Assembly (NCBI GenBank): GCA_023078555.1
Contig: CM041199.1
Span: 10,155,943-10,219,942, forward strand
Reading direction: 5' to 3'
DNA: 64,000 nucleotides
From: Ulva prolifera
Lineage: Eukaryota; Chlorophyta; Ulvophyceae; Ulvales; Ulvaceae
Shown here: positions 1 through 64,000 of the stretch, in pieces
Layout of the letters: the number at the start of each line of letters is the position of its first letter
How positions within the stretch are numbered: the stretch's first letter is position 1
The notes under the pieces: generated by a model
The model's database searches: none
Told to the model about the DNA's origin: nothing
What the model saw: the letters and a program-made list of their open reading frames with translations, nothing else
Made by a program: the position numbers and the translations under genes

Positions 1-42
1 TGGTGTGGTGCAAAAGTGCACACTTTCCACCAACCCATGTGA

Positions 43-209
43 ATGGACTTGGTTGTAGCCACGCAACCCCCCGCGCATCAAAAGGTACATCGCCATCAAC
101 ATTCCAAGATGTTGGGGGGTATGGGATGTCCATCATTCATTGCATATTTTCTGCAGACACCATGGAGTGGTGTGGTGCAAAAGTGCACACTTTCCACCAA
201 CCCATGTGA
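43..209 (+). repeat. Reference ordinary monomer, P type (PstI/NcoI right half), 167 bp
   Basis: This is a representative of the commonest monomer class. Its left half carries TTGTAGCCACGC, a C6 run at 67-72, GGTAC, and CCAAGATGTTGG running into a G6 run at 114-119. Its right half carries GTCCATCATTCATTGC, then TTTTCTGCAGACACCATGG with a PstI site (CTGCAG) and an NcoI site (CCATGG), then GTGGTGTGGTGC, the GTGCAC (ApaLI) dyad, and CACTTTCCACCAACCCATG. P monomers differ mainly at a few recurring sites: CGCGCATC/CGCGCAGC/CGCACATC/CGCATATC after the C run, TACATCGCC/TACGTCGCC/TACGTTGCC, GATGTT/GATATT/GATTTT/GATGTG, GCGTATT/GCATATT, and CCATGGCG/CCATGGAG. These combine in many ways, so monomer classes are mosaics rather than clean lineages. 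Confidence 0.95.
66..120. other. C6/G6 long-loop inverted repeat with internal CCAA/TTGG hairpin (representative)
   Basis: ACCCCCC (66-72) is the reverse complement of GGGGGGT (114-120), separated by 41 bases. Inside it, CCAA (104-107) pairs with TTGG (112-115) around GATG. Nearly all ordinary monomers keep both runs. Exceptions have C5 (34,964; 36,464; 37,963; 39,294) or an interrupted G run (GTTGGAGGG from 29,020 on, and GTTGAAGGG at 21,541). X monomers lack the G run entirely, so this potential structure separates ordinary monomers from X. Confidence 0.6.
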
Positions 210-695
210 ATGGACTTGGTTGTAGCCACGCAACCCCCCGCGCATCAAAAGGTACGTCGCCATCAACATTCCAAGATGTTGGGGGGTATGGGATGTCCAT
301 CATTCATTGCATATTTTCTGCAGACACCATGGAGTGGTGTGGTGCAAAAGTGCACACTTTCCACCAACCCATGTGAATGGACTTGGTTGTAGCCACGCAA
401 CCCCCCGCACATCAAAGGTACGTCGCCATGAACATTCCAAGATGTTGGGGGGTATGGGATGTCCATCATTCATTGCGTATTTTCTGCAGACACCATGGAG
501 TGGTGTAATGCAAAAGTGCACACTTTCCACCAACCCATGTGAATGGACTTGGTTGTAGCCACGCAACCCCCCGCGCAGCAAAATGTACGTCGCCATGAAC
601 ATTCCAAGATGTTGGGGGGTATGGGATGATTATCATTCATTGCATATTTGCTGCTGACTCCCAGGAGTGGCGTGAGGCAAAAGTGCACACTTTTC

Positions 696-719
696 ACCAA
701 CCATGTGAATGGACTTGGT
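696..719. other. Imperfect inverted repeat across the monomer boundary (representative)
   Basis: ACCAA (696-700) and CCAT (701-704) pair with ATGG (709-712) and TTGGT (715-719) around the loop GTGA, with an unpaired AC at 713-714. The element spans the chosen monomer boundary and follows directly after the AAAAGTG/CACTTTT dyad, so each junction holds two consecutive hairpin-capable elements. In P monomers an extra C (ACCAACCCATG) puts a bulge on the left arm as well. In X monomers TTGGCTATAG keeps only part of the right arm. Confidence 0.65.
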
Positions 720-874
720 TGTAGCCACGCAACCCCCCGCGCGTCAAAAGGTACGTCGCCATGAACATTCCAAGATGTTGGGGGGTATGGGATGATTATC
801 ATTCATTGCATATTTGCTGCTGACTCCCCGGAGTGGCGTGGGGCAAAAGTGCACACTTTTCACCAACCATGTGA
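709..874 (+). repeat. Reference ordinary monomer, Q type (GCTGCTGACTCC right half), 166 bp
   Basis: The left half is like the P type (here CGCGCGTC, TACGTCGCC, ATGAAC). The right half is distinct: GATTATCATTCATTGC, ATATTTGCTGCTGACTCC, then AGTGGCGTGGGGC, the dyad AAAAGTGCACACTTTT, and CACCAACCATG with one C fewer than in P. It lacks the PstI and NcoI sites. A subvariant has CTCCCCGGAG instead of CTCCCAGGAG (for example here and at about 2,325, 3,485 and 10,460). From about 35.8 kb many Q monomers carry TATCGTTC in place of TATCATTC. Q monomers most often stand immediately upstream of an X monomer, and their right half is the part of the ordinary monomers closest to the right half of X. Confidence 0.93.
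845..860. other. Conserved 7-bp dyad AAAAGTG-CA-CACTTTT (representative site)
   Basis: AAAAGTG at 845-851 and CACTTTT at 854-860 are perfect reverse complements around the dinucleotide CA. The element recurs once per monomer. In Q, R and X monomers the arms are 7 bp. In most P monomers the third T run is shortened (CACTTTCC), leaving 6-bp arms. Degenerate versions occur: GTGTACAC (for example 29,258 and 31,921), AAAAGAGCACAC (for example 29,090 and 34,580), AAAATGCACA (many from 35.0 kb on) and AAAAGTTCACAC (56,717, 58,882, 60,714, 62,745). Such dyads can bind dimeric proteins or extrude short hairpins; no protein is assigned. Confidence 0.8.
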
Positions 875-3036
875 ATGGACTTGGCTATAGACAAGCATAC
901 CCCCGCGCACCATAGGGAAGTTGCCAGAAACATCCTTTGATTCCGAAATATCAAGGACGTCAATTATGCATTGCACAGTTGTTGCTAACTCCCAGGAGTG
1001 GCGTGGAACAAAAGTGCACACTTTTCACCAACCATGTGAATGGACTTGGTTGTAGCCACGCAACCCCCCGCGCAGCAAAAGGTACGTCGCCATCAACATT
1101 CCAAGATATTGGGGGGTATGGGATGTCCATCATTCATTGCGTATTTTCTGCAGACACCATGGCGTGGTGTGGTGCAAAAGTGCACACTTTTCACCAACCA
1201 TGTGAATGGACTTGGTTGTAGCCACGCAACCCCCCGCGCGTCAAAAGGTACGTCGCCATGAACATTCCAAGATGTTGGGGGGTATGGGATGATTATCATT
1301 CATTGCATATTTGCTGCTGACTCCCAGGAGTGGCGTGGGGCAAAAGTGCACACTTTCCACCAACCCATGTGAATGGACTTGGTTGTAGCCACGCAACCCC
1401 CCGCGCAGCAAAAGGTACGTCGCCATCAACATTCCAAGATGCTGGGGGGCATGGGATGTCCATCATTCATTGCGTATTTTCTGCAGACACCATGGAGTGG
1501 TGTGGTGCAAAAGTGCACACTTTCCACCAACCCATGTGAATGGACTTGGTTGTAGCCACGCAACCCCCCGCGCATCAAAAGGTACATCGCCATCAACATT
1601 CCAAGATGTTGGGGGGTATGGGATGTCCATCATTCATTGCATATTTTCTGCAGACACCATGGAGTGGTGTGGTGCAAAAGTGCACACTTTCCACCAACCC
1701 ATGTGAATGGACTTGGTTGTAGCCACGCAACCCCCCGCGCATCAAAAGGTACGTCGCCATCAACATTCCAAGATGTTGGGGGGTATGGGATGTCCATCAT
1801 TCATTGCATATTTTCTGCAGACACCATGGAGTGGTGTGGTGCAAAAGTGCACACTTTCCACCAACCCATGTGAATGGACTTGGTTGTAGCCACGCAACCC
1901 CCCGCGCGTCAAAATGTACGTCGCCATGAACATTCCAAGATGTTGGGGGGTATGGGATGATTATCATTCATTGCATATTTGCTGCTGACTCCCAGGAGTG
2001 GCGTGGGGCAAAAGTGCACACTTTCCACCAACCCATGTGAATGGACTTGGTTGTAGCCACGCAACCCCCCGCGCAGCAAAAGGTACGTCGCCATGAACAT
2101 TCCAAGATGTTGGGGGGTATGGGATGATTATCATTCATTGCATATTTGCTGCTGACTCCCAGGAGTGGCGTGAGGCAAAAGTGCACACTTTTCACCAACC
2201 ATGTGAATGGACTTGGTTGTAGCCACGCAACCCCCCGCGCGTCAAAAGGTACGTCGCCATGAACATTCCAAGATGTTGGGGGGTATGGGATGATTATCAT
2301 TCATTGCATATTTGCTGCTGACTCCCCGGAGTGGCGTGGGGCAAAAGTGCACACTTTTCACCAACCATGTGAATGGACTTGGCTATAGACAAGCATACCC
2401 CCGCGCACCATAGGGAAGTTGCCAGAAACATCCTTTGATTCCGAAATATCAAGGACGTCAATTATGCATTGCACAGTTGTTGCTAACTCCCAGGAGTGGC
2501 GTGGAACAAAAGTGCACACTTTTCACCAACCATGTGAATGGACTTGGTTGTAGCCACGCAACCCCCCGCGCAGCAAAAGGTACGTCGCCATCAAGATTCC
2601 AAGATGTTGGGGGGTATGGGATGTCCATCATTCATTGCGTATTTTCTGCAGACACCATGGAGTGGTGTAATGCAAAAGTGCACACTTTCCACCAACCCAT
2701 GTGAATGGACTTGGTTGTAGCCACGCAACCCCCCGCGCAGCAAAAGGTACGTCGCCATGAACATTCCAAGATGTTGGGGGGTATGGGATGATTATCATTC
2801 ATTGCATATTTGCTGCTGACTCCCAGGAGTGGCGTGAGGCAAAAGTGCACACTTTTCACCAACCATGTGAATGGACTTGGTTGTAGCCACGCAACCCCCC
2901 GCGCGTCAAAAGGTACGTCGCCATGAAGATTCCAAGATGTTGGGGGGTATGGGATGATTATCATTCATTGCATATTTGCTGCTGACTCCCCGGAGTGGCG
3001 TGGGGCAAAAGTGCACACTTTTCACCAACCATGTGA

Positions 3037-4527
3037 ATGGACTTGGCTATAGACAAGCATACCCCCGCGCACCATAGGGAAGTTGCCAGAAACATCCTTT
3101 GATTCCGAAATATCAAGGACGTCAATTATGCATTGCACAGTTGTTGCTAACTCCCAGGAGTGGCGTGGAACAAAAGTGCACACTTTTCACCAACCATGTG
3201 AATGGACTTGGTTGTAGCCACGCAACCCCCCGCGCAGCAAAAGGTACGTCGCCATCAACATTCCAAGATATTGGGGGGTATGGGATGTCCATCATTCATT
3301 GCGTATTTTCTGCAGACACCATGGCGTGGTGTGGTGCAAAAGTGCACACTTTTCACCAACCATGTGAATGGACTTGGTTGTAGCCACGCAACCCCCCGCG
3401 CGTCAAAAGGTACGTCGCCATGAACATTCCAAGATGTTGGGGGGTATGGGATGATTATCATTCATTGCATATTTGCTGCTGACTCCCCGGAGTGGCGTGG
3501 GGCAAAAGTGCACACTTTTCACCAACCATGTGAATGGACTTGGCTATAGACAAGCATACCCCCGCGCACCATAGGGAAGTTGCCAGAAACATCCTTTGAT
3601 TCCGAAATATCAAGGACGTCAATTATGCATTGCACAGTTGTTGCTAACTCCCAGGAGTGGCGTGGAACAAAAGTGCACACTTTTCACCAACCATGTGAAT
3701 GGACTTGGTTGTAGCCACGCAACCCCCCGCGCAGCAAAAGGTACGTCGCCATCAACATTCCAAGATATTGGGGGGTATGGGATGTCCATCATTCATTGCG
3801 TATTTTCTGCAGACACCATGGCGTGGTGTGGTGCAAAAGTGCACGCTTTTCACCAACCATGTGAATGGACTTGAGTGTAGCCACGCAACCCCCCGCGCGT
3901 CAAAAGGTACGTCGCCATGAACATTCCAAGATGTTGGGGGGTATGGGATGATTATCATTCATTGCATATTTGCTGCTGACTCCCCGGAGTGGCGTGGGGC
4001 AAAAGTGCACACTTTTCACCAACCATGTGAATGGACTTGGCTATAGACAAGCATACCCCCGCGCACCATAGGGAAGTTGCCAGAAACATCCTTTGATTCC
4101 GAAATGTCAAGGACGTCAATTATGCATTGCACAGTTGTTGCTAACTCCCAGGAGTGGCGTGGAACAAAAGTGCACACTTTTCACCAACCATGTGAATGGA
4201 CTTGGTTGTAGCCACGCAACCCCCCGCGCAGCAAAAGGTACGTCGCCATCAACATTCCAAGATATTGGGGGGTATGGGATGTCCATCATTCATTGCGTAT
4301 TTTCTGCAGACACCATGGCGTGGTGTGGTGCAAAAGTGCACACTTTCCACCAACCCATGTGAATGGACTTGGCTATAGACAAGCATACCCCCGCGCACCA
4401 TAGGGAAGTTGCCATAAACATCCTTTGATTCTGAAATATCAAGGACGTCAAGTATGCATTGCACAGTTGTTGCTAACTCCCAGGAGTGGCGTGGAACAAA
4501 AGTGCACACTTTTCACCAACCATGTGA
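3037..4527 (+). repeat. X-P-Q trimer tract (497-bp period)
   Basis: X monomers at 3037, 3534 and 4031 are spaced exactly 497 bp apart (165 + 166 + 166), and a fourth follows at 4363. Each unit is X, then a CGCGCAGC monomer with GATATT and a P right half ending CACCAACCATG, then a CGCGCGTC Q monomer with CTCCCCGGAG. This is the clearest form of the presumed three-monomer unit. The second unit carries two private changes, GTGCACGCTTTT and ACTTGAGTGTAG. The tract continues into a CGCGCAGC R monomer at 4528. Confidence 0.88.
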
Positions 4528-4694
4528 ATGGACTTGGTTGTAGCCACGCAACCCCCCGCGCAGCAAAAGGTACGTCGCCATCAACATTCCAAGATGTTGG
4601 GGGGTATGGGATGTCCATCATTCATTGCGTATTTGCTGCTGACTCCCAGGAGTGGCGTGGGGCAAAAGTGCACACTTTTCACCAACCCATGTGA
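4528..4694 (+). repeat. Reference R-type monomer: P/Q recombinant right half
   Basis: This monomer follows P through GTCCATCATTCATTGCG and then switches to Q at the shared TATTT, continuing GCTGCTGACTCCCAGG and GTGGCGTGGGGC. It then returns to the P-like ending CACCAACCCATG after a Q-like CACTTTT. The same composite recurs many times at 4.6-12.3 kb and 20.5-26.7 kb and again at 30.6-32.6 kb, so it arose as a recombinant and was then amplified. The switch point is inferred from comparison with P and Q monomers in the same window. Confidence 0.88.
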
Positions 4695-4860
4695 ATGGAC
4701 TTGGTTGTAGCCACGCAACCCCCCGCATATCAAAGGTACGTCGCCATGAACATTCCAAGATGTTGGGGGGTATGGGATGTCCATCATTCATTGCGTATTT
4801 TCTGCAGACACCATGGCGTGGTGTGGTGCAGAAGTGCACACTTTCCACCAACCCATGTGA
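4695..4860 (+). repeat. Short-left P variant, CGCATATCAAAGG (166 bp)
   Basis: The left half has CGCATATCAAAGG in place of CGCGCATCAAAAGG, losing one A and giving a 166-bp monomer. It is followed by TACGTCGCCATGAAC and a P right half. A sister form with CGCACATCAAAGG (for example 5,194-5,359) is usually paired with GATGCTGGGGGG. Both forms are abundant at 4.7-11.2 kb, recur at 14-33 kb within higher-order repeats, and I did not see them after about 33 kb. Confidence 0.85.
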
Positions 4861-7686
4861 ATGGACTTGGTTGTAGCCACGCAACCCCCCGCGCAGCAAA
4901 AGGTACGTTGCCATCAACATTCCAAGATGTTGGGGGGTATGGGATGTCCATCATTCATTGCGTATTTGCTGCTGACTCCCAGGAGTGGCGTGGGGCAAAA
5001 GTGCACACTTTTCACCAACCCATGTGAATGGACTTGGTTGTAGCCACGCAACCCCCCGCATATCAAAGGTACGTCGCCATGAACATTCCAAGATGTTGGG
5101 GGGTATGGGATGTCCATCATTCATTGCGTATTTTCTGCAGACACCATGGCGTGGTGTGGTGCAAAAGTGCACACTTTCCACCAACCCATGTGAATGGACT
5201 TGGTTGTAGCCACGCAACCCCCCGCACATCAAAGGTACGTCGCCATGAACATTCCAAGATGCTGGGGGGTATGGGATGTCCATCATTCATTGCGTATTTG
5301 CTGCTGACTCCCAGGAGTGGCGTGGGGCAAAAGTGCACACTTTTCACCAACCCATGTGAATGGACTTGGTTGTAGCCACGCAACCCCCCGCATATCAAAG
5401 GTACGTCGCCATGAACATTCCAAGATGTTGGGGGGTATGGGATGTCCATCATTCATTGCGTATTTTCTGCAGACACCATGGCGTGGTGTGGTTCAAAAGT
5501 GCACACTTTCCACCAACCCATGTGAATGGACTTGGTTGTAGCCACGCAACCCCCCGCGCAGCAAAAGGTACGTTGCCATCAACATTCCAAGATGTGGGGG
5601 GGTATGGGATGTCCATCATTCATTGCGTATTTTCTGCAGACACCATGGCGTGGTGTGGTGCAAAAGTGCACGCTTTTCACCAACCATGTGAATGGACTTG
5701 GTTGTAGCCACGCAACCCCCCGCGCGTCAAAAGGTACGTCGCCATGAACATTCCAAGATGTTGGGGGGTATGGGATGATTATCATTCATTGCATATTTGC
5801 TGCTGACTCCCCGGAGTGGCGTGGGGCAAAAGTGCACACTTTTCACCAACCATGTGAATGGACTTGGCTATAGACAAGCATACCCCCGCGCACCATAGGG
5901 AAGTTGCCAGAAACATCCTTTGATTCCGAAATATCAAGGACGTCAATTATGCATTGCACAGTTGTTGCTAACTCCCAGGAGTGGCGTGGAACAAAAGTGC
6001 ACACTTTTCACCAACCATGTGAATGGACTTGGTTGTAGCCACGCAACCCCCCGCGCAGCAAAAGGTACGTCGCCATCAACATTCCAAGATATTGGGGGGT
6101 ATGGGATGTCCATCATTCATTGCGTATTTTCTGCAGACACCATGGCGTGGTGTGGTGCAAAAGTGCACACTTTCCACCAACCCATGTGAATGGACTTGGC
6201 TATAGACAAGCATACCCCCGCGCACCATAGGGAAGTTGCCATAAACATCCTTTGATTCTGAAATATCAAGGACGTCAAGTATGCATTGCACAGTTGTTGC
6301 TAACTCCCAGGAGTGGCGTGGAACAAAAGTGCACACTTTTCACCAACCATGTGAATGGACTTGGTTGTAGCCACGCAACCCCCCGCGCAGCAAAAGGTAC
6401 GTCGCCATCAACATTCCAAGATGTTGGGGGGGTATGGGATGTCCATCATTCATTGCGTATTTTCTGCAGACACCATGGCGTGGTGTGGTGCAGAAGTGCA
6501 CACTTTCCACCAACCCATGTGAATGGACTTGGTTGTAGCCACGCAACCTCCCGCGCAGCAAAAGGTACGTTGCCATCAACATTCCAAGATGTTGGGGGGT
6601 ATGGGATGTCCATCATTCATTGCGTATTTGCTGCTGACTCCCAGGAGTGGCGTGGGGCAAAAGTGCACACTTTTCACCAACCCATGTGAATGGACTTGGT
6701 TGTAGCCACGCAACCCCCCGCATATCAAAGGTACGTCGCCATGAACATTCCAAGATGTTGGGGGGTATGGGATGTCCATCATTCATTGCGTATTTTCTGC
6801 AGACACCATGGCGTGGTGTGGTGCAAAAGTGCACACTTTCCACCAACCCATGTGAATGGACTTGGTTGTAGCCACGCAACCCCCCGCACATCAAAGGTAC
6901 GTCGCCATGAACATTCCAAGATGCTGGGGGGTATGGGATGTCCATCATTCATTGCGTATTTGCTGATGACTCCCAGGAGTGGCGTGGGGCAAAAGTGCAC
7001 ACTTTTCACCAACCCATGTGAATGGACTTGGTTGTAGCCACGCAACCCCCCGCATATCAAAGGTACGTCGCCATGAACATTCCAAGATGTTGGGGGGTAT
7101 GGGATGTCCATCATTCATTGCGTATTTTCTGCAGACACCATGGCGTGGTGTGGTTCAAAAGTGCACACTTTCCACCAACCCATGTGAATGGACTTGGTTG
7201 TAGCCACGCAACCCCCCGCGCAGCAAAAGGTACGTTGCCATCAACATTCCAAGATGTGGGGGGGTATGGGATGTCCATCATTCATTGCGTATTTTCTGCA
7301 GACACCATGGCGTGGTGTGGTGCAAAAGTGCACACTTTCCACCAACCCATGTGAATGGACTTGGCTATAGACAAGCATACCCCCGCGCACCATAGGGAAG
7401 TTGCCATAAACATCCTTTGATTCTGAAATATCAAGGACGTCAAGTATGCATTGCACAGTTGTTGCTAACTCCCAGGAGTGGCGTGGAACAAAAGTGCACA
7501 CTTTTCACCAACCATGTGAATGGACTTGGTTGTAGCCACGCAACCCCCCGCGCAGCAAAAGGTACGTCGCCATCAACATTCCAAGATGTTGGGGGGTATG
7601 GGATGTCCATCATTCATTGCGTATTTGCTGCTGACTCCCAGGAGTGGCGTGGGGCAAAAGTGCACACTTTTCACCAACCCATGTGA
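4695..7686 (+). repeat. R/CATATC/CACATC mixed tract with a 1,662-bp duplication
   Basis: This stretch alternates R monomers, CATATC P monomers and CGCACATC monomers, with X at 5858, 6190 and 7355. Monomers at 4,985-5,600 reappear about 1,662 bp downstream (6,647-7,260) with few changes, for example CTGATGACTCCC at 6,963 versus CTGCTGACTCCC. At 6,421-6,435 the G run is expanded to G7 after GATGTT. A single X-P-Q unit (5,526-5,857, then X at 5858) with GTGCACGCTTTT interrupts the pattern. Confidence 0.75.
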
Positions 7687-9682
7687 ATGGACTTGGTTGT
7701 AGCCACGCAACCCCCCGCATATCAAAGGTACGTCGCCATGAACATTCCAAGATGTTGGGGGGTATGGGATGTCCATCATTCATTGCGTATTTTCTGCAGA
7801 CACCATGGCGTGGTGTGGTGCAGAAGTGCACACTTTCCACCAACCCATGTGAATGGACTTGGTTGTAGCCACGCAACCCCCCGCGCAGCAAAAGGTACGT
7901 TGCCATCAACATTCCAAGATGTTGGGGGGTATGGGATGTCCATCATTCATTGCGTATTTGCTGCTGACTCCCAGGAGTGGCGTGGGGCAAAAGTGCACAC
8001 TTTTCACCAACCCATGTGAATGGACTTGGTTGTAGCCACGCAACCCCCCGCATATCAAAGGTACGTCGCCATGAACATTCCAAGATGTTGGGGGGTATGG
8101 GATGTCCATCATTCATTGCGTATTTTCTGCAGACACCATGGCGTGGTGTGGTGCAAAAGTGCACACTTTCCACCAACCCATGTGAATGGACTTGGTTGTA
8201 GCCACGCAACCCCCCGCACATCAAAGGTACGTCGCCATGAACATTCCAAGATGCTGGGGGGTATGGGATGTCCATCATTCATTGCGTATTTGCTGATGAC
8301 TCCCAGGAGTGGCGTGGGGCAAAAGTGCACACTTTTCACCAACCCATGTGAATGGACTTGGTTGTAGCCACGCAACCCCCCGCATATCAAAGGTACGTCG
8401 CCATGAACATTCCAAGATGTTGGGGGGTATGGGATGTCCATCATTCATTGCGTATTTTCTGCAGACACCATGGCGTGGTGTGGTTCAAAAGTGCACACTT
8501 TCCACCAACCCATGTGAATGGACTTGGTTGTAGCCACGCAACCCCCCGCGCAGCAAAAGGTACGTTGCCATCAACATTCCAAGATGTGGGGGGGTATGGG
8601 ATGTCCATCATTCATTGCGTATTTGCTGCTGACTCCCAGGAGTGGCGTGGGGCAAAAGTGCACACTTTTCACCAACCCATGTGAATGGACTTGGTTGTAG
8701 CCACGCAACCCCCCGCATATCAAAGGTACGTCGCCATCAACATTCCAAGATGTTGGGGGGTATGGGATGTCCATCATTCATTGCGTATTTTCTGCAGACA
8801 CCATGGCGTGGTGTGGTGCAGAAGTGCACACTTTCCACCAACCCATGTGAATGGACTTGGTTGTAGCCACGCAACCCCCCGCGCAGCAAAAGGTACGTTG
8901 CCATCAACATTCCAAGATGTTGGGGGGTATGGGATGTCCATCATTCATTGCGTATTTGCTGCTGACTCCCAGGAGTGGCGTGGGGCAAAAGTGCACACTT
9001 TTCACCAACCCATGTGAATGGACTTGGTTGTAGCCACGCAACCCCCCGCATATCAAAGGTACGTCGCCATGAACATTCCAAGATGTTGGGGGGTATGGGA
9101 TGTCCATCATTCATTGCGTATTTTCTGCAGACACCATGGCGTGGTGTGGTGCAAAAGTGCACACTTTCCACCAACCCATGTGAATGGACTTGGTTGTAGC
9201 CACGCAACCCCCCGCACATCAAAGGTACGTCGCCATGAACATTCCAAGATGCTGGGGGGTATGGGATGTCCATCATTCATTGCGTATTTGCTGATGACTC
9301 CCAGGAGTGGCGTGGGGCAAAAGTGCACACTTTTCACCAACCCATGTGAATGGACTTGGTTGTAGCCACGCAACCCCCCGCATATCAAAGGTACGTCGCC
9401 ATGAACATTCCAAGATGTTGGGGGGTATGGGATGTCCATCATTCATTGCGTATTTTCTGCAGACACCATGGCGTGGTGTGGTTCAAAAGTGCACACTTTC
9501 CACCAACCCATGTGAATGGACTTGGTTGTAGCCACGCAACCCCCCGCGCAGCAAAAGGTACGTTGCCATCAACATTCCAAGATGTGGGGGGGTATGGGAT
9601 GTCCATCATTCATTGCGTATTTTCTGCAGACACCATGGCGTGGTGTGGTGCAAAAGTGCACACTTTCCACCAACCCATGTGA
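7687..9682 (+). repeat. 998-bp (6-mer) tandem duplication inside a 14-monomer X-free stretch
   Basis: Monomers beginning at 7,687, 7,853, 8,020, 8,186 and 8,352 are matched by monomers at 8,685, 8,851, 9,018, 9,184 and 9,350, an offset of 998 bp or six monomers. Shared private features include GTGCAGAAGTGC and CTGATGACTCCC. The first monomer pair differs by GCCATGAAC versus GCCATCAAC. The match ends within the sixth pair, where an R right half (8,518) corresponds to a P right half (9,516). No X lies between 7,520 and 9,682. Confidence 0.8.
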
Positions 9683-10510
9683 ATGGACTTGGCTATAGAC
9701 AAGCATACCCCCGCGCACCATAGGGAAGTTGCCATAAACATCCTTTGATTCTGAAATATCAAGGACGTCAAGTATGCATTGCACAGTTGTTGCTAACTCC
9801 CAGGAGTGGCGTGGAACAAAAGTGCACACTTTTCACCAACCATGTGAATGGACTTGGTTGTAGCCACGCAACCCCCCGCGCAGCAAAAGGTACGTCGCCA
9901 TCAACATTCCAAGATGTTGGGGGGTATGGGATGTCCATCATTCATTGCGTATTTGCTGCTGACTCCCAGGAGTGGCGTGGAACAAAAGTGCACACTTTTC
10001 ACCAACCATGTGAATGGACTTGGTTGTAGCCACGCAACCCCCCGCGCAGCAAAAGGTACGTTGCCATCAACATTCCAAGATGTTGGGGGGTATGGGATGT
10101 CCATCATTCATTGCGTATTTGCTGCTGACTCCCAGGAGTGGCGTGGGGCAAAAGTGCACACTTTTCACCAACCCATGTGAATGGACTTGGCTATAGACAA
10201 GCATACCCCCGCGCACCATAGGGAAGTTGCCAGAAACATCCTTTGATTCCGAAATATCAAGGACGTCAATTATGCATTGCACAGTTGTTGCTAACTCCAG
10301 GAGTGGCGTGGAACAAAAGTGCACACTTTTCACCAACCATGTGAATGGACTTGGTTGTAGCCACGCAACCCCCCGCGCAGCAAAAGGTACGTCGCCATCA
10401 ACATTCCAAGATATTGGGGGGTATGGGATGATTATCATTCATTGCATATTTGCTGCTGACTCCCCGGAGTGGCGTGGGGCAAAAGTGCACACTTTTCACC
10501 AACCATGTGA
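9018..10510 (+). repeat. 1,493-bp 9-mer, first copy of a near-perfect tandem duplication
   Basis: This nine-monomer unit includes X2 at 9683 and X1 at 10181. Everything I compared matches the following 1,493 bp: monomer types and order, X classes, GATGTGGGGGGG, the private 1-bp deletion CTAACTCCAGG near 10,290, and CTCCCCGGAG near 10,460. Another private feature is the R-to-X chimeric monomer at 9,848-10,013. The left limit is set where the upstream monomer ending changes. Confidence 0.88.
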
Positions 10511-12003
10511 ATGGACTTGGTTGTAGCCACGCAACCCCCCGCATATCAAAGGTACGTCGCCATGAACATTCCAAGATGTTGGGGGGTATGGGATGTCCAT
10601 CATTCATTGCGTATTTTCTGCAGACACCATGGCGTGGTGTGGTGCAAAAGTGCACACTTTCCACCAACCCATGTGAATGGACTTGGTTGTAGCCACGCAA
10701 CCCCCCGCACATCAAAGGTACGTCGCCATGAACATTCCAAGATGCTGGGGGGTATGGGATGTCCATCATTCATTGCGTATTTGCTGATGACTCCCAGGAG
10801 TGGCGTGGGGCAAAAGTGCACACTTTTCACCAACCCATGTGAATGGACTTGGTTGTAGCCACGCAACCCCCCGCATATCAAAGGTACGTCGCCATGAACA
10901 TTCCAAGATGTTGGGGGGTATGGGATGTCCATCATTCATTGCGTATTTTCTGCAGACACCATGGCGTGGTGTGGTTCAAAAGTGCACACTTTCCACCAAC
11001 CCATGTGAATGGACTTGGTTGTAGCCACGCAACCCCCCGCGCAGCAAAAGGTACGTTGCCATCAACATTCCAAGATGTGGGGGGGTATGGGATGTCCATC
11101 ATTCATTGCGTATTTTCTGCAGACACCATGGCGTGGTGTGGTGCAAAAGTGCACACTTTCCACCAACCCATGTGAATGGACTTGGCTATAGACAAGCATA
11201 CCCCCGCGCACCATAGGGAAGTTGCCATAAACATCCTTTGATTCTGAAATATCAAGGACGTCAAGTATGCATTGCACAGTTGTTGCTAACTCCCAGGAGT
11301 GGCGTGGAACAAAAGTGCACACTTTTCACCAACCATGTGAATGGACTTGGTTGTAGCCACGCAACCCCCCGCGCAGCAAAAGGTACGTCGCCATCAACAT
11401 TCCAAGATGTTGGGGGGTATGGGATGTCCATCATTCATTGCGTATTTGCTGCTGACTCCCAGGAGTGGCGTGGAACAAAAGTGCACACTTTTCACCAACC
11501 ATGTGAATGGACTTGGTTGTAGCCACGCAACCCCCCGCGCAGCAAAAGGTACGTTGCCATCAACATTCCAAGATGTTGGGGGGTATGGGATGTCCATCAT
11601 TCATTGCGTATTTGCTGCTGACTCCCAGGAGTGGCGTGGGGCAAAAGTGCACACTTTTCACCAACCCATGTGAATGGACTTGGCTATAGACAAGCATACC
11701 CCCGCGCACCATAGGGAAGTTGCCAGAAACATCCTTTGATTCCGAAATATCAAGGACGTCAATTATGCATTGCACAGTTGTTGCTAACTCCAGGAGTGGC
11801 GTGGAACAAAAGTGCACACTTTTCACCAACCATGTGAATGGACTTGGTTGTAGCCACGCAACCCCCCGCGCAGCAAAAGGTACGTCGCCATCAACATTCC
11901 AAGATATTGGGGGGTATGGGATGATTATCATTCATTGCATATTTGCTGCTGACTCCCCGGAGTGGCGTGGGGCAAAAGTGCACACTTTTCACCAACCATG
12001 TGA
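10511..12003 (+). repeat. 1,493-bp 9-mer, second copy
   Basis: This is the downstream copy of 9,018-10,510, with X2 at 11176 and X1 at 11674. It repeats the private deletion CTAACTCCAGG (near 11,783) and the chimeric monomer at 11,341-11,506. The copy ends at 12,003, where an X2/X1 hybrid monomer follows instead of a CATATC monomer. Near-identity over 1.5 kb indicates very recent duplication, or possibly an assembly artefact. Confidence 0.88.
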
Positions 12004-12335
12004 ATGGACTTGGCTATAGACAAGCATACCCCCGCGCACCATAGGGAAGTTGCCAGAAACATCCTTTGATTCTGAAATATCAAGGACGTCAAGTATGCAT
12101 TGCACAGTTGTTGCTAACTCCCAGGAGTGGCGTGGAACAAAAGTGCACACTTTTCACCAACCATGTGAATGGACTTGGTTGTAGCCACGCAACCCCCCGC
12201 GCAGCAAAAGGTACGTTGCCATCAACATTCCAAGATGTTGGGGGGTATGGGATGTCCATCATTCATTGCGTATTTGCTGCTGACTCCCAGGAGTGGCGTG
12301 GGGCAAAAGTGCACACTTTTCACCAACCCATGTGA

Positions 12336-14009
12336 ATGGACTTGGCTATAGACAAGCATACCCCCGCGCACCATAGGGAAGTTGCCAGAAACATCCTTTG
12401 ATTCCGAAATATCAAGGACGTCAATTATGCATTGCACAGTTGTTGCTAACTCCCAGGAGTGGCGTGGAACAAAAGTGCACACTTTTCACCAACCATGTGA
12501 ATGGACTTGGTTGTAGCCACGCAACCCCCCGCGCAGCAAAAGGTACGTCGCCATCAACATTCCAAGATATTGGGGGGTATGGGATGTCCATCATTCATTG
12601 CGTATTTTCTGCAGACACCATGGCGTGGTGTGGTGCAAAAGTGCACACTTTTCACCAACCATGTGAATGGACTTGGTTGTAGCCACGCAACCCCCCGCGC
12701 GTCAAAAGGTACGTCGCCATGAACATTCCAAGATGTTGGGGGGTATGGGAGGATTATCATTCATTGCATATTTGCTGCTGACTCCCCGGAGTGGCGTGGG
12801 GCAAAAGTGCACACTTTTCACCAACCATGTGAATGGACTTGGCTATAGACAAGCATACCCCCGCGCACCATAGGGAAGTTGCCAGAAACATCCTTTGATT
12901 CCGAAATATCAAGGACGTCAATTATGCATTGCACAGTTGTTGCTAACTCCCAGGAGTGGCGTGGAACAAAAGTGCACACTTTTCACCAACCATGTGAATG
13001 GACTTGGTTGTAGCCACGCAACCCCCCGCGCAGCAAAAGGTACGTCGCCATCAACATTCCAAGATATTGGGGGGTATGGGATGTCCATCATTCATTGCGT
13101 ATTTTCTGCAGACACCATGGCGTGGTGTGGTGCAAAAGTGCACGCTTTTCACCAACCATGTGAATGGACTTGGTTGTAGCCACGCAACCCCCCGCGCGTC
13201 AAAAGGTACGTCGCCATGAACATTCCAAGATGTTGGGGGGTATGGGATGATTATCATTCATTGCATATTTGCTGCTGACTCCCCGGAGTGGCGTGGGGCA
13301 AAAGTGCACACTTTTCACCAACCATGTGAATGGACTTGGCTATAGACAAGCATACCCCCGCGCACCATAGGGAAGTTGCCAGAAACATCCTTTGATTCCG
13401 AAATATCAAGGACGTCAATTATGCATTGCACAGTTGTTGCTAACTCCCAGGAGTGGCGTGGAACAAAAGTGCACACTTTTCACCAACCATGTGAATGGAC
13501 TTGGTTGTAGCCACGCAACCCCCCGCGCAGCAAAAGGTACGTCGCCATCAACATTCCAAGATATTGGGGGGTATGGGATGTCCATCATTCATTGCGTATT
13601 TTCTGCAGACACCATGGCGTGGTGTGGTGCAAAAGTGCACACTTTCCACCAACCCATGTGAATGGACTTGGCTATAGACAAGCATACCCCCGCGCACCAT
13701 AGGGAAGTTGCCATAAACATCCTTTGATTCTGAAATATCAAGGACGTCAAGTATGCATTGCACAATTGTTGCTAACTCCCAGGAGTGGCGTGGAACAAAA
13801 GTGCACACTTTCCACCAACCATGTGAATGGACTTGGTTGTAGCCACGCAACCCCCCGCGCAGCAAAAGGTACGTCGCCATCAACATTCCAAGATGTTGGG
13901 GGGTATGGGATGTCCATCATTCATTGCGTATTTGCTGCTGACTCCCAGGAGTGGCGTGGGGCAAAAGTGCACACTTTTCACCAACCCATGTGAATGGACT
14001 TGGTTGTAG
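12336..14009 (+). repeat. Distant copy of the 3.0-4.7 kb trimer tract
   Basis: X starts at 12336, 12833, 13330 and 13662 lie exactly 9,299 bp downstream of those at 3037, 3534, 4031 and 4363. The intervening monomers match in type and order through about 4,710/14,009. The two tracts share the private GTGCACGCTTTT (near 3,844 and 13,143). Differences are few: GGGAGGATTATC near 12,749, GAGTGTAG only in the first copy, and CACAATTG only at 13,764. The copies bracket 7.8 kb of differently organised satellite. Confidence 0.85.
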
Positions 14010-15988
14010 CCACGCAACCCCCCGCATATCAAAGGTACGTCGCCATGAACATTCCAAGATGTTGGGGGGTATGGGATGTCCATCATTCATTGCGTATTTT
14101 CTGCAGACACCATGGCGTGGTGTGGTTCAAAAGTGCACACTTTCCACCAACCCATGTGAATGGACTTGGTTGTAGCCACGCAACCCCCCGCGCAGCAAAA
14201 GGTACGTTGCCATCAACATTCCAAGATGTGGGGGGGTATGGGATGTCCATCATTCATTGCGTATTTTCTGCAGACACCATGGCGTGGTGTGGTGCAAAAG
14301 TGCACACTTTCCACCAACCCATGTGAATGGACTTGGTTGTAGCCACGCAACCCCCCGCACATCAAAGGTACGTCGCCATGAACATTCCAAGATGCTGGGG
14401 GGCATGGGATGTCCATCATTCATTGCGTATTTTCTGCAGACACCATGGAGTGGTGTGGTGCAAAAGTGCACACTTTCCACCAACCCATGTGAATGGACTT
14501 GGTTGTAGCCACGCAACCCCCCGCGCATCAAAAGGTACATCGCCATCAACATTCCAAGATTTTGGGGGGTATGGGATGTCCATCATTCATTGCATATTTT
14601 CTGCAGACACCATGGAGTGGTGTGGTGCAAAAGTGCACACTTTCCACCAACCCATGTGAATGGACTTGGTTGTAGCCACGCAACCCCCCGCGCGTCAAAA
14701 GGTACGTCGCCATGAACATTCCAAGATGTTGGGGGGTATGGGATGATTAGCATTCATTGCATATTTGCTGCTGACTCCCAGGAGTGGCGTGGGGCAAAAG
14801 TGCACACTTTTCACCAACCATGTGAATGGACTTGGTTGTAGCCACGCAACCCCCCGCGCGTCAAAAGGTACGTCGCCATGAACATTCCAAGATGTTGGGG
14901 GGTATGGGATGATTATCATTCATTGCATATTTGCTGCTGACTCCCAGGAGTGGCGTGGGGCAAAAGTGCACACTTTTCACCAACCATGTGAATGGACTTG
15001 GCTATAGACAAGCATACCCCCGCGCACCATAGGGAAGTTGCCATAAACATCCTTTGATTCTGAAATATCAAGGACGTCAAGTATGCATTGCACAGTTGTT
15101 GCTAACTCCCAGGAGTGGCGTGGAACAAAAGTGCACACTTTTCACCAACCATGTGAATGGACTTGGTTGTAGCCACGCAACCCCCCGCGCAGCAAAAGGT
15201 ACGTCGCCATCAACATTCCAAGATTTTGGGGGGTATGGGATGTCCATCATTCATTGCGTATTTTCTGCAGACACCATGGCGTGGTGTGGTGCAAAAGTGC
15301 ACACTTTCCACCAACCCATGTGAATGGACTTGGTTGTAGCCACGCAACCCCCCGCTCAGCAAAAGGTACGTCGCCATCAACATTCCAAGATATTGGGGGG
15401 TATGGGATGTCCATCATTCATTGCGTATTTTCTGCAGACACCATGGCGTGGTTTGGTGCAAAAGTGCACAATTTCCACCAACCCATGTGAATGGACTTGG
15501 CTATAGACAAGCATACCCCCGCGCACCATAGGGAAGTTGCCATAAACATCCTTTGATTCTGAAATATCAAGGACGTCAAGTATGCATTGCACAGTTGTTG
15601 CTAACTCCCAGGAGTGGCGTGGAACAAAAGTGCACACTTTTCACCAACCATGTGAATGGACTTGGTTGTAGCCACGCAACCCCCCGCGCAGCAAAAGGTA
15701 CGTCGCCATCAACATTCCAAGATGTTGGGGGGTATGGGATGTCCATCATTCATTGCGTATTTTCTGCAGACACCATGGCGTGGTGTGGTGCAGAAGTGCA
15801 CACTTTCCACCAACCCATGTGAATGGACTTGGTTGTAGCCACGCAACCCCCCGCGCAGCAAAAGGTACGTCGCCATGAACATTCCAAGATGTTGGGGGGT
15901 ATGGGATGATTATCATTCATTGCATATTTGCTGCTGACTCCCAGGAGTGGCGTGGGGCAAAAGTGCACACTTTTCACCAACCATGTGA
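13662..15988 (+). repeat. 14-mer higher-order repeat, copy A (2,327 bp)
   Basis: This unit runs from the X2 with CACAATTG at 13662 to just before the next such X2 at 15989. It contains three X monomers (13662, 14992, 15491), with two Q monomers immediately before 14992, the first of which has GATTAGCATTC near 14,744. It also contains the module CATATC / GATGTG / CGCACATC with GATGCTGGGGGGCATGGG / CATC with GATTTT (13,994-14,659). Private to copy A is a changed monomer with GTGGTTTGGTGC and GTGCACAATTTCC near 15,450-15,475. Confidence 0.88.
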
Positions 15989-17982
15989 ATGGACTTGGCT
16001 ATAGACAAGCATACCCCCGCGCACCATAGGGAAGTTGCCATAAACATCCTTTGATTCTGAAATATCAAGGACGTCAAGTATGCATTGCACAATTGTTGCT
16101 AACTCCCAGGAGTGGCGTGGAACAAAAGTGCACACTTTCCACCAACCATGTGAATGGACTTGGTTGTAGCCACGCAACCCCCCGCGCAGCAAAAGGTACG
16201 TCGCCATCAACATTCCAAGATGTTGGGGGGTATGGGATGTCCATCATTCATTGCGTATTTGCTGCTGACTCCCAGGAGTGGCGTGGGGCAAAAGTGCACA
16301 CTTTTCACCAACCCATGTGAATGGACTTGGTTGTAGCCACGCAACCCCCCGCATATCAAAGGTACGTCGCCATGAACATTCCAAGATGTTGGGGGGTATG
16401 GGATGTCCATCATTCATTGCGTATTTTCTGCAGACACCATGGCGTGGTGTGGTTCAAAAGTGCACACTTTCCACCAACCCATGTGAATGGACTTGGTTGT
16501 AGCCACGCAACCCCCCGCACATCAAAGGTACGTCGCCATGAACATTCCAAGATGCTGGGGGGCATGGGATGTCCATCATTCATTGCGTATTTTCTGCAGA
16601 CACCATGGAGTGGTGTGGTGCAAAAGTGCACACTTTCCACCAACCCATGTGAATGGACTTGGTTGTAGCCACGCAACCCCCCGCGCATCAAAAGGTACAT
16701 CGCCATCAACATTCCAAGATTTTGGGGGGTATGGGATGTCCATCATTCATTGCATATTTTCTGCAGACACCATGGAGTGGTGTGGTGCAAAAGTGCACAC
16801 TTTCCACCAACCCATGTGAATGGACTTGGTTGTAGCCACGCAACCCCCCGCGCGTCAAAAGGTACGTCGCCATGAACATTCCAAGATGTTGGGGGGTATG
16901 GGATGATTAGCATTCATTGCATATTTGCTGCTGACTCCCAGGAGTGGCGTGGGGCAAAAGTGCACACTTTTCACCAACCATGTGAATGGACTTGGCTATA
17001 GACAAGCATACCCCCGCGCACCATAGGGAAGTTGCCATAAACATCCTTTGATTCTGAAATATCAAGGACGTCAAGTATGCATTGCACAGTTGTTGCTAAC
17101 TCCCAGGAGTGGCGTGGAACAAAAGTGCACACTTTTCACCAACCATGTGAATGGACTTGGTTGTAGCCACGCAACCCCCCGCGCAGCAAAAGGTACGTCG
17201 CCATCAACATTCCAAGATTTTGGGGGGTATGGGATGTCCATCATTCATTGCGTATTTTCTGCAGACACCATGGCGTGGTGTGGTGCAAAAGTGCACACTT
17301 TCCACCAACCCATGTGAATGGACTTGGTTGTAGCCACGCAACCCCCCGCTCAGCAAAAGGTACGTCGCCATCAACATTCCAAGATATTGGGGGGTATGGG
17401 ATGTCCATCATTCATTGCGTATTTTCTGCAGACACCATGGCGTGGTGTGGTGCAAAAGTGCACACTTTCCACCAACCCATGTGAATGGACTTGGCTATAG
17501 ACAAGCATACCCCCGCGCACCATAGGGAAGTTGCCATAAACATCCTTTGATTCTGAAATATCAAGGACGTCAAGTATGCATTGCACAGTTGTTGCTAACT
17601 CCCAGGAGTGGCGTGGAACAAAAGTGCACACTTTTCACCAACCATGTGAATGGACTTGGTTGTAGCCACGCAACCCCCCGCGCAGCAAAAGGTACGTCGC
17701 CATCAACATTCCAAGATGTTGGGGGGTATGGGATGTCCATCATTCATTGCGTATTTTCTGCAGACACCATGGCGTGGTGTGGTGCAGAAGTGCACACTTT
17801 CCACCAACCCATGTGAATGGACTTGGTTGTAGCCACGCAACCCCCCGCGCAGCAAAAGGTACGTCGCCATGAACATTCCAAGATGTTGGGGGGTATGGGA
17901 TGATTATCATTCATTGCATATTTGCTGCTGACTCCCAGGAGTGGCGTGGGGCAAAAGTGCACACTTTTCACCAACCATGTGA
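15989..17982 (+). repeat. Higher-order repeat, copy B (1,994 bp, 12-mer, two monomers missing)
   Basis: This has the same order as copy A but lacks two non-adjacent monomers. One is the GATGTG monomer (14,160-14,326 in A) and the other is the second Q monomer before the middle X (14,825-14,991 in A). The size difference of 333 bp equals those two monomers. X starts at 15989, 16986 and 17485. Loss of single whole monomers at two separate places fits out-of-register exchange between neighbouring monomers. Confidence 0.88.
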
Positions 17983-20309
17983 ATGGACTTGGCTATAGAC
18001 AAGCATACCCCCGCGCACCATAGGGAAGTTGCCATAAACATCCTTTGATTCTGAAATATCAAGGACGTCAAGTATGCATTGCACAATTGTTGCTAACTCC
18101 CAGGAGTGGCGTGGAACAAAAGTGCACACTTTCCACCAACCATGTGAATGGACTTGGTTGTAGCCACGCAACCCCCCGCGCAGCAAAAGGTACGTCGCCA
18201 TCAACATTCCAAGATGTTGGGGGGTATGGGATGTCCATCATTCATTGCGTATTTGCTGCTGACTCCCAGGAGTGGCGTGGGGCAAAAGTGCACACTTTTC
18301 ACCAACCCATGTGAATGGACTTGGTTGTAGCCACGCAACCCCCCGCATATCAAAGGTACGTCGCCATGAACATTCCAAGATGTTGGGGGGTATGGGATGT
18401 CCATCATTCATTGCGTATTTTCTGCAGACACCATGGCGTGGTGTGGTTCAAAAGTGCACACTTTCCACCAACCCATGTGAATGGACTTGGTTGTAGCCAC
18501 GCAACCCCCCGCGCAGCAAAAGGTACGTTGCCATCAACATTCCAAGATGTGGGGGGGTATGGGATGTCCATCATTCATTGCGTATTTTCTGCAGACACCA
18601 TGGCGTGGTGTGGTGCAAAAGTGCACACTTTCCACCAACCCATGTGAATGGACTTGGTTGTAGCCACGCAACCCCCCGCACATCAAAGGTACGTCGCCAT
18701 GAACATTCCAAGATGCTGGGGGGCATGGGATGTCCATCATTCATTGCGTATTTTCTGCAGACACCATGGAGTGGTGTGGTGCAAAAGTGCACACTTTCCA
18801 CCAACCCATGTGAATGGACTTGGTTGTAGCCACGCAACCCCCCGCGCATCAAAAGGTACATCGCCATCAACATTCCAAGATTTTGGGGGGTATGGGATGT
18901 CCATCATTCATTGCATATTTTCTGCAGACACCATGGAGTGGTGTGGTGCAAAAGTGCACACTTTCCACCAACCCATGTGAATGGACTTGGTTGTAGCCAC
19001 GCAACCCCCCGCGCGTCAAAAGGTACGTCGCCATGAACATTCCAAGATGTTGGGGGGTATGGGATGATTAGCATTCATTGCATATTTGCTGCTGACTCCC
19101 AGGAGTGGCGTGGGGCAAAAGTGCACACTTTTCACCAACCATGTGAATGGACTTGGTTGTAGCCACGCAACCCCCCGCGCGTCAAAAGGTACGTCGCCAT
19201 GAACATTCCAAGATGTTGGGGGGTATGGGATGATTATCATTCATTGCATATTTGCTGCTGACTCCCAGGAGTGGCGTGGGGCAAAAGTGCACACTTTTCA
19301 CCAACCATGTGAATGGACTTGGCTATAGACAAGCATACCCCCGCGCACCATAGGGAAGTTGCCATAAACATCCTTTGATTCTGAAATATCAAGGACGTCA
19401 AGTATGCATTGCACAGTTGTTGCTAACTCCCAGGAGTGGCGTGGAACAAAAGTGCACACTTTTCACCAACCATGTGAATGGACTTGGTTGTAGCCACGCA
19501 ACCCCCCGCGCAGCAAAAGGTACGTCGCCATCAACATTCCAAGATTTTGGGGGGTATGGGATGTCCATCATTCATTGCGTATTTTCTGCAGACACCATGG
19601 CGTGGTGTGGTGCAAAAGTGCACACTTTCCACCAACCCATGTGAATGGACTTGGTTGTAGCCACGCAACCCCCCGCTCAGCAAAAGGTACGTCGCCATCA
19701 ACATTCCAAGATATTGGGGGGTATGGGATGTCCATCATTCATTGCGTATTTTCTGCAGACACCATGGCGTGGTGTGGTGCAAAAGTGCACACTTTCCACC
19801 AACCCATGTGAATGGACTTGGCTATAGACAAGCATACCCCCGCGCACCATAGGGAAGTTGCCATAAACATCCTTTGATTCTGAAATATCAAGGACGTCAA
19901 GTATGCATTGCACAGTTGTTGCTAACTCCCAGGAGTGGCGTGGAACAAAAGTGCACACTTTTCACCAACCATGTGAATGGACTTGGTTGTAGCCACGCAA
20001 CCCCCCGCGCAGCAAAAGGTACGTCGCCATCAACATTCCAAGATGTTGGGGGGTATGGGATGTCCATCATTCATTGCGTATTTTCTGCAGACACCATGGC
20101 GTGGTGTGGTGCAGAAGTGCACACTTTCCACCAACCCATGTGAATGGACTTGGTTGTAGCCACGCAACCCCCCGCGCAGCAAAAGGTACGTCGCCATGAA
20201 CATTCCAAGATGTTGGGGGGTATGGGATGAATATCATTCATTGCATATTTGCTGCTGACTCCCAGGAGTGGCGTGGGGCAAAAGTGCACACTTTTCACCA
20301 ACCATGTGA
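17983..20309 (+). repeat. 14-mer higher-order repeat, copy C (2,327 bp)
   Basis: This is the full-length copy, 4,321 bp downstream of copy A, with X at 17983, 19313 and 19812 and the same markers (CACAATTG, GATGTG, GATGCTGGGGGGCATGGG, GATTAGCATTC, CGCTCAGC). It lacks the private changes of copy A near 15,450. The last Q monomer has GATGAATATC near 20,225. The next X2 (20310) has CACAGTTG, marking the end of the run. Confidence 0.88.
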
Positions 20310-21970
20310 ATGGACTTGGCTATAGACAAGCATACCCCCGCGCACCATAGGGAAGTTGCCATAAACATCCTTTGATTCTGAAATATCAAGGACGTCAAGT
20401 ATGCATTGCACAGTTGTTGCTAACTCCCAGGAGTGGCGTGGAACAAAAGTGCACACTTTTCACCAACCATGTGAATGGACTTGGTTGTAGCCACGCAACC
20501 CCCCGCGCAGCAAAAGGTACGTTGCCATCAACATTCCAAGATTTTGGGGGGTATGGGATGTCCATCATTCATTGCGTATTTGCTGCTGACTCCCAGGAGT
20601 GGCGTGGGGCAAAAGTGCACACTTTTCACCAACCCATGTGAATGGACTTGGTTGTAGCCACGCAACCCCCCGCATATCAAAGGTACGTCGCCATGAACAT
20701 TCCAAGATGTTGGGGGGTATGGGATGTCCATCATTCATTGCGTATTTTCTGCAGACACCATGGCGTGGTGTGGTTCAAAAGTGCACACTTTCCACCAACC
20801 CATGTGAATGGACTTGGTTGTAGCCACGCAACCCCCCGCGCAGCAAAAGGTACGTCGCCATGAACATTCCAAGATGTTGGGGGGTATGGGATGTCCATCA
20901 TTCATTGCGTATTTTCTGCAGACACCATGGCGTGGCGTGGAACAAAAGTGCACACTTTTCACCAACCATGTGAATGGACTTGGTTGTAGCCACGCAACCC
21001 CCCGCGCAGCAAAAGGTACGTTGCCATCAACATTCCAAGATGTTGGGGGGTATGGGATGTCCATCATTCATTGCGTATTTGCTGCTGACTCCCAGGAGTG
21101 GCGTGGGGCAAAAGTGCACACTTTTCACCAACCCATGTGAATGGACTTGGTTGTAGCCACGCAACCCCCCGCATATCAAAGGTACGTCGCCATGAACATT
21201 CCAAGATGTTGGGGGGTATGGGATGTCCATCATTCATTGCGTATTTTCTGCAGACACCATGGCGTGGTGTGGTTCAAAAGTGCACACTTTCCACCAACCC
21301 ATGTGAATGGACTTGGTTGTAGCCACGCAACCCCCCGCGCAGCAAAAGGTACGTCGCCATGAACATTCCAAGATGTTGGGGGGTATGGGATGTCCATCAT
21401 TCATTGCGTATTTTCTGCAGACACCATGGCGTGGTGTGGTTCAAAAGTGCACACTTTCCACCAACCCATGTGAATGGACTTGGTTGTAGCCACGCAACCC
21501 CCCGCACATCAAAGGTACGTCGCCATGAACATTCCAAGATGTTGAAGGGTATGGGATGTCCATCATTCATTGCGTATTTGCTGCTGACTCCCAGGATTGG
21601 CGTGGGGCAAAAGTGCACACTTTTCACCAACCCATGTGAATGGACTTGGTTGTAGCCACGCAACCCCCCGCATATCAAAGGTACGTCGCCATGAACATTC
21701 CAAGATGTTGGGGGGTATGGGATGTCCATCATTCATTGCGTATTTGCTGCTGACTCCCAGGAGTGGCGTGGGGCAAAAGTGCACACTTTTCACCAACCCA
21801 TGTGAATGGACTTGGCTATAGACAAGCATACCCCCGCGCACCATAGGGAAGTTGCCATAAACATCCTTTGATTCTGAAATATCAAGGACGTCAAGTATGC
21901 ATTGCACAGTTGTTGCTAACTCCCAGGAGTGGCGTGGAACAAAAGTGCACACTTTTCACCAACCATGTGA
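20310..21970 (+). repeat. X2-started tract with a 499-bp trimer repeat and an R1-to-X chimera
   Basis: After X2 at 20310, the three monomers at 20,475, 20,642 and 20,808 are repeated at 20,974, 21,141 and 21,307 (offset 499 bp) with small differences. The monomer at 20,808-20,973 is chimeric: it is P through ACACCATGGCG and then reads GTGGCGTGGAACAAAAG, as in X, ending CACCAACCATG. The monomer at about 21,474-21,640 has GTTGAAGGG in place of GTTGGGGGG and CAGGATTGGCG. The next X2 is at 21806. Confidence 0.75.
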
Positions 21971-24130
21971 ATGGACTTGGTTGTAGCCACGCAACCCCCC
22001 GCGCAGCAAAAGGTACGTTGCCATCAACATTCCAAGATGTTGGGGGGTATGGGATGTCCATCATTCATTGCGTATTTGCTGCTGACTCCCAGGAGTGGCG
22101 TGGGGCAAAAGTGCACACTTTTCACCAACCCATGTGAATGGACTTGGTTGTAGCCACGCAACCCCCCGCATATCAAAGGTACGTCGCCATGAACATTCCA
22201 AGATGTTGGGGGGTATGGGATGTCCATCATTCATTGCGTATTTTCTGCAGACACCATGGCGTGGTGTGGTTCAAAAGTGCACACTTTCCACCAACCCATG
22301 TGAATGGACTTGGTTGTAGCCACGCAACCCCCCGCGCAGCAAAAGGTACGTCGCCATGAACATTCCAAGATGTTGGGGGGTATGGGATGTCCATCATTCA
22401 TTGCGTATTTTCTGCAGACACCATGGCGTGGTGTGGTTCAAAAGTGCACACTTTCCACCAACCCATGTGAATGGACTTGGTTGTAGCCACGCAACCCCCC
22501 GCATATCAAAGGTACGTCGCCATGAACATTCCAAGATGTTGGGGGGTATGGGATGATTATCATTCATTGCATATTTGCTGCTGACTCCCAGGAGTGGCGT
22601 GGGGCAAAAGTGCACACTTTTCACCAACCATGTGAATGGACTTGGCTATAGACAAGCATACCCCCGCGCACCATAGGGAAGTTGCCATAAACATCCTTTG
22701 ATTCTGAAATATCAAGGACGTCAAGTATGCATTGCACAGTTGTTGCTAACTCCCAGGAGTGGCGTGGAACAAAAGTGCACACTTTTCACCAACCATGTGA
22801 ATGGACTTGGTTGTAGCCACGCAACCCCCCGCGCAGCAAAAGGTACGTTGCCATCAACATTCCAAGATGTTGGGGGGTATGGGATGTCCATCATTCATTG
22901 CGTATTTGCTGCTGACTCCCAGGAGTGGCGTGGGGCAAAAGTGCACACTTTTCACCAACCCATGTGAATGGACTTGGTTGTAGCCACGCAACCCCCCGCA
23001 TATCAAAGGTACGTCGCCATGAACATTCCAAGATGTTGGGGGGTATGGGATGTCCATCATTCATTGCGTATTTTCTGCAGACACCATGGCGTGGTGTGGT
23101 TCAAAAGTGCACACTTTCCACCAACCCATGTGAATGGACTTGGTTGTAGCCACGCAACCCCCCGCGCAGCAAAAGGTACGTTGCCATCAACATTCCAAGA
23201 TGTTGGGGGGTATGGGATGTCCATCATTCATTGCGTATTTTCTGCAGACACCATGGCGTGGTGTGGTTCAAAAGTGCACACTTTCCACCAACCCATGTGA
23301 ATGGACTTGGTTGTAGCCACGCAACCCCCCGCGCAGCAAAAGGTACGTCGCCATCAACATTCCAAGATGTTGGGGGGTATGGGATGTCCATCATTCATTG
23401 CGTATTTTCTGCAGACACCATGGCGTGGTGTGGTTCAAAAGTGCACACTTTCCACCAACCCATGTGAATGGACTTGGTTGTAGCCACGCAACCCCCCGCA
23501 CATCAAAGGTACGTCGCCATGAACATTCCAAGATGCTGGGGGGCATGGGATGTCCATCATTCATTGCGTATTTTCTGCAGACACCATGGAGTGGTGTGGT
23601 GCAAAAGTGCACACTTTCCACCAACCCATGTGAATGGACTTGGTTGTAGCCACGCAACCCCCCGCGCGTCAAAAGGTACGTCGCCATGAACATTCCAAGA
23701 TGTTGGGGGGTATGGGATGATTATCATTCATTGCATATTTGCTGCTGACTCCCAGGAGTGGCGTGGGGCAAAAGTGCACACTTTTCACCAACCATGTGAA
23801 TGGACTTGGCTATAGACAAGCATACCCCCGCGCACCATAGGGAAGTTGCCATAAACATCCTTTGATTCTGAAATATCAAGGACGTCAAGTATGCATTGCA
23901 CAGTTGTTGCTAACTCCCAGGAGTGGCGTGGAACAAAAGTGCACACTTTTCACCAACCATGTGAATGGACTTGGTTGTAGCCACGCAACCCCCCGCGCAG
24001 CAAAAGGTACGTCGCCATCAACATTCCAAGATTTTGGGGGGTATGGGATGTCCATCATTCATTGCGTATTTTCTGCAGACACCATGGCGTGGTGTGGTGC
24101 AAAAGTGCACACTTTTCACCAACCATGTGA
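21971..24130 (+). repeat. 2,160-bp 13-mer higher-order repeat, copy 1
   Basis: This unit comprises 13 monomers with X2 at 22636 and 23800, R, CATATC and GTGGTTCAAAAG P monomers, and a GATGCTGGGGGGCATGGG monomer. Each of the first 12 monomers is matched 2,160 bp downstream. The X-to-X core 22,636-23,964 (1,329 bp, including both X monomers) is present three times, here and at 24,796 and 26,291. Confidence 0.87.
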
Positions 24131-26124
24131 ATGGACTTGGTTGTAGCCACGCAACCCCCCGCGCAGCAAAAGGTACGTTGCCATCAACATTCCAAGATGT
24201 TGGGGGGTATGGGATGTCCATCATTCATTGCGTATTTGCTGCTGACTCCCAGGAGTGGCGTGGGGCAAAAGTGCACACTTTTCACCAACCCATGTGAATG
24301 GACTTGGTTGTAGCCACGCAACCCCCCGCATATCAAAGGTACGTCGCCATGAACATTCCAAGATGTTGGGGGGTATGGGATGTCCATCATTCATTGCGTA
24401 TTTTCTGCAGACACCATGGCGTGGTGTGGTTCAAAAGTGCACACTTTCCACCAACCCATGTGAATGGACTTGGTTGTAGCCACGCAACCCCCCGCGCAGC
24501 AAAAGGTACGTCGCCATGAACATTCCAAGATGTTGGGGGGTATGGGATGTCCATCATTCATTGCGTATTTTCTGCAGACACCATGGCGTGGTGTGGTTCA
24601 AAAGTGCACACTTTCCACCAACCCATGTGAATGGACTTGGTTGTAGCCACGCAACCCCCCGCATATCAAAGGTACGTCGCCATGAACATTCCAAGATGTT
24701 GGGGGGTATGGGATGATTATCATTCATTGCATATTTGCTGCTGACTCCCAGGAGTGGCGTGGGGCAAAAGTGCACACTTTTCACCAACCATGTGAATGGA
24801 CTTGGCTATAGACAAGCATACCCCCGCGCACCATAGGGAAGTTGCCATAAACATCCTTTGATTCTGAAATATCAAGGACGTCAAGTATGCATTGCACAGT
24901 TGTTGCTAACTCCCAGGAGTGGCGTGGAACAAAAGTGCACACTTTTCACCAACCATGTGAATGGACTTGGTTGTAGCCACGCAACCCCCCGCGCAGCAAA
25001 AGGTACGTTGCCATCAACATTCCAAGATGTTGGGGGGTATGGGATGTCCATCATTCATTGCGTATTTGCTGCTGACTCCCAGGAGTGGCGTGGGGCAAAA
25101 GTGCACACTTTTCACCAACCCATGTGAATGGACTTGGTTGTAGCCACGCAACCCCCCGCATATCAAAGGTACGTCGCCATGAACATTCCAAGATGTTGGG
25201 GGGTATGGGATGTCCATCATTCATTGCGTATTTTCTGCAGACACCATGGCGTGGTGTGGTTCAAAAGTGCACACTTTCCACCAACCCATGTGAATGGACT
25301 TGGTTGTAGCCACGCAACCCCCCGCGCAGCAAAAGGTACGTTGCCATCAACATTCCAAGATGTTGGGGGGTATGGGATGTCCATCATTCATTGCGTATTT
25401 TCTGCAGACACCATGGCGTGGTGTGGTTCAAAAGTGCACACTTTCCACCAACCCATGTGAATGGACTTGGTTGTAGCCACGCAACCCCCCGCGCAGCAAA
25501 AGGTACGTCGCCATCAACATTCCAAGATGTTGGGGGGTATGGGATGTCCATCATTCATTGCGTATTTTCTGCAGACACCATGGCGTGGTGTGGTTCAAAA
25601 GTGCACACTTTCCACCAACCCATGTGAATGGACTTGGTTGTAGCCACGCAACCCCCCGCACATCAAAGGTACGTCGCCATGAACATTCCAAGATGCTGGG
25701 GGGCATGGGATGTCCATCATTCATTGCGTATTTTCTGCAGACACCATGGAGTGGTGTGGTGCAAAAGTGCACACTTTCCACCAACCCATGTGAATGGACT
25801 TGGTTGTAGCCACGCAACCCCCCGCGCGTCAAAAGGTACGTCGCCATGAACATTCCAAGATGTTGGGGGGTATGGGATGATTATCATTCATTGCATATTT
25901 GCTGCTGACTCCCAGGAGTGGCGTGGGGCAAAAGTGCACACTTTTCACCAACCATGTGAATGGACTTGGCTATAGACAAGCATACCCCCGCGCACCATAG
26001 GGAAGTTGCCATAAACATCCTTTGATTCTGAAATATCAAGGACGTCAAGTATGCATTGCACAGTTGTTGCTAACTCCCAGGAGTGGCGTGGAACAAAAGT
26101 GCACACTTTTCACCAACCATGTGA
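24131..26124 (+). repeat. 2,160-bp higher-order repeat, copy 2 (12 of 13 monomers)
   Basis: This matches 21,971-23,964 monomer by monomer, with X2 at 24796 and 25960. The thirteenth monomer (CGCGCAGC, GATTTT, P) found at 23,965 is replaced at 26,125 by a CGCGCGTC Q monomer. This is the only X in the window that I found not followed by a CGCGCAGC monomer. Confidence 0.87.
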
Positions 26125-26290
26125 ATGGACTTGGTTGTAGCCACGCAACCCCCCGCGCGTCAAAAGGTACGTCGCCATGAACATTCCAAGATGTTGGGGG
26201 GTATGGGATGATTATCATTCATTGCATATTTGCTGCTGACTCCCAGGAGTGGCGTGGGGCAAAAGTGCACACTTTTCACCAACCATGTGA

Positions 26291-27619
26291 ATGGACTTGG
26301 CTATAGACAAGCATACCCCCGCGCACCATAGGGAAGTTGCCATAAACATCCTTTGATTCTGAAATATCAAGGACGTCAAGTATGCATTGCACAGTTGTTG
26401 CTAACTCCCAGGAGTGGCGTGGAACAAAAGTGCACACTTTTCACCAACCATGTGAATGGACTTGGTTGTAGCCACGCAACCCCCCGCGCAGCAAAAGGTA
26501 CGTTGCCATCAACATTCCAAGATGTTGGGGGGTATGGGATGTCCATCATTCATTGCGTATTTGCTGCTGACTCCCAGGAGTGGCGTGGGGCAAAAGTGCA
26601 CACTTTTCACCAACCCATGTGAATGGACTTGGTTGTAGCCACGCAACCCCCCGCATATCAAAGGTACGTCGCCATGAACATTCCAAGATGTTGGGGGGTA
26701 TGGGATGTCCATCATTCATTGCGTATTTTCTGCAGACACCATGGCGTGGTGTGGTTCAAAAGTGCACACTTTCCACCAACCCATGTGAATGGACTTGGTT
26801 GTAGCCACGCAACCCCCCGCGCAGCAAAAGGTACGTTGCCATCAACATTCCAAGATGTTGGGGGGTATGGGATGTCCATCATTCATTGCGTATTTTCTGC
26901 AGACACCATGGCGTGGTGTGGTTCAAAAGTGCACACTTTCCACCAACCCATGTGAATGGACTTGGTTGTAGCCACGCAACCCCCCGCGCAGCAAAAGGTA
27001 CGTCGCCATCAACATTCCAAGATGTTGGGGGGTATGGGATGTCCATCATTCATTGCGTATTTTCTGCAGACACCATGGCGTGGTGTGGTTCAAAAGTGCA
27101 CACTTTCCACCAACCCATGTGAATGGACTTGGTTGTAGCCACGCAACCCCCCGCACATCAAAGGTACGTCGCCATGAACATTCCAAGATGCTGGGGGGCA
27201 TGGGATGTCCATCATTCATTGCGTATTTTCTGCAGACACCATGGAGTGGTGTGGTGCAAAAGTGCACACTTTCCACCAACCCATGTGAATGGACTTGGTT
27301 GTAGCCACGCAACCCCCCGCGCGTCAAAAGGTACGTCGCCATGAACATTCCAAGATGTTGGGGGGTATGGGATGATTATCATTCATTGCATATTTGCTGC
27401 TGACTCCCAGGAGTGGCGTGGGGCAAAAGTGCACACTTTTCACCAACCATGTGAATGGACTTGGCTATAGACAAGCATACCCCCGCGCACCATAGGGAAG
27501 TTGCCATAAACATCCTTTGATTCTGAAATATCAAGGACGTCAAGTATGCATTGCACAGTTGTTGCTAACTCCCAGGAGTGGCGTGGAACAAAAGTGCACA
27601 CTTTTCACCAACCATGTGA
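26291..27619 (+). repeat. X-to-X core of the 2,160-bp unit, copy 3 (1,329 bp)
   Basis: This matches 24,796-26,124 at an offset of 1,495 bp and 22,636-23,964 at 3,655 bp. It starts with X2 at 26291 and ends with X2 at 27455. It is followed by the CGCGCAGC/GATTTT/P monomer seen after copy 1, so the right junction of this copy is like copy 1 rather than copy 2. Confidence 0.85.
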
Positions 27620-30600
27620 ATGGACTTGGTTGTAGCCACGCAACCCCCCGCGCAGCAAAAGGTACGTCGCCATCAACATTCCAAGATTTTGGGGGGTATG
27701 GGATGTCCATCATTCATTGCGTATTTTCTGCAGACACCATGGCGTGGTGTGGTGCAAAAGTGCACACTTTCCACCAACCCATGTCAATGGACTTGGTTGT
27801 GGCCACGCAACCCCCCGCGCAGCAAAAGGTACATCGCAATCAACATTCCAAGATGTTGGGGGGTATGGGATGTTCATCATTCATTGCGTATTTTCTGCAG
27901 ACACCATGGCGTGGTGTGGTGCAAAAGTGCACACTTTCCACCAACCCATGTGAATGGACTTGGTTGTAGCCACGCAACCCCCCGCACATCAAAGGTACGT
28001 CGCCATGAACATTCCAAGATGCTGGGGGGCATGGGATGTCCATCATTCATTGCGTATTTTCTGCAGACACCATGGAGTGGTGTGGTGCAAAAGTGCACAC
28101 TTTCCACCAACCCATGTGAATGGACTTGGTTGTAGCCACGCAACCCCCCGCGCATCAAAAGGTACATCGCCATCAACATTCCAAGATTTTGGGGGGTATG
28201 GGATGTCCATCATTCATTGCATATTTTCTGCAGACACCATGGAGTGGTGTGGTGCAAAAGTGCACACTTTCCACCAACCCATGTGAATGGACTTGGTTGT
28301 AGCCACGCAACCCCCCGCGCGTCAAAAGGTACGTCGCCATGAACATTCCAAGATGTTGGGGGGTATGGGATGATTATCATTCATTGCATATTTGGTGCTG
28401 ACTCCCAGGAGTGGCGTGGGGCAAAAGTGCACACTTTTCACCAACCATGTGAATGGACTTGGCTATAGACAAGCATACCCCCGCGCACCATAGGGAAGTT
28501 GCCATAAACATCCTTTGATTCTGAAATATCAAGGACGTCAAGTATGCATTGCACAGTTGTTGCTAACTCCCAGGAGTGGCGTGGAACAAAAGTGCACACT
28601 TTTCACCAACCATGTGAATGGACTTGGTTGTAGCCACGCAACCCCCCGCGCAGCAAAAGGTACGTCGCCATCAACATTCCAAGATTTTGGGGGGTATGGG
28701 ATGTCCATCATTCATTGCGTATTTTCTGCAGACACCATGGCGTGGTGTGGTGCAAAAGTGCACACTTTCCACCAACCCATGTGAATGGACTTGGTTGTAG
28801 CCACGCAACCCCCCGCGCAGCAAAAGGTACATCGCAATCAACATTCCAAGATGTTGGGGGGTATGGGATGTCCATCATTCATTGCGTATTTTCTGCAGAC
28901 ACCATGGCGTGGTGTGGTGCAAAAGTGCACATTTTCCACCAACCCATGTGAATGGACTTGGTTGTACCCACGCACCCCCTGCGCATCAAAAGGTACGTCG
29001 CCATCAACATCCCAAGATGTTGGAGGGTATGGGATGTCCATCATTCATTGCGTATTTTCTGCAGACACCATGGAGTGGTGTGGTGCAAAAGAGCACACTT
29101 TCCACCAACCCATGTGAATGGACTTGGCTGTAGCCACGCAACCCCCCGCGCATCAAAAGGTACATCGCCATCAACATTCCAAGATGTTGGGGGGTATGGG
29201 ATGTCCATCATTCATTGCGTATTTTCTGCAGACACCATGGCGTGGTGTGGTGCAAAAGTGTACACTTTCCACCAACCCATGTGAATGGACTTGGTTGTAG
29301 CCACGCAACCCCCCGCGCATCAAAAGGTACATCGCCATCAACATTCCAAGATGTTGGGGGGTATGGGATGTCCATCATTCATTGCGTATTTTCTGCAGAC
29401 ACCATGGCGTGGTGTGGTGCAAAAGTGTACACTTTCCACCAACCCATGTGAATGGACTTGGTTGTAGCCACGCAACCCCCCGCGCATCAAAGGTACGTCG
29501 CCATGAACATTCCAAGATGCTGGGGGGCATGGGATGTCCATCATTCATTGCGTATTTTCTGCAGACACCATGGAGTGGTGTGGTGCAAAAGTGCACACTT
29601 TCCACCAACCCATGTGAATGGACTTGGTTGTAGCCACGCAACCCCCCGCGCATCAAAAGGTACATCGCCATCAACATTCCAAGATTTTGGGGGGTATGGG
29701 ATGTCCATCATTCATTGCATATTTTCTGCAGACACCATGGAGTGGTGTGGTGCAAAAGTGCACACTTTCCACCAACCCATGTGAATGGACTTGGTTGTAG
29801 CCACGCAACCCCCCGCGCGTCAAAAGGTACGTCGCCATGAACATTCCAAGATGTTGGGGGGTATGGGATGATTATCATTCATTGCATATTTGCTGCTGAC
29901 TCCCAGGAGTGGCGTGGGGCAAAAGTGCACACTTTTCACCAACCATGTGAATGGACTTGGCTATAGACAAGCATACCCCCGCGCACCATAGGGAAGTTGC
30001 CATAAACATCCTTTGATTCTGAAATATCAAGGACGTCAAGTATGCATTGCACAGTTGTTGCTAACTCCCAGGAGTGGCGTGGAACAAAAGTGCACACTTT
30101 TCACCAACCATGTGAATGGACTTGGTTGTAGCCACGCAACCCCCCGCGCAGCAAAAGGTACGTCGCCATCAACATTCCAAGATTTTGGGGGGTATGGGAT
30201 GTCCATCATTCATTGCGTATTTTCTGCAGACACCATGGCGTGGTGTGGTGCAAAAGTGCACATTTTCCACCAACCCATGTGAATGGACTTGGTTGTACCC
30301 ACGCACCCCCTGCGCATCAAAAGGTACGTCGCCATCAACATCCCAAGATGTTGGAGGGAATGGGATGTCCATCATTCATTGCGTATTTTCTGCAGACACC
30401 ATGGAGTGGTGTGGTGCAAAAGTGCACACTTTCCACCAACCCATGTGAATGGACTTGGTTGTAGCCACGCAACCCCCCGCGCATCAAAAGGTACATCGCC
30501 ATCAACATCCCAAGATGTTGGAGGGTATGGGATGTCCATCATTCATTGCGTATTTTCTGCAGACACCATGGAGTGGTGTGGTGCAAAAGAGCACACTTTC

Positions 30601-30782
30601 CACCAACCCATGTGAATGGACTTGGTTGTAGCCACGCAACCCCCCGCGCAGCAAAAGGTACATCGCAATCAACATTCCAAGATGTTGGGGGGTATGGGAT
30701 GTCCATCATTCATTGCGTATTTGCTGCTGACTCCCAGGAGTGGCGTGGGGCAAAAGTGCACACTTTTCACCAACCCATGTGA
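27620..30782 (+). repeat. Transitional tract with first CGCAATC and ACCC-CTGCG variants
   Basis: X2 lies at 28453 and 29951. The tract introduces variants that become common to the right: TACATCGCAATC (27,833; 28,831; 30,661), TTGTACCCACGC (28,968; 30,295), AAAAGAGCACAC (29,087; 30,586) and GTGTACAC (29,258; 29,425). Several monomers have ACATCCCAAG in place of ACATTCCAAG (29,008; 30,338; 30,507). A TGTGAATGG to TGTCAATGG change at 27,784 and GGTTGTGGCC at 27,796 are private. Confidence 0.75.
28952..29117 (+). repeat. ACCC-CTGCG ordinary variant (first copy in window)
   Basis: The left half reads TTGTACCCACGCACCCCCTG in place of TTGTAGCCACGCAACCCCCC, and the G6 run is changed to GGAGGG. This is the first copy in the window. 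Others lie at 30,283, 34,443, 34,776, 37,606, 38,605, 38,938, 40,433, 43,597, 46,260, 54,748, 56,079, 58,244, 60,243, 61,774, 61,940 and 63,289. It belongs mainly to the right-hand stratum. A derivative at 50,422 and many later positions joins its GTACCC start to a CCCCCCGCGCAGC continuation. Confidence 0.88.
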
Positions 30783-32114
30783 ATGGACTTGGCTATAGAC
30801 AAGCATACCCCCGCGCACCATAGGGAAGTTGCCATAAACATCCTTTGATTCTGAAATATCAAGGACGTCAAGTATGCATTGCACAGTTGTTGCTAACTCC
30901 CAGGAGTGGCGTGGAACAAAAGTGCACACTTTTCACCAACCATGTGAATGGACTTGGTTGTAGCCACGCAACCCCCCGCGCAGCAAAAGGTACGTTGCCA
31001 TCAACATTCCAAGATGTTGGGGGGTATGGGATGTCCATCATTCATTGCGTATTTGCTGCTGACTCCCAGGAGTGGCGTGGGGCAAAAGTGCACACTTTTC
31101 ACCAACCCATGTGAATGGACTTGGTTGTAGCCACGCAACCCCCCGCATATCAAAGGTACGTCGCCATGAACATTCCAAGATGTTGGGGGGTATGGGATGT
31201 CCATCATTCATTGCGTATTTTCTGCAGACACCATGGCGTGGTGTGGTTCAAAAGTGCACACTTTCCACCAACCCATGTGAATGGACTTGGTTGTAGCCAC
31301 GCAACCCCCCGCGCAGCAAAAGGTACGTTGCCATCAACATTCCAAGATGTGGGGGGGTATGGGATGTCCATCATTCATTGCGTATTTTCTGCAGACACCA
31401 TGGCGTGGTGTGGTGCAAAAGTGCACACTTTCCACCAACCCATGTGAATGGACTTGGTTGTAGCCACGCAACCCCCCGCACATCAAAGGTACGTCGCCAT
31501 GAACATTCCAAGATGCTGGGGGGCATGGGATGTCCATCATTCATTGCGTATTTTCTGCAGACACCATGGAGTGGTGTGGTGCAAAAGTGCACACTTTCCA
31601 CCAACCCATGTGAATGGACTTGGTTGTAGCCACGCAACCCCCCGCGCATCAAAAGGTACATCGCCATCAACATTCCAAGATTTTGGGGGGTATGGGATGT
31701 CCATCATTCATTGCATATTTTCTGCAGACACCATGGAGTGGTGTGGTGCAAAAGTGCACACTTTCCACCAACCCATGTGAATGGACTTGGTTGTAGCCAC
31801 GCAACCCCCCGCGCGTCAAAAGGTACGTCGCCATGAACATTCCAAGATGTTGGGGGGTATGGGATGTCCATCATTCATTGCGTATTTTCTGCAGACACCA
31901 TGGCGTGGTGTGGTGCAAAAGTGTACACTTTCCACCAACGCATGTGAATGGACTTGGTTGTAGCCACGCAACCCCCCGCGCATCAAAAGGTACATCGCCA
32001 TCAACATTCCAAGATGTTGGGGGGTATGGGATGTCCATCATTCATTGCGTATTTTCTGCAGACACCATGGAGTGGTGTGGTGCAAAAGTGCACACTTTCC
32101 ACCAACCCATGTGA
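30616..32114 (+). repeat. 1,499-bp 9-mer, first copy (30.6 kb)
   Basis: The monomers from the CGCAATC R monomer at 30,616, through X2 at 30783 and the CATATC / GATGTG / CACATC / GATTTT module, to 31,796 reappear 1,499 bp downstream at 32,115-33,295. The remaining two monomers of the unit (31,781-32,114, the second with GTGTACAC and ACCAACGCATG nearby) are not repeated there; the second copy continues into a Q monomer instead. Confidence 0.82.
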
Positions 32115-33295
32115 ATGGACTTGGTTGTAGCCACGCAACCCCCCGCGCAGCAAAAGGTACATCGCAATCAACATTCCAAGATGTTGGGGGGTATGGGATG
32201 TCCATCATTCATTGCGTATTTGCTGCTGACTCCCAGGAGTGGCGTGGGGCAAAAGTGCACACTTTTCACCAACCCATGTGAATGGACTTGGCTATAGACA
32301 AGCATACCCCCGCGCACCATAGGGAAGTTGCCATAAACATCCTTTGATTCTGAAATATCAAGGACGTCAAGTATGCATTGCACAGTTGTTGCTAACTCCC
32401 AGGAGTGGCGTGGAACAAAAGTGCACACTTTTCACCAACCATGTGAATGGACTTGGTTGTAGCCACGCAACCCCCCGCGCAGCAAAAGGTACGTTGCCAT
32501 CAACATTCCAAGATGTTGGGGGGTATGGGATGTCCATCATTCATTGCGTATTTGCTGCTGACTCCCAGGAGTGGCGTGGGGCAAAAGTGCACACTTTTCA
32601 CCAACCCATGTGAATGGACTTGGTTGTAGCCACGCAACCCCCCGCATATCAAAGGTACGTCGCCATGAACATTCCAAGATGTTGGGGGGTATGGGATGTC
32701 CATCATTCATTGCGTATTTTCTGCAGACACCATGGCGTGGTGTGGTTCAAAAGTGCACACTTTCCACCAACCCATGTGAATGGACTTGGTTGTAGCCACG
32801 CAACCCCCCGCGCAGCAAAAGGTACGTTGCCATCAACATTCCAAGATGTGGGGGGGTATGGGATGTCCATCATTCATTGCGTATTTTCTGCAGACACCAT
32901 GGCGTGGTGTGGTGCAAAAGTGCACACTTTCCACCAACCCATGTGAATGGACTTGGTTGTAGCCACGCAACCCCCCGCACATCAAAGGTACGTCGCCATG
33001 AACATTCCAAGATGCTGGGGGGCATGGGATGTCCATCATTCATTGCGTATTTTCTGCAGACACCATGGAGTGGTGTGGTGCAAAAGTGCACACTTTCCAC
33101 CAACCCATGTGAATGGACTTGGTTGTAGCCACGCAACCCCCCGCGCATCAAAAGGTACATCGCCATCAACATTCCAAGATTTTGGGGGGTATGGGATGTC
33201 CATCATTCATTGCATATTTTCTGCAGACACCATGGAGTGGTGTGGTGCAAAAGTGCACACTTTCCACCAACCCATGTGAATGGACTTGGTTGTAG
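32115..33295 (+). repeat. 1,499-bp 9-mer, second (partial) copy
   Basis: Seven monomers match 30,616-31,796, with X2 at 32282. The same CATATC / GATGTG / CACATC / GATTTT module also lies at 13,994-14,659 and 18,315-18,980, so this is an old building block shared by separate higher-order repeats. It is the last such module before the stratum boundary. Confidence 0.82.
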
Positions 33296-33445
33296 CCACG
33301 CAACCCCCCGCGCGTCAAAAGGTACGTCGCCATGAACATTCCAAGATGTTGGGGGGTATGGGATGATTATCATTCATTGCATATTTGCTGCTGACTCCCA
33401 GGAGTGGCGTGGGGCAAAAGTGCACACTTTTCACCAACCATGTGA

Positions 33446-34108
33446 ATGGACTTGGCTATAGACAAGCATACCCCCGCGCACCATAGGGAAGTTGCCATAA
33501 ACATCCTTTGATTCTGAAATATCAAGGACGTCAAGTATGCATTGCACAGTTGTTGCTAACTCCCAGGAGTGGCGTGGAACAAAAGTGCACACTTTTCACC
33601 AACCATGTGAATGGACTTGGTTGTAGCCACGCAACCCCCCGCGCAGCAAAAGGTACGTCGCCATCAACATTCCAAGATGTTGGGGGGTATGGGATGTCCA
33701 TCATTCATTGCGTATTTTCTGCAGACACCATGGAGTGGTGTGGTGCAAAAGTGCACACTTTCCACCAACCCATGTGAATGGACTTGGTTGTAGCCACGCA
33801 ACCCCCCGCGCATCAAAAGGTACGTCGCGATGAACATTCCAAGATGTTGGGGGTTATGGGATGATTATCATTCATTGCATATTTGCTGCTGACTCCCAGG
33901 AGTGGCGTGGGGCAAAAGTGCACACTTTTCACCAACCTTGTGAATGGACTTGGCTATAGACAAGCATACCCCCGCGCACCATAGGGAAGTTGCCAGAAAC
34001 ATCCTTTGATTCTGAAAGATCTAGGACGTCAAGTATGCATTGCACAGTTGTTGCTAACTCCTAGGAGTGGCGTGGAACAAAAGTGCACACTTTTCACCAA
34101 CCATGTGA
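33446..34108 (+). repeat. Boundary between the X2 and X3 strata
   Basis: The last X2 monomer (33446) and first X3 monomer (33944) are three monomers apart. The Q monomer at 33,778-33,943 is unlike any upstream copy. It has the first TCGCGA of the window (33,825-33,830), GTTGGGGGTTATGGG, and ends CACCAACCTTGTG. That ending recurs only before the X3 monomers at 39436 and 39934. To the right the X monomers carry AGATCT, and new ordinary variants appear within 1-2 kb. Confidence 0.82.
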
Positions 34109-34275
34109 ATGGACTTGGTTGTAGCCACGCAACCCCCCGCGCAGCAAAAGGAACTTCGCCATCAACATTCCAAGATTTTGGGGGGTATGGGATGTCCATC
34201 ATTCATTGCGTATTTTTTGCAGACACCATGGCGTGGTGTGGTGCAAAAGTGCACACTTTCCACCAACCCATGTGA

Positions 34276-34442
34276 ATGGACTTGGTTGTAGCCACGCAAC
34301 CCCCCGCGCAGCAAAAGGTACATCGCGATCAACATTCCAAGATGTTGGGGGGTATGGGATGTCCATCATTCATTGCGTATTTTCTGCAGACACCATGGCG
34401 TGGTGTGGTGCAAAAGTGCACATTTTCCACCAACCCATGTGA
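34276..34442 (+). repeat. NruI-bearing ordinary variant (TACATCGCGATCAAC)
   Basis: The left half has CGCGCAGCAAAAGG followed by TACATCGCGATCAAC, creating TCGCGA (NruI). A related TACATCGCAATCAAC form, one base away, is already present from 27.8 kb (27,833; 28,831; 30,661). I saw no TCGCGA upstream of 33,825. Downstream of 38 kb this is one of the dominant monomers, and in the X-free zone at 55.4-60.7 kb it makes up most of the sequence. Confidence 0.88.
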
Positions 34443-34941
34443 ATGGACTTGGTTGTACCCACGCACCCCCTGCGCATCAAAAGGTACGTCGCCATCAACA
34501 TTCCAAGATGTTGGAGGGTATGGGATGTCCATCATTCATTGCGTATTTTCTGCAGACACCATGGAGTGGTGTGGTGCAAAAGAGCACACTTTCCACCAAC
34601 CCATGTGAATGGACTTGGTTGTAGCCACGCAACCCCCCGCGCAGCAAAAGGTACATCGCGATCAACATTCCAAGATGTTGGGGGGTATGGGATGTCCATC
34701 ATTCATTGCGTATTTTCTGCAGACACCATGGCGTGGTGTGGTGCAAAAGTGCACATTTTCCACCAACCCATGTGAATGGACTTGGTTGTACCCACGCACC
34801 CCCTGCGCATCAAAAGGTACGTCGCCATCAACATTCCAAGATGTTGGAGGGTATGGGATGTCCATCATTCATTGCGTATTTTCTGCAGACACCATGGAGT
34901 GGTGTGGTGCAAAAGAGCACACTTTCCACCAACCCATGTGA
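34276..34941 (+). repeat. 333-bp dimer in two tandem copies
   Basis: 34,276-34,608 and 34,609-34,941 are matching dimers. Each is an NruI P monomer with CACATTTTCC followed by an ACCC-CTGCG monomer with GGAGGG and AAAAGAGCACAC. This is the smallest clear tandem unit in the left part of the X3 stratum, and a single unit recurs at 40,266-40,598 and 61,607-61,939. Confidence 0.82.
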
Positions 34942-35107
34942 ATGGACTTGGTTGTAGCCACGCAACCCCCGCGCATCAAAAGGTACGTCCCCATGAACAT
35001 TCAAAGATGTTGGGGGGTATGGGATGTCCATCATCCATTGCGTATTTTCTGCAGACACCATGGAGTGGTGTGGTGCAAAAATGCACACTTTCCACCAACC
35101 CATGTGA
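34942..35107 (+). repeat. GTCCCCATGAAC/TTCAAAG ordinary variant
   Basis: TACGTCCCCATGAAC replaces TACGTCGCCATGAAC and ATTCAAAGATG replaces ATTCCAAGATG, which destroys the CCAA arm of the small internal hairpin. It is often followed by CATCATCCATTGCG rather than CATCATTCATTGCG. This is the first copy in the window, and it has only five C in the C run. The variant recurs to about 62.3 kb and is confined to the right-hand stratum. Confidence 0.85.
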
Positions 35108-38100
35108 ATGGACTTGGTTGTAGCCACGCAACCCCCCGCGCATCAAAAGGTACGTCGCCATGAACATTCCAAGACGTTGGGGGGCATGGGATGATTATCA
35201 TTCATTGAATATTTGCTGCTGACTCCCAGGAGTGGCGTGGGCCAAAAGTGCACACTTTTCTCCAACCATGTGAATGGACTTGGTTGTAGCCACGCAACCC
35301 CCTGCGCATCAAAAGGTACGTCCCCATGAACATTCAAAGATGTTGGGGGGTATGGGATGTCCATCATCCATTGCGTATTTTCTGCAGACACCATGGAGTG
35401 GTGTGGTGCAAAAATGCACACTTTCCGCCAACCCATGTGAATGGACTTGGTTGTAGCCACGCAACCCCCCGCGCAGCAAAAGGTACGTTGCCATCAACAT
35501 TCCAAGATGTTGGGGGGTATGGGATGTCCATCATTCATTGCGTATTTTCTGCAGACACCATGGCGTGGTGTGGTGCAAAAGTGTACACTTTCCACCAACG
35601 CATGTGAATGGACTTGGTTGTAGCCACGCAACCCCCCGCGCATCAAAAGGTACATCGCCATCAACATTCCAAGATGTTGGGGGGTATGGGATGTCCATCA
35701 TTCATTGCGTATTTTCTGCAGACACCATGGAGTGGTGTGGTGCAAAAGTGCACACTTTCCACCAACCCATGTGAATGGACTTGGTTGTAGCCACGCAACC
35801 CCCCGCGCATGAAAAGGTACGTCGCCATGAACATTCCAAGATGTTGGGGGGTATGGGATGATTATCGTTCATTGCATATTTGCTGCTGACTCCCAGGAGT
35901 GGCGTTGGGCAAAAGTGCACACTTTTCACCAACCATGTGAATGGACTTGGCTATAGACAAGCATACCCCCGCGCACCATAGGGAAGTTGCCAGAAACATC
36001 CTTTGATTCTGAAAGATCTAGGACGTCAAGTATGCATTGCACAGTTGTTGCTAACTCCCAGGAGTGGCGTGGAACAAAAGTGCACACTTTTCACCAACCA
36101 TGTGAATGGACTTGGTTGTAGCCACGCAACCCCCCGCGCAGCAAAAGGAACGTCGCCATCAACATTCCAAGATTTTGGGGGGTATGGGATGTCCATCATT
36201 CATTGCGTATTTTCTGCAGACACCATGGCGTGGTGTGGTGCAAAAGTGCACACTTTCCACCAACCCATGTGAATGGACTTGGTTGTAGCCACGCAACCCC
36301 CCGCGCAGCAAAAGGTACATCGCGATCAACATTCCAAGACGTTGGGGGGTATGGGATGTCCATCATTCATTGCGTATTTTCTGCAGACACCATGGCGTGG
36401 TGTGGTGCAAAAGTGCACATTCTCCACCAACCCATGTGAATGGACTTGGTTGTAGCCACGCAACCCCCGCGCATCAAAAGGTACGTCCCCATGAACATTC
36501 AAAGATGTTGGGGGGTATGGGATGTCCATCATCCATTGCGTATTTTCTGCAGGCACCATGGAGTGGCGTGGAACAAAAGTGCACACTTTTCACCAACCCA
36601 TGTGAATGGACTTGGTTGTAGCCACGCAACCCCCCGCGCATCAAAAGGTACGTCGCCATGAACATTCCAAGACGTTGGGGGGCATGGGATGATTATCATT
36701 CATTGCATATTTGCTGCTGACTCCCAGGAGTGGCGTGTGCCAAAAGTGCACACTTTTCTCCAACCATGTGAATGGACTTGGTTGTAGCCACGCAACCCCC
36801 CGCGCATCAAAAGGTACATCGCCATCAACATTCCAAGATGTTGGGGGGTATGGGATGTCCATCATTCATTGCGTATTTTCTGCAGACACCATGGAGTGGT
36901 GTGGTGCAAAAGTGCACACTTTCCACCAACCCATGTGAATGGACTTGGTTGTAGCCACGCAACCCCCCGCGCATCAAAAGGTACGTCGCCATGAACATTC
37001 CAAGACGTTGGGGGGCATGGGATGATTATCATTCATTGAATATTTGCTGCTGACTCCCAGGAGTGGCGTGGGCCAAAAGTGCACACTTTTCTCCAACCAT
37101 GTGAATGGACTTGGTTGTAGCCACGCAACCCCCCGCGCATCAAAAGGTACGTCCCCATGAACATTCAAAGATGTTGGGGGGTATGGGATGTCCATCATCC
37201 ATTGCGTATTTTCTGCAGGCACCATGGAGTGGTGTGGTGCAAAAATGCACACTTTCCACCAACCCATGTGAATGGACTTGGTTGTAGCCACGCAACCCCC
37301 CGCGCATCAAAAGGTACGTCCCCATGAACATTCAAAGATGTTGGGGGGTATGGGATGTCCATCATCCATTGCGTATTTTCTGCAGACACCATGGCGTGGT
37401 GTGGTGCAAAAGTGCACACTTTCCACCAACCCATGTGAATGGACTTGGTTGTAGCCACGCAACCCCCCGCGCAGCAAAAGGTACATCGCAATCAACATTC
37501 CAAGATGTTGGGGGGTATGGGATGTCCATCATTCATTGCGTATTTTCTGCAGACACCATGGCGTGGTGTGGTGCAAAAGTGCACATTTTCCACCAACCCA
37601 TGTGAATGGACTTGGTTGTACCCACGCACCCCCTGCGCATCAAAAGGTACGTCGCCGTCAACATTCCAAGATGTTGGAGGGTATGGGATGTCCATCATTC
37701 ATTGCGTATTTTCTGCAGACACCATGGCGTGGTGTGGTGCAAAAGTGCACACTTTCCACCAACCCATGTGAATGGACTTGGTTGTAGCCACGCAACCCCC
37801 CGCGCAGCAAAAGGTACATCGCAATCAACATTCCAAGATGTTGGGGGGTATGGGATGTCCATCATTCATTGCGTATTTTCTGCAGACACCATGGCGTGGT
37901 GTGGTGCAAAAGTGCACATTTTCCACCAACCCATGTGAATGGACTTGGTTGTAGCCACGCAACCCCCGCGCATCAAAAGGTACGTCCCCATGAACATTCA
38001 AAGATGTTGGGGGGTATGGGATGTCCATCATCCATTGCGTATTTTCTGCAGGCACCATGGAGTGGCGTGGAACAAAAGTGCACACTTTTCACCAACCCAT

Positions 38101-39435
38101 GTGAATGGACTTGGTTGTAGCCACGCAACCCCCCGCGCATCAAAAGGTACGTCGCCATGAACATTCCAAGACGTTGGGGGGCATGGGATGATTATCATTC
38201 ATTGCATATTTGCTGCTGACTCCCAGGAGTGGCGTGTGCCAAAAGTGCACACTTTTCTCCAACCATGTGAATGGACTTGGTTGTAGCCACGCAACCCCCC
38301 GCGCAGCAAAAGGTACATCGCGATCAACATTCCAAGATTTTGGGGGGTATGGGATGTCCATCATTCATTGCGTATTTTCTGCAGACACCATGGCGTGGTG
38401 TGGTGCAAAAGTGCACACTTTCCACCAACCCATGTGAATGGACTTGGTTGTAGCCACGCAACCCCCCGCGCAGCAAAAGGTACATCGCAATCAACATTCC
38501 AAGATGTTGGGGGGTATGGGATGTCCATCATTCATTGCGTATTTTTTGCAGACACCATGGCGTGGTGTGGTGCAAAAGTGCACATTTTCCACCAACCCAT
38601 GTAAATGGACTTGGTTGTAACCACGCACCCCCTGCGCATCAAAAGGTACGTCGCCGTCAACATTCCAAGATGTTGGAGGGTATGGGATGTCCATCATTCA
38701 TTGCGTATTTTCTGCAGACACCATGGAGTGGTGTGGTGCAAAAATGCACACTTTCCACCAACCCATGTGAATGGACTTGGTTGTGGCCACGCAACCCCCC
38801 GCGCATCAAAAGGTACGTCCCCATGAACATTCAAAGATGTTGGGGGGTATGGGATGTCCATCATCCATTGCGTATTTTCTGCAGACACCATGGAGTGGTG
38901 TGGTGCAAAAATGCACACTTTCCACCAACCCATGTGAATGGACTTGGTTGTACCCACGCACCCCCTGCGCATCAAAAGGTACGTCGCCGTCAACATTCCA
39001 AGATGTTGGAGGGTATGGGATGTCCATCATTCATTGCGTATTTTCTGCAGACACCATGGCGTGGTGTGGTGCAAAAGTGCACACTTTCCACCAACCCATG
39101 TGAATGGACTTGGTTGTAGCCACGCAACCCCCCGCGCAGCAAAAGGTACATCGCAATCAACATTCCAAGATGTTGGGGGGTATGGGATGTCCATCATTCA
39201 TTGCGTATTTTCTGCAGACACCATGGCGTGGTGTGGTGCAAAAGTGCACATTTTCCACCAACCCATGTGAATGGACTTGGTTGTAGCCACGCAACCCCCG
39301 CGCATCAAAAGGTACGTCCCCATGAACATTCCAAGACGTTGGGGGGTATGAGATGATTGTCATTCATTGCATATTTGCTGCTGACTCCCAGGAGTGGCGT
39401 GGGGCAAAAGTGCACACTTTTCACCAACCTTGTGA
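34942..39435 (+). repeat. X-poor tract rich in GTCCCC/TTCAAAG variants
   Basis: Only one X3 (35941) lies between 34,109 and 39,435, and the next gap of 21 monomers is the second longest X interval in the window. Monomers at 36,273-36,830 are matched 1,499 bp downstream (37,772-38,330). These include a P-to-X chimera (36,440-36,605 and 37,939-38,104) with CAGGCACCATGGAG joined to GTGGCGTGGAACAAAAG. C5 runs, GACGTT with GGGGCATGGG, and GCAGGCACC changes cluster here. TGTGAATGG is changed to TGTAAATGG near 38,601. Confidence 0.75.
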
Positions 39436-40931
39436 ATGGACTTGGCTATAGACAAGCATACCCCCGCGCACCATAGGGAAGTTGCCAGAAACATCCTTTG
39501 AATCCGAAAGATCTAGGACGTCAAGTATGCATTGCACAGTTGTTGCTAACTCCCAGGAGTGGCGTGGAACAAAAGTGCACACTTTTCACCAACCATGTGA
39601 ATGGACTTGGTTGTAGCCACGCAACCCCCCGCGCAGCAAAAGGTACGTCGCCATCAACATTCCAAGATTTTGGGGGGTATGGGATGTCTATCATTCATTG
39701 CGTATTTTCTGCAGACACCATGGCGTGGTGTGGTGCAAAAGTGCACACTTTCCACCAACCCATGTGAATGGACTTGGTTGTAGCCACGCAACCCCCCGCG
39801 CATCAAAAGGTACGTCGCCATGAACATTCCAACATGTTGGAGGGTATGAGATGATTGTCATTCATTGCATATTTGCTGCTGACTCCCAGGAGTGGCGTGG
39901 GGCAAAAGTGCACACTTTTCACCAACCTTGTGAATGGACTTGGCTATAGACAAGCATACCCCCGCGCACCATAGGGAAGTTGCCAGAAACATCCTTTGAT
40001 TCTGAAAGATCTAGGACGTCAAGTATGCATTGCACAGTTGTTGCTAACTCCCAAGAGTGGCGTGGAACAAAAGTGCACACTTTTCACCAACCATGTGAAT
40101 GGACTTGGTTGTAGCCACGCAACCCCCCGCGCAGCAAAAGGTACATCGCGATCAACATTCCAAGATTTTGGGGGGTATGGGATGTCCATCATTCATTGCG
40201 TATTTTCTGCAGACACCATGGCGTGGTGTGGTGCAAAAGTGCACACTTTCCACCAACCCATGTGAATGGACTTGGTTGTAGCCACGCAACCCCCCGCGCA
40301 GCAAAAGGTACATCGCGATCAACATTCCAAGATGTTGGGGGGTATGGGATGTCCATCATTCATTGCGTATTTTCTGCAGACACCATGGCGTGGTGTGGTG
40401 CAAAAGTGCACATTTTCCACCAACCCATGTGAATGGACTTGGTTGTACCCACGCACCCCCTGCGCATCAAAAGGTACGTCGCCATCAACATTCCAAGATG
40501 TTGGAGGGTATGGGATGTCCATCATTCATTGCGTATTTTCTGCAGACACCATGGAGTGGTGTGGTGCAAAAGAGCACACTTTCCACCAACCCATGGGAAT
40601 GGACTTGGTTGTAGCCACGCAACCCCCCGCGCATGAAAAGGTACGTCCCCATGAACATTCAAAGATGTTGGGGGGTATGGGATGTCCATCATCCATTGCG
40701 TATTTTCTGCAGACACCATGGAGTGGTGTGGTGCAAAAATGCACACTTTCCACCAACCCATGTGAATGGACTTGGTTGTAGCCACGCAACCCCCCGCGCA
40801 TCAAAAGGTACGTCGCCATGAACATTCCAAGACGTTGGGGGGCATGGGATGATTATCATTCATTGCATATTTGCTGCTGACTCCCAGGAGTGGCGTGGGC
40901 CAAAAGTGCACACTTTTCACCAACCATGTGA
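39436..40931 (+). repeat. Paired X3 tract with CCTTGTGAATGG marker
   Basis: X3 at 39436 and 39934 are 498 bp apart, and both are preceded by the rare ending CACCAACCTTGTG and by TATGAGATGATTGTC Q monomers. They are related to the boundary monomer at 33,778. Monomers after 40,266 repeat the dimer of 34,276. CCATGGGAATGG near 40,591 replaces CCATGTGAATGG. Confidence 0.72.
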
Positions 40932-43597
40932 ATGGACTTGGTTGTAGCCACGCAACCCCCTGCGCATCAAAAGGTACGTCCCCATGAACATTCAAAGATG
41001 TTGGGGGGTATGGGATGTCCATCATTCATTGCGTATTTTCTGCAGACACCATGGAGTGGTGTGGTGCAAAAATGCACATTTTCCACCAACCCATGTGAAT
41101 GGACTTGGTTGTAGCCACGCAACCCCCCGCGCAGCGAAAGGTACGTTGCCATCAACATTCCAAGATGTTGGGGGGTATGGGATGTCCATCATTCATTGCG
41201 TATTTTCTGCAGACACCATGGCGTGGTGTGGTGCAAAAGTGTACACTTTCCACCAACGCATGTGAATGGACTTGGTTGTAGCCACGCAACCCCCCGCGCA
41301 TCAAAAGGTACATCGCCATCAACATTCCAAGATGTTGGGGGGTATGGGATGTCCATCATTCATTGCGTATTTTCTGCAGACACCATGGAGTGGTGTGGTG
41401 CAAAAGTGCACACTTTCCACCAACCCATGTGAATGGACTTGGTTGTAGCCACGCAACCCCCCGCGCATGAAAAGGTACGTCGCCATGAACATTCCAAGAT
41501 GTTGGGGGGTATGGGATGATTATCGTTCATTGCATATTTGCTGCTGACTCCCAGGAGTGGCGTTGGGCAAAAGTGCACACTTTTCACCAACCATGTGAAT
41601 GGACTTGGCTATAGACAAGCATACCCCCGCGCACCATAGGGAAGTTGCCAGAAACATCCTTTGATTCTGAAAGATCTAGGACGTCAAGTATGCATTGCAC
41701 AGTTGTTGCTAACTCCCAGGAGTGGCGTGGAACAAAAGTGCACACTTTTCACCAACCATGTGAATGGACTTGGTTGTAGCCACGCAACCCCCCGCGCAGC
41801 AAAAGGTACATCGCGATCAACATTCCAAGATTTTGGGGGGTATGGGATGTCCATCATTCATTGCGTATTTTCTGCAGACACCATGGCGTGGTGTGGTGCA
41901 AAAGTGCACACTTTCCACCAACCCATGTGAATGGACTTGGTTGTAGCCACGCAACCCCCCGCGCAGCAAAAGGTACATCGCGATCAACATTCCAAGATGT
42001 TGGGGGGTATGGGATGTCCATCATTCATTGCGTATTTTCTGCAGACACCATGGAGTGGTGTGGTGCAAAAATGCACATTTTCCACCAACCCATGTGAATG
42101 GACTTGGTTGTAGCCACGCAACCCCCCGCGCAGCAAAAGGTACATCGCGATCAACATTCCAAGATTTTGGGGGGTATGGGATGTCCATCATTCATTGCGT
42201 ATTTTCTGCAGACACCATGGCGTGGTGTGGTGCAAAAGTGCACACTTTCCACCAACCCATGTGAATGGACTTGGTTGTAGCCACGCAACCCCCCGCGCAG
42301 CAAAAGGTACATCGCGATCAACATTCCAAGATGTTGGGGGGTATGGGATGTCCATCATTCATTGCGTATTTTCTGCAGACACCATGGCGTGGTGTGGTGC
42401 AAAAGTGCACACTTTTCACCAACCATGTGAATGGACTTGGTTGTAGCCACGCAACCCCCTGCGCATCAAAAGGTACGTCCCCATGAACATTCAAAGATGT
42501 TGGGGGGTATGGGATGTCCATCATTCATTGCGTATTTTCTGCAGACACCATGGAGTGGTGTGGTGCAAAAATGCACATTTTCCACCAACCCATGTGAATG
42601 GACTTGGTTGTAGCCACGCAACCCCCCGCGCAGCAAAAGGTACGTTGCCATCAACATTCCAAGATGTTGGGGGGTATGGGATGTCCATCATTCATTGCGT
42701 ATTTTCTGCAGACACCATGGCGTGGTGTGGTGCAAAAGTGTACACTTTCCACCAACGCATGTGAATGGACTTGGTTGTAGCCACGCAACCCCCCGCGCAT
42801 CAAAAGGTACATCGCCATCAACATTCCAAGATGTTGGGGGGTATGGGATGTCCATCATTCATTGCGTATTTTCTGCAGACACCATGGAGTGGTGTGGTGC
42901 AAAAGTGCACACTTTCCACCAACCCATGTGAATGGACTTGGTTGTAGCCACGCAACCCCCCGCGCATGAAAAGGTACGTCGCCATGAACATTCCAAGATG
43001 TTGGGGGGTATGGGATGATTATCGTTCATTGCATATTTGCTGCTGACTCCCAGGAGTGGCGTTGGGCAAAAGTGCACACTTTTCACCAACCATGTGAATG
43101 GACTTGGCTATAGACAAGCATACCCCCGCGCACCATAGGGAAGTTGCCAGAAACATCCTTTGATACTGAAAGATCTAGGACGTCAAGTATGCATTGCACA
43201 GTTGTTGCTAACTCCCAGGAGTGGCGTGGAACAAAAGTGCACACTTTTCACCAACCATGTGAATGGACTTGGTTGTAGCCACGCAACCCCCCGCGCAGCA
43301 AAAGGTACATCGCGATCAACATTCCAAGATTTTGGGGGGTATGGGATGTCCATCATTCATTGCGTATTTTCTGCAGACACCATGGCGTGGTGTGGTGCAA
43401 AAGTGCACACTTTCCACCAACCCATGTGAATGGACTTGGTTGTAGCCACGCAACCCCCCGCGCAGCAAAAGGTACATCGCGATCAACATTCCAAGATGTT
43501 GGGGGGTATGGGATGTCCATCATTCATTGCGTATTTTCTGCAGACACCATGGCGTGGTGTGGTGCAAAAGTGCACATTTTCCACCAACCCATGTGAA
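40932..43597 (+). repeat. 1,499-bp 9-mer duplication (41-43.5 kb)
   Basis: Monomers from 40,932 to about 42,020 are matched at 42,431 to about 43,520. They include a GTCCCC/TTCAAAG monomer, a TACGTTGCC monomer with GTGTACAC and ACCAACGCATG, a Q monomer with CGCGCATGAAAAGG, TATCGTTC and GCGTTGGGC, and X3 (41599 and 43098). Minor differences include CAGCGAAAGG at 41,135 and GATACTG in the second X3. Confidence 0.8.
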
Positions 43598-43761
43598 TGG
43601 AATTGGTTGTACCCACGCACCCCCTGCGCATCAAAAGGTACGTCGCCGTCAACATTAAAAGATGTTGGAGGGTATGGGATGTCCATCATTCATTGCGTAT
43701 TTCTGCAGACACCATGGAGTGGTGTGGTGCAAAAATGCACATTTTCCACCAACCCATGTGA

Positions 43762-46259
43762 ATGGACTTGGTTGTAGCCACGCAACCCCCCGCGCAGCAA
43801 AAGGTACGTCCCCATGAACATTCAAAGATGTTGGGGGGTATGGGATGTCCATCATCCATTGCGTATTTTCTGCAGACACCATGGAGTGGTGTGGTGCAAA
43901 AATGCACACTTTCCACCAACCCATGTGAATGGACTTGGTTGTAGCCACGCAACCCCCCGCGCATCAAAAGGTACGTCGCCATGAACATTCCAAGACGTTG
44001 GGGGGTATGGGATGATTATCATTCATTGCGTATTTTCTGCAGACACCATGGAGTGGTGTGGTGCAAAAGAGCACACTTTCCACCAACCCATGTGAATGGA
44101 CTTGGTTGTAGCCACGCAACCCCCCGCGCATGAAAAGGTACGTCGCCATGAACATTCCAAGATGTTGGGGGGTATGGGATGATTATCGTTCATTGCATAT
44201 TTGCTGCTGACTCCCAGGAGTGGCGTTGGGCAAAAGTGCACACTTTTCACCAACCATGTGAATGGACTTGGCTATAGACAAGCATACCCCCGCGCACCAT
44301 AGGGAAGTTGCCAGAAACATCCTTTGATTCTGAAAGATCTAGGACGTCAAGTATGCATTGCACAGTTGTTGCTAACTCCCAGGAGTGGCGTGGAACAAAA
44401 GTGCACACTTTTCACCAACCATGTGAATGGACTTGGTTGTAGCCACGCAACCCCCCGCGCAGCAAAAGGTACATCGCGATCAACATTCCAAGATTTTGGG
44501 GGGTATGGGATGTCCATCATTCATTGCGTATTTTCTGCAGACACCATGGCGTGGTGTGGTGCAAAAGTGCACACTTTCCACCAACCCATGTGAATGGACT
44601 TGGTTGTAGCCACGCAACCCCCCGCGCAGCAAAAGGTACATCGCGATCAACATTCCAAGATGTTGGGGGGTATGGGATGTCCATCATTCATTGCGTATTT
44701 TCTGCAGACACCATGGCGTGGTGTGGTGCAAAAGTGCACACTTTCCACCAACCCATGTGAATGGACTTGGTTGTAGCCACGCAACCCCCCGCGCAGCAAA
44801 AGGTACATCGCGATCAACATTCCAAGATTTTGGGGGGTATGGGATGTCCATCATTCATTGCGTATTTTCTGCAGACACCATGGCGTGGTGTGGTGCAAAA
44901 GTGCACACTTTCCACCAACCCATGTGAATGGACTTGGTTGTAGCCACGCAACCCCCCGCGCAGCAAAAGGTACATCGCGATCAACATTCCAAGATGTTGG
45001 GGGGTATGGGATGTCCATCATTCATTGCGTATTTTCTGCAGACACCATGGCGTGGTGTGGTGCAAAAGTGCACACTTTTCACCAACCATGTGAATGGACT
45101 TGGTTGTAGCCATGCAACCCCCTGCGCATCAAAAGGTACGTCCCCATGAACATTCAAAGATGTTGGGGGGTATGGGATGTCCATCATTCATTGCGTATTT
45201 TCTGCAGACACCATGGAGTGGTGTGGTGCAAAAATGCACATTTTCCACCAACCCATGTGAATGGACTTGGTTGTAGCCACGCAACCCCCCGCGCAGCAAA
45301 AGGTACGTCCCCATGAACATTCAAAGATGTTGGGGGGTATGGGATGTCCATCATCCATTGCGTATTTTCTGCAGACACCATGGAGTGGTGTGGTGCAAAA
45401 ATGCACACTTTCCACCAACCCATGTGAATGGACTTGGTTGTAGCCACGCAACCCCCCGCGCATCAAAAGGTACGTCGCCATGAACATTCCAAGACGTTGG
45501 GGGGTATGGGATGATTATCATTCATTGCGTATTTTCTGCAGACACCATGGAGTGGTGTGGTGCAAAAGAGCACACTTTCCACCAACCCATGTGAATGGAC
45601 TTGGTTGTAGCCACGCAACCCCCCGCGCATGAAAAGGTACGTCGCCATGAACATTCCAAGATGTTGGGGGGTATGGGATGATTATCGTTCATTGCATATT
45701 TGCTGCTAACTCCCAGGAGTGGCGTTGGGCAAAAGTGCACACTTTTCACCAACCATGTGAATGGACTTGGCTATAGACAAGCATACCCCCGCGCACCATA
45801 GGGAAGTTGCCAGAAACATCCTTTGATTCTGAAAGATCTAGGACGTCAAGTATGCATTGCACAGTTGTTGCTAACTCCCAGGAGTGGCGTGGAACAAAAG
45901 TGCACACTTTTCACCAACCATGTGAATGGACTTGGTTGTAGCCACGCAACCCCCCGCGCAGCAAAAGGTACATCGCGATCAACATTCCAAGATTTTGGGG
46001 GGTATGGGATGTCCATCATTCATTGCGTATTTTCTGCAGACACCATGGCGTGGTGTGGTGCAAAAGTGCACACTTTCCACCAACCCATGTGAATGGACTT
46101 GGTTGTAGCCACGCAACCCCCCGCGCAGCAAAAGGTACATCGCGATCAACATTCCAAGATGTTGGGGGGTATGGGATGTCCATCATTCATTGCGTATTTT
46201 CTGCAGACACCATGGCGTGGTGTGGTGCAAAAGTGCACACTTTCCACCAACCCATGTGA
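43762..46259 (+). repeat. 1,499-bp 9-mer duplication (43.8-46.2 kb)
   Basis: Monomers at 43,762-44,760 match 45,261-46,259, including X3 at 44262 and 45761. Upstream of the first copy one P monomer has lost a T (GCGTATTTCTGCAG near 43,698). The second copy has CTGCTAACTCCC near 45,706 in place of CTGCTGACTCCC. Confidence 0.78.
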
Positions 46260-47258
46260 ATGGAATTGGTTGTACCCACGCACCCCCTGCGCATCAAAAG
46301 GTACGTCGCCGTCAACATTCCAAGATGTTGGAGGGTATGGGATGTCCATCATTCATTGCGTATTTTCTGCAGACACCATGGAGTGGTGTGGTGCAAAAAT
46401 GCACATTTTCCAGCAACCCATGTGAATGGACTTGGTTGTAGCCACGCAACCCCCCGCGCAGCAAAAGGTACGTCCCCATGAACATTCAAAGATGTTGGGG
46501 GGTATGGGATGTCCATCATCCATTGCGTATTTTCTGCAGACACCATGGAGTGGTGTGGTGCAAAAATGCACACTTTCCACCAACCCATGTGAATGGACTT
46601 GGTTGTAGCCACGCAACCCCCCGCGCATCAAAAGGTACGTCGCCATGAACATTCCAAGACGTTGGGGGGTATGGGATGATTATCATTCATTGCGTATTTT
46701 CTGCAGACACCATAGAGTGGTGTGGTGCAAAAGAGCACACTTTCCACCAACCCATGTGAATGGACTTGGTTGTAGCCACGCAACCCCCCGCGCAGCAAAA
46801 GGTACATCGCGATCAACATTCCAAGATGTTGGGGGGTATGGGATGTCCATCATTCATTGCGTATTTTCTGCAGACACCATGGCGTGGTGTGGTGCAAAAG
46901 TGCACACTTTTCACCAACCATGTGAATGGACTTGGTTGTAGCCACGCAACCCCCTGCGCATCAAAAGGTACGTCCCCATGAACATTCAAAGATGTTGGGG
47001 GGTATGGGATGTCCATCATTCATTGCGTATTTTCTGCAGACACCATGGAGTGGTGTGGTGCAAAAGTGCACACTTTCCACCAACCCATGTGAATGGACTT
47101 GGTTGTAGCCACGCAACCCCCCGCGCAGCAAAAGGTACATCGCGATCAACATTCCAAGATGTTGGGGGGTATGGGATGTCCATCATTCATTGCGTATTTT
47201 CTGCAGACACCATGGCGTGGTGTGGTGCAAAAGTGCACACTTTTCACCAACCATGTGA

Positions 47259-48089
47259 ATGGACTTGGTTGTAGCCATGCAACCCCCTGCGCATCAAAAG
47301 GTACGTCCCCATGAACATTCAAAGATGTTGGGGGGTATGGGATGTCCATCATTCATTGCGTATTTTCTGCAGACACCATGGAGTGGTGTGGTGCAAAAAT
47401 GCACATTTTCCACCAACCCATGTGAATGGACTTGGTTGTAGCCACGCAACCCCCCGCGCAGCAAAAGGTACGTCCCCATGAACATTCAAAGATGTTGGGG
47501 GGTATGGGATGTCCATCATCCATTGCGTATTTTCTGCAGACACCATGGAGTGGTGTGGTGCAAAAATGCACACTTTCCACCAACCCATGTGAATGGACTT
47601 GGTTGTAGCCACGCAACCCCCCGCGCATCAAAAGGTACGTCGCCATGAACATTCCAAGACGTTGGGGGGTATGGGATGATTATCATTCATTGCGTATTTT
47701 CTGCAGACACCATGGAGTGGTGTGGTGCAAAAGAGCACACTTTCCACCAACCCATGTGAATGGACTTGGTTGTAGCCACGCAACCCCCCGCGCATGAAAA
47801 GGTACGTCGCCATGAACATTCCAAGATGTTGGGGGGTATGGGATGATTATCGTTCATTGCATATTTGCTGCTAACTCCCAGGAGTGGCGTTGGGCAAAAG
47901 TGCACACTTTTCACCAACCATGTGAATGGACTTGGCTATAGACAAGCATACCCCCGCGCACCATAGGGAAGTTGCCAGAAACATCCTTTGATTCTGAAAG
48001 ATCTAGGACGTCAAGTATGCATTGCACAGTTGTTGCTAACTCCCAGGAGTGGCGTGGAACAAAAGTGCACACTTTCCACCAACCCATGT
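47259..48089 (+). repeat. 2,165-bp-offset copy of 45,094-45,924
   Basis: The two segments share the private GTAGCCATGCAACC (near 45,110 and 47,275; CATGC in place of CACGC), CTGCTAACTCCC in the Q monomer (45,706; 47,871) and the X3 monomers 45761 and 47926. The shared private changes show common descent. The offset of 2,165 bp is 13 monomers, the same size as the 13-mer at 55.9-59.2 kb. Confidence 0.8.
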
Positions 48090-48091
48090 GA

Positions 48092-50587
48092 ATGGACTTG
48101 GTTGTAGCCACGCAACCCCCCGCGCAGCAAAAGGTACATCGCGATCAACATTCCAAGATGTTGGGGGGTATGGGATGTCCATCATTCATTGCGTATTTTC
48201 TGCAGACACCATGGCGTGGTGTGGTGCAAAAGTGCACACTTTCCACCAACCCATGTGAATGGACTTGGTTGTAGCCACGCAACCCCCCGCGCAGCAAAAG
48301 GTACATCGCGATCAACATTCCAAGATGTTGGGGGGTATGGGATGTCCATCATTCATTGCGTATTTTCTGCAGACACCATGGCGTGGTGTGGTGCAAAAGT
48401 GCACACTTTTCACCAACCATGTGAATGGACTTGGTTGTAGCCACGCAACCCCCTGCGCAGCAAAAGGTACGTCGCCATCAACATTCCAAGATTTTGGGGG
48501 GTATGGGATGTCCATCATTCATTGCGTATTTTCTGCAGACACCATGGCGTGGTGTGGTGCAAAAGTGTACACTTTCCACCAACGCATGTGAATGGACTTG
48601 GTTGTAGCCACGCAACCCCCCGCGCAGCAAAAGGTACGTCGCCATCAACATTCCAAGATTTTGGGGGGTATGGGATGTCCATCATTCATTGCGTATTTTC
48701 TGCAGACACCATGGCGTGGTGTGGTGCAAAAGTGCACACTTTCCACCAACCCATGTGAATGGACTTGGTTGTAGCCACGCAACCCCCCGCGCAGCAAAAG
48801 GTACATCGCGATCAACATTCCAAGATGTTGGGGGGTATGGGATGTCCATCATTCATTGCGTATTTTCTGCAGACACCATGGCGTGGTGTGGTGCAAAAGT
48901 GCACACTTTTCACCAACCATGTGAATGGACTTGGTTGTAGCCACGCAACCCCCTGCGCATCAAAAGGTACGTCGCCATGAACATTCCAAGACGTTGGGGG
49001 GTATGGGATGATTATCATTCATTGCGTATTTTCTGCAGACACCATGGAGTGGTGTGGTGCAAAAGAGCACACTTTCCACCAACCCATGTGAATGGACTTG
49101 GTTGTAGCCACGCAACCCCCCGCGCATGAAAAGGTACGTCGCCATGAACATTCCAAGATGTTGGGGGGTATGGGATGATTATCGTTCATTGCATATTTGC
49201 TGCTGACTCCCAGGAGTGGCGTTGGGCAAAAGTGCACACTTTTCACCAACCATGTGAATGGACTTGGCTATAGACAAGCATACCCCCGCGCACCATAGGG
49301 AAGTTGCCAGAAACATCCTTTGATTCTGAAAGATCTAGGACGTCAAGTATGCATTGCACAGTTGTTGCTAACTCCCAGGAGTGGCGTGGAACAAAAGTGC
49401 ACACTTTTCACCAACCATGTGAATGGACTTGGTTGTAGCCACGCAACCCCCCGCGCAGCAAAAGGTACGTCGCCATCAACATTCCAAGATTTTGGGGGGT
49501 ATGGGATGTCCATCATTCATTGCGTATTTTCTGCAGACACCATGGCGTGGTGTGGTGCAAAAGTGCACACTTTCCACCAACCCATGTGAATGGACTTGGT
49601 TGTAGCCACGCAACCCCCCGCGCAGCAAAAGGTACATCGCGATCAACATTCCAAGATGTTGGGGGGTATGGGATGTCCATCATTCATTGCGTATTTTCTG
49701 CAGACACCATGGCGTGGTGTGGTGCAAAAGTGCACACTTTCCACCAACCCATGTGAATGGACTTGGTTGTAGCCACGCAACCCCCCGCGCAGCAAAAGGT
49801 ACATCGCGATCAACATTCCAAGATGTTGGGGGGTATGGGATGATTATCATTCATTGCATATTTGCTGGTGACTCCCAGGAGTGGCGTGGGGCAAAAGTGC
49901 ACACTTTTCACCAACCATGTGAATGGACTTGGCTATAGACAAGCATACCCCCGCGCACCATAGGGAAGTTGCCAGAAACATCCTTTGATTCTGAAAGATC
50001 TAGGACGTCAAGTATGCATTGCACAGTTGTTGCTAACTCCCAGGAGTGGCGTGGAACAAAAGTGCACACTTTTCACCAACCATGTGAATGGACTTGGTTG
50101 TAGCCACGCAACCCCCCGCGCAGCAAAAGGTACATCGCGATCAACATTCCAAGATTTTGGGGGGTATGGGATGTCCATCATTCATTGCGTATTTTCTGCA
50201 GACACCATGGCGTGGTGTGGTGCAAAAGTGCACACTTTCCACCAACCCATGTGAATGGACTTGGTTGTAGCCACGCAACCCCCCGCGCAGCAAAAGGTAC
50301 ATCGCGATCAACATTCCAAGATGTTGGGGGGTATGGGATGTCCATCATTCATTGCGTATTGTCTGCAGACACCATGGCGTGGTGTGGTGCAAAAGTGCAC
50401 ATTTTCCACCAACCCATGTGAATGGACTTGGTTGTACCCACGCACCCCCCGCGCAGCAAAAGGTACATCGCGATCAACATTCCAAGATTTTGGGGGGTAT
50501 GGGATGTCCATCATTCATTGCGTATTTTCTGCAGACACCATGGCGTGGTGTGGTGCAAAAGTGTACACTTTCCACCAACGCATGTGA
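48092..50587 (+). repeat. NruI-rich tract with X3 at 49258 and 49923
   Basis: This consists of NruI P monomers, CGCGCAGC/GATTTT monomers and two X3 monomers. Q monomers before X3 include TTTGCTGGTGACTCC (near 49,862), which recurs at about 50,860 and 52,525. The first GTATTGTCTGCAG monomer (50,255) and the first GTACCC/CCCCCCGCGCAGC chimeric monomer (50,422-50,587) lie at its right end. Confidence 0.72.
50255..50421 (+). repeat. GTATTGTCTGCAG variant (local expansion 50.2-59.9 kb)
   Basis: This is an NruI-type P monomer with TATTGTCTGCAG in place of TATTTTCTGCAG and CACATTTTCC in place of CACACTTTCC. The marker occurs in monomers starting near 50,255, 51,252, 52,916, 54,581, 55,579, 55,912, 56,745, 57,244, 57,743, 58,077, 58,910, 59,410 and 59,743, and I saw it nowhere else. 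It is therefore a young lineage spreading within one 10-kb part of the array. Confidence 0.85.
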
Positions 50588-52251
50588 ATGGACTTGGTTG
50601 TAGCCACGCAACCCCCCGCGCATCAAAAGGTACGTCGCCATGAACCTTCCAAGATGTTGGGGCGTATGGGATGATTATCGTTCATTGCATATTTGCTGCT
50701 GACTCCCAGGAGTGGCGTGGGGCAAAAGTGCACACTTTTCACCAACCATGTGAATGGACTTGGTTGTAGCCACGCAACCCCCCGCGCATGAAAAGGTACG
50801 TCGCCATGAACATTCCAAGATGTTGGGGGGTATGGGATGATTATCATTCATTGCATATTTGCTGGTGACTCCCAGGAGTGGCGTGGGGCAAAAGTGCACA
50901 CTTTTCACCAACCATGTGAATGGACTTGGCTATAGACAAGCATACCCCCGCGCACCATAGGGAAGTTGCCAGAAACATCCTTTGATTCTGAAAGATCTAG
51001 GACGTCAAGTATGCATTGCACAGTTGTTGCTAACTCCCAGGAGTGGCGTGGAACAAAAGTGCACACTTTTCACCAACCATGTGAATGGACTTGGTTGTAG
51101 CCACGCAACCCCCCGCGCAGCAAAAGGTACATCGCGATCAACATTCCAAGATTTTGGGGGGTATGGGATGTCCATCATTCATTGCGTATTTTCTGCAGAC
51201 ACCATGGCGTGGTGTGGTGCAAAAGTGCACACTTTCCACCAACCCATGTGAATGGACTTGGTTGTAGCCACGCAACCCCCCGCGCAGCAAAAGGTACATC
51301 GCGATCAACATTCCAAGATGTTGGGGGGTATGGGATGTCCATCATTCATTGCGTATTGTCTGCAGACACCATGGCGTGGTGTGGTGCAAAAGTGCACATT
51401 TTCCACCAACCCATGTGAATGGACTTGGTTGTACCCACGCACCCCCCGCGCAGCAAAAGGTACATCGCGATCAACATTCCAAGATTTTGGGGGGTATGGG
51501 ATGTCCATCATTCATTGCGTATTTTCTGCAGACACCATGGCGTGGTGTGGTGCAAAAGTGCACACTTTCCACCAACCCATGTGAATGGACTTGGTTGTAG
51601 CCACGCAACCCCCCGCGCAGCAAAAGGTACATCGCGATCAACATTCCAAGATGTTGGGGGGTATGGGATGTCCATCATTCATTGCGTATTTTCTGCAGAC
51701 ACCATGGCGTGGTGTGGTGCAAAAGTGCACACTTTCCACCAACCCATGTGAATGGACTTGGTTGTAGCCACGCAACCCCCCGCGCAGCAAAAGGTACATC
51801 GCGATCAACATTCCAAGATGTTGGGGGGTATGGGATGTCCATCATTCATTGCGTATTTTCTGCAGACACCATGGCGTGGTGTGGTGCAAAAGTGCACACT
51901 TTTCACCAACCATGTGAATGGACTTGGTTGTAGCCACGCAACCCCCCGCGCATCAAAAGGTACGTCCCCATGAACATTCAAAGATGTTGGGGGGTATGGG
52001 ATGTCCATCATTCATTGCGTATTTTCTGCAGACACCATGGAGTGGTGTGGTGCAAAAATGCACATTTTCCACCAACCCATGTGAATGGACTTGGTTGTAG
52101 CCACGCAACCCCCCGCGCAGCAAAAGGTACGTTGCCATCAACATTCCAAGATGTTGGGGGGTATGGGATGTCCATCATTCATTGCGTATTTTCTGCAGAC
52201 ACCATGGCGTGGTGTGGTGCAAAAGTGTACACTTTCCACCAACGCATGTGA
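50588..52251 (+). repeat. 1,664-bp 10-mer higher-order repeat, copy 1
   Basis: The ten monomers start with a Q monomer bearing the private GAACCTTCCAAG and GGGGCGTATGGG, followed by a CGCATGAAAAGG Q monomer and X3 at 50920. A GTATTGTCTGCAG monomer, the GTACCC/CAGC chimera and a GTCCCC/TTCAAAG monomer follow. All recur 1,664 bp downstream. Confidence 0.87.
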
Positions 52252-53915
52252 ATGGACTTGGTTGTAGCCACGCAACCCCCCGCGCATCAAAAGGTACGTC
52301 GCCATGAACCTTCCAAGATGTTGGGGCGTATGGGATGATTATCGTTCATTGCATATTTGCTGCTGACTCCCAGGAGTGGCGTGGGGCAAAAGTGCACACT
52401 TTTCACCAACCATGTGAATGGACTTGGTTGTAGCCACGCAACCCCCCGCGCATGAAAAGGTACGTCGCCATGAACATTCCAAGATGTTGGGGGGTATGGG
52501 ATGATTATCATTCATTGCATATTTGCTGGTGACTCCCAGGAGTGGCGTGGGGCAAAAGTGCACACTTTTCACCAACCATGTGAATGGACTTGGCTATAGA
52601 CAAGCATACCCCCGCGCACCATAGGGAAGTTGCCAGAAACATCCTTTGATTCTGAAAGATCTAGGACGTCAAGTATGCATTGCACAGTTGTTGCTAACTC
52701 CCAGGAGTGGCGTGGAACAAAAGTGCACACTTTTCACCAACCATGTGAATGGACTTGGTTGTAGCCACGCAACCCCCCGCGCAGCAAAAGGTACATCGCG
52801 ATCAACATTCCAAGATTTTGGGGGGTATGGGATGTCCATCATTCATTGCGTATTTTCTGCAGACACCATGGCGTGGTGTGGTGCAAAAGTGCACACTTTC
52901 CACCAACCCATGTGAATGGACTTGGTTGTAGCCACGCAACCCCCCGCGCAGCAAAAGGTACATCGCGATCAACATTCCAAGATGTTGGGGGGTATGGGAT
53001 GTCCATCATTCATTGCGTATTGTCTGCAGACACCATGGCGTGGTGTGGTGCAAAAGTGCACATTTTCCACCAACCCATGTGAATGGACTTGGTTGTACCC
53101 ACGCACCCCCCGCGCAGCAAAAGGTACATCGCGATCAACATTCCAAGATTTTGGGGGGTATGGGATGTCCATCATTCATTGCGTATTTTCTGCAGACACC
53201 ATGGCGTGGTGTGGTGCAAAAGTGCACACTTTCCACCAACCCATGTGAATGGACTTGGTTGTAGCCACGCAACCCCCCGCGCAGCAAAAGGTACATCGCG
53301 ATCAACATTCCAAGATGTTGGGGGGTATGGGATGTCCATCATTCATTGCGTATTTTCTGCAGACACCATGGCGTGGTGTGGTGCAAAAGTGCACACTTTC
53401 CACCAACCCATGTGAATGGACTTGGTTGTAGCCACGCAACCCCCCGCGCAGCAAAAGGTACATCGAGATCAACATTCCAAGATGTTGGGGGGTATGGGAT
53501 GTCCATCATTCATTGCGTATTTTCTGCAGACACCATGGCGTGGTGTGGTGCAAAAGTGCACACTTTTCACCAACCATGTGAATGGACTTGGTTGTAGCCA
53601 CGCAACCCCCTGCGCATCAAAAGGTACGTCCCCATGAACATTCAAAGATGTTGGGGGGTATGGGATGTCCATCATTCATTGCGTATTTTCTGCAGACACC
53701 ATGGAGTGGTGTGGTGCAAAAATGCACATTTTCCACCAACCCATGTGAATGGACTTGGTTGTAGCCACGCAACCCCCCGCGCAGCAAAAGGTACGTTGCC
53801 ATCAACATTCCAAGATGTTGGGGGGTATGGGATGTCCATCATTCATTGCGTATTTTCTGCAGACACCATGGCGTGGTGTGGTGCAAAAGTGTACACTTTC
53901 CACCAACGCATGTGA
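52252..53915 (+). repeat. 1,664-bp 10-mer higher-order repeat, copy 2
   Basis: This repeats copy 1 including the private GAACCTTCCAAG and GGGGCGTATGGG, with X3 at 52584. I saw two single-base differences: CATCGAGATC near 53,461, and CCCCCTGCGC near 53,606 where copy 1 has CCCCCCGCGC. The next 9-10 monomers diverge in order. Confidence 0.87.
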
Positions 53916-55411
53916 ATGGACTTGGTTGTAGCCACGCAACCCCCCGCGCATCAAAAGGTACATCGCCATCAACATTCCAAGATGTTGGGGGGTATGGGAT
54001 GTCCATCATTCATTGCGTATTTTCTGCAGACACCATGGAGTGGTGTGGTGCAAAAGTGTACACTTTCCACCAACCCATGTGAATGGACTTGGTTGTAGCC
54101 ACGCAACCCCCCGCGCATGAAAAGGTACGTCGCCATGAACATTCCAAGATGTTGGGGGGTATGGGATGATTATCGTTCATTGCATATTTGCTGCTGACTC
54201 CCAGGAGTGGCGTTGGGCAAAAGTGCACACTTTTCACCAACCATGTGAATGGACTTGGCTATAGACAAGCATACCCCCGCGCACCATAGGGAAGTTGCCA
54301 GAAACATCCTTTGATTCTGAAAGATCTAGGACGTCAAGTATGCATTGCACAGTTGTTGCTAACTCCCAGGAGTGGCGTGGAACAAAAGTGCACACTTTTC
54401 ACCAACCATGTGAATGGACTTGGTTGTAGCCACGCAACCCCCCGCGCAGCAAAAGGTACATCGCGATCAACATTCCAAGATTTTGGGGGGTATGGGATGT
54501 CCATCATTCATTGCGTATTTTCTGCAGACACCATGGCGTGGTGTGGTGCAAAAGTGCACACTTTCCACCAACCCATGTGAATGGACTTGGTTGTAGCCAC
54601 GCAACCCCCCGCGCAGCAAAAGGTACATCGCGATCAACATTCCAAGATGTTGGGGGGTATGGGATGTCCATCATTCATTGCGTATTGTCTGCAGACACCA
54701 TGGCGTGGTGTGGTGCAAAAGTGCACATTTTCCACCAACCCATGTGAATGGACTTGGTTGTACCCACGCACCCCCTGCGCATCAAAAGGTACGTCGCCGT
54801 CAACATTCCAAGATGTTGGAGGGTATGGGATGTCCATCATTCATTGCGTATTTTCTGCAGACACCATGGAGTGGTGTGGTGCAAAAATGCACATTTTCCA
54901 CCAACCCATGTGAATGGACTTGGTTGTAGCCACGCAACCCCCCGCGCAGCAAAAGGTACGTCCCCATGAACATTCAAAGATGTTGGGGGGTATGGGATGT
55001 CCATCATCCATTGCGTATTTTCTGCAGACACCATGGAGTGGTGTGGTGCAAAAGAGCACACTTTCCACCAACCCATGTGAATGGACTTGGTTGTAGCCAC
55101 GCAACCCCCCGCGCATGAAAAGGTACGTCGCCATGAACATTCCAAGATGTTGGGGGGTATGGGATGATTATCGTTCATTGCATATTTGCTGCTGACTCCC
55201 AGGAGTGGCGTTGGGCAAAAGTGCACACTTTTCACCAACCATGTGAATGGACTTGGCTATAGACAAGCATACCCCCGCGCACCATAGGGAAGTTGCCAGA
55301 AACATCCTTTGATTCTGAAAGATCTAGGACGTCAAGTATGCATTGCACAGTTGTTGCTAACTCCCAGGAGTGGCGTGGAACAAAAGTGCACACTTTTCAC
55401 CAACCATGTGA
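53916..55411 (+). repeat. Mixed tract with X3 at 54249 and 55247
   Basis: Two X3 monomers lie 998 bp apart, each preceded by a CGCATGAAAAGG Q monomer with TATCGTTC and GCGTTGGGC. Between them are NruI P monomers, a GTATTGTCTGCAG monomer, an ACCC-CTGCG monomer (54,748) and a GTCCCC/TTCAAAG monomer (54,914). This is the last X-containing stretch before a long X-free zone. Confidence 0.72.
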
Positions 55412-56744
55412 ATGGACTTGGTTGTAGCCACGCAACCCCCCGCGCAGCAAAAGGTACATCGCGATCAACATTCCAAGATTTTGGGGGGTATGGGATGTCC
55501 ATCATTCATTGCGTATTTTCTGCAGACACCATGGCGTGGTGTGGTGCAAAAGTGCACACTTTCCACCAACCCATGTGAATGGACTTGGTTGTAGCCACGC
55601 AACCCCCCGCGCAGCAAAAGGTACATCGCGATCAACATTCCAAGATGTTGGGGGGTATGGGATGTCCATCATTCATTGCGTATTGTCTGCAGACACCATG
55701 GCGTGGTGTGGTGCAAAAGTGCACATTTTCCACCAACCCATGTGAATGGACTTGGTTGTACCCACGCACCCCCCGCGCAGCAAAAGGTACATCGCGATCA
55801 ACATTCCAAGATTTTGGGGGGTATGGGATGTCCATCATTCATTGCGTATTTTCTGCAGACACCATGGCGTGGTGTGGTGCAAAAGTGCACACTTTCCACC
55901 AACCCATGTGAATGGACTTGGTTGTAGCCACGCAACCCCCCGCGCAGCAAAAGGTACATCGCGATCAACATTCCAAGATGTTGGGGGGTATGGGATGTCC
56001 ATCATTCATTGCGTATTGTCTGCAGACACCATGGCGTGGTGTGGTGCAAAAGTGCACATTTTCCACCAACCCATGTGAATGGACTTGGTTGTACCCACGC
56101 ACCCCCTGCGCATCAAAAGGTACGTCGCCGTCAACATTCCAAGATGTTGGAGGGTATGGGATGTCCATCATTCATTGCGTATTTTCTGCAGACACCATGG
56201 AGTGGTGTGGTGCAAAAATGCACATTTTCCACCAACCCATGTGAATGGACTTGGTTGTAGCCACGCAACCCCCCGCGCAGCAAAAGGTACGTCCCCATGA
56301 ACATTCAAAGATGTTGGGGGGTATGGGATGTCCATCATCCATTGCGTATTTTCTGCAGACACCATGGAGTGGTGTGGTGCAAAAGAGCACACTTTCCACC
56401 AACCCATGTGAATGGACTTGGTTGTAGCCACGCAACCCCCCGCGCATCAAAAGGTACGTCGCCATGAATATTCCAAGATGTTGGGGGGTATGGGATGATT
56501 ATCGTTCATTGCATATTTGCTGCTGACTCCCAGGAGTGGCGTGGGGCAAAAGTGCACACTTTTCACCAACCATGTGAATGGACTTGGTTGTAGCCACGCA
56601 ACCCCCCGCGCAGCAAAAGGTACGTCGCCATCAACATTCCAAGATTTTGGGGGGTATGGGATGTCCATCATTCATTGCGTATTTTCTGCAGACACCATGG
56701 CGTGGTGTGGTGCAAAAGTTCACACTTTCCACCAACCCATGTGA

Positions 56745-57742
56745 ATGGACTTGGTTGTAGCCACGCAACCCCCCGCGCAGCAAAAGGTACATCGCGATCA
56801 ACATTCCAAGATGTTGGGGGGTATGGGATGTCCATCATTCATTGCGTATTGTCTGCAGACACCATGGCGTGGTGTGGTGCAAAAGTGCACATTTTCCACC
56901 AACCCATGTGAATGGACTTGGTTGTACCCACGCACCCCCCGCGCAGCAAAAGGTACATCGCGATCAACATTCCAAGATTTTGGGGGGTATGGGATGTCCA
57001 TCATTCATTGCGTATTTTCTGCAGACACCATGGCGTGGTGTGGTGCAAAAGTGCACACTTTCCACCAACCCATGTGAATGGACTTGGTTGTACCCACGCA
57101 CCCCCCGCGCAGCAAAAGGTACATCGCGATCAACATTCCAAGATTTTGGGGGGTATGGGATGTCCATCATTCATTGCGTATTTTCTGCAGACACCATGGC
57201 GTGGTGTGGTGCAAAAGTGCACACTTTCCACCAACCCATGTGAATGGACTTGGTTGTAGCCACGCAACCCCCCGCGCAGCAAAAGGTACATCGCGATCAA
57301 CATTCCAAGATGTTGGGGGGTATGGGATGTCCATCATTCATTGCGTATTGTCTGCAGACACCATGGCGTGGTGTGGTGCAAAAGTGCACATTTTCCACCA
57401 ACCCATGTGAATGGACTTGGTTGTACCCACGCACCCCCCGCGCAGCAAAAGGTACATCGCGATCAACATTCCAAGATTTTGGGGGGTATGGGATGTCCAT
57501 CATTCATTGCGTATTTTCTGCAGACACCATGGCGTGGTGTGGTGCAAAAGTGCACACTTTCCACCAACCCATGTGAATGGACTTGGTTGTACCCACGCAC
57601 CCCCCGCGCAGCAAAAGGTACATCGCGATCAACATTCCAAGATTTTGGGGGGTATGGGATGTCCATCATTCATTGCGTATTTTCTGCAGACACCATGGCG
57701 TGGTGTGGTGCAAAAGTGCACACTTTCCACCAACCCATGTGA
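56745..57742 (+). repeat. 499-bp trimer in two matching tandem copies
   Basis: 56,745-57,243 and 57,244-57,742 match in all markers compared. Each consists of an NruI/GTATTGTCTGCAG monomer followed by two GTACCC/CCCCCCGCGCAGC/GATTTT P monomers. A third copy begins at 57,743 but breaks into a GTCCCC/TTCAAAG monomer at 57,910. No X is involved, so trimers can also arise from ordinary monomers. Confidence 0.83.
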
Positions 57743-59409
57743 ATGGACTTGGTTGTAGCCACGCAACCCCCCGCGCAGCAAAAGGTACATCGCGATCAAC
57801 ATTCCAAGATGTTGGGGGGTATGGGATGTCCATCATTCATTGCGTATTGTCTGCAGACACCATGGCGTGGTGTGGTGCAAAAGTGCACATTTTCCACCAA
57901 CCCATGTGAATGGACTTGGTTGTAGCCACGCAACCCCCCGCGCAGCAAAAGGTACGTCCCCATGAACATTCAAAGATGTTGGGGGGTATGGGATGTCCAT
58001 CATTCATTGCGTATTTTCTGCAGACACCATGGCGTGGTGTGGTGCAAAAGTGCACACTTTCCACCAACCCATGTGAATGGACTTGGTTGTAGCCACGCAA
58101 CCCCCCGCGCAGCAAAAGGTACATCGCGATCAACATTCCAAGATGTTGGGGGGTATGGGATGTCCATCATTCATTGCGTATTGTCTGCAGACACCATGGC
58201 GTGGTGTGGTGCAAAAGTGCACATTTTCCACCAACCCATGTGAATGGACTTGGTTGTACCCACGCACCCCCTGCGCATCAAAAGGTACGTCGCCGTCAAC
58301 ATTCCAAGATGTTGGAGGGTATGGGATGTCCATCATTCATTGCGTATTTTCTGCAGACACCATGGAGTGGTGTGGTGCAAAAATGCACATTTTCCACCAA
58401 CCCATGTGAATGGACTTGGTTGTAGCCACGCAACCCCCCGCGCAGCAAAAGGTACGTCCCCATGAACATTCAAAGATGTTGGGGGGTATGGGATGTCCAT
58501 CATCCATTGCGTATTTTCTGCAGACACCATGGAGTGGTGTGGTGCAAAAGAGCACACTTTCCACCAACCCATGTGAATGGACTTGGTTGTAGCCACGCAA
58601 CCCCCCGCGCATCAAAAGGTACGTCGCCATGAATATTCCAAGATGTTGGGGGGTATGGGATGATTATCGTTCATTGCATATTTGCTGCTGACTCCCAGGA
58701 GTGGCGTGGGGCAAAAGTGCACACTTTTCACCAACCATGTGAATGGACTTGGTTGTAGCCACGCAACCCCCCGCGCAGCAAAAGGTACGTCGCCATCAAC
58801 ATTCCAAGATTTTGGGGGGTATGGGATGTCCATCATTCATTGCGTATTTTCTGCAGACACCATGGCGTGGTGTGGTGCAAAAGTTCACACTTTCCACCAA
58901 CCCATGTGAATGGACTTGGTTGTAGCCACGCAACCCCCCGCGCAGCAAAAGGTACATCGCGATCAACATTCCAAGATGTTGGGGGGTATGGGATGTCCAT
59001 CATTCATTGCGTATTGTCTGCAGACACCATGGCGTGGTGTGGTGCAAAAGTGCACATTTTCCACCAACCCATGTGAATGGACTTGGTTGTACCCACGCAC
59101 CCCCCGCGCAGCAAAAGGTACATCGCGATCAACATTCCAAGATTTTGGGGGGTATGGGATGTCCATCATTCATTGCGTATTTTCTGCAGACACCATGGCG
59201 TGGTGTGGTGCAAAAGTGCACACTTTCCACCAACCCATGTGAATGGACTTGGTTGTAGCCACGCAACCCCCCGCGCAGCAAAAGGTACATCGCGATCAAC
59301 ATTCCAAGATTTTGGGGGGTATGGGATGTCCATCATTCATTGCGTATTTTCTGCAGACACCATGGCGTGGTGTGGTGCAAAAGTGCACACTTTCCACCAA
59401 CCCATGTGA

Positions 59410-60075
59410 ATGGACTTGGTTGTAGCCACGCAACCCCCCGCGCAGCAAAAGGTACATCGCGATCAACATTCCAAGATGTTGGGGGGTATGGGATGTCCAT
59501 CATTCATTGCGTATTGTCTGCAGACACCATGGCGTGGTGTGGTGCAAAAGTGCACATTTTCCACCAACCCATGTGAATGGACTTGGTTGTACCCACGCAC
59601 CCCCCGCGCAGCAAAAGGTACATCGCGATCAACATTCCAAGATTTTGGGGGGTATGGGATGTCCATCATTCATTGCGTATTTTCTGCAGACACCATGGCG
59701 TGGTGTGGTGCAAAAGTGCACACTTTCCACCAACCCATGTGAATGGACTTGGTTGTAGCCACGCAACCCCCCGCGCAGCAAAAGGTACATCGCGATCAAC
59801 ATTCCAAGATGTTGGGGGGTATGGGATGTCCATCATTCATTGCGTATTGTCTGCAGACACCATGGCGTGGTGTGGTGCAAAAGTGCACATTTTCCACCAA
59901 CCCATGTGAATGGACTTGGTTGTACCCACGCACCCCCCGCGCAGCAAAAGGTACATCGCGATCAACATTCCAAGATTTTGGGGGGTATGGGATGTCCATC
60001 ATTCATTGCGTATTTTCTGCAGACACCATGGCGTGGTGTGGTGCAAAAGTGCACACTTTCCACCAACCCATGTGA
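59410..60075 (+). repeat. 333-bp dimer in two matching tandem copies
   Basis: 59,410-59,742 and 59,743-60,075 are matching dimers of an NruI/GTATTGTCTGCAG monomer and a GTACCC/GATTTT monomer. A third NruI monomer at 60,076 has reverted to TATTTTCTGCAG, so the expansion ends there. The dimer is the trimer of 56,745 less one GTACCC monomer. Confidence 0.82.
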
Positions 60076-60741
60076 ATGGACTTGGTTGTAGCCACGCAAC
60101 CCCCCGCGCAGCAAAAGGTACATCGCGATCAACATTCCAAGATGTTGGGGGGTATGGGATGTCCATCATTCATTGCGTATTTTCTGCAGACACCATGGCG
60201 TGGTGTGGTGCAAAAGTGCACATTTTCCACCAACCCATGTGAATGGACTTGGTTGTACCCACGCACCCCCTGCGCATCAAAAGGTACGTCGCCGTCAACA
60301 TTCCAAGATGTTGGAGGGTATGGGATGTCCATCATTCATTGCGTATTTTCTGCAGACACCATGGAGTGGTGTGGTGCAAAAATGCACATTTTCCACCAAC
60401 CCATGTGAATGGACTTGGTTGTAGCCACGCAACCCCCCGCGCAGCAAAAGGTACGTCCCCATGAACATTCAAAGATGTTGGGGGGTATGGGATGATTATC
60501 GTTCATTGCATATTTGCTGCTGACTCCCAGGAGTGGCGTGGGGCAAAAGTGCACACTTTTCACCAACCATGTGAATGGACTTGGTTGTAGCCACGCAACC
60601 CCCCGCGCAGCAAAAGGTACGTCGCCATCAACATTCCAAGATTTTGGGGGGTATGGGATGTCCATCATTCATTGCGTATTTTCTGCAGACACCATGGCGT
60701 GGTGTGGTGCAAAAGTTCACACTTTCCACCAACCCATGTGA

Positions 60742-60778
60742 ATGGACTTGGTTGTAGCCACGCATTGGCTATAGACAA
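60742..60778 (+). repeat. Rearranged X start with 17-bp insertion, copy 1
   Basis: The X monomer normally starts ATGGACTTGGCTATAG. Here it starts ATGGACTTGG, then TTGTAGCCACGCATTGG, then CTATAGACAAGC. The extra bases equal the start of an ordinary monomer (through CCACGCA) rejoined to the TTGG of X. This looks like a template switch or an out-of-register end joining with almost no junction homology. Confidence 0.88.
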
Positions 60779-61257
60779 GCATACCCCCGCGCACCATAGG
60801 GAAGTTGCCAGAAACATCCTTTGATTCTGAAAGATCTAGGACGTCAAGTATGCATTGCACAGTTGTTGCTAACTCCCAGGAGTGGCGTGGAACAAAAGTG
60901 CACACTTTTCACCAACCATGTGAATGGACTTGGTTGTAGCCACGCAACCCCCCGCGCAGCAAAAGGTACGTCGCCATCAACATTCCAAGATTTTGGGGGG
61001 TATGGGATGTCTATCATTCATTGCGTATTTTCTGCAGACACCATGGCGTGGTGTGGTGCAAAAGTGCACACTTTCCACCAACCCATGTGAATGGACTTGG
61101 TTGTAGCCACGCAACCCCCCGCGCAGCAAAAGGTACATCGCGATCAACATTCCAAGATGTTGGGGGGTATGGGATGTCCATCATTCATTGCGTATTTTCT
61201 GCAGACACCATGGCGTGGTGTGGTGCAAAAGTGCACATTTTCCACCAACCCATGTGA

Positions 61258-61294
61258 ATGGACTTGGTTGTAGCCACGCATTGGCTATAGACAA
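61258..61294 (+). repeat. Rearranged X start with 17-bp insertion, copy 2
   Basis: This is the same 17-bp insertion as at 60,742. The X-to-X distance from copy 1 is 516 bp, that is 499 plus 17, so the insertion moved with a trimer duplication. Upstream it is preceded by an NruI P monomer with CACATTTTCC rather than the GTTCACAC monomer seen before copies 1 and 3. Confidence 0.88.
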
Positions 61295-62772
61295 GCATAC
61301 CCCCGCGCACCATAGGGAAGTTGCCAGAAACATCCTTTGATTCTGAAAGATCTAGGACGTCAAGTATGCATTGCACAGTTGTTGCTAACTCCCAGGAGTG
61401 GCGTGGAACAAAAGTGCACACTTTTCACCAACCATGTGAATGGACTTGGTTGTAGCCACGCAACCCCCCGCGCAGCAAAAGGTACGTCGCCATCAACATT
61501 CCAAGATTTTGGGGGGTATGGGATGTCTATCATTCATTGCGTATTTTCTGCAGACACCATGGCGTGGTGTGGTGCAAAAGTGCACACTTTCCACCAACCC
61601 ATGTGAATGGACTTGGTTGTAGCCACGCAACCCCCCGCGCAGCAAAAGGTACATCGCGATCAACATTCCAAGATGTTGGGGGGTATGGGATGTCCATCAT
61701 TCATTGCGTATTTTCTGCAGACACCATGGCGTGGTGTGGTGCAAAAGTGCACATTTTCCACCAACCCATGTGAATGGACTTGGTTGTACCCACGCACCCC
61801 CTGCGCATCAAAAGGTACGTCGCCATCAACATTCCAAGATGTTGGAGGGTATGGGATGTCCATCATTCATTGCGTATTTTCTGCAGACACCATGGAGTGG
61901 TGTGGTGCAAAAGAGCACACTTTCCACCAACCCATGTGAATGGACTTGGTTGTACCCACGCACCCCCTGCGCATCAAAAGGTACGTCGCCGTCAACATTC
62001 CAAGATGTTGGAGGGTATGGGATGTCCATCATTCATTGCGTATTTTCTGCAGACACCATGGAGTGGTGTGGTGCAAAAATGCACATTTTCCACCAACCCA
62101 TGTGAATGGACTTGGTTGTAGCCACGCAACCCCCCGCGCAGCAAAAGGTACGTCCCCATGAACATTCAAAGATGTTGGGGGGTATGGGATGTCCATCATC
62201 CATTGCGTATTTTCTGCAGACACCATGGAGTGGTGTGGTGCAAAAATGCACACTTTCCACCAACCCATGTGAATGGACTTGGTTGTAGCCACGCAACCCC
62301 CCGCGCATCAAAAGGTACGTCGCCATGAACATTCCAAGACGTTGGGGGGTATGGGATGATTATCATTCATTGCGTATTTTCTGCAGACACCATGGAGTGG
62401 TGTGGTGCAAAAGAGCACACTTTCCACCAACCCATGTGAATGGACTTGGTTGTAGCCACGCAATCCCCCGCGCATCAAAAGGTACGTCGCCATGAATATT
62501 CCAAGATGTTGGGGGGTATGGGATGATTATCGTTCATTGCATATTTGCTGCTGACTCCCAGGAGTGGCGTGGGGCAAAAGTGCACACTTTTCACCAACCA
62601 TGTGAATGGACTTGGTTGTAGCCACGCAACCCCCCGCGCAGCAAAAGGTACGTCGCCATCAACATTCCAAGATTTTGGGGGGTATGGGATGTCCATCATT
62701 CATTGCGTATTTTCTGCAGACACCATGGCGTGGTGTGGTGCAAAAGTTCACACTTTCCACCAACCCATGTGA

Positions 62773-62809
62773 ATGGACTTGGTTGTAGCCACGCATTGGC
62801 TATAGACAA
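62773..62809 (+). repeat. Rearranged X start with 17-bp insertion, copy 3
   Basis: This is the third and last copy of the insertion, 2,031 bp after copy 1. The flanks (60,575 to about 61,250 and 62,606 to about 63,280) match, including the private GTTCACAC in the preceding monomer and GATGTCTATC in the monomer after X. It therefore spread by duplication of a larger unit. Confidence 0.88.
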
Positions 62810-62936
62810 GCATACCCCCGCGCACCATAGGGAAGTTGCCAGAAACATCCTTTGATTCTGAAAGATCTAGGACGTCAAGTATGCATTGCACAGTTGTTGC
62901 TAACTCCCAGGAGTGGCGTGGAACAAAAGTGCACAC

Positions 62937-64000
62937 TTTTCACCAACCATGTGAATGGACTTGGTTGTAGCCACGCAACCCCCCGCGCAGCAAAAGGTAC
63001 GTCGCCATCAACATTCCAAGATTTTGGGGGGTATGGGATGTCTATCATTCATTGCGTATTTTCTGCAGACACCATGGCGTGGTGTGGTGCAAAAGTGCAC
63101 ACTTTCCACCAACCCATGTGAATGGACTTGGTTGTAGCCACGCAACCCCCCGCGCAGCAAAAGGTACATCGCGATCAACATTCCAAGATGTTGGGGGGTA
63201 TGGGATGTCCATCATTCATTGCGTATTTTCTGCAGACACCATGGCGTGGTGTGGTGCAAAAGTGCACATTTTCCACCAACCCATGTGAATGGACTTGGTT
63301 GTACCCACGCACCCCCTGCGCATCAAAAGGTACGTCGCCATCAACATTCCAAGATGTTGGAGGGTATGGGATGTCCATCATTCATTGCGTATTTTCTGCA
63401 GACACCATGGAGTGGTGTGGTGGAAAAGAGCACACTTTCCACCAACCCATGTGAATGGACTTGGTTGTAGCCACGCAACCCCCCGCGCATCAAAAGGTAC
63501 GTCGCCATGAACATTCCAAGATGTTGGGGGGTATGGGATGATTATCGTTCATTGCATATTTGCTGCTGACTCCCAGGAGTGGCGTGGGGCAAAAGTGCAC
63601 ACTTTTCACCAACCATGTGAATGGACTTGGCTATAGACAAGCATACCCCCGCGCACCATAGGGAAGTTGCCAGAAACATCCTTTGATTCTGAAAGATCTA
63701 GGACGTCAAGTATGCATTGCACAGTTGTTGCTAACTCCCAGGAGTGGCGTGGAACAAAAGTGCACACTTTTCACCAACCATGTGAATGGACTTGGTTGTA
63801 GCCACGCAACCCCCCGCGCAGCAAAAGGTACGTCGCCATCAAAATTCCAAGATGTTGGGGGGTATGGGATGTCCATCATTCATTGCGTATTTTCTGCAGA
63901 CACCATGGCGTGGTGTGGTGCAAAAGTGCACACTTTCCACCAACCCATGTGAATGGACTTGGTTGTAGCCACGCAACCCCCCGCGCATGAAAAGGTACGT
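62937..64000 (+). repeat. End tract; array continues past the window
   Basis: The last 1 kb holds a GATGTCTATC monomer, an NruI monomer, an ACCC-CTGCG monomer with GTGGTGGAAAAGAGC near 63,419, a Q monomer with TATCGTTC, and a normal X3 at 63621 without the 17-bp insertion. The final bases run into another ordinary monomer with CGCGCATGAAAAGG, so no array edge is visible. Confidence 0.85.

Follow-up and report, generated by a model that had tools for sequence, protein, structure and literature searches.

Centromeric satellites are usually common to all chromosomes, and chromosome-specific cases exist. Satellite centromeres are reported from animals and land plants. In the primate centromeres described in PMC8997354 and PMC11062924, the satellite lies in layers whose identity is highest in the middle and declines towards the periphery, and centromere 8 is similar in this respect on both arms. 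In Brachypodium, the CentBd and CentBs satellites have monomers of ~156/157 bases, and their arrays on several centromeres are enriched in CENH3 (PMC10910784). The green algae studied in PMC11005252 have transposon-rich centromeres, and for two Chlorella genomes the centromeres are described there as being without tandem satellites.

Here we analyzed a stretch of 64,000 nucleotides (the window; C4:10155943-10219942), which lies within one array of about 1.08 Mb. The whole assembled array spans about 10,095,527–11,177,225 on contig C4, and on the right it runs into a gap of 5,000 Ns. The monomer of 166/167 bases is of nucleosome length, the array reaches about megabase size, and 385 anchored monomers were found in the window (Table 1). 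When we searched the whole genome, allowing up to 3 mismatches, we obtained 6254 forward and 0 reverse matches, that is, a single orientation; this is approximately the number of matches that one array of such size would contain. The first 100 of the 6254 matches start on C4, and if the matches are listed in contig order there are therefore none on C1–C3 (later contigs were not itemized and relatives with >3 mismatches would escape this count), so that sharing between chromosomes was not found among them. The satellite family seems to consist of a single array whose monomers all point the same way. It resembles CentBd and CentBs in the similar monomer length, in local homogenization within the chromosome and in the insertion of LTR elements, and unlike them it is, as far as tested, a single array (PMC10910784). 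With respect to the green algae described in PMC11005252, the organism is possibly related in kind, with chlorophyll a/b-binding matches in its genome. Altogether 38 stretches of the genome match this family, which indicates a photosynthetic eukaryote as the host. The telomere pattern TTTAGGG/TTTTAGGG had 0 matches across the whole assembly. Among four L012 open frames compared with Pfam, a single one gave a match, to an Ulp1 protease and just above the cut-off. The monomer analysis was done without L001–L008, two anchor intervals outside 150–200 bases, one stray left-flank anchor and the LTR insertion.

Table 1. Features of the satellite array in the window (positions are those of the window)
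Feature	Position	Strand	Basis
166/167-base satellite array, head to tail	1..64000	+	TRF period 167, 384.5 copies; 385 anchors; genome placement
X1 stratum mixed with X2 (11 X1, 5 X2, 1 intermediate)	845..13465	+	
X2-only stratum (22/22 X monomers)	13631..33580	+	
Pocket of right-type R monomers within the X2 stratum, left of the hard border	28921..32083	+	
Hard border: X2 to X3, ordinary (R) markers switching together with it	33200..35600	.	
X3-only stratum (AGATCT; 19/19 X monomers), continuing rightward past the window	33914..63755	+	
First three 183-base X monomers, each carrying an 18-base insertion at the R/X junction, of a 43-copy sub-stratum	60711..62924	+	

The initial annotation had sorted 58 divergent X monomers of the window into three classes, with X1 reaching 13.5 kb and mixed with X2, X2 alone from 13.66 to 33.6 kb and X3 alone from 33.94 kb, and our analysis bears this out. 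Of the 385 monomers, 58 are X, and four diagnostic sites assign them to X1 (11), X2 (27) and X3 (19), with 1 intermediate at 11,974. X1 monomers start at 845–13,300 with five X2 between them, every X monomer starting at 13,631–33,416 is X2 and every one from 33,914 is X3. The class changes 10 times along the array in the window, compared to 37.1 (sd 3.4) after shuffling (minimum 22 in 20,000 shuffles). When only X1 and X2 were compared, the signal was weaker (7 changes compared to 15.6, sd 2.5; shuffles got to 6), and the border between these two classes is soft. The intermediate monomer is either an X1/X2 recombinant or a relic, and the X3 monomer at 39,406 also has an X1-like C at one site.

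The border at 33.8 kb is a real barrier, and the ordinary monomers switch there too. In a tree of the R monomers we counted 14 label changes compared to 44.0 (sd 2.9) in shuffled data. Identical pairs within 60 monomers of each other rarely bridge this cut (4 pairs, against a median of 41 for R only or 57 for all monomers), and it ranks 6 (R only) and 5 (all) of 834 cuts when those with the fewest bridging pairs are placed first. Exact duplicate blocks of at least 4 monomers had all their copies on one side of 33.8 kb, and none of them bridged the soft border at 13.5 kb either. Single right-type R markers are also present at 21,443 and 33,747.

The X classes were also mapped across the whole assembled array; the core is known mainly from these markers, because beyond 10.29 Mb only ~48 kb, out of 887 kb, were read as sequence. 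All 48 copies of X1 lie at 10.098–10.169 Mb and all 30 copies of X2 at 10.146–10.189 Mb (all places listed for both). X3 is present in 887 copies, and among the 100 listed, 98 lie from 10.190 Mb on and 2 at the far left edge, at C4 10,096,460 and 10,101,132, which is the outer rim of the X1 zone. The strata persist array-wide, and outside the window they are not exclusive, as the two X3 monomers on the outer X1 edge show. The 183-base X with its 18-base insert, which in the window first appears at 60,711, has 43 of 43 places within 10.217–10.309 Mb, and all 40 places of a deep-core 200-mer (all listed) fall in one confined stretch. As two X3 monomers lie within the outermost 6 kb, which is degenerate, X1, X2 and X3 probably co-existed early. 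The four diagnostic sites of the three classes form a star around one intermediate, and when X was compared with R by eye the polarity signals conflicted; we therefore claim no birth order for the classes.

Copying within the array appears at two scales. Searching for duplicates as whole monomers only, we found that 513 of 955 contiguous monomers belong to blocks, 4 or more monomers long, that recur exactly, and similarity is highest among neighbouring monomers. Over long distances, collinear anchors hold equal offsets of 333–391 kb across several-kb spans, and judged by these anchors a block of 344–390 kb is repeated in tandem over approximately three-quarters of the X3 domain. One offset from the anchors (393,113) was checked on the sequence and gave 2 differences in total over 18 consecutive monomers, compared to 16.7 differences per monomer on the next-best diagonal; this 3-kb pair, the single one compared, is ~99.9% identical. 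The giant duplication could partly be an assembly product.

We consider it likely that the strata reflect local copying of neighbouring monomer blocks in one chromosome-specific R/X array, and not orderly newer layers. Repeated duplication and deletion of monomer blocks, by unequal sister exchange or break-induced replication, would create strata: block events copy neighbours onto neighbours, and so each stretch would become fixed for the X variant that it already held (X1, X2 or X3, and at a later stage the 183-base X). Two such domains would meet at 33.8 kb with almost no recent exchange over the join, very large events would have enlarged the X3 domain (the repeat of the ~344–390-kb block would have added ~0.4 Mb), and the outer few kb would escape turnover and hence decay. 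The head-to-tail arrangement, the duplicate blocks and the degenerate edge that are expected of block evolution are all present, and a simulation of neutral block duplication and deletion without positional bias gave strata that were comparable or stronger (with an arbitrary starting mixture and 5 runs per setting, which tests sufficiency only). That blocks were exchanged in this way, that the process was neutral and that the variants are older than their spread are inferences. The neighbour-block duplicates and the local homogeneity resemble the unequal-exchange model (Smith 1976, as described in PMC8997354), although here the duplicated units seem to vary in size between a few monomers and a tandem block of ~344–390 kb.

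An alternative, which the initial annotation favoured, is layered expansion as in primates, in which an active core, by the expansion of newer variants, pushes older ones out and X1 would be the oldest class, X2 younger and X3 the youngest. The array does share with human and primate centromere layers a long head-to-tail satellite, discrete variant domains, a homogeneous interior and a degenerate edge (PMC8997354; PMC11062924). The strata are ordered and sharp across the whole array, and X3 has been amplified far more than the other classes. The left edge of the array is degenerate: we counted 0.571 private substitutions per monomer in the outermost 14 monomers, 0.125 in the next 24 and 0.014–0.083 further on, and over 10.095–10.29 Mb they fall weakly inward (rho -0.07, p 0.025; stretches and trend computed without the stretch beside the gap). 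A sample at 10.60 Mb had 0 private substitutions in 59 monomers. However, when the outer 6.5 kb were left out there was no trend to 10.29 Mb (rho -0.02, p 0.50), so that divergence is raised in the outer 6.5 kb only and does not drop steadily from edge to core. Moreover, X3 is present in the outermost edge, X1 and X2 occur in the assembly on the left side only, with no mirrored strata before the gap on the right, a dispersed repeat has five copies inside the X3 domain, and neutral simulation yields such strata. The array thus differs from the primate layers in having no gradient inside its outer 6.5 kb, one visible side and its inner class also at the edge. We regard this alternative as unlikely. 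Decay of the edge is predicted by layering too.

It is still less probable that the assembly produced the strata, or the giant block, by placing separate haplotypes or mis-joined contigs end to end. The gap of 5,000 Ns after the array has a round, placeholder-like length, private indels are numerous in the monomers next to it (0.62 per monomer), and the blocks A and B, joined near 10.764 Mb, show the collinearity expected of two alleles. On the other hand, X1 and X2 are interleaved across >20 kb instead of switching once, a pocket of right-type R monomers lies to the left of the border, every other stretch read has 0–0.068 private indels per monomer, and a third block, starting at ~11.154 Mb, and block A have in common two anchors at a distance of 4,990 bases, where B has only one. 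Finally, it is very improbable that X3 spread over the core because the X monomer was under selection or drive (e.g. through centromere-protein binding): X3 is uniform (110 of 137 copies with the same core form, 8 forms in total), but X2 is equally so (26 of 29 copies share one form), X1 has just 4 forms among 44 copies (these counts exclude the stretch beside the gap), and the X share of monomers, ~10 to 27 per cent, does not climb steadily toward the core.

Strata of satellite variants are often taken as a record of age. In this array, the X class, the R markers, the private mutations and the array-wide marker maps can be compared with each other in one place, and together they suggest that sharp strata need no age gradient. 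The array is also a natural example of a satellite that grows on two scales, a few monomers and ~350 kb. It is conceivable, if doubtful, that it represents the satellite centromere of one chromosome in an alga, built by local sorting of variants and, in addition, by repeated tandem duplication of a ~350-kb block. Should the host be an alga, it would be unusual for a megabase satellite of nucleosome length to lie on one chromosome.

The 166/167-base satellite unit fills the entire window, which belongs to an 88.9-Mb assembly of 44 contigs (positions in kb refer to the window and those in Mb to its contig, CM041199.1, here C4). The right end of the array adjoins 5,000 Ns, beyond which C4 runs on for 1,377 bases of different sequence and ends. 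A pattern covering ordinary (R) and divergent (X) monomers was matched 6,254 times genome-wide (≤3 mismatches), every time in forward orientation; as an array of this length is expected to hold ∼6,400 units, few or no monomers lie outside it. The first 100 of these 6,254 matches begin on C4, and contigs C1–C3 would hold none provided that matches follow contig order. Runs of three TTTAGGG or TTTTAGGG units were absent from all contigs of the assembly, and 38 stretches of the genome matched the chlorophyll a/b-binding family, which makes a photosynthetic host probable. A 19-base tandem array unlike the satellite sits ∼135–195 kb to its left: it fills one sampled stretch (L010, C4 9950000-9959999) and is visible as repeated frames in another (L009, C4 9900000-9909999).

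Features of the satellite array and its surroundings
Feature	Position	Remark
Satellite array	C4 start ∼10,095,527; end 11,177,225	
183-base X monomers, 18-base junction	window 60711-62924	
Ty3/gypsy-type LTR element	C4 ∼10,120,162-10,130,512 (stretches L030, L014)	interrupts X1 stratum
Dispersed 1.35-kb repeat	C4:11182252-11183602	end of contig

Typing at four diagnostic sites divided the 58 X monomers recovered in the window into 11 X1, 27 X2, 19 X3 and one intermediate, and their strata followed the order given in the initial annotation (X1 and X2 mixed, then X2 only, then X3 only). The class changed 10 times along the 58 monomers, compared to 37.1 (sd 3.4, minimum 22) in 20,000 shuffles; for X1 versus X2 alone there were 7 changes (shuffles 15.6, sd 2.5, minimum 6). 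The same order was seen when the markers were mapped across the array. With every place listed, the X1 marker occurred at 48 places (10,097,957-10,169,366) and the X2 marker at 30 (10,146,080-10,189,482). The X3 marker occurred at 887 places; among the 100 listed, two were at 10,096,460 and 10,101,132 and 98 lay from 10,189,956 onward. Samples at 10.40, 10.60, 10.81, 11.00 and 11.17 Mb contained the X3 form in 45 of 46 X monomers, the remaining one having one site unread. The 183-base X (43 places) was confined to 10.217–10.309 Mb and a deep-core 200-mer (40 places, ≤2 mismatches) to 10.436–11.028 Mb. The observation of strata is thus correct and valid over the whole assembled array. A single X2 monomer compared over its full length with two R types was 70% and 76% identical to them, its ends being common to the 76%-identical type, and the 18-base junction of the 183-base X looks like a past out-of-register join of R and X.

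By R markers, bridging pairs and an R tree, the border at 33.8 kb, between the X2 and X3 zones, is hard; by bridging pairs and the tree, that at 13.5 kb, between the X1/X2 and X2 zones, is soft. R monomers also change at 33.8 kb: many R substitutions common on the right are rare or missing on the left, and two left-side markers last occur at 33,249 and 32,916. The join is slightly interleaved, with a few right-type R monomers at 28.9–32 kb and one right-type marker each at 21.4 and 33.7 kb. A cut at 33.8 kb is spanned by only 4 pairs of identical monomers lying within 60 units of each other (medians 41 for R only and 57 for all monomers). Among 834 cuts ordered from the fewest spanning pairs, it stands 6th for R only and 5th for all monomers, and the 13.5-kb cut 122nd and 96th; other low points lie near −15, 39–40, 85 and 106 kb. 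When the 132 distinct R monomers found in the window were placed on a tree, each labelled with the stratum in which it occurs most often (7 of the 132 types occur in more than one), left versus right of 33.8 kb required 14 changes, compared to 44.0 (sd 2.9) in 300 shuffles. The X1 and X2 zones were weakly separated (15 changes; shuffled 20.3, sd 2.0, minimum 15).

The strata had been read as layered expansion, with newer variants beside older ones. With X1, X2 and X3 as successive layers, one would expect fewer private mutations further inwards. We counted as private any occurring once in the 1,321 monomers analysed, so that sparse core samples were, if anything, overscored. On average, private substitutions numbered 0.571 per monomer among the outermost 14, 0.125 among the following 24 and 0.014–0.083 thereafter, and their Spearman trend over 10.095–10.29 Mb was −0.07 (p = 0.025), or −0.02 (p = 0.50) without the outer 6.5 kb. 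The gap-side stretch was left out of this trend; its high counts per monomer (private substitutions 0.381, indels 0.619) we read as poor assembly. Of the outermost 38 monomers, 12 differ by 5–10 from every monomer in three comparison groups. Both X1 and X3 are present among these 38, and X3 is thus not confined to an inner young layer. While the strata and the degenerate edge agree with layered expansion, the lack of an inward fall of private mutations past the outer 6.5 kb and the X3 at the edge speak against it, and layered expansion is not shown. The LTR element within the X1 stratum encodes reverse transcriptase, RNase H, integrase zinc-binding and chromo domains; it is flanked by a 5-base target duplication and has terminal repeats of 1,058 bases that are 99.8% alike. 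Its insertion looks recent and says nothing about the age of that stratum.

We favour a reading in which older variants would have been sorted locally by block duplication, at two scales. In the contiguous region 10.130–10.290 Mb, a search in whole monomers placed 513 of 955 monomers within exact duplicate blocks that were 4 or more monomers long (longest 24); no such block had one copy to the left and another to the right of 33.8 kb, or of 13.5 kb. When block duplication and deletion were simulated from a mixed start, with neither selection nor positional bias, the X classes sorted into long runs; at a mean block of 12, the class changed a median of 38 times per 58 X after 0 events, 22 after 5,000 and 3 after 20,000 (5 runs each). 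The model, whose rates and start were arbitrary, shows no more than that neutral block turnover can suffice for such strata.

An apparent tandem block of ∼344–390 kb, in two copies plus the start of a third, occupies C4:10420412-11177225. Near-identical anchors recurred at equal offsets of 333,303 (5 pairs), 391,117 (5), 338,799 (3), 391,242 (3) and 733,869 (3), and chain into block A (∼10.420–10.764 Mb), block B (to ∼11.154) and a third block start up to the gap; the chaining between anchors is inferred, and the block limits are anchor positions rather than true ends. Steps between offsets were mostly near monomer multiples (4,990, 5,496, 1,996 and 1,162), that from 391,117 to 391,242 being an exception. 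The anchors also gave an offset of 393,113, which was checked letter by letter between two sampled stretches (L027 and L029): 18 consecutive monomers had 2 differences in total (16 of 18 identical), compared to 16.7 per monomer on the next-best diagonal, and the copies are ∼99.9% alike in this single 3-kb stretch. Between two core loci separated by 14,135 bases, 3,336 of 3,340 positions match. The block could possibly represent two haplotypes joined by the assembler, but the start of a third block argues against this. The dispersed 1.35-kb repeat has 19 long copies and one short piece elsewhere, on several contigs. Five copies lie within the X3 domain in a single orientation, and two pairs of them, at offsets of 376,180 and 389,455, could fit the same giant duplication.

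PMC11062924 and PMC8997354 describe layered primate arrays in which identity peaks at the centre and divergence is greater towards the periphery. The present array resembles them in its layers and bad edge but differs in having no gradient. Among the papers listed by literature searches, made by words rather than by sequence, none was seen to describe this satellite. Satellite centromeres seem limited to animals and plants, according to PMC8997354, and the centromeres of the green algae studied in PMC11005252 are reported to be transposon-rich. The interest of the array would rise if its host is an alga and the array proves to be centromeric.
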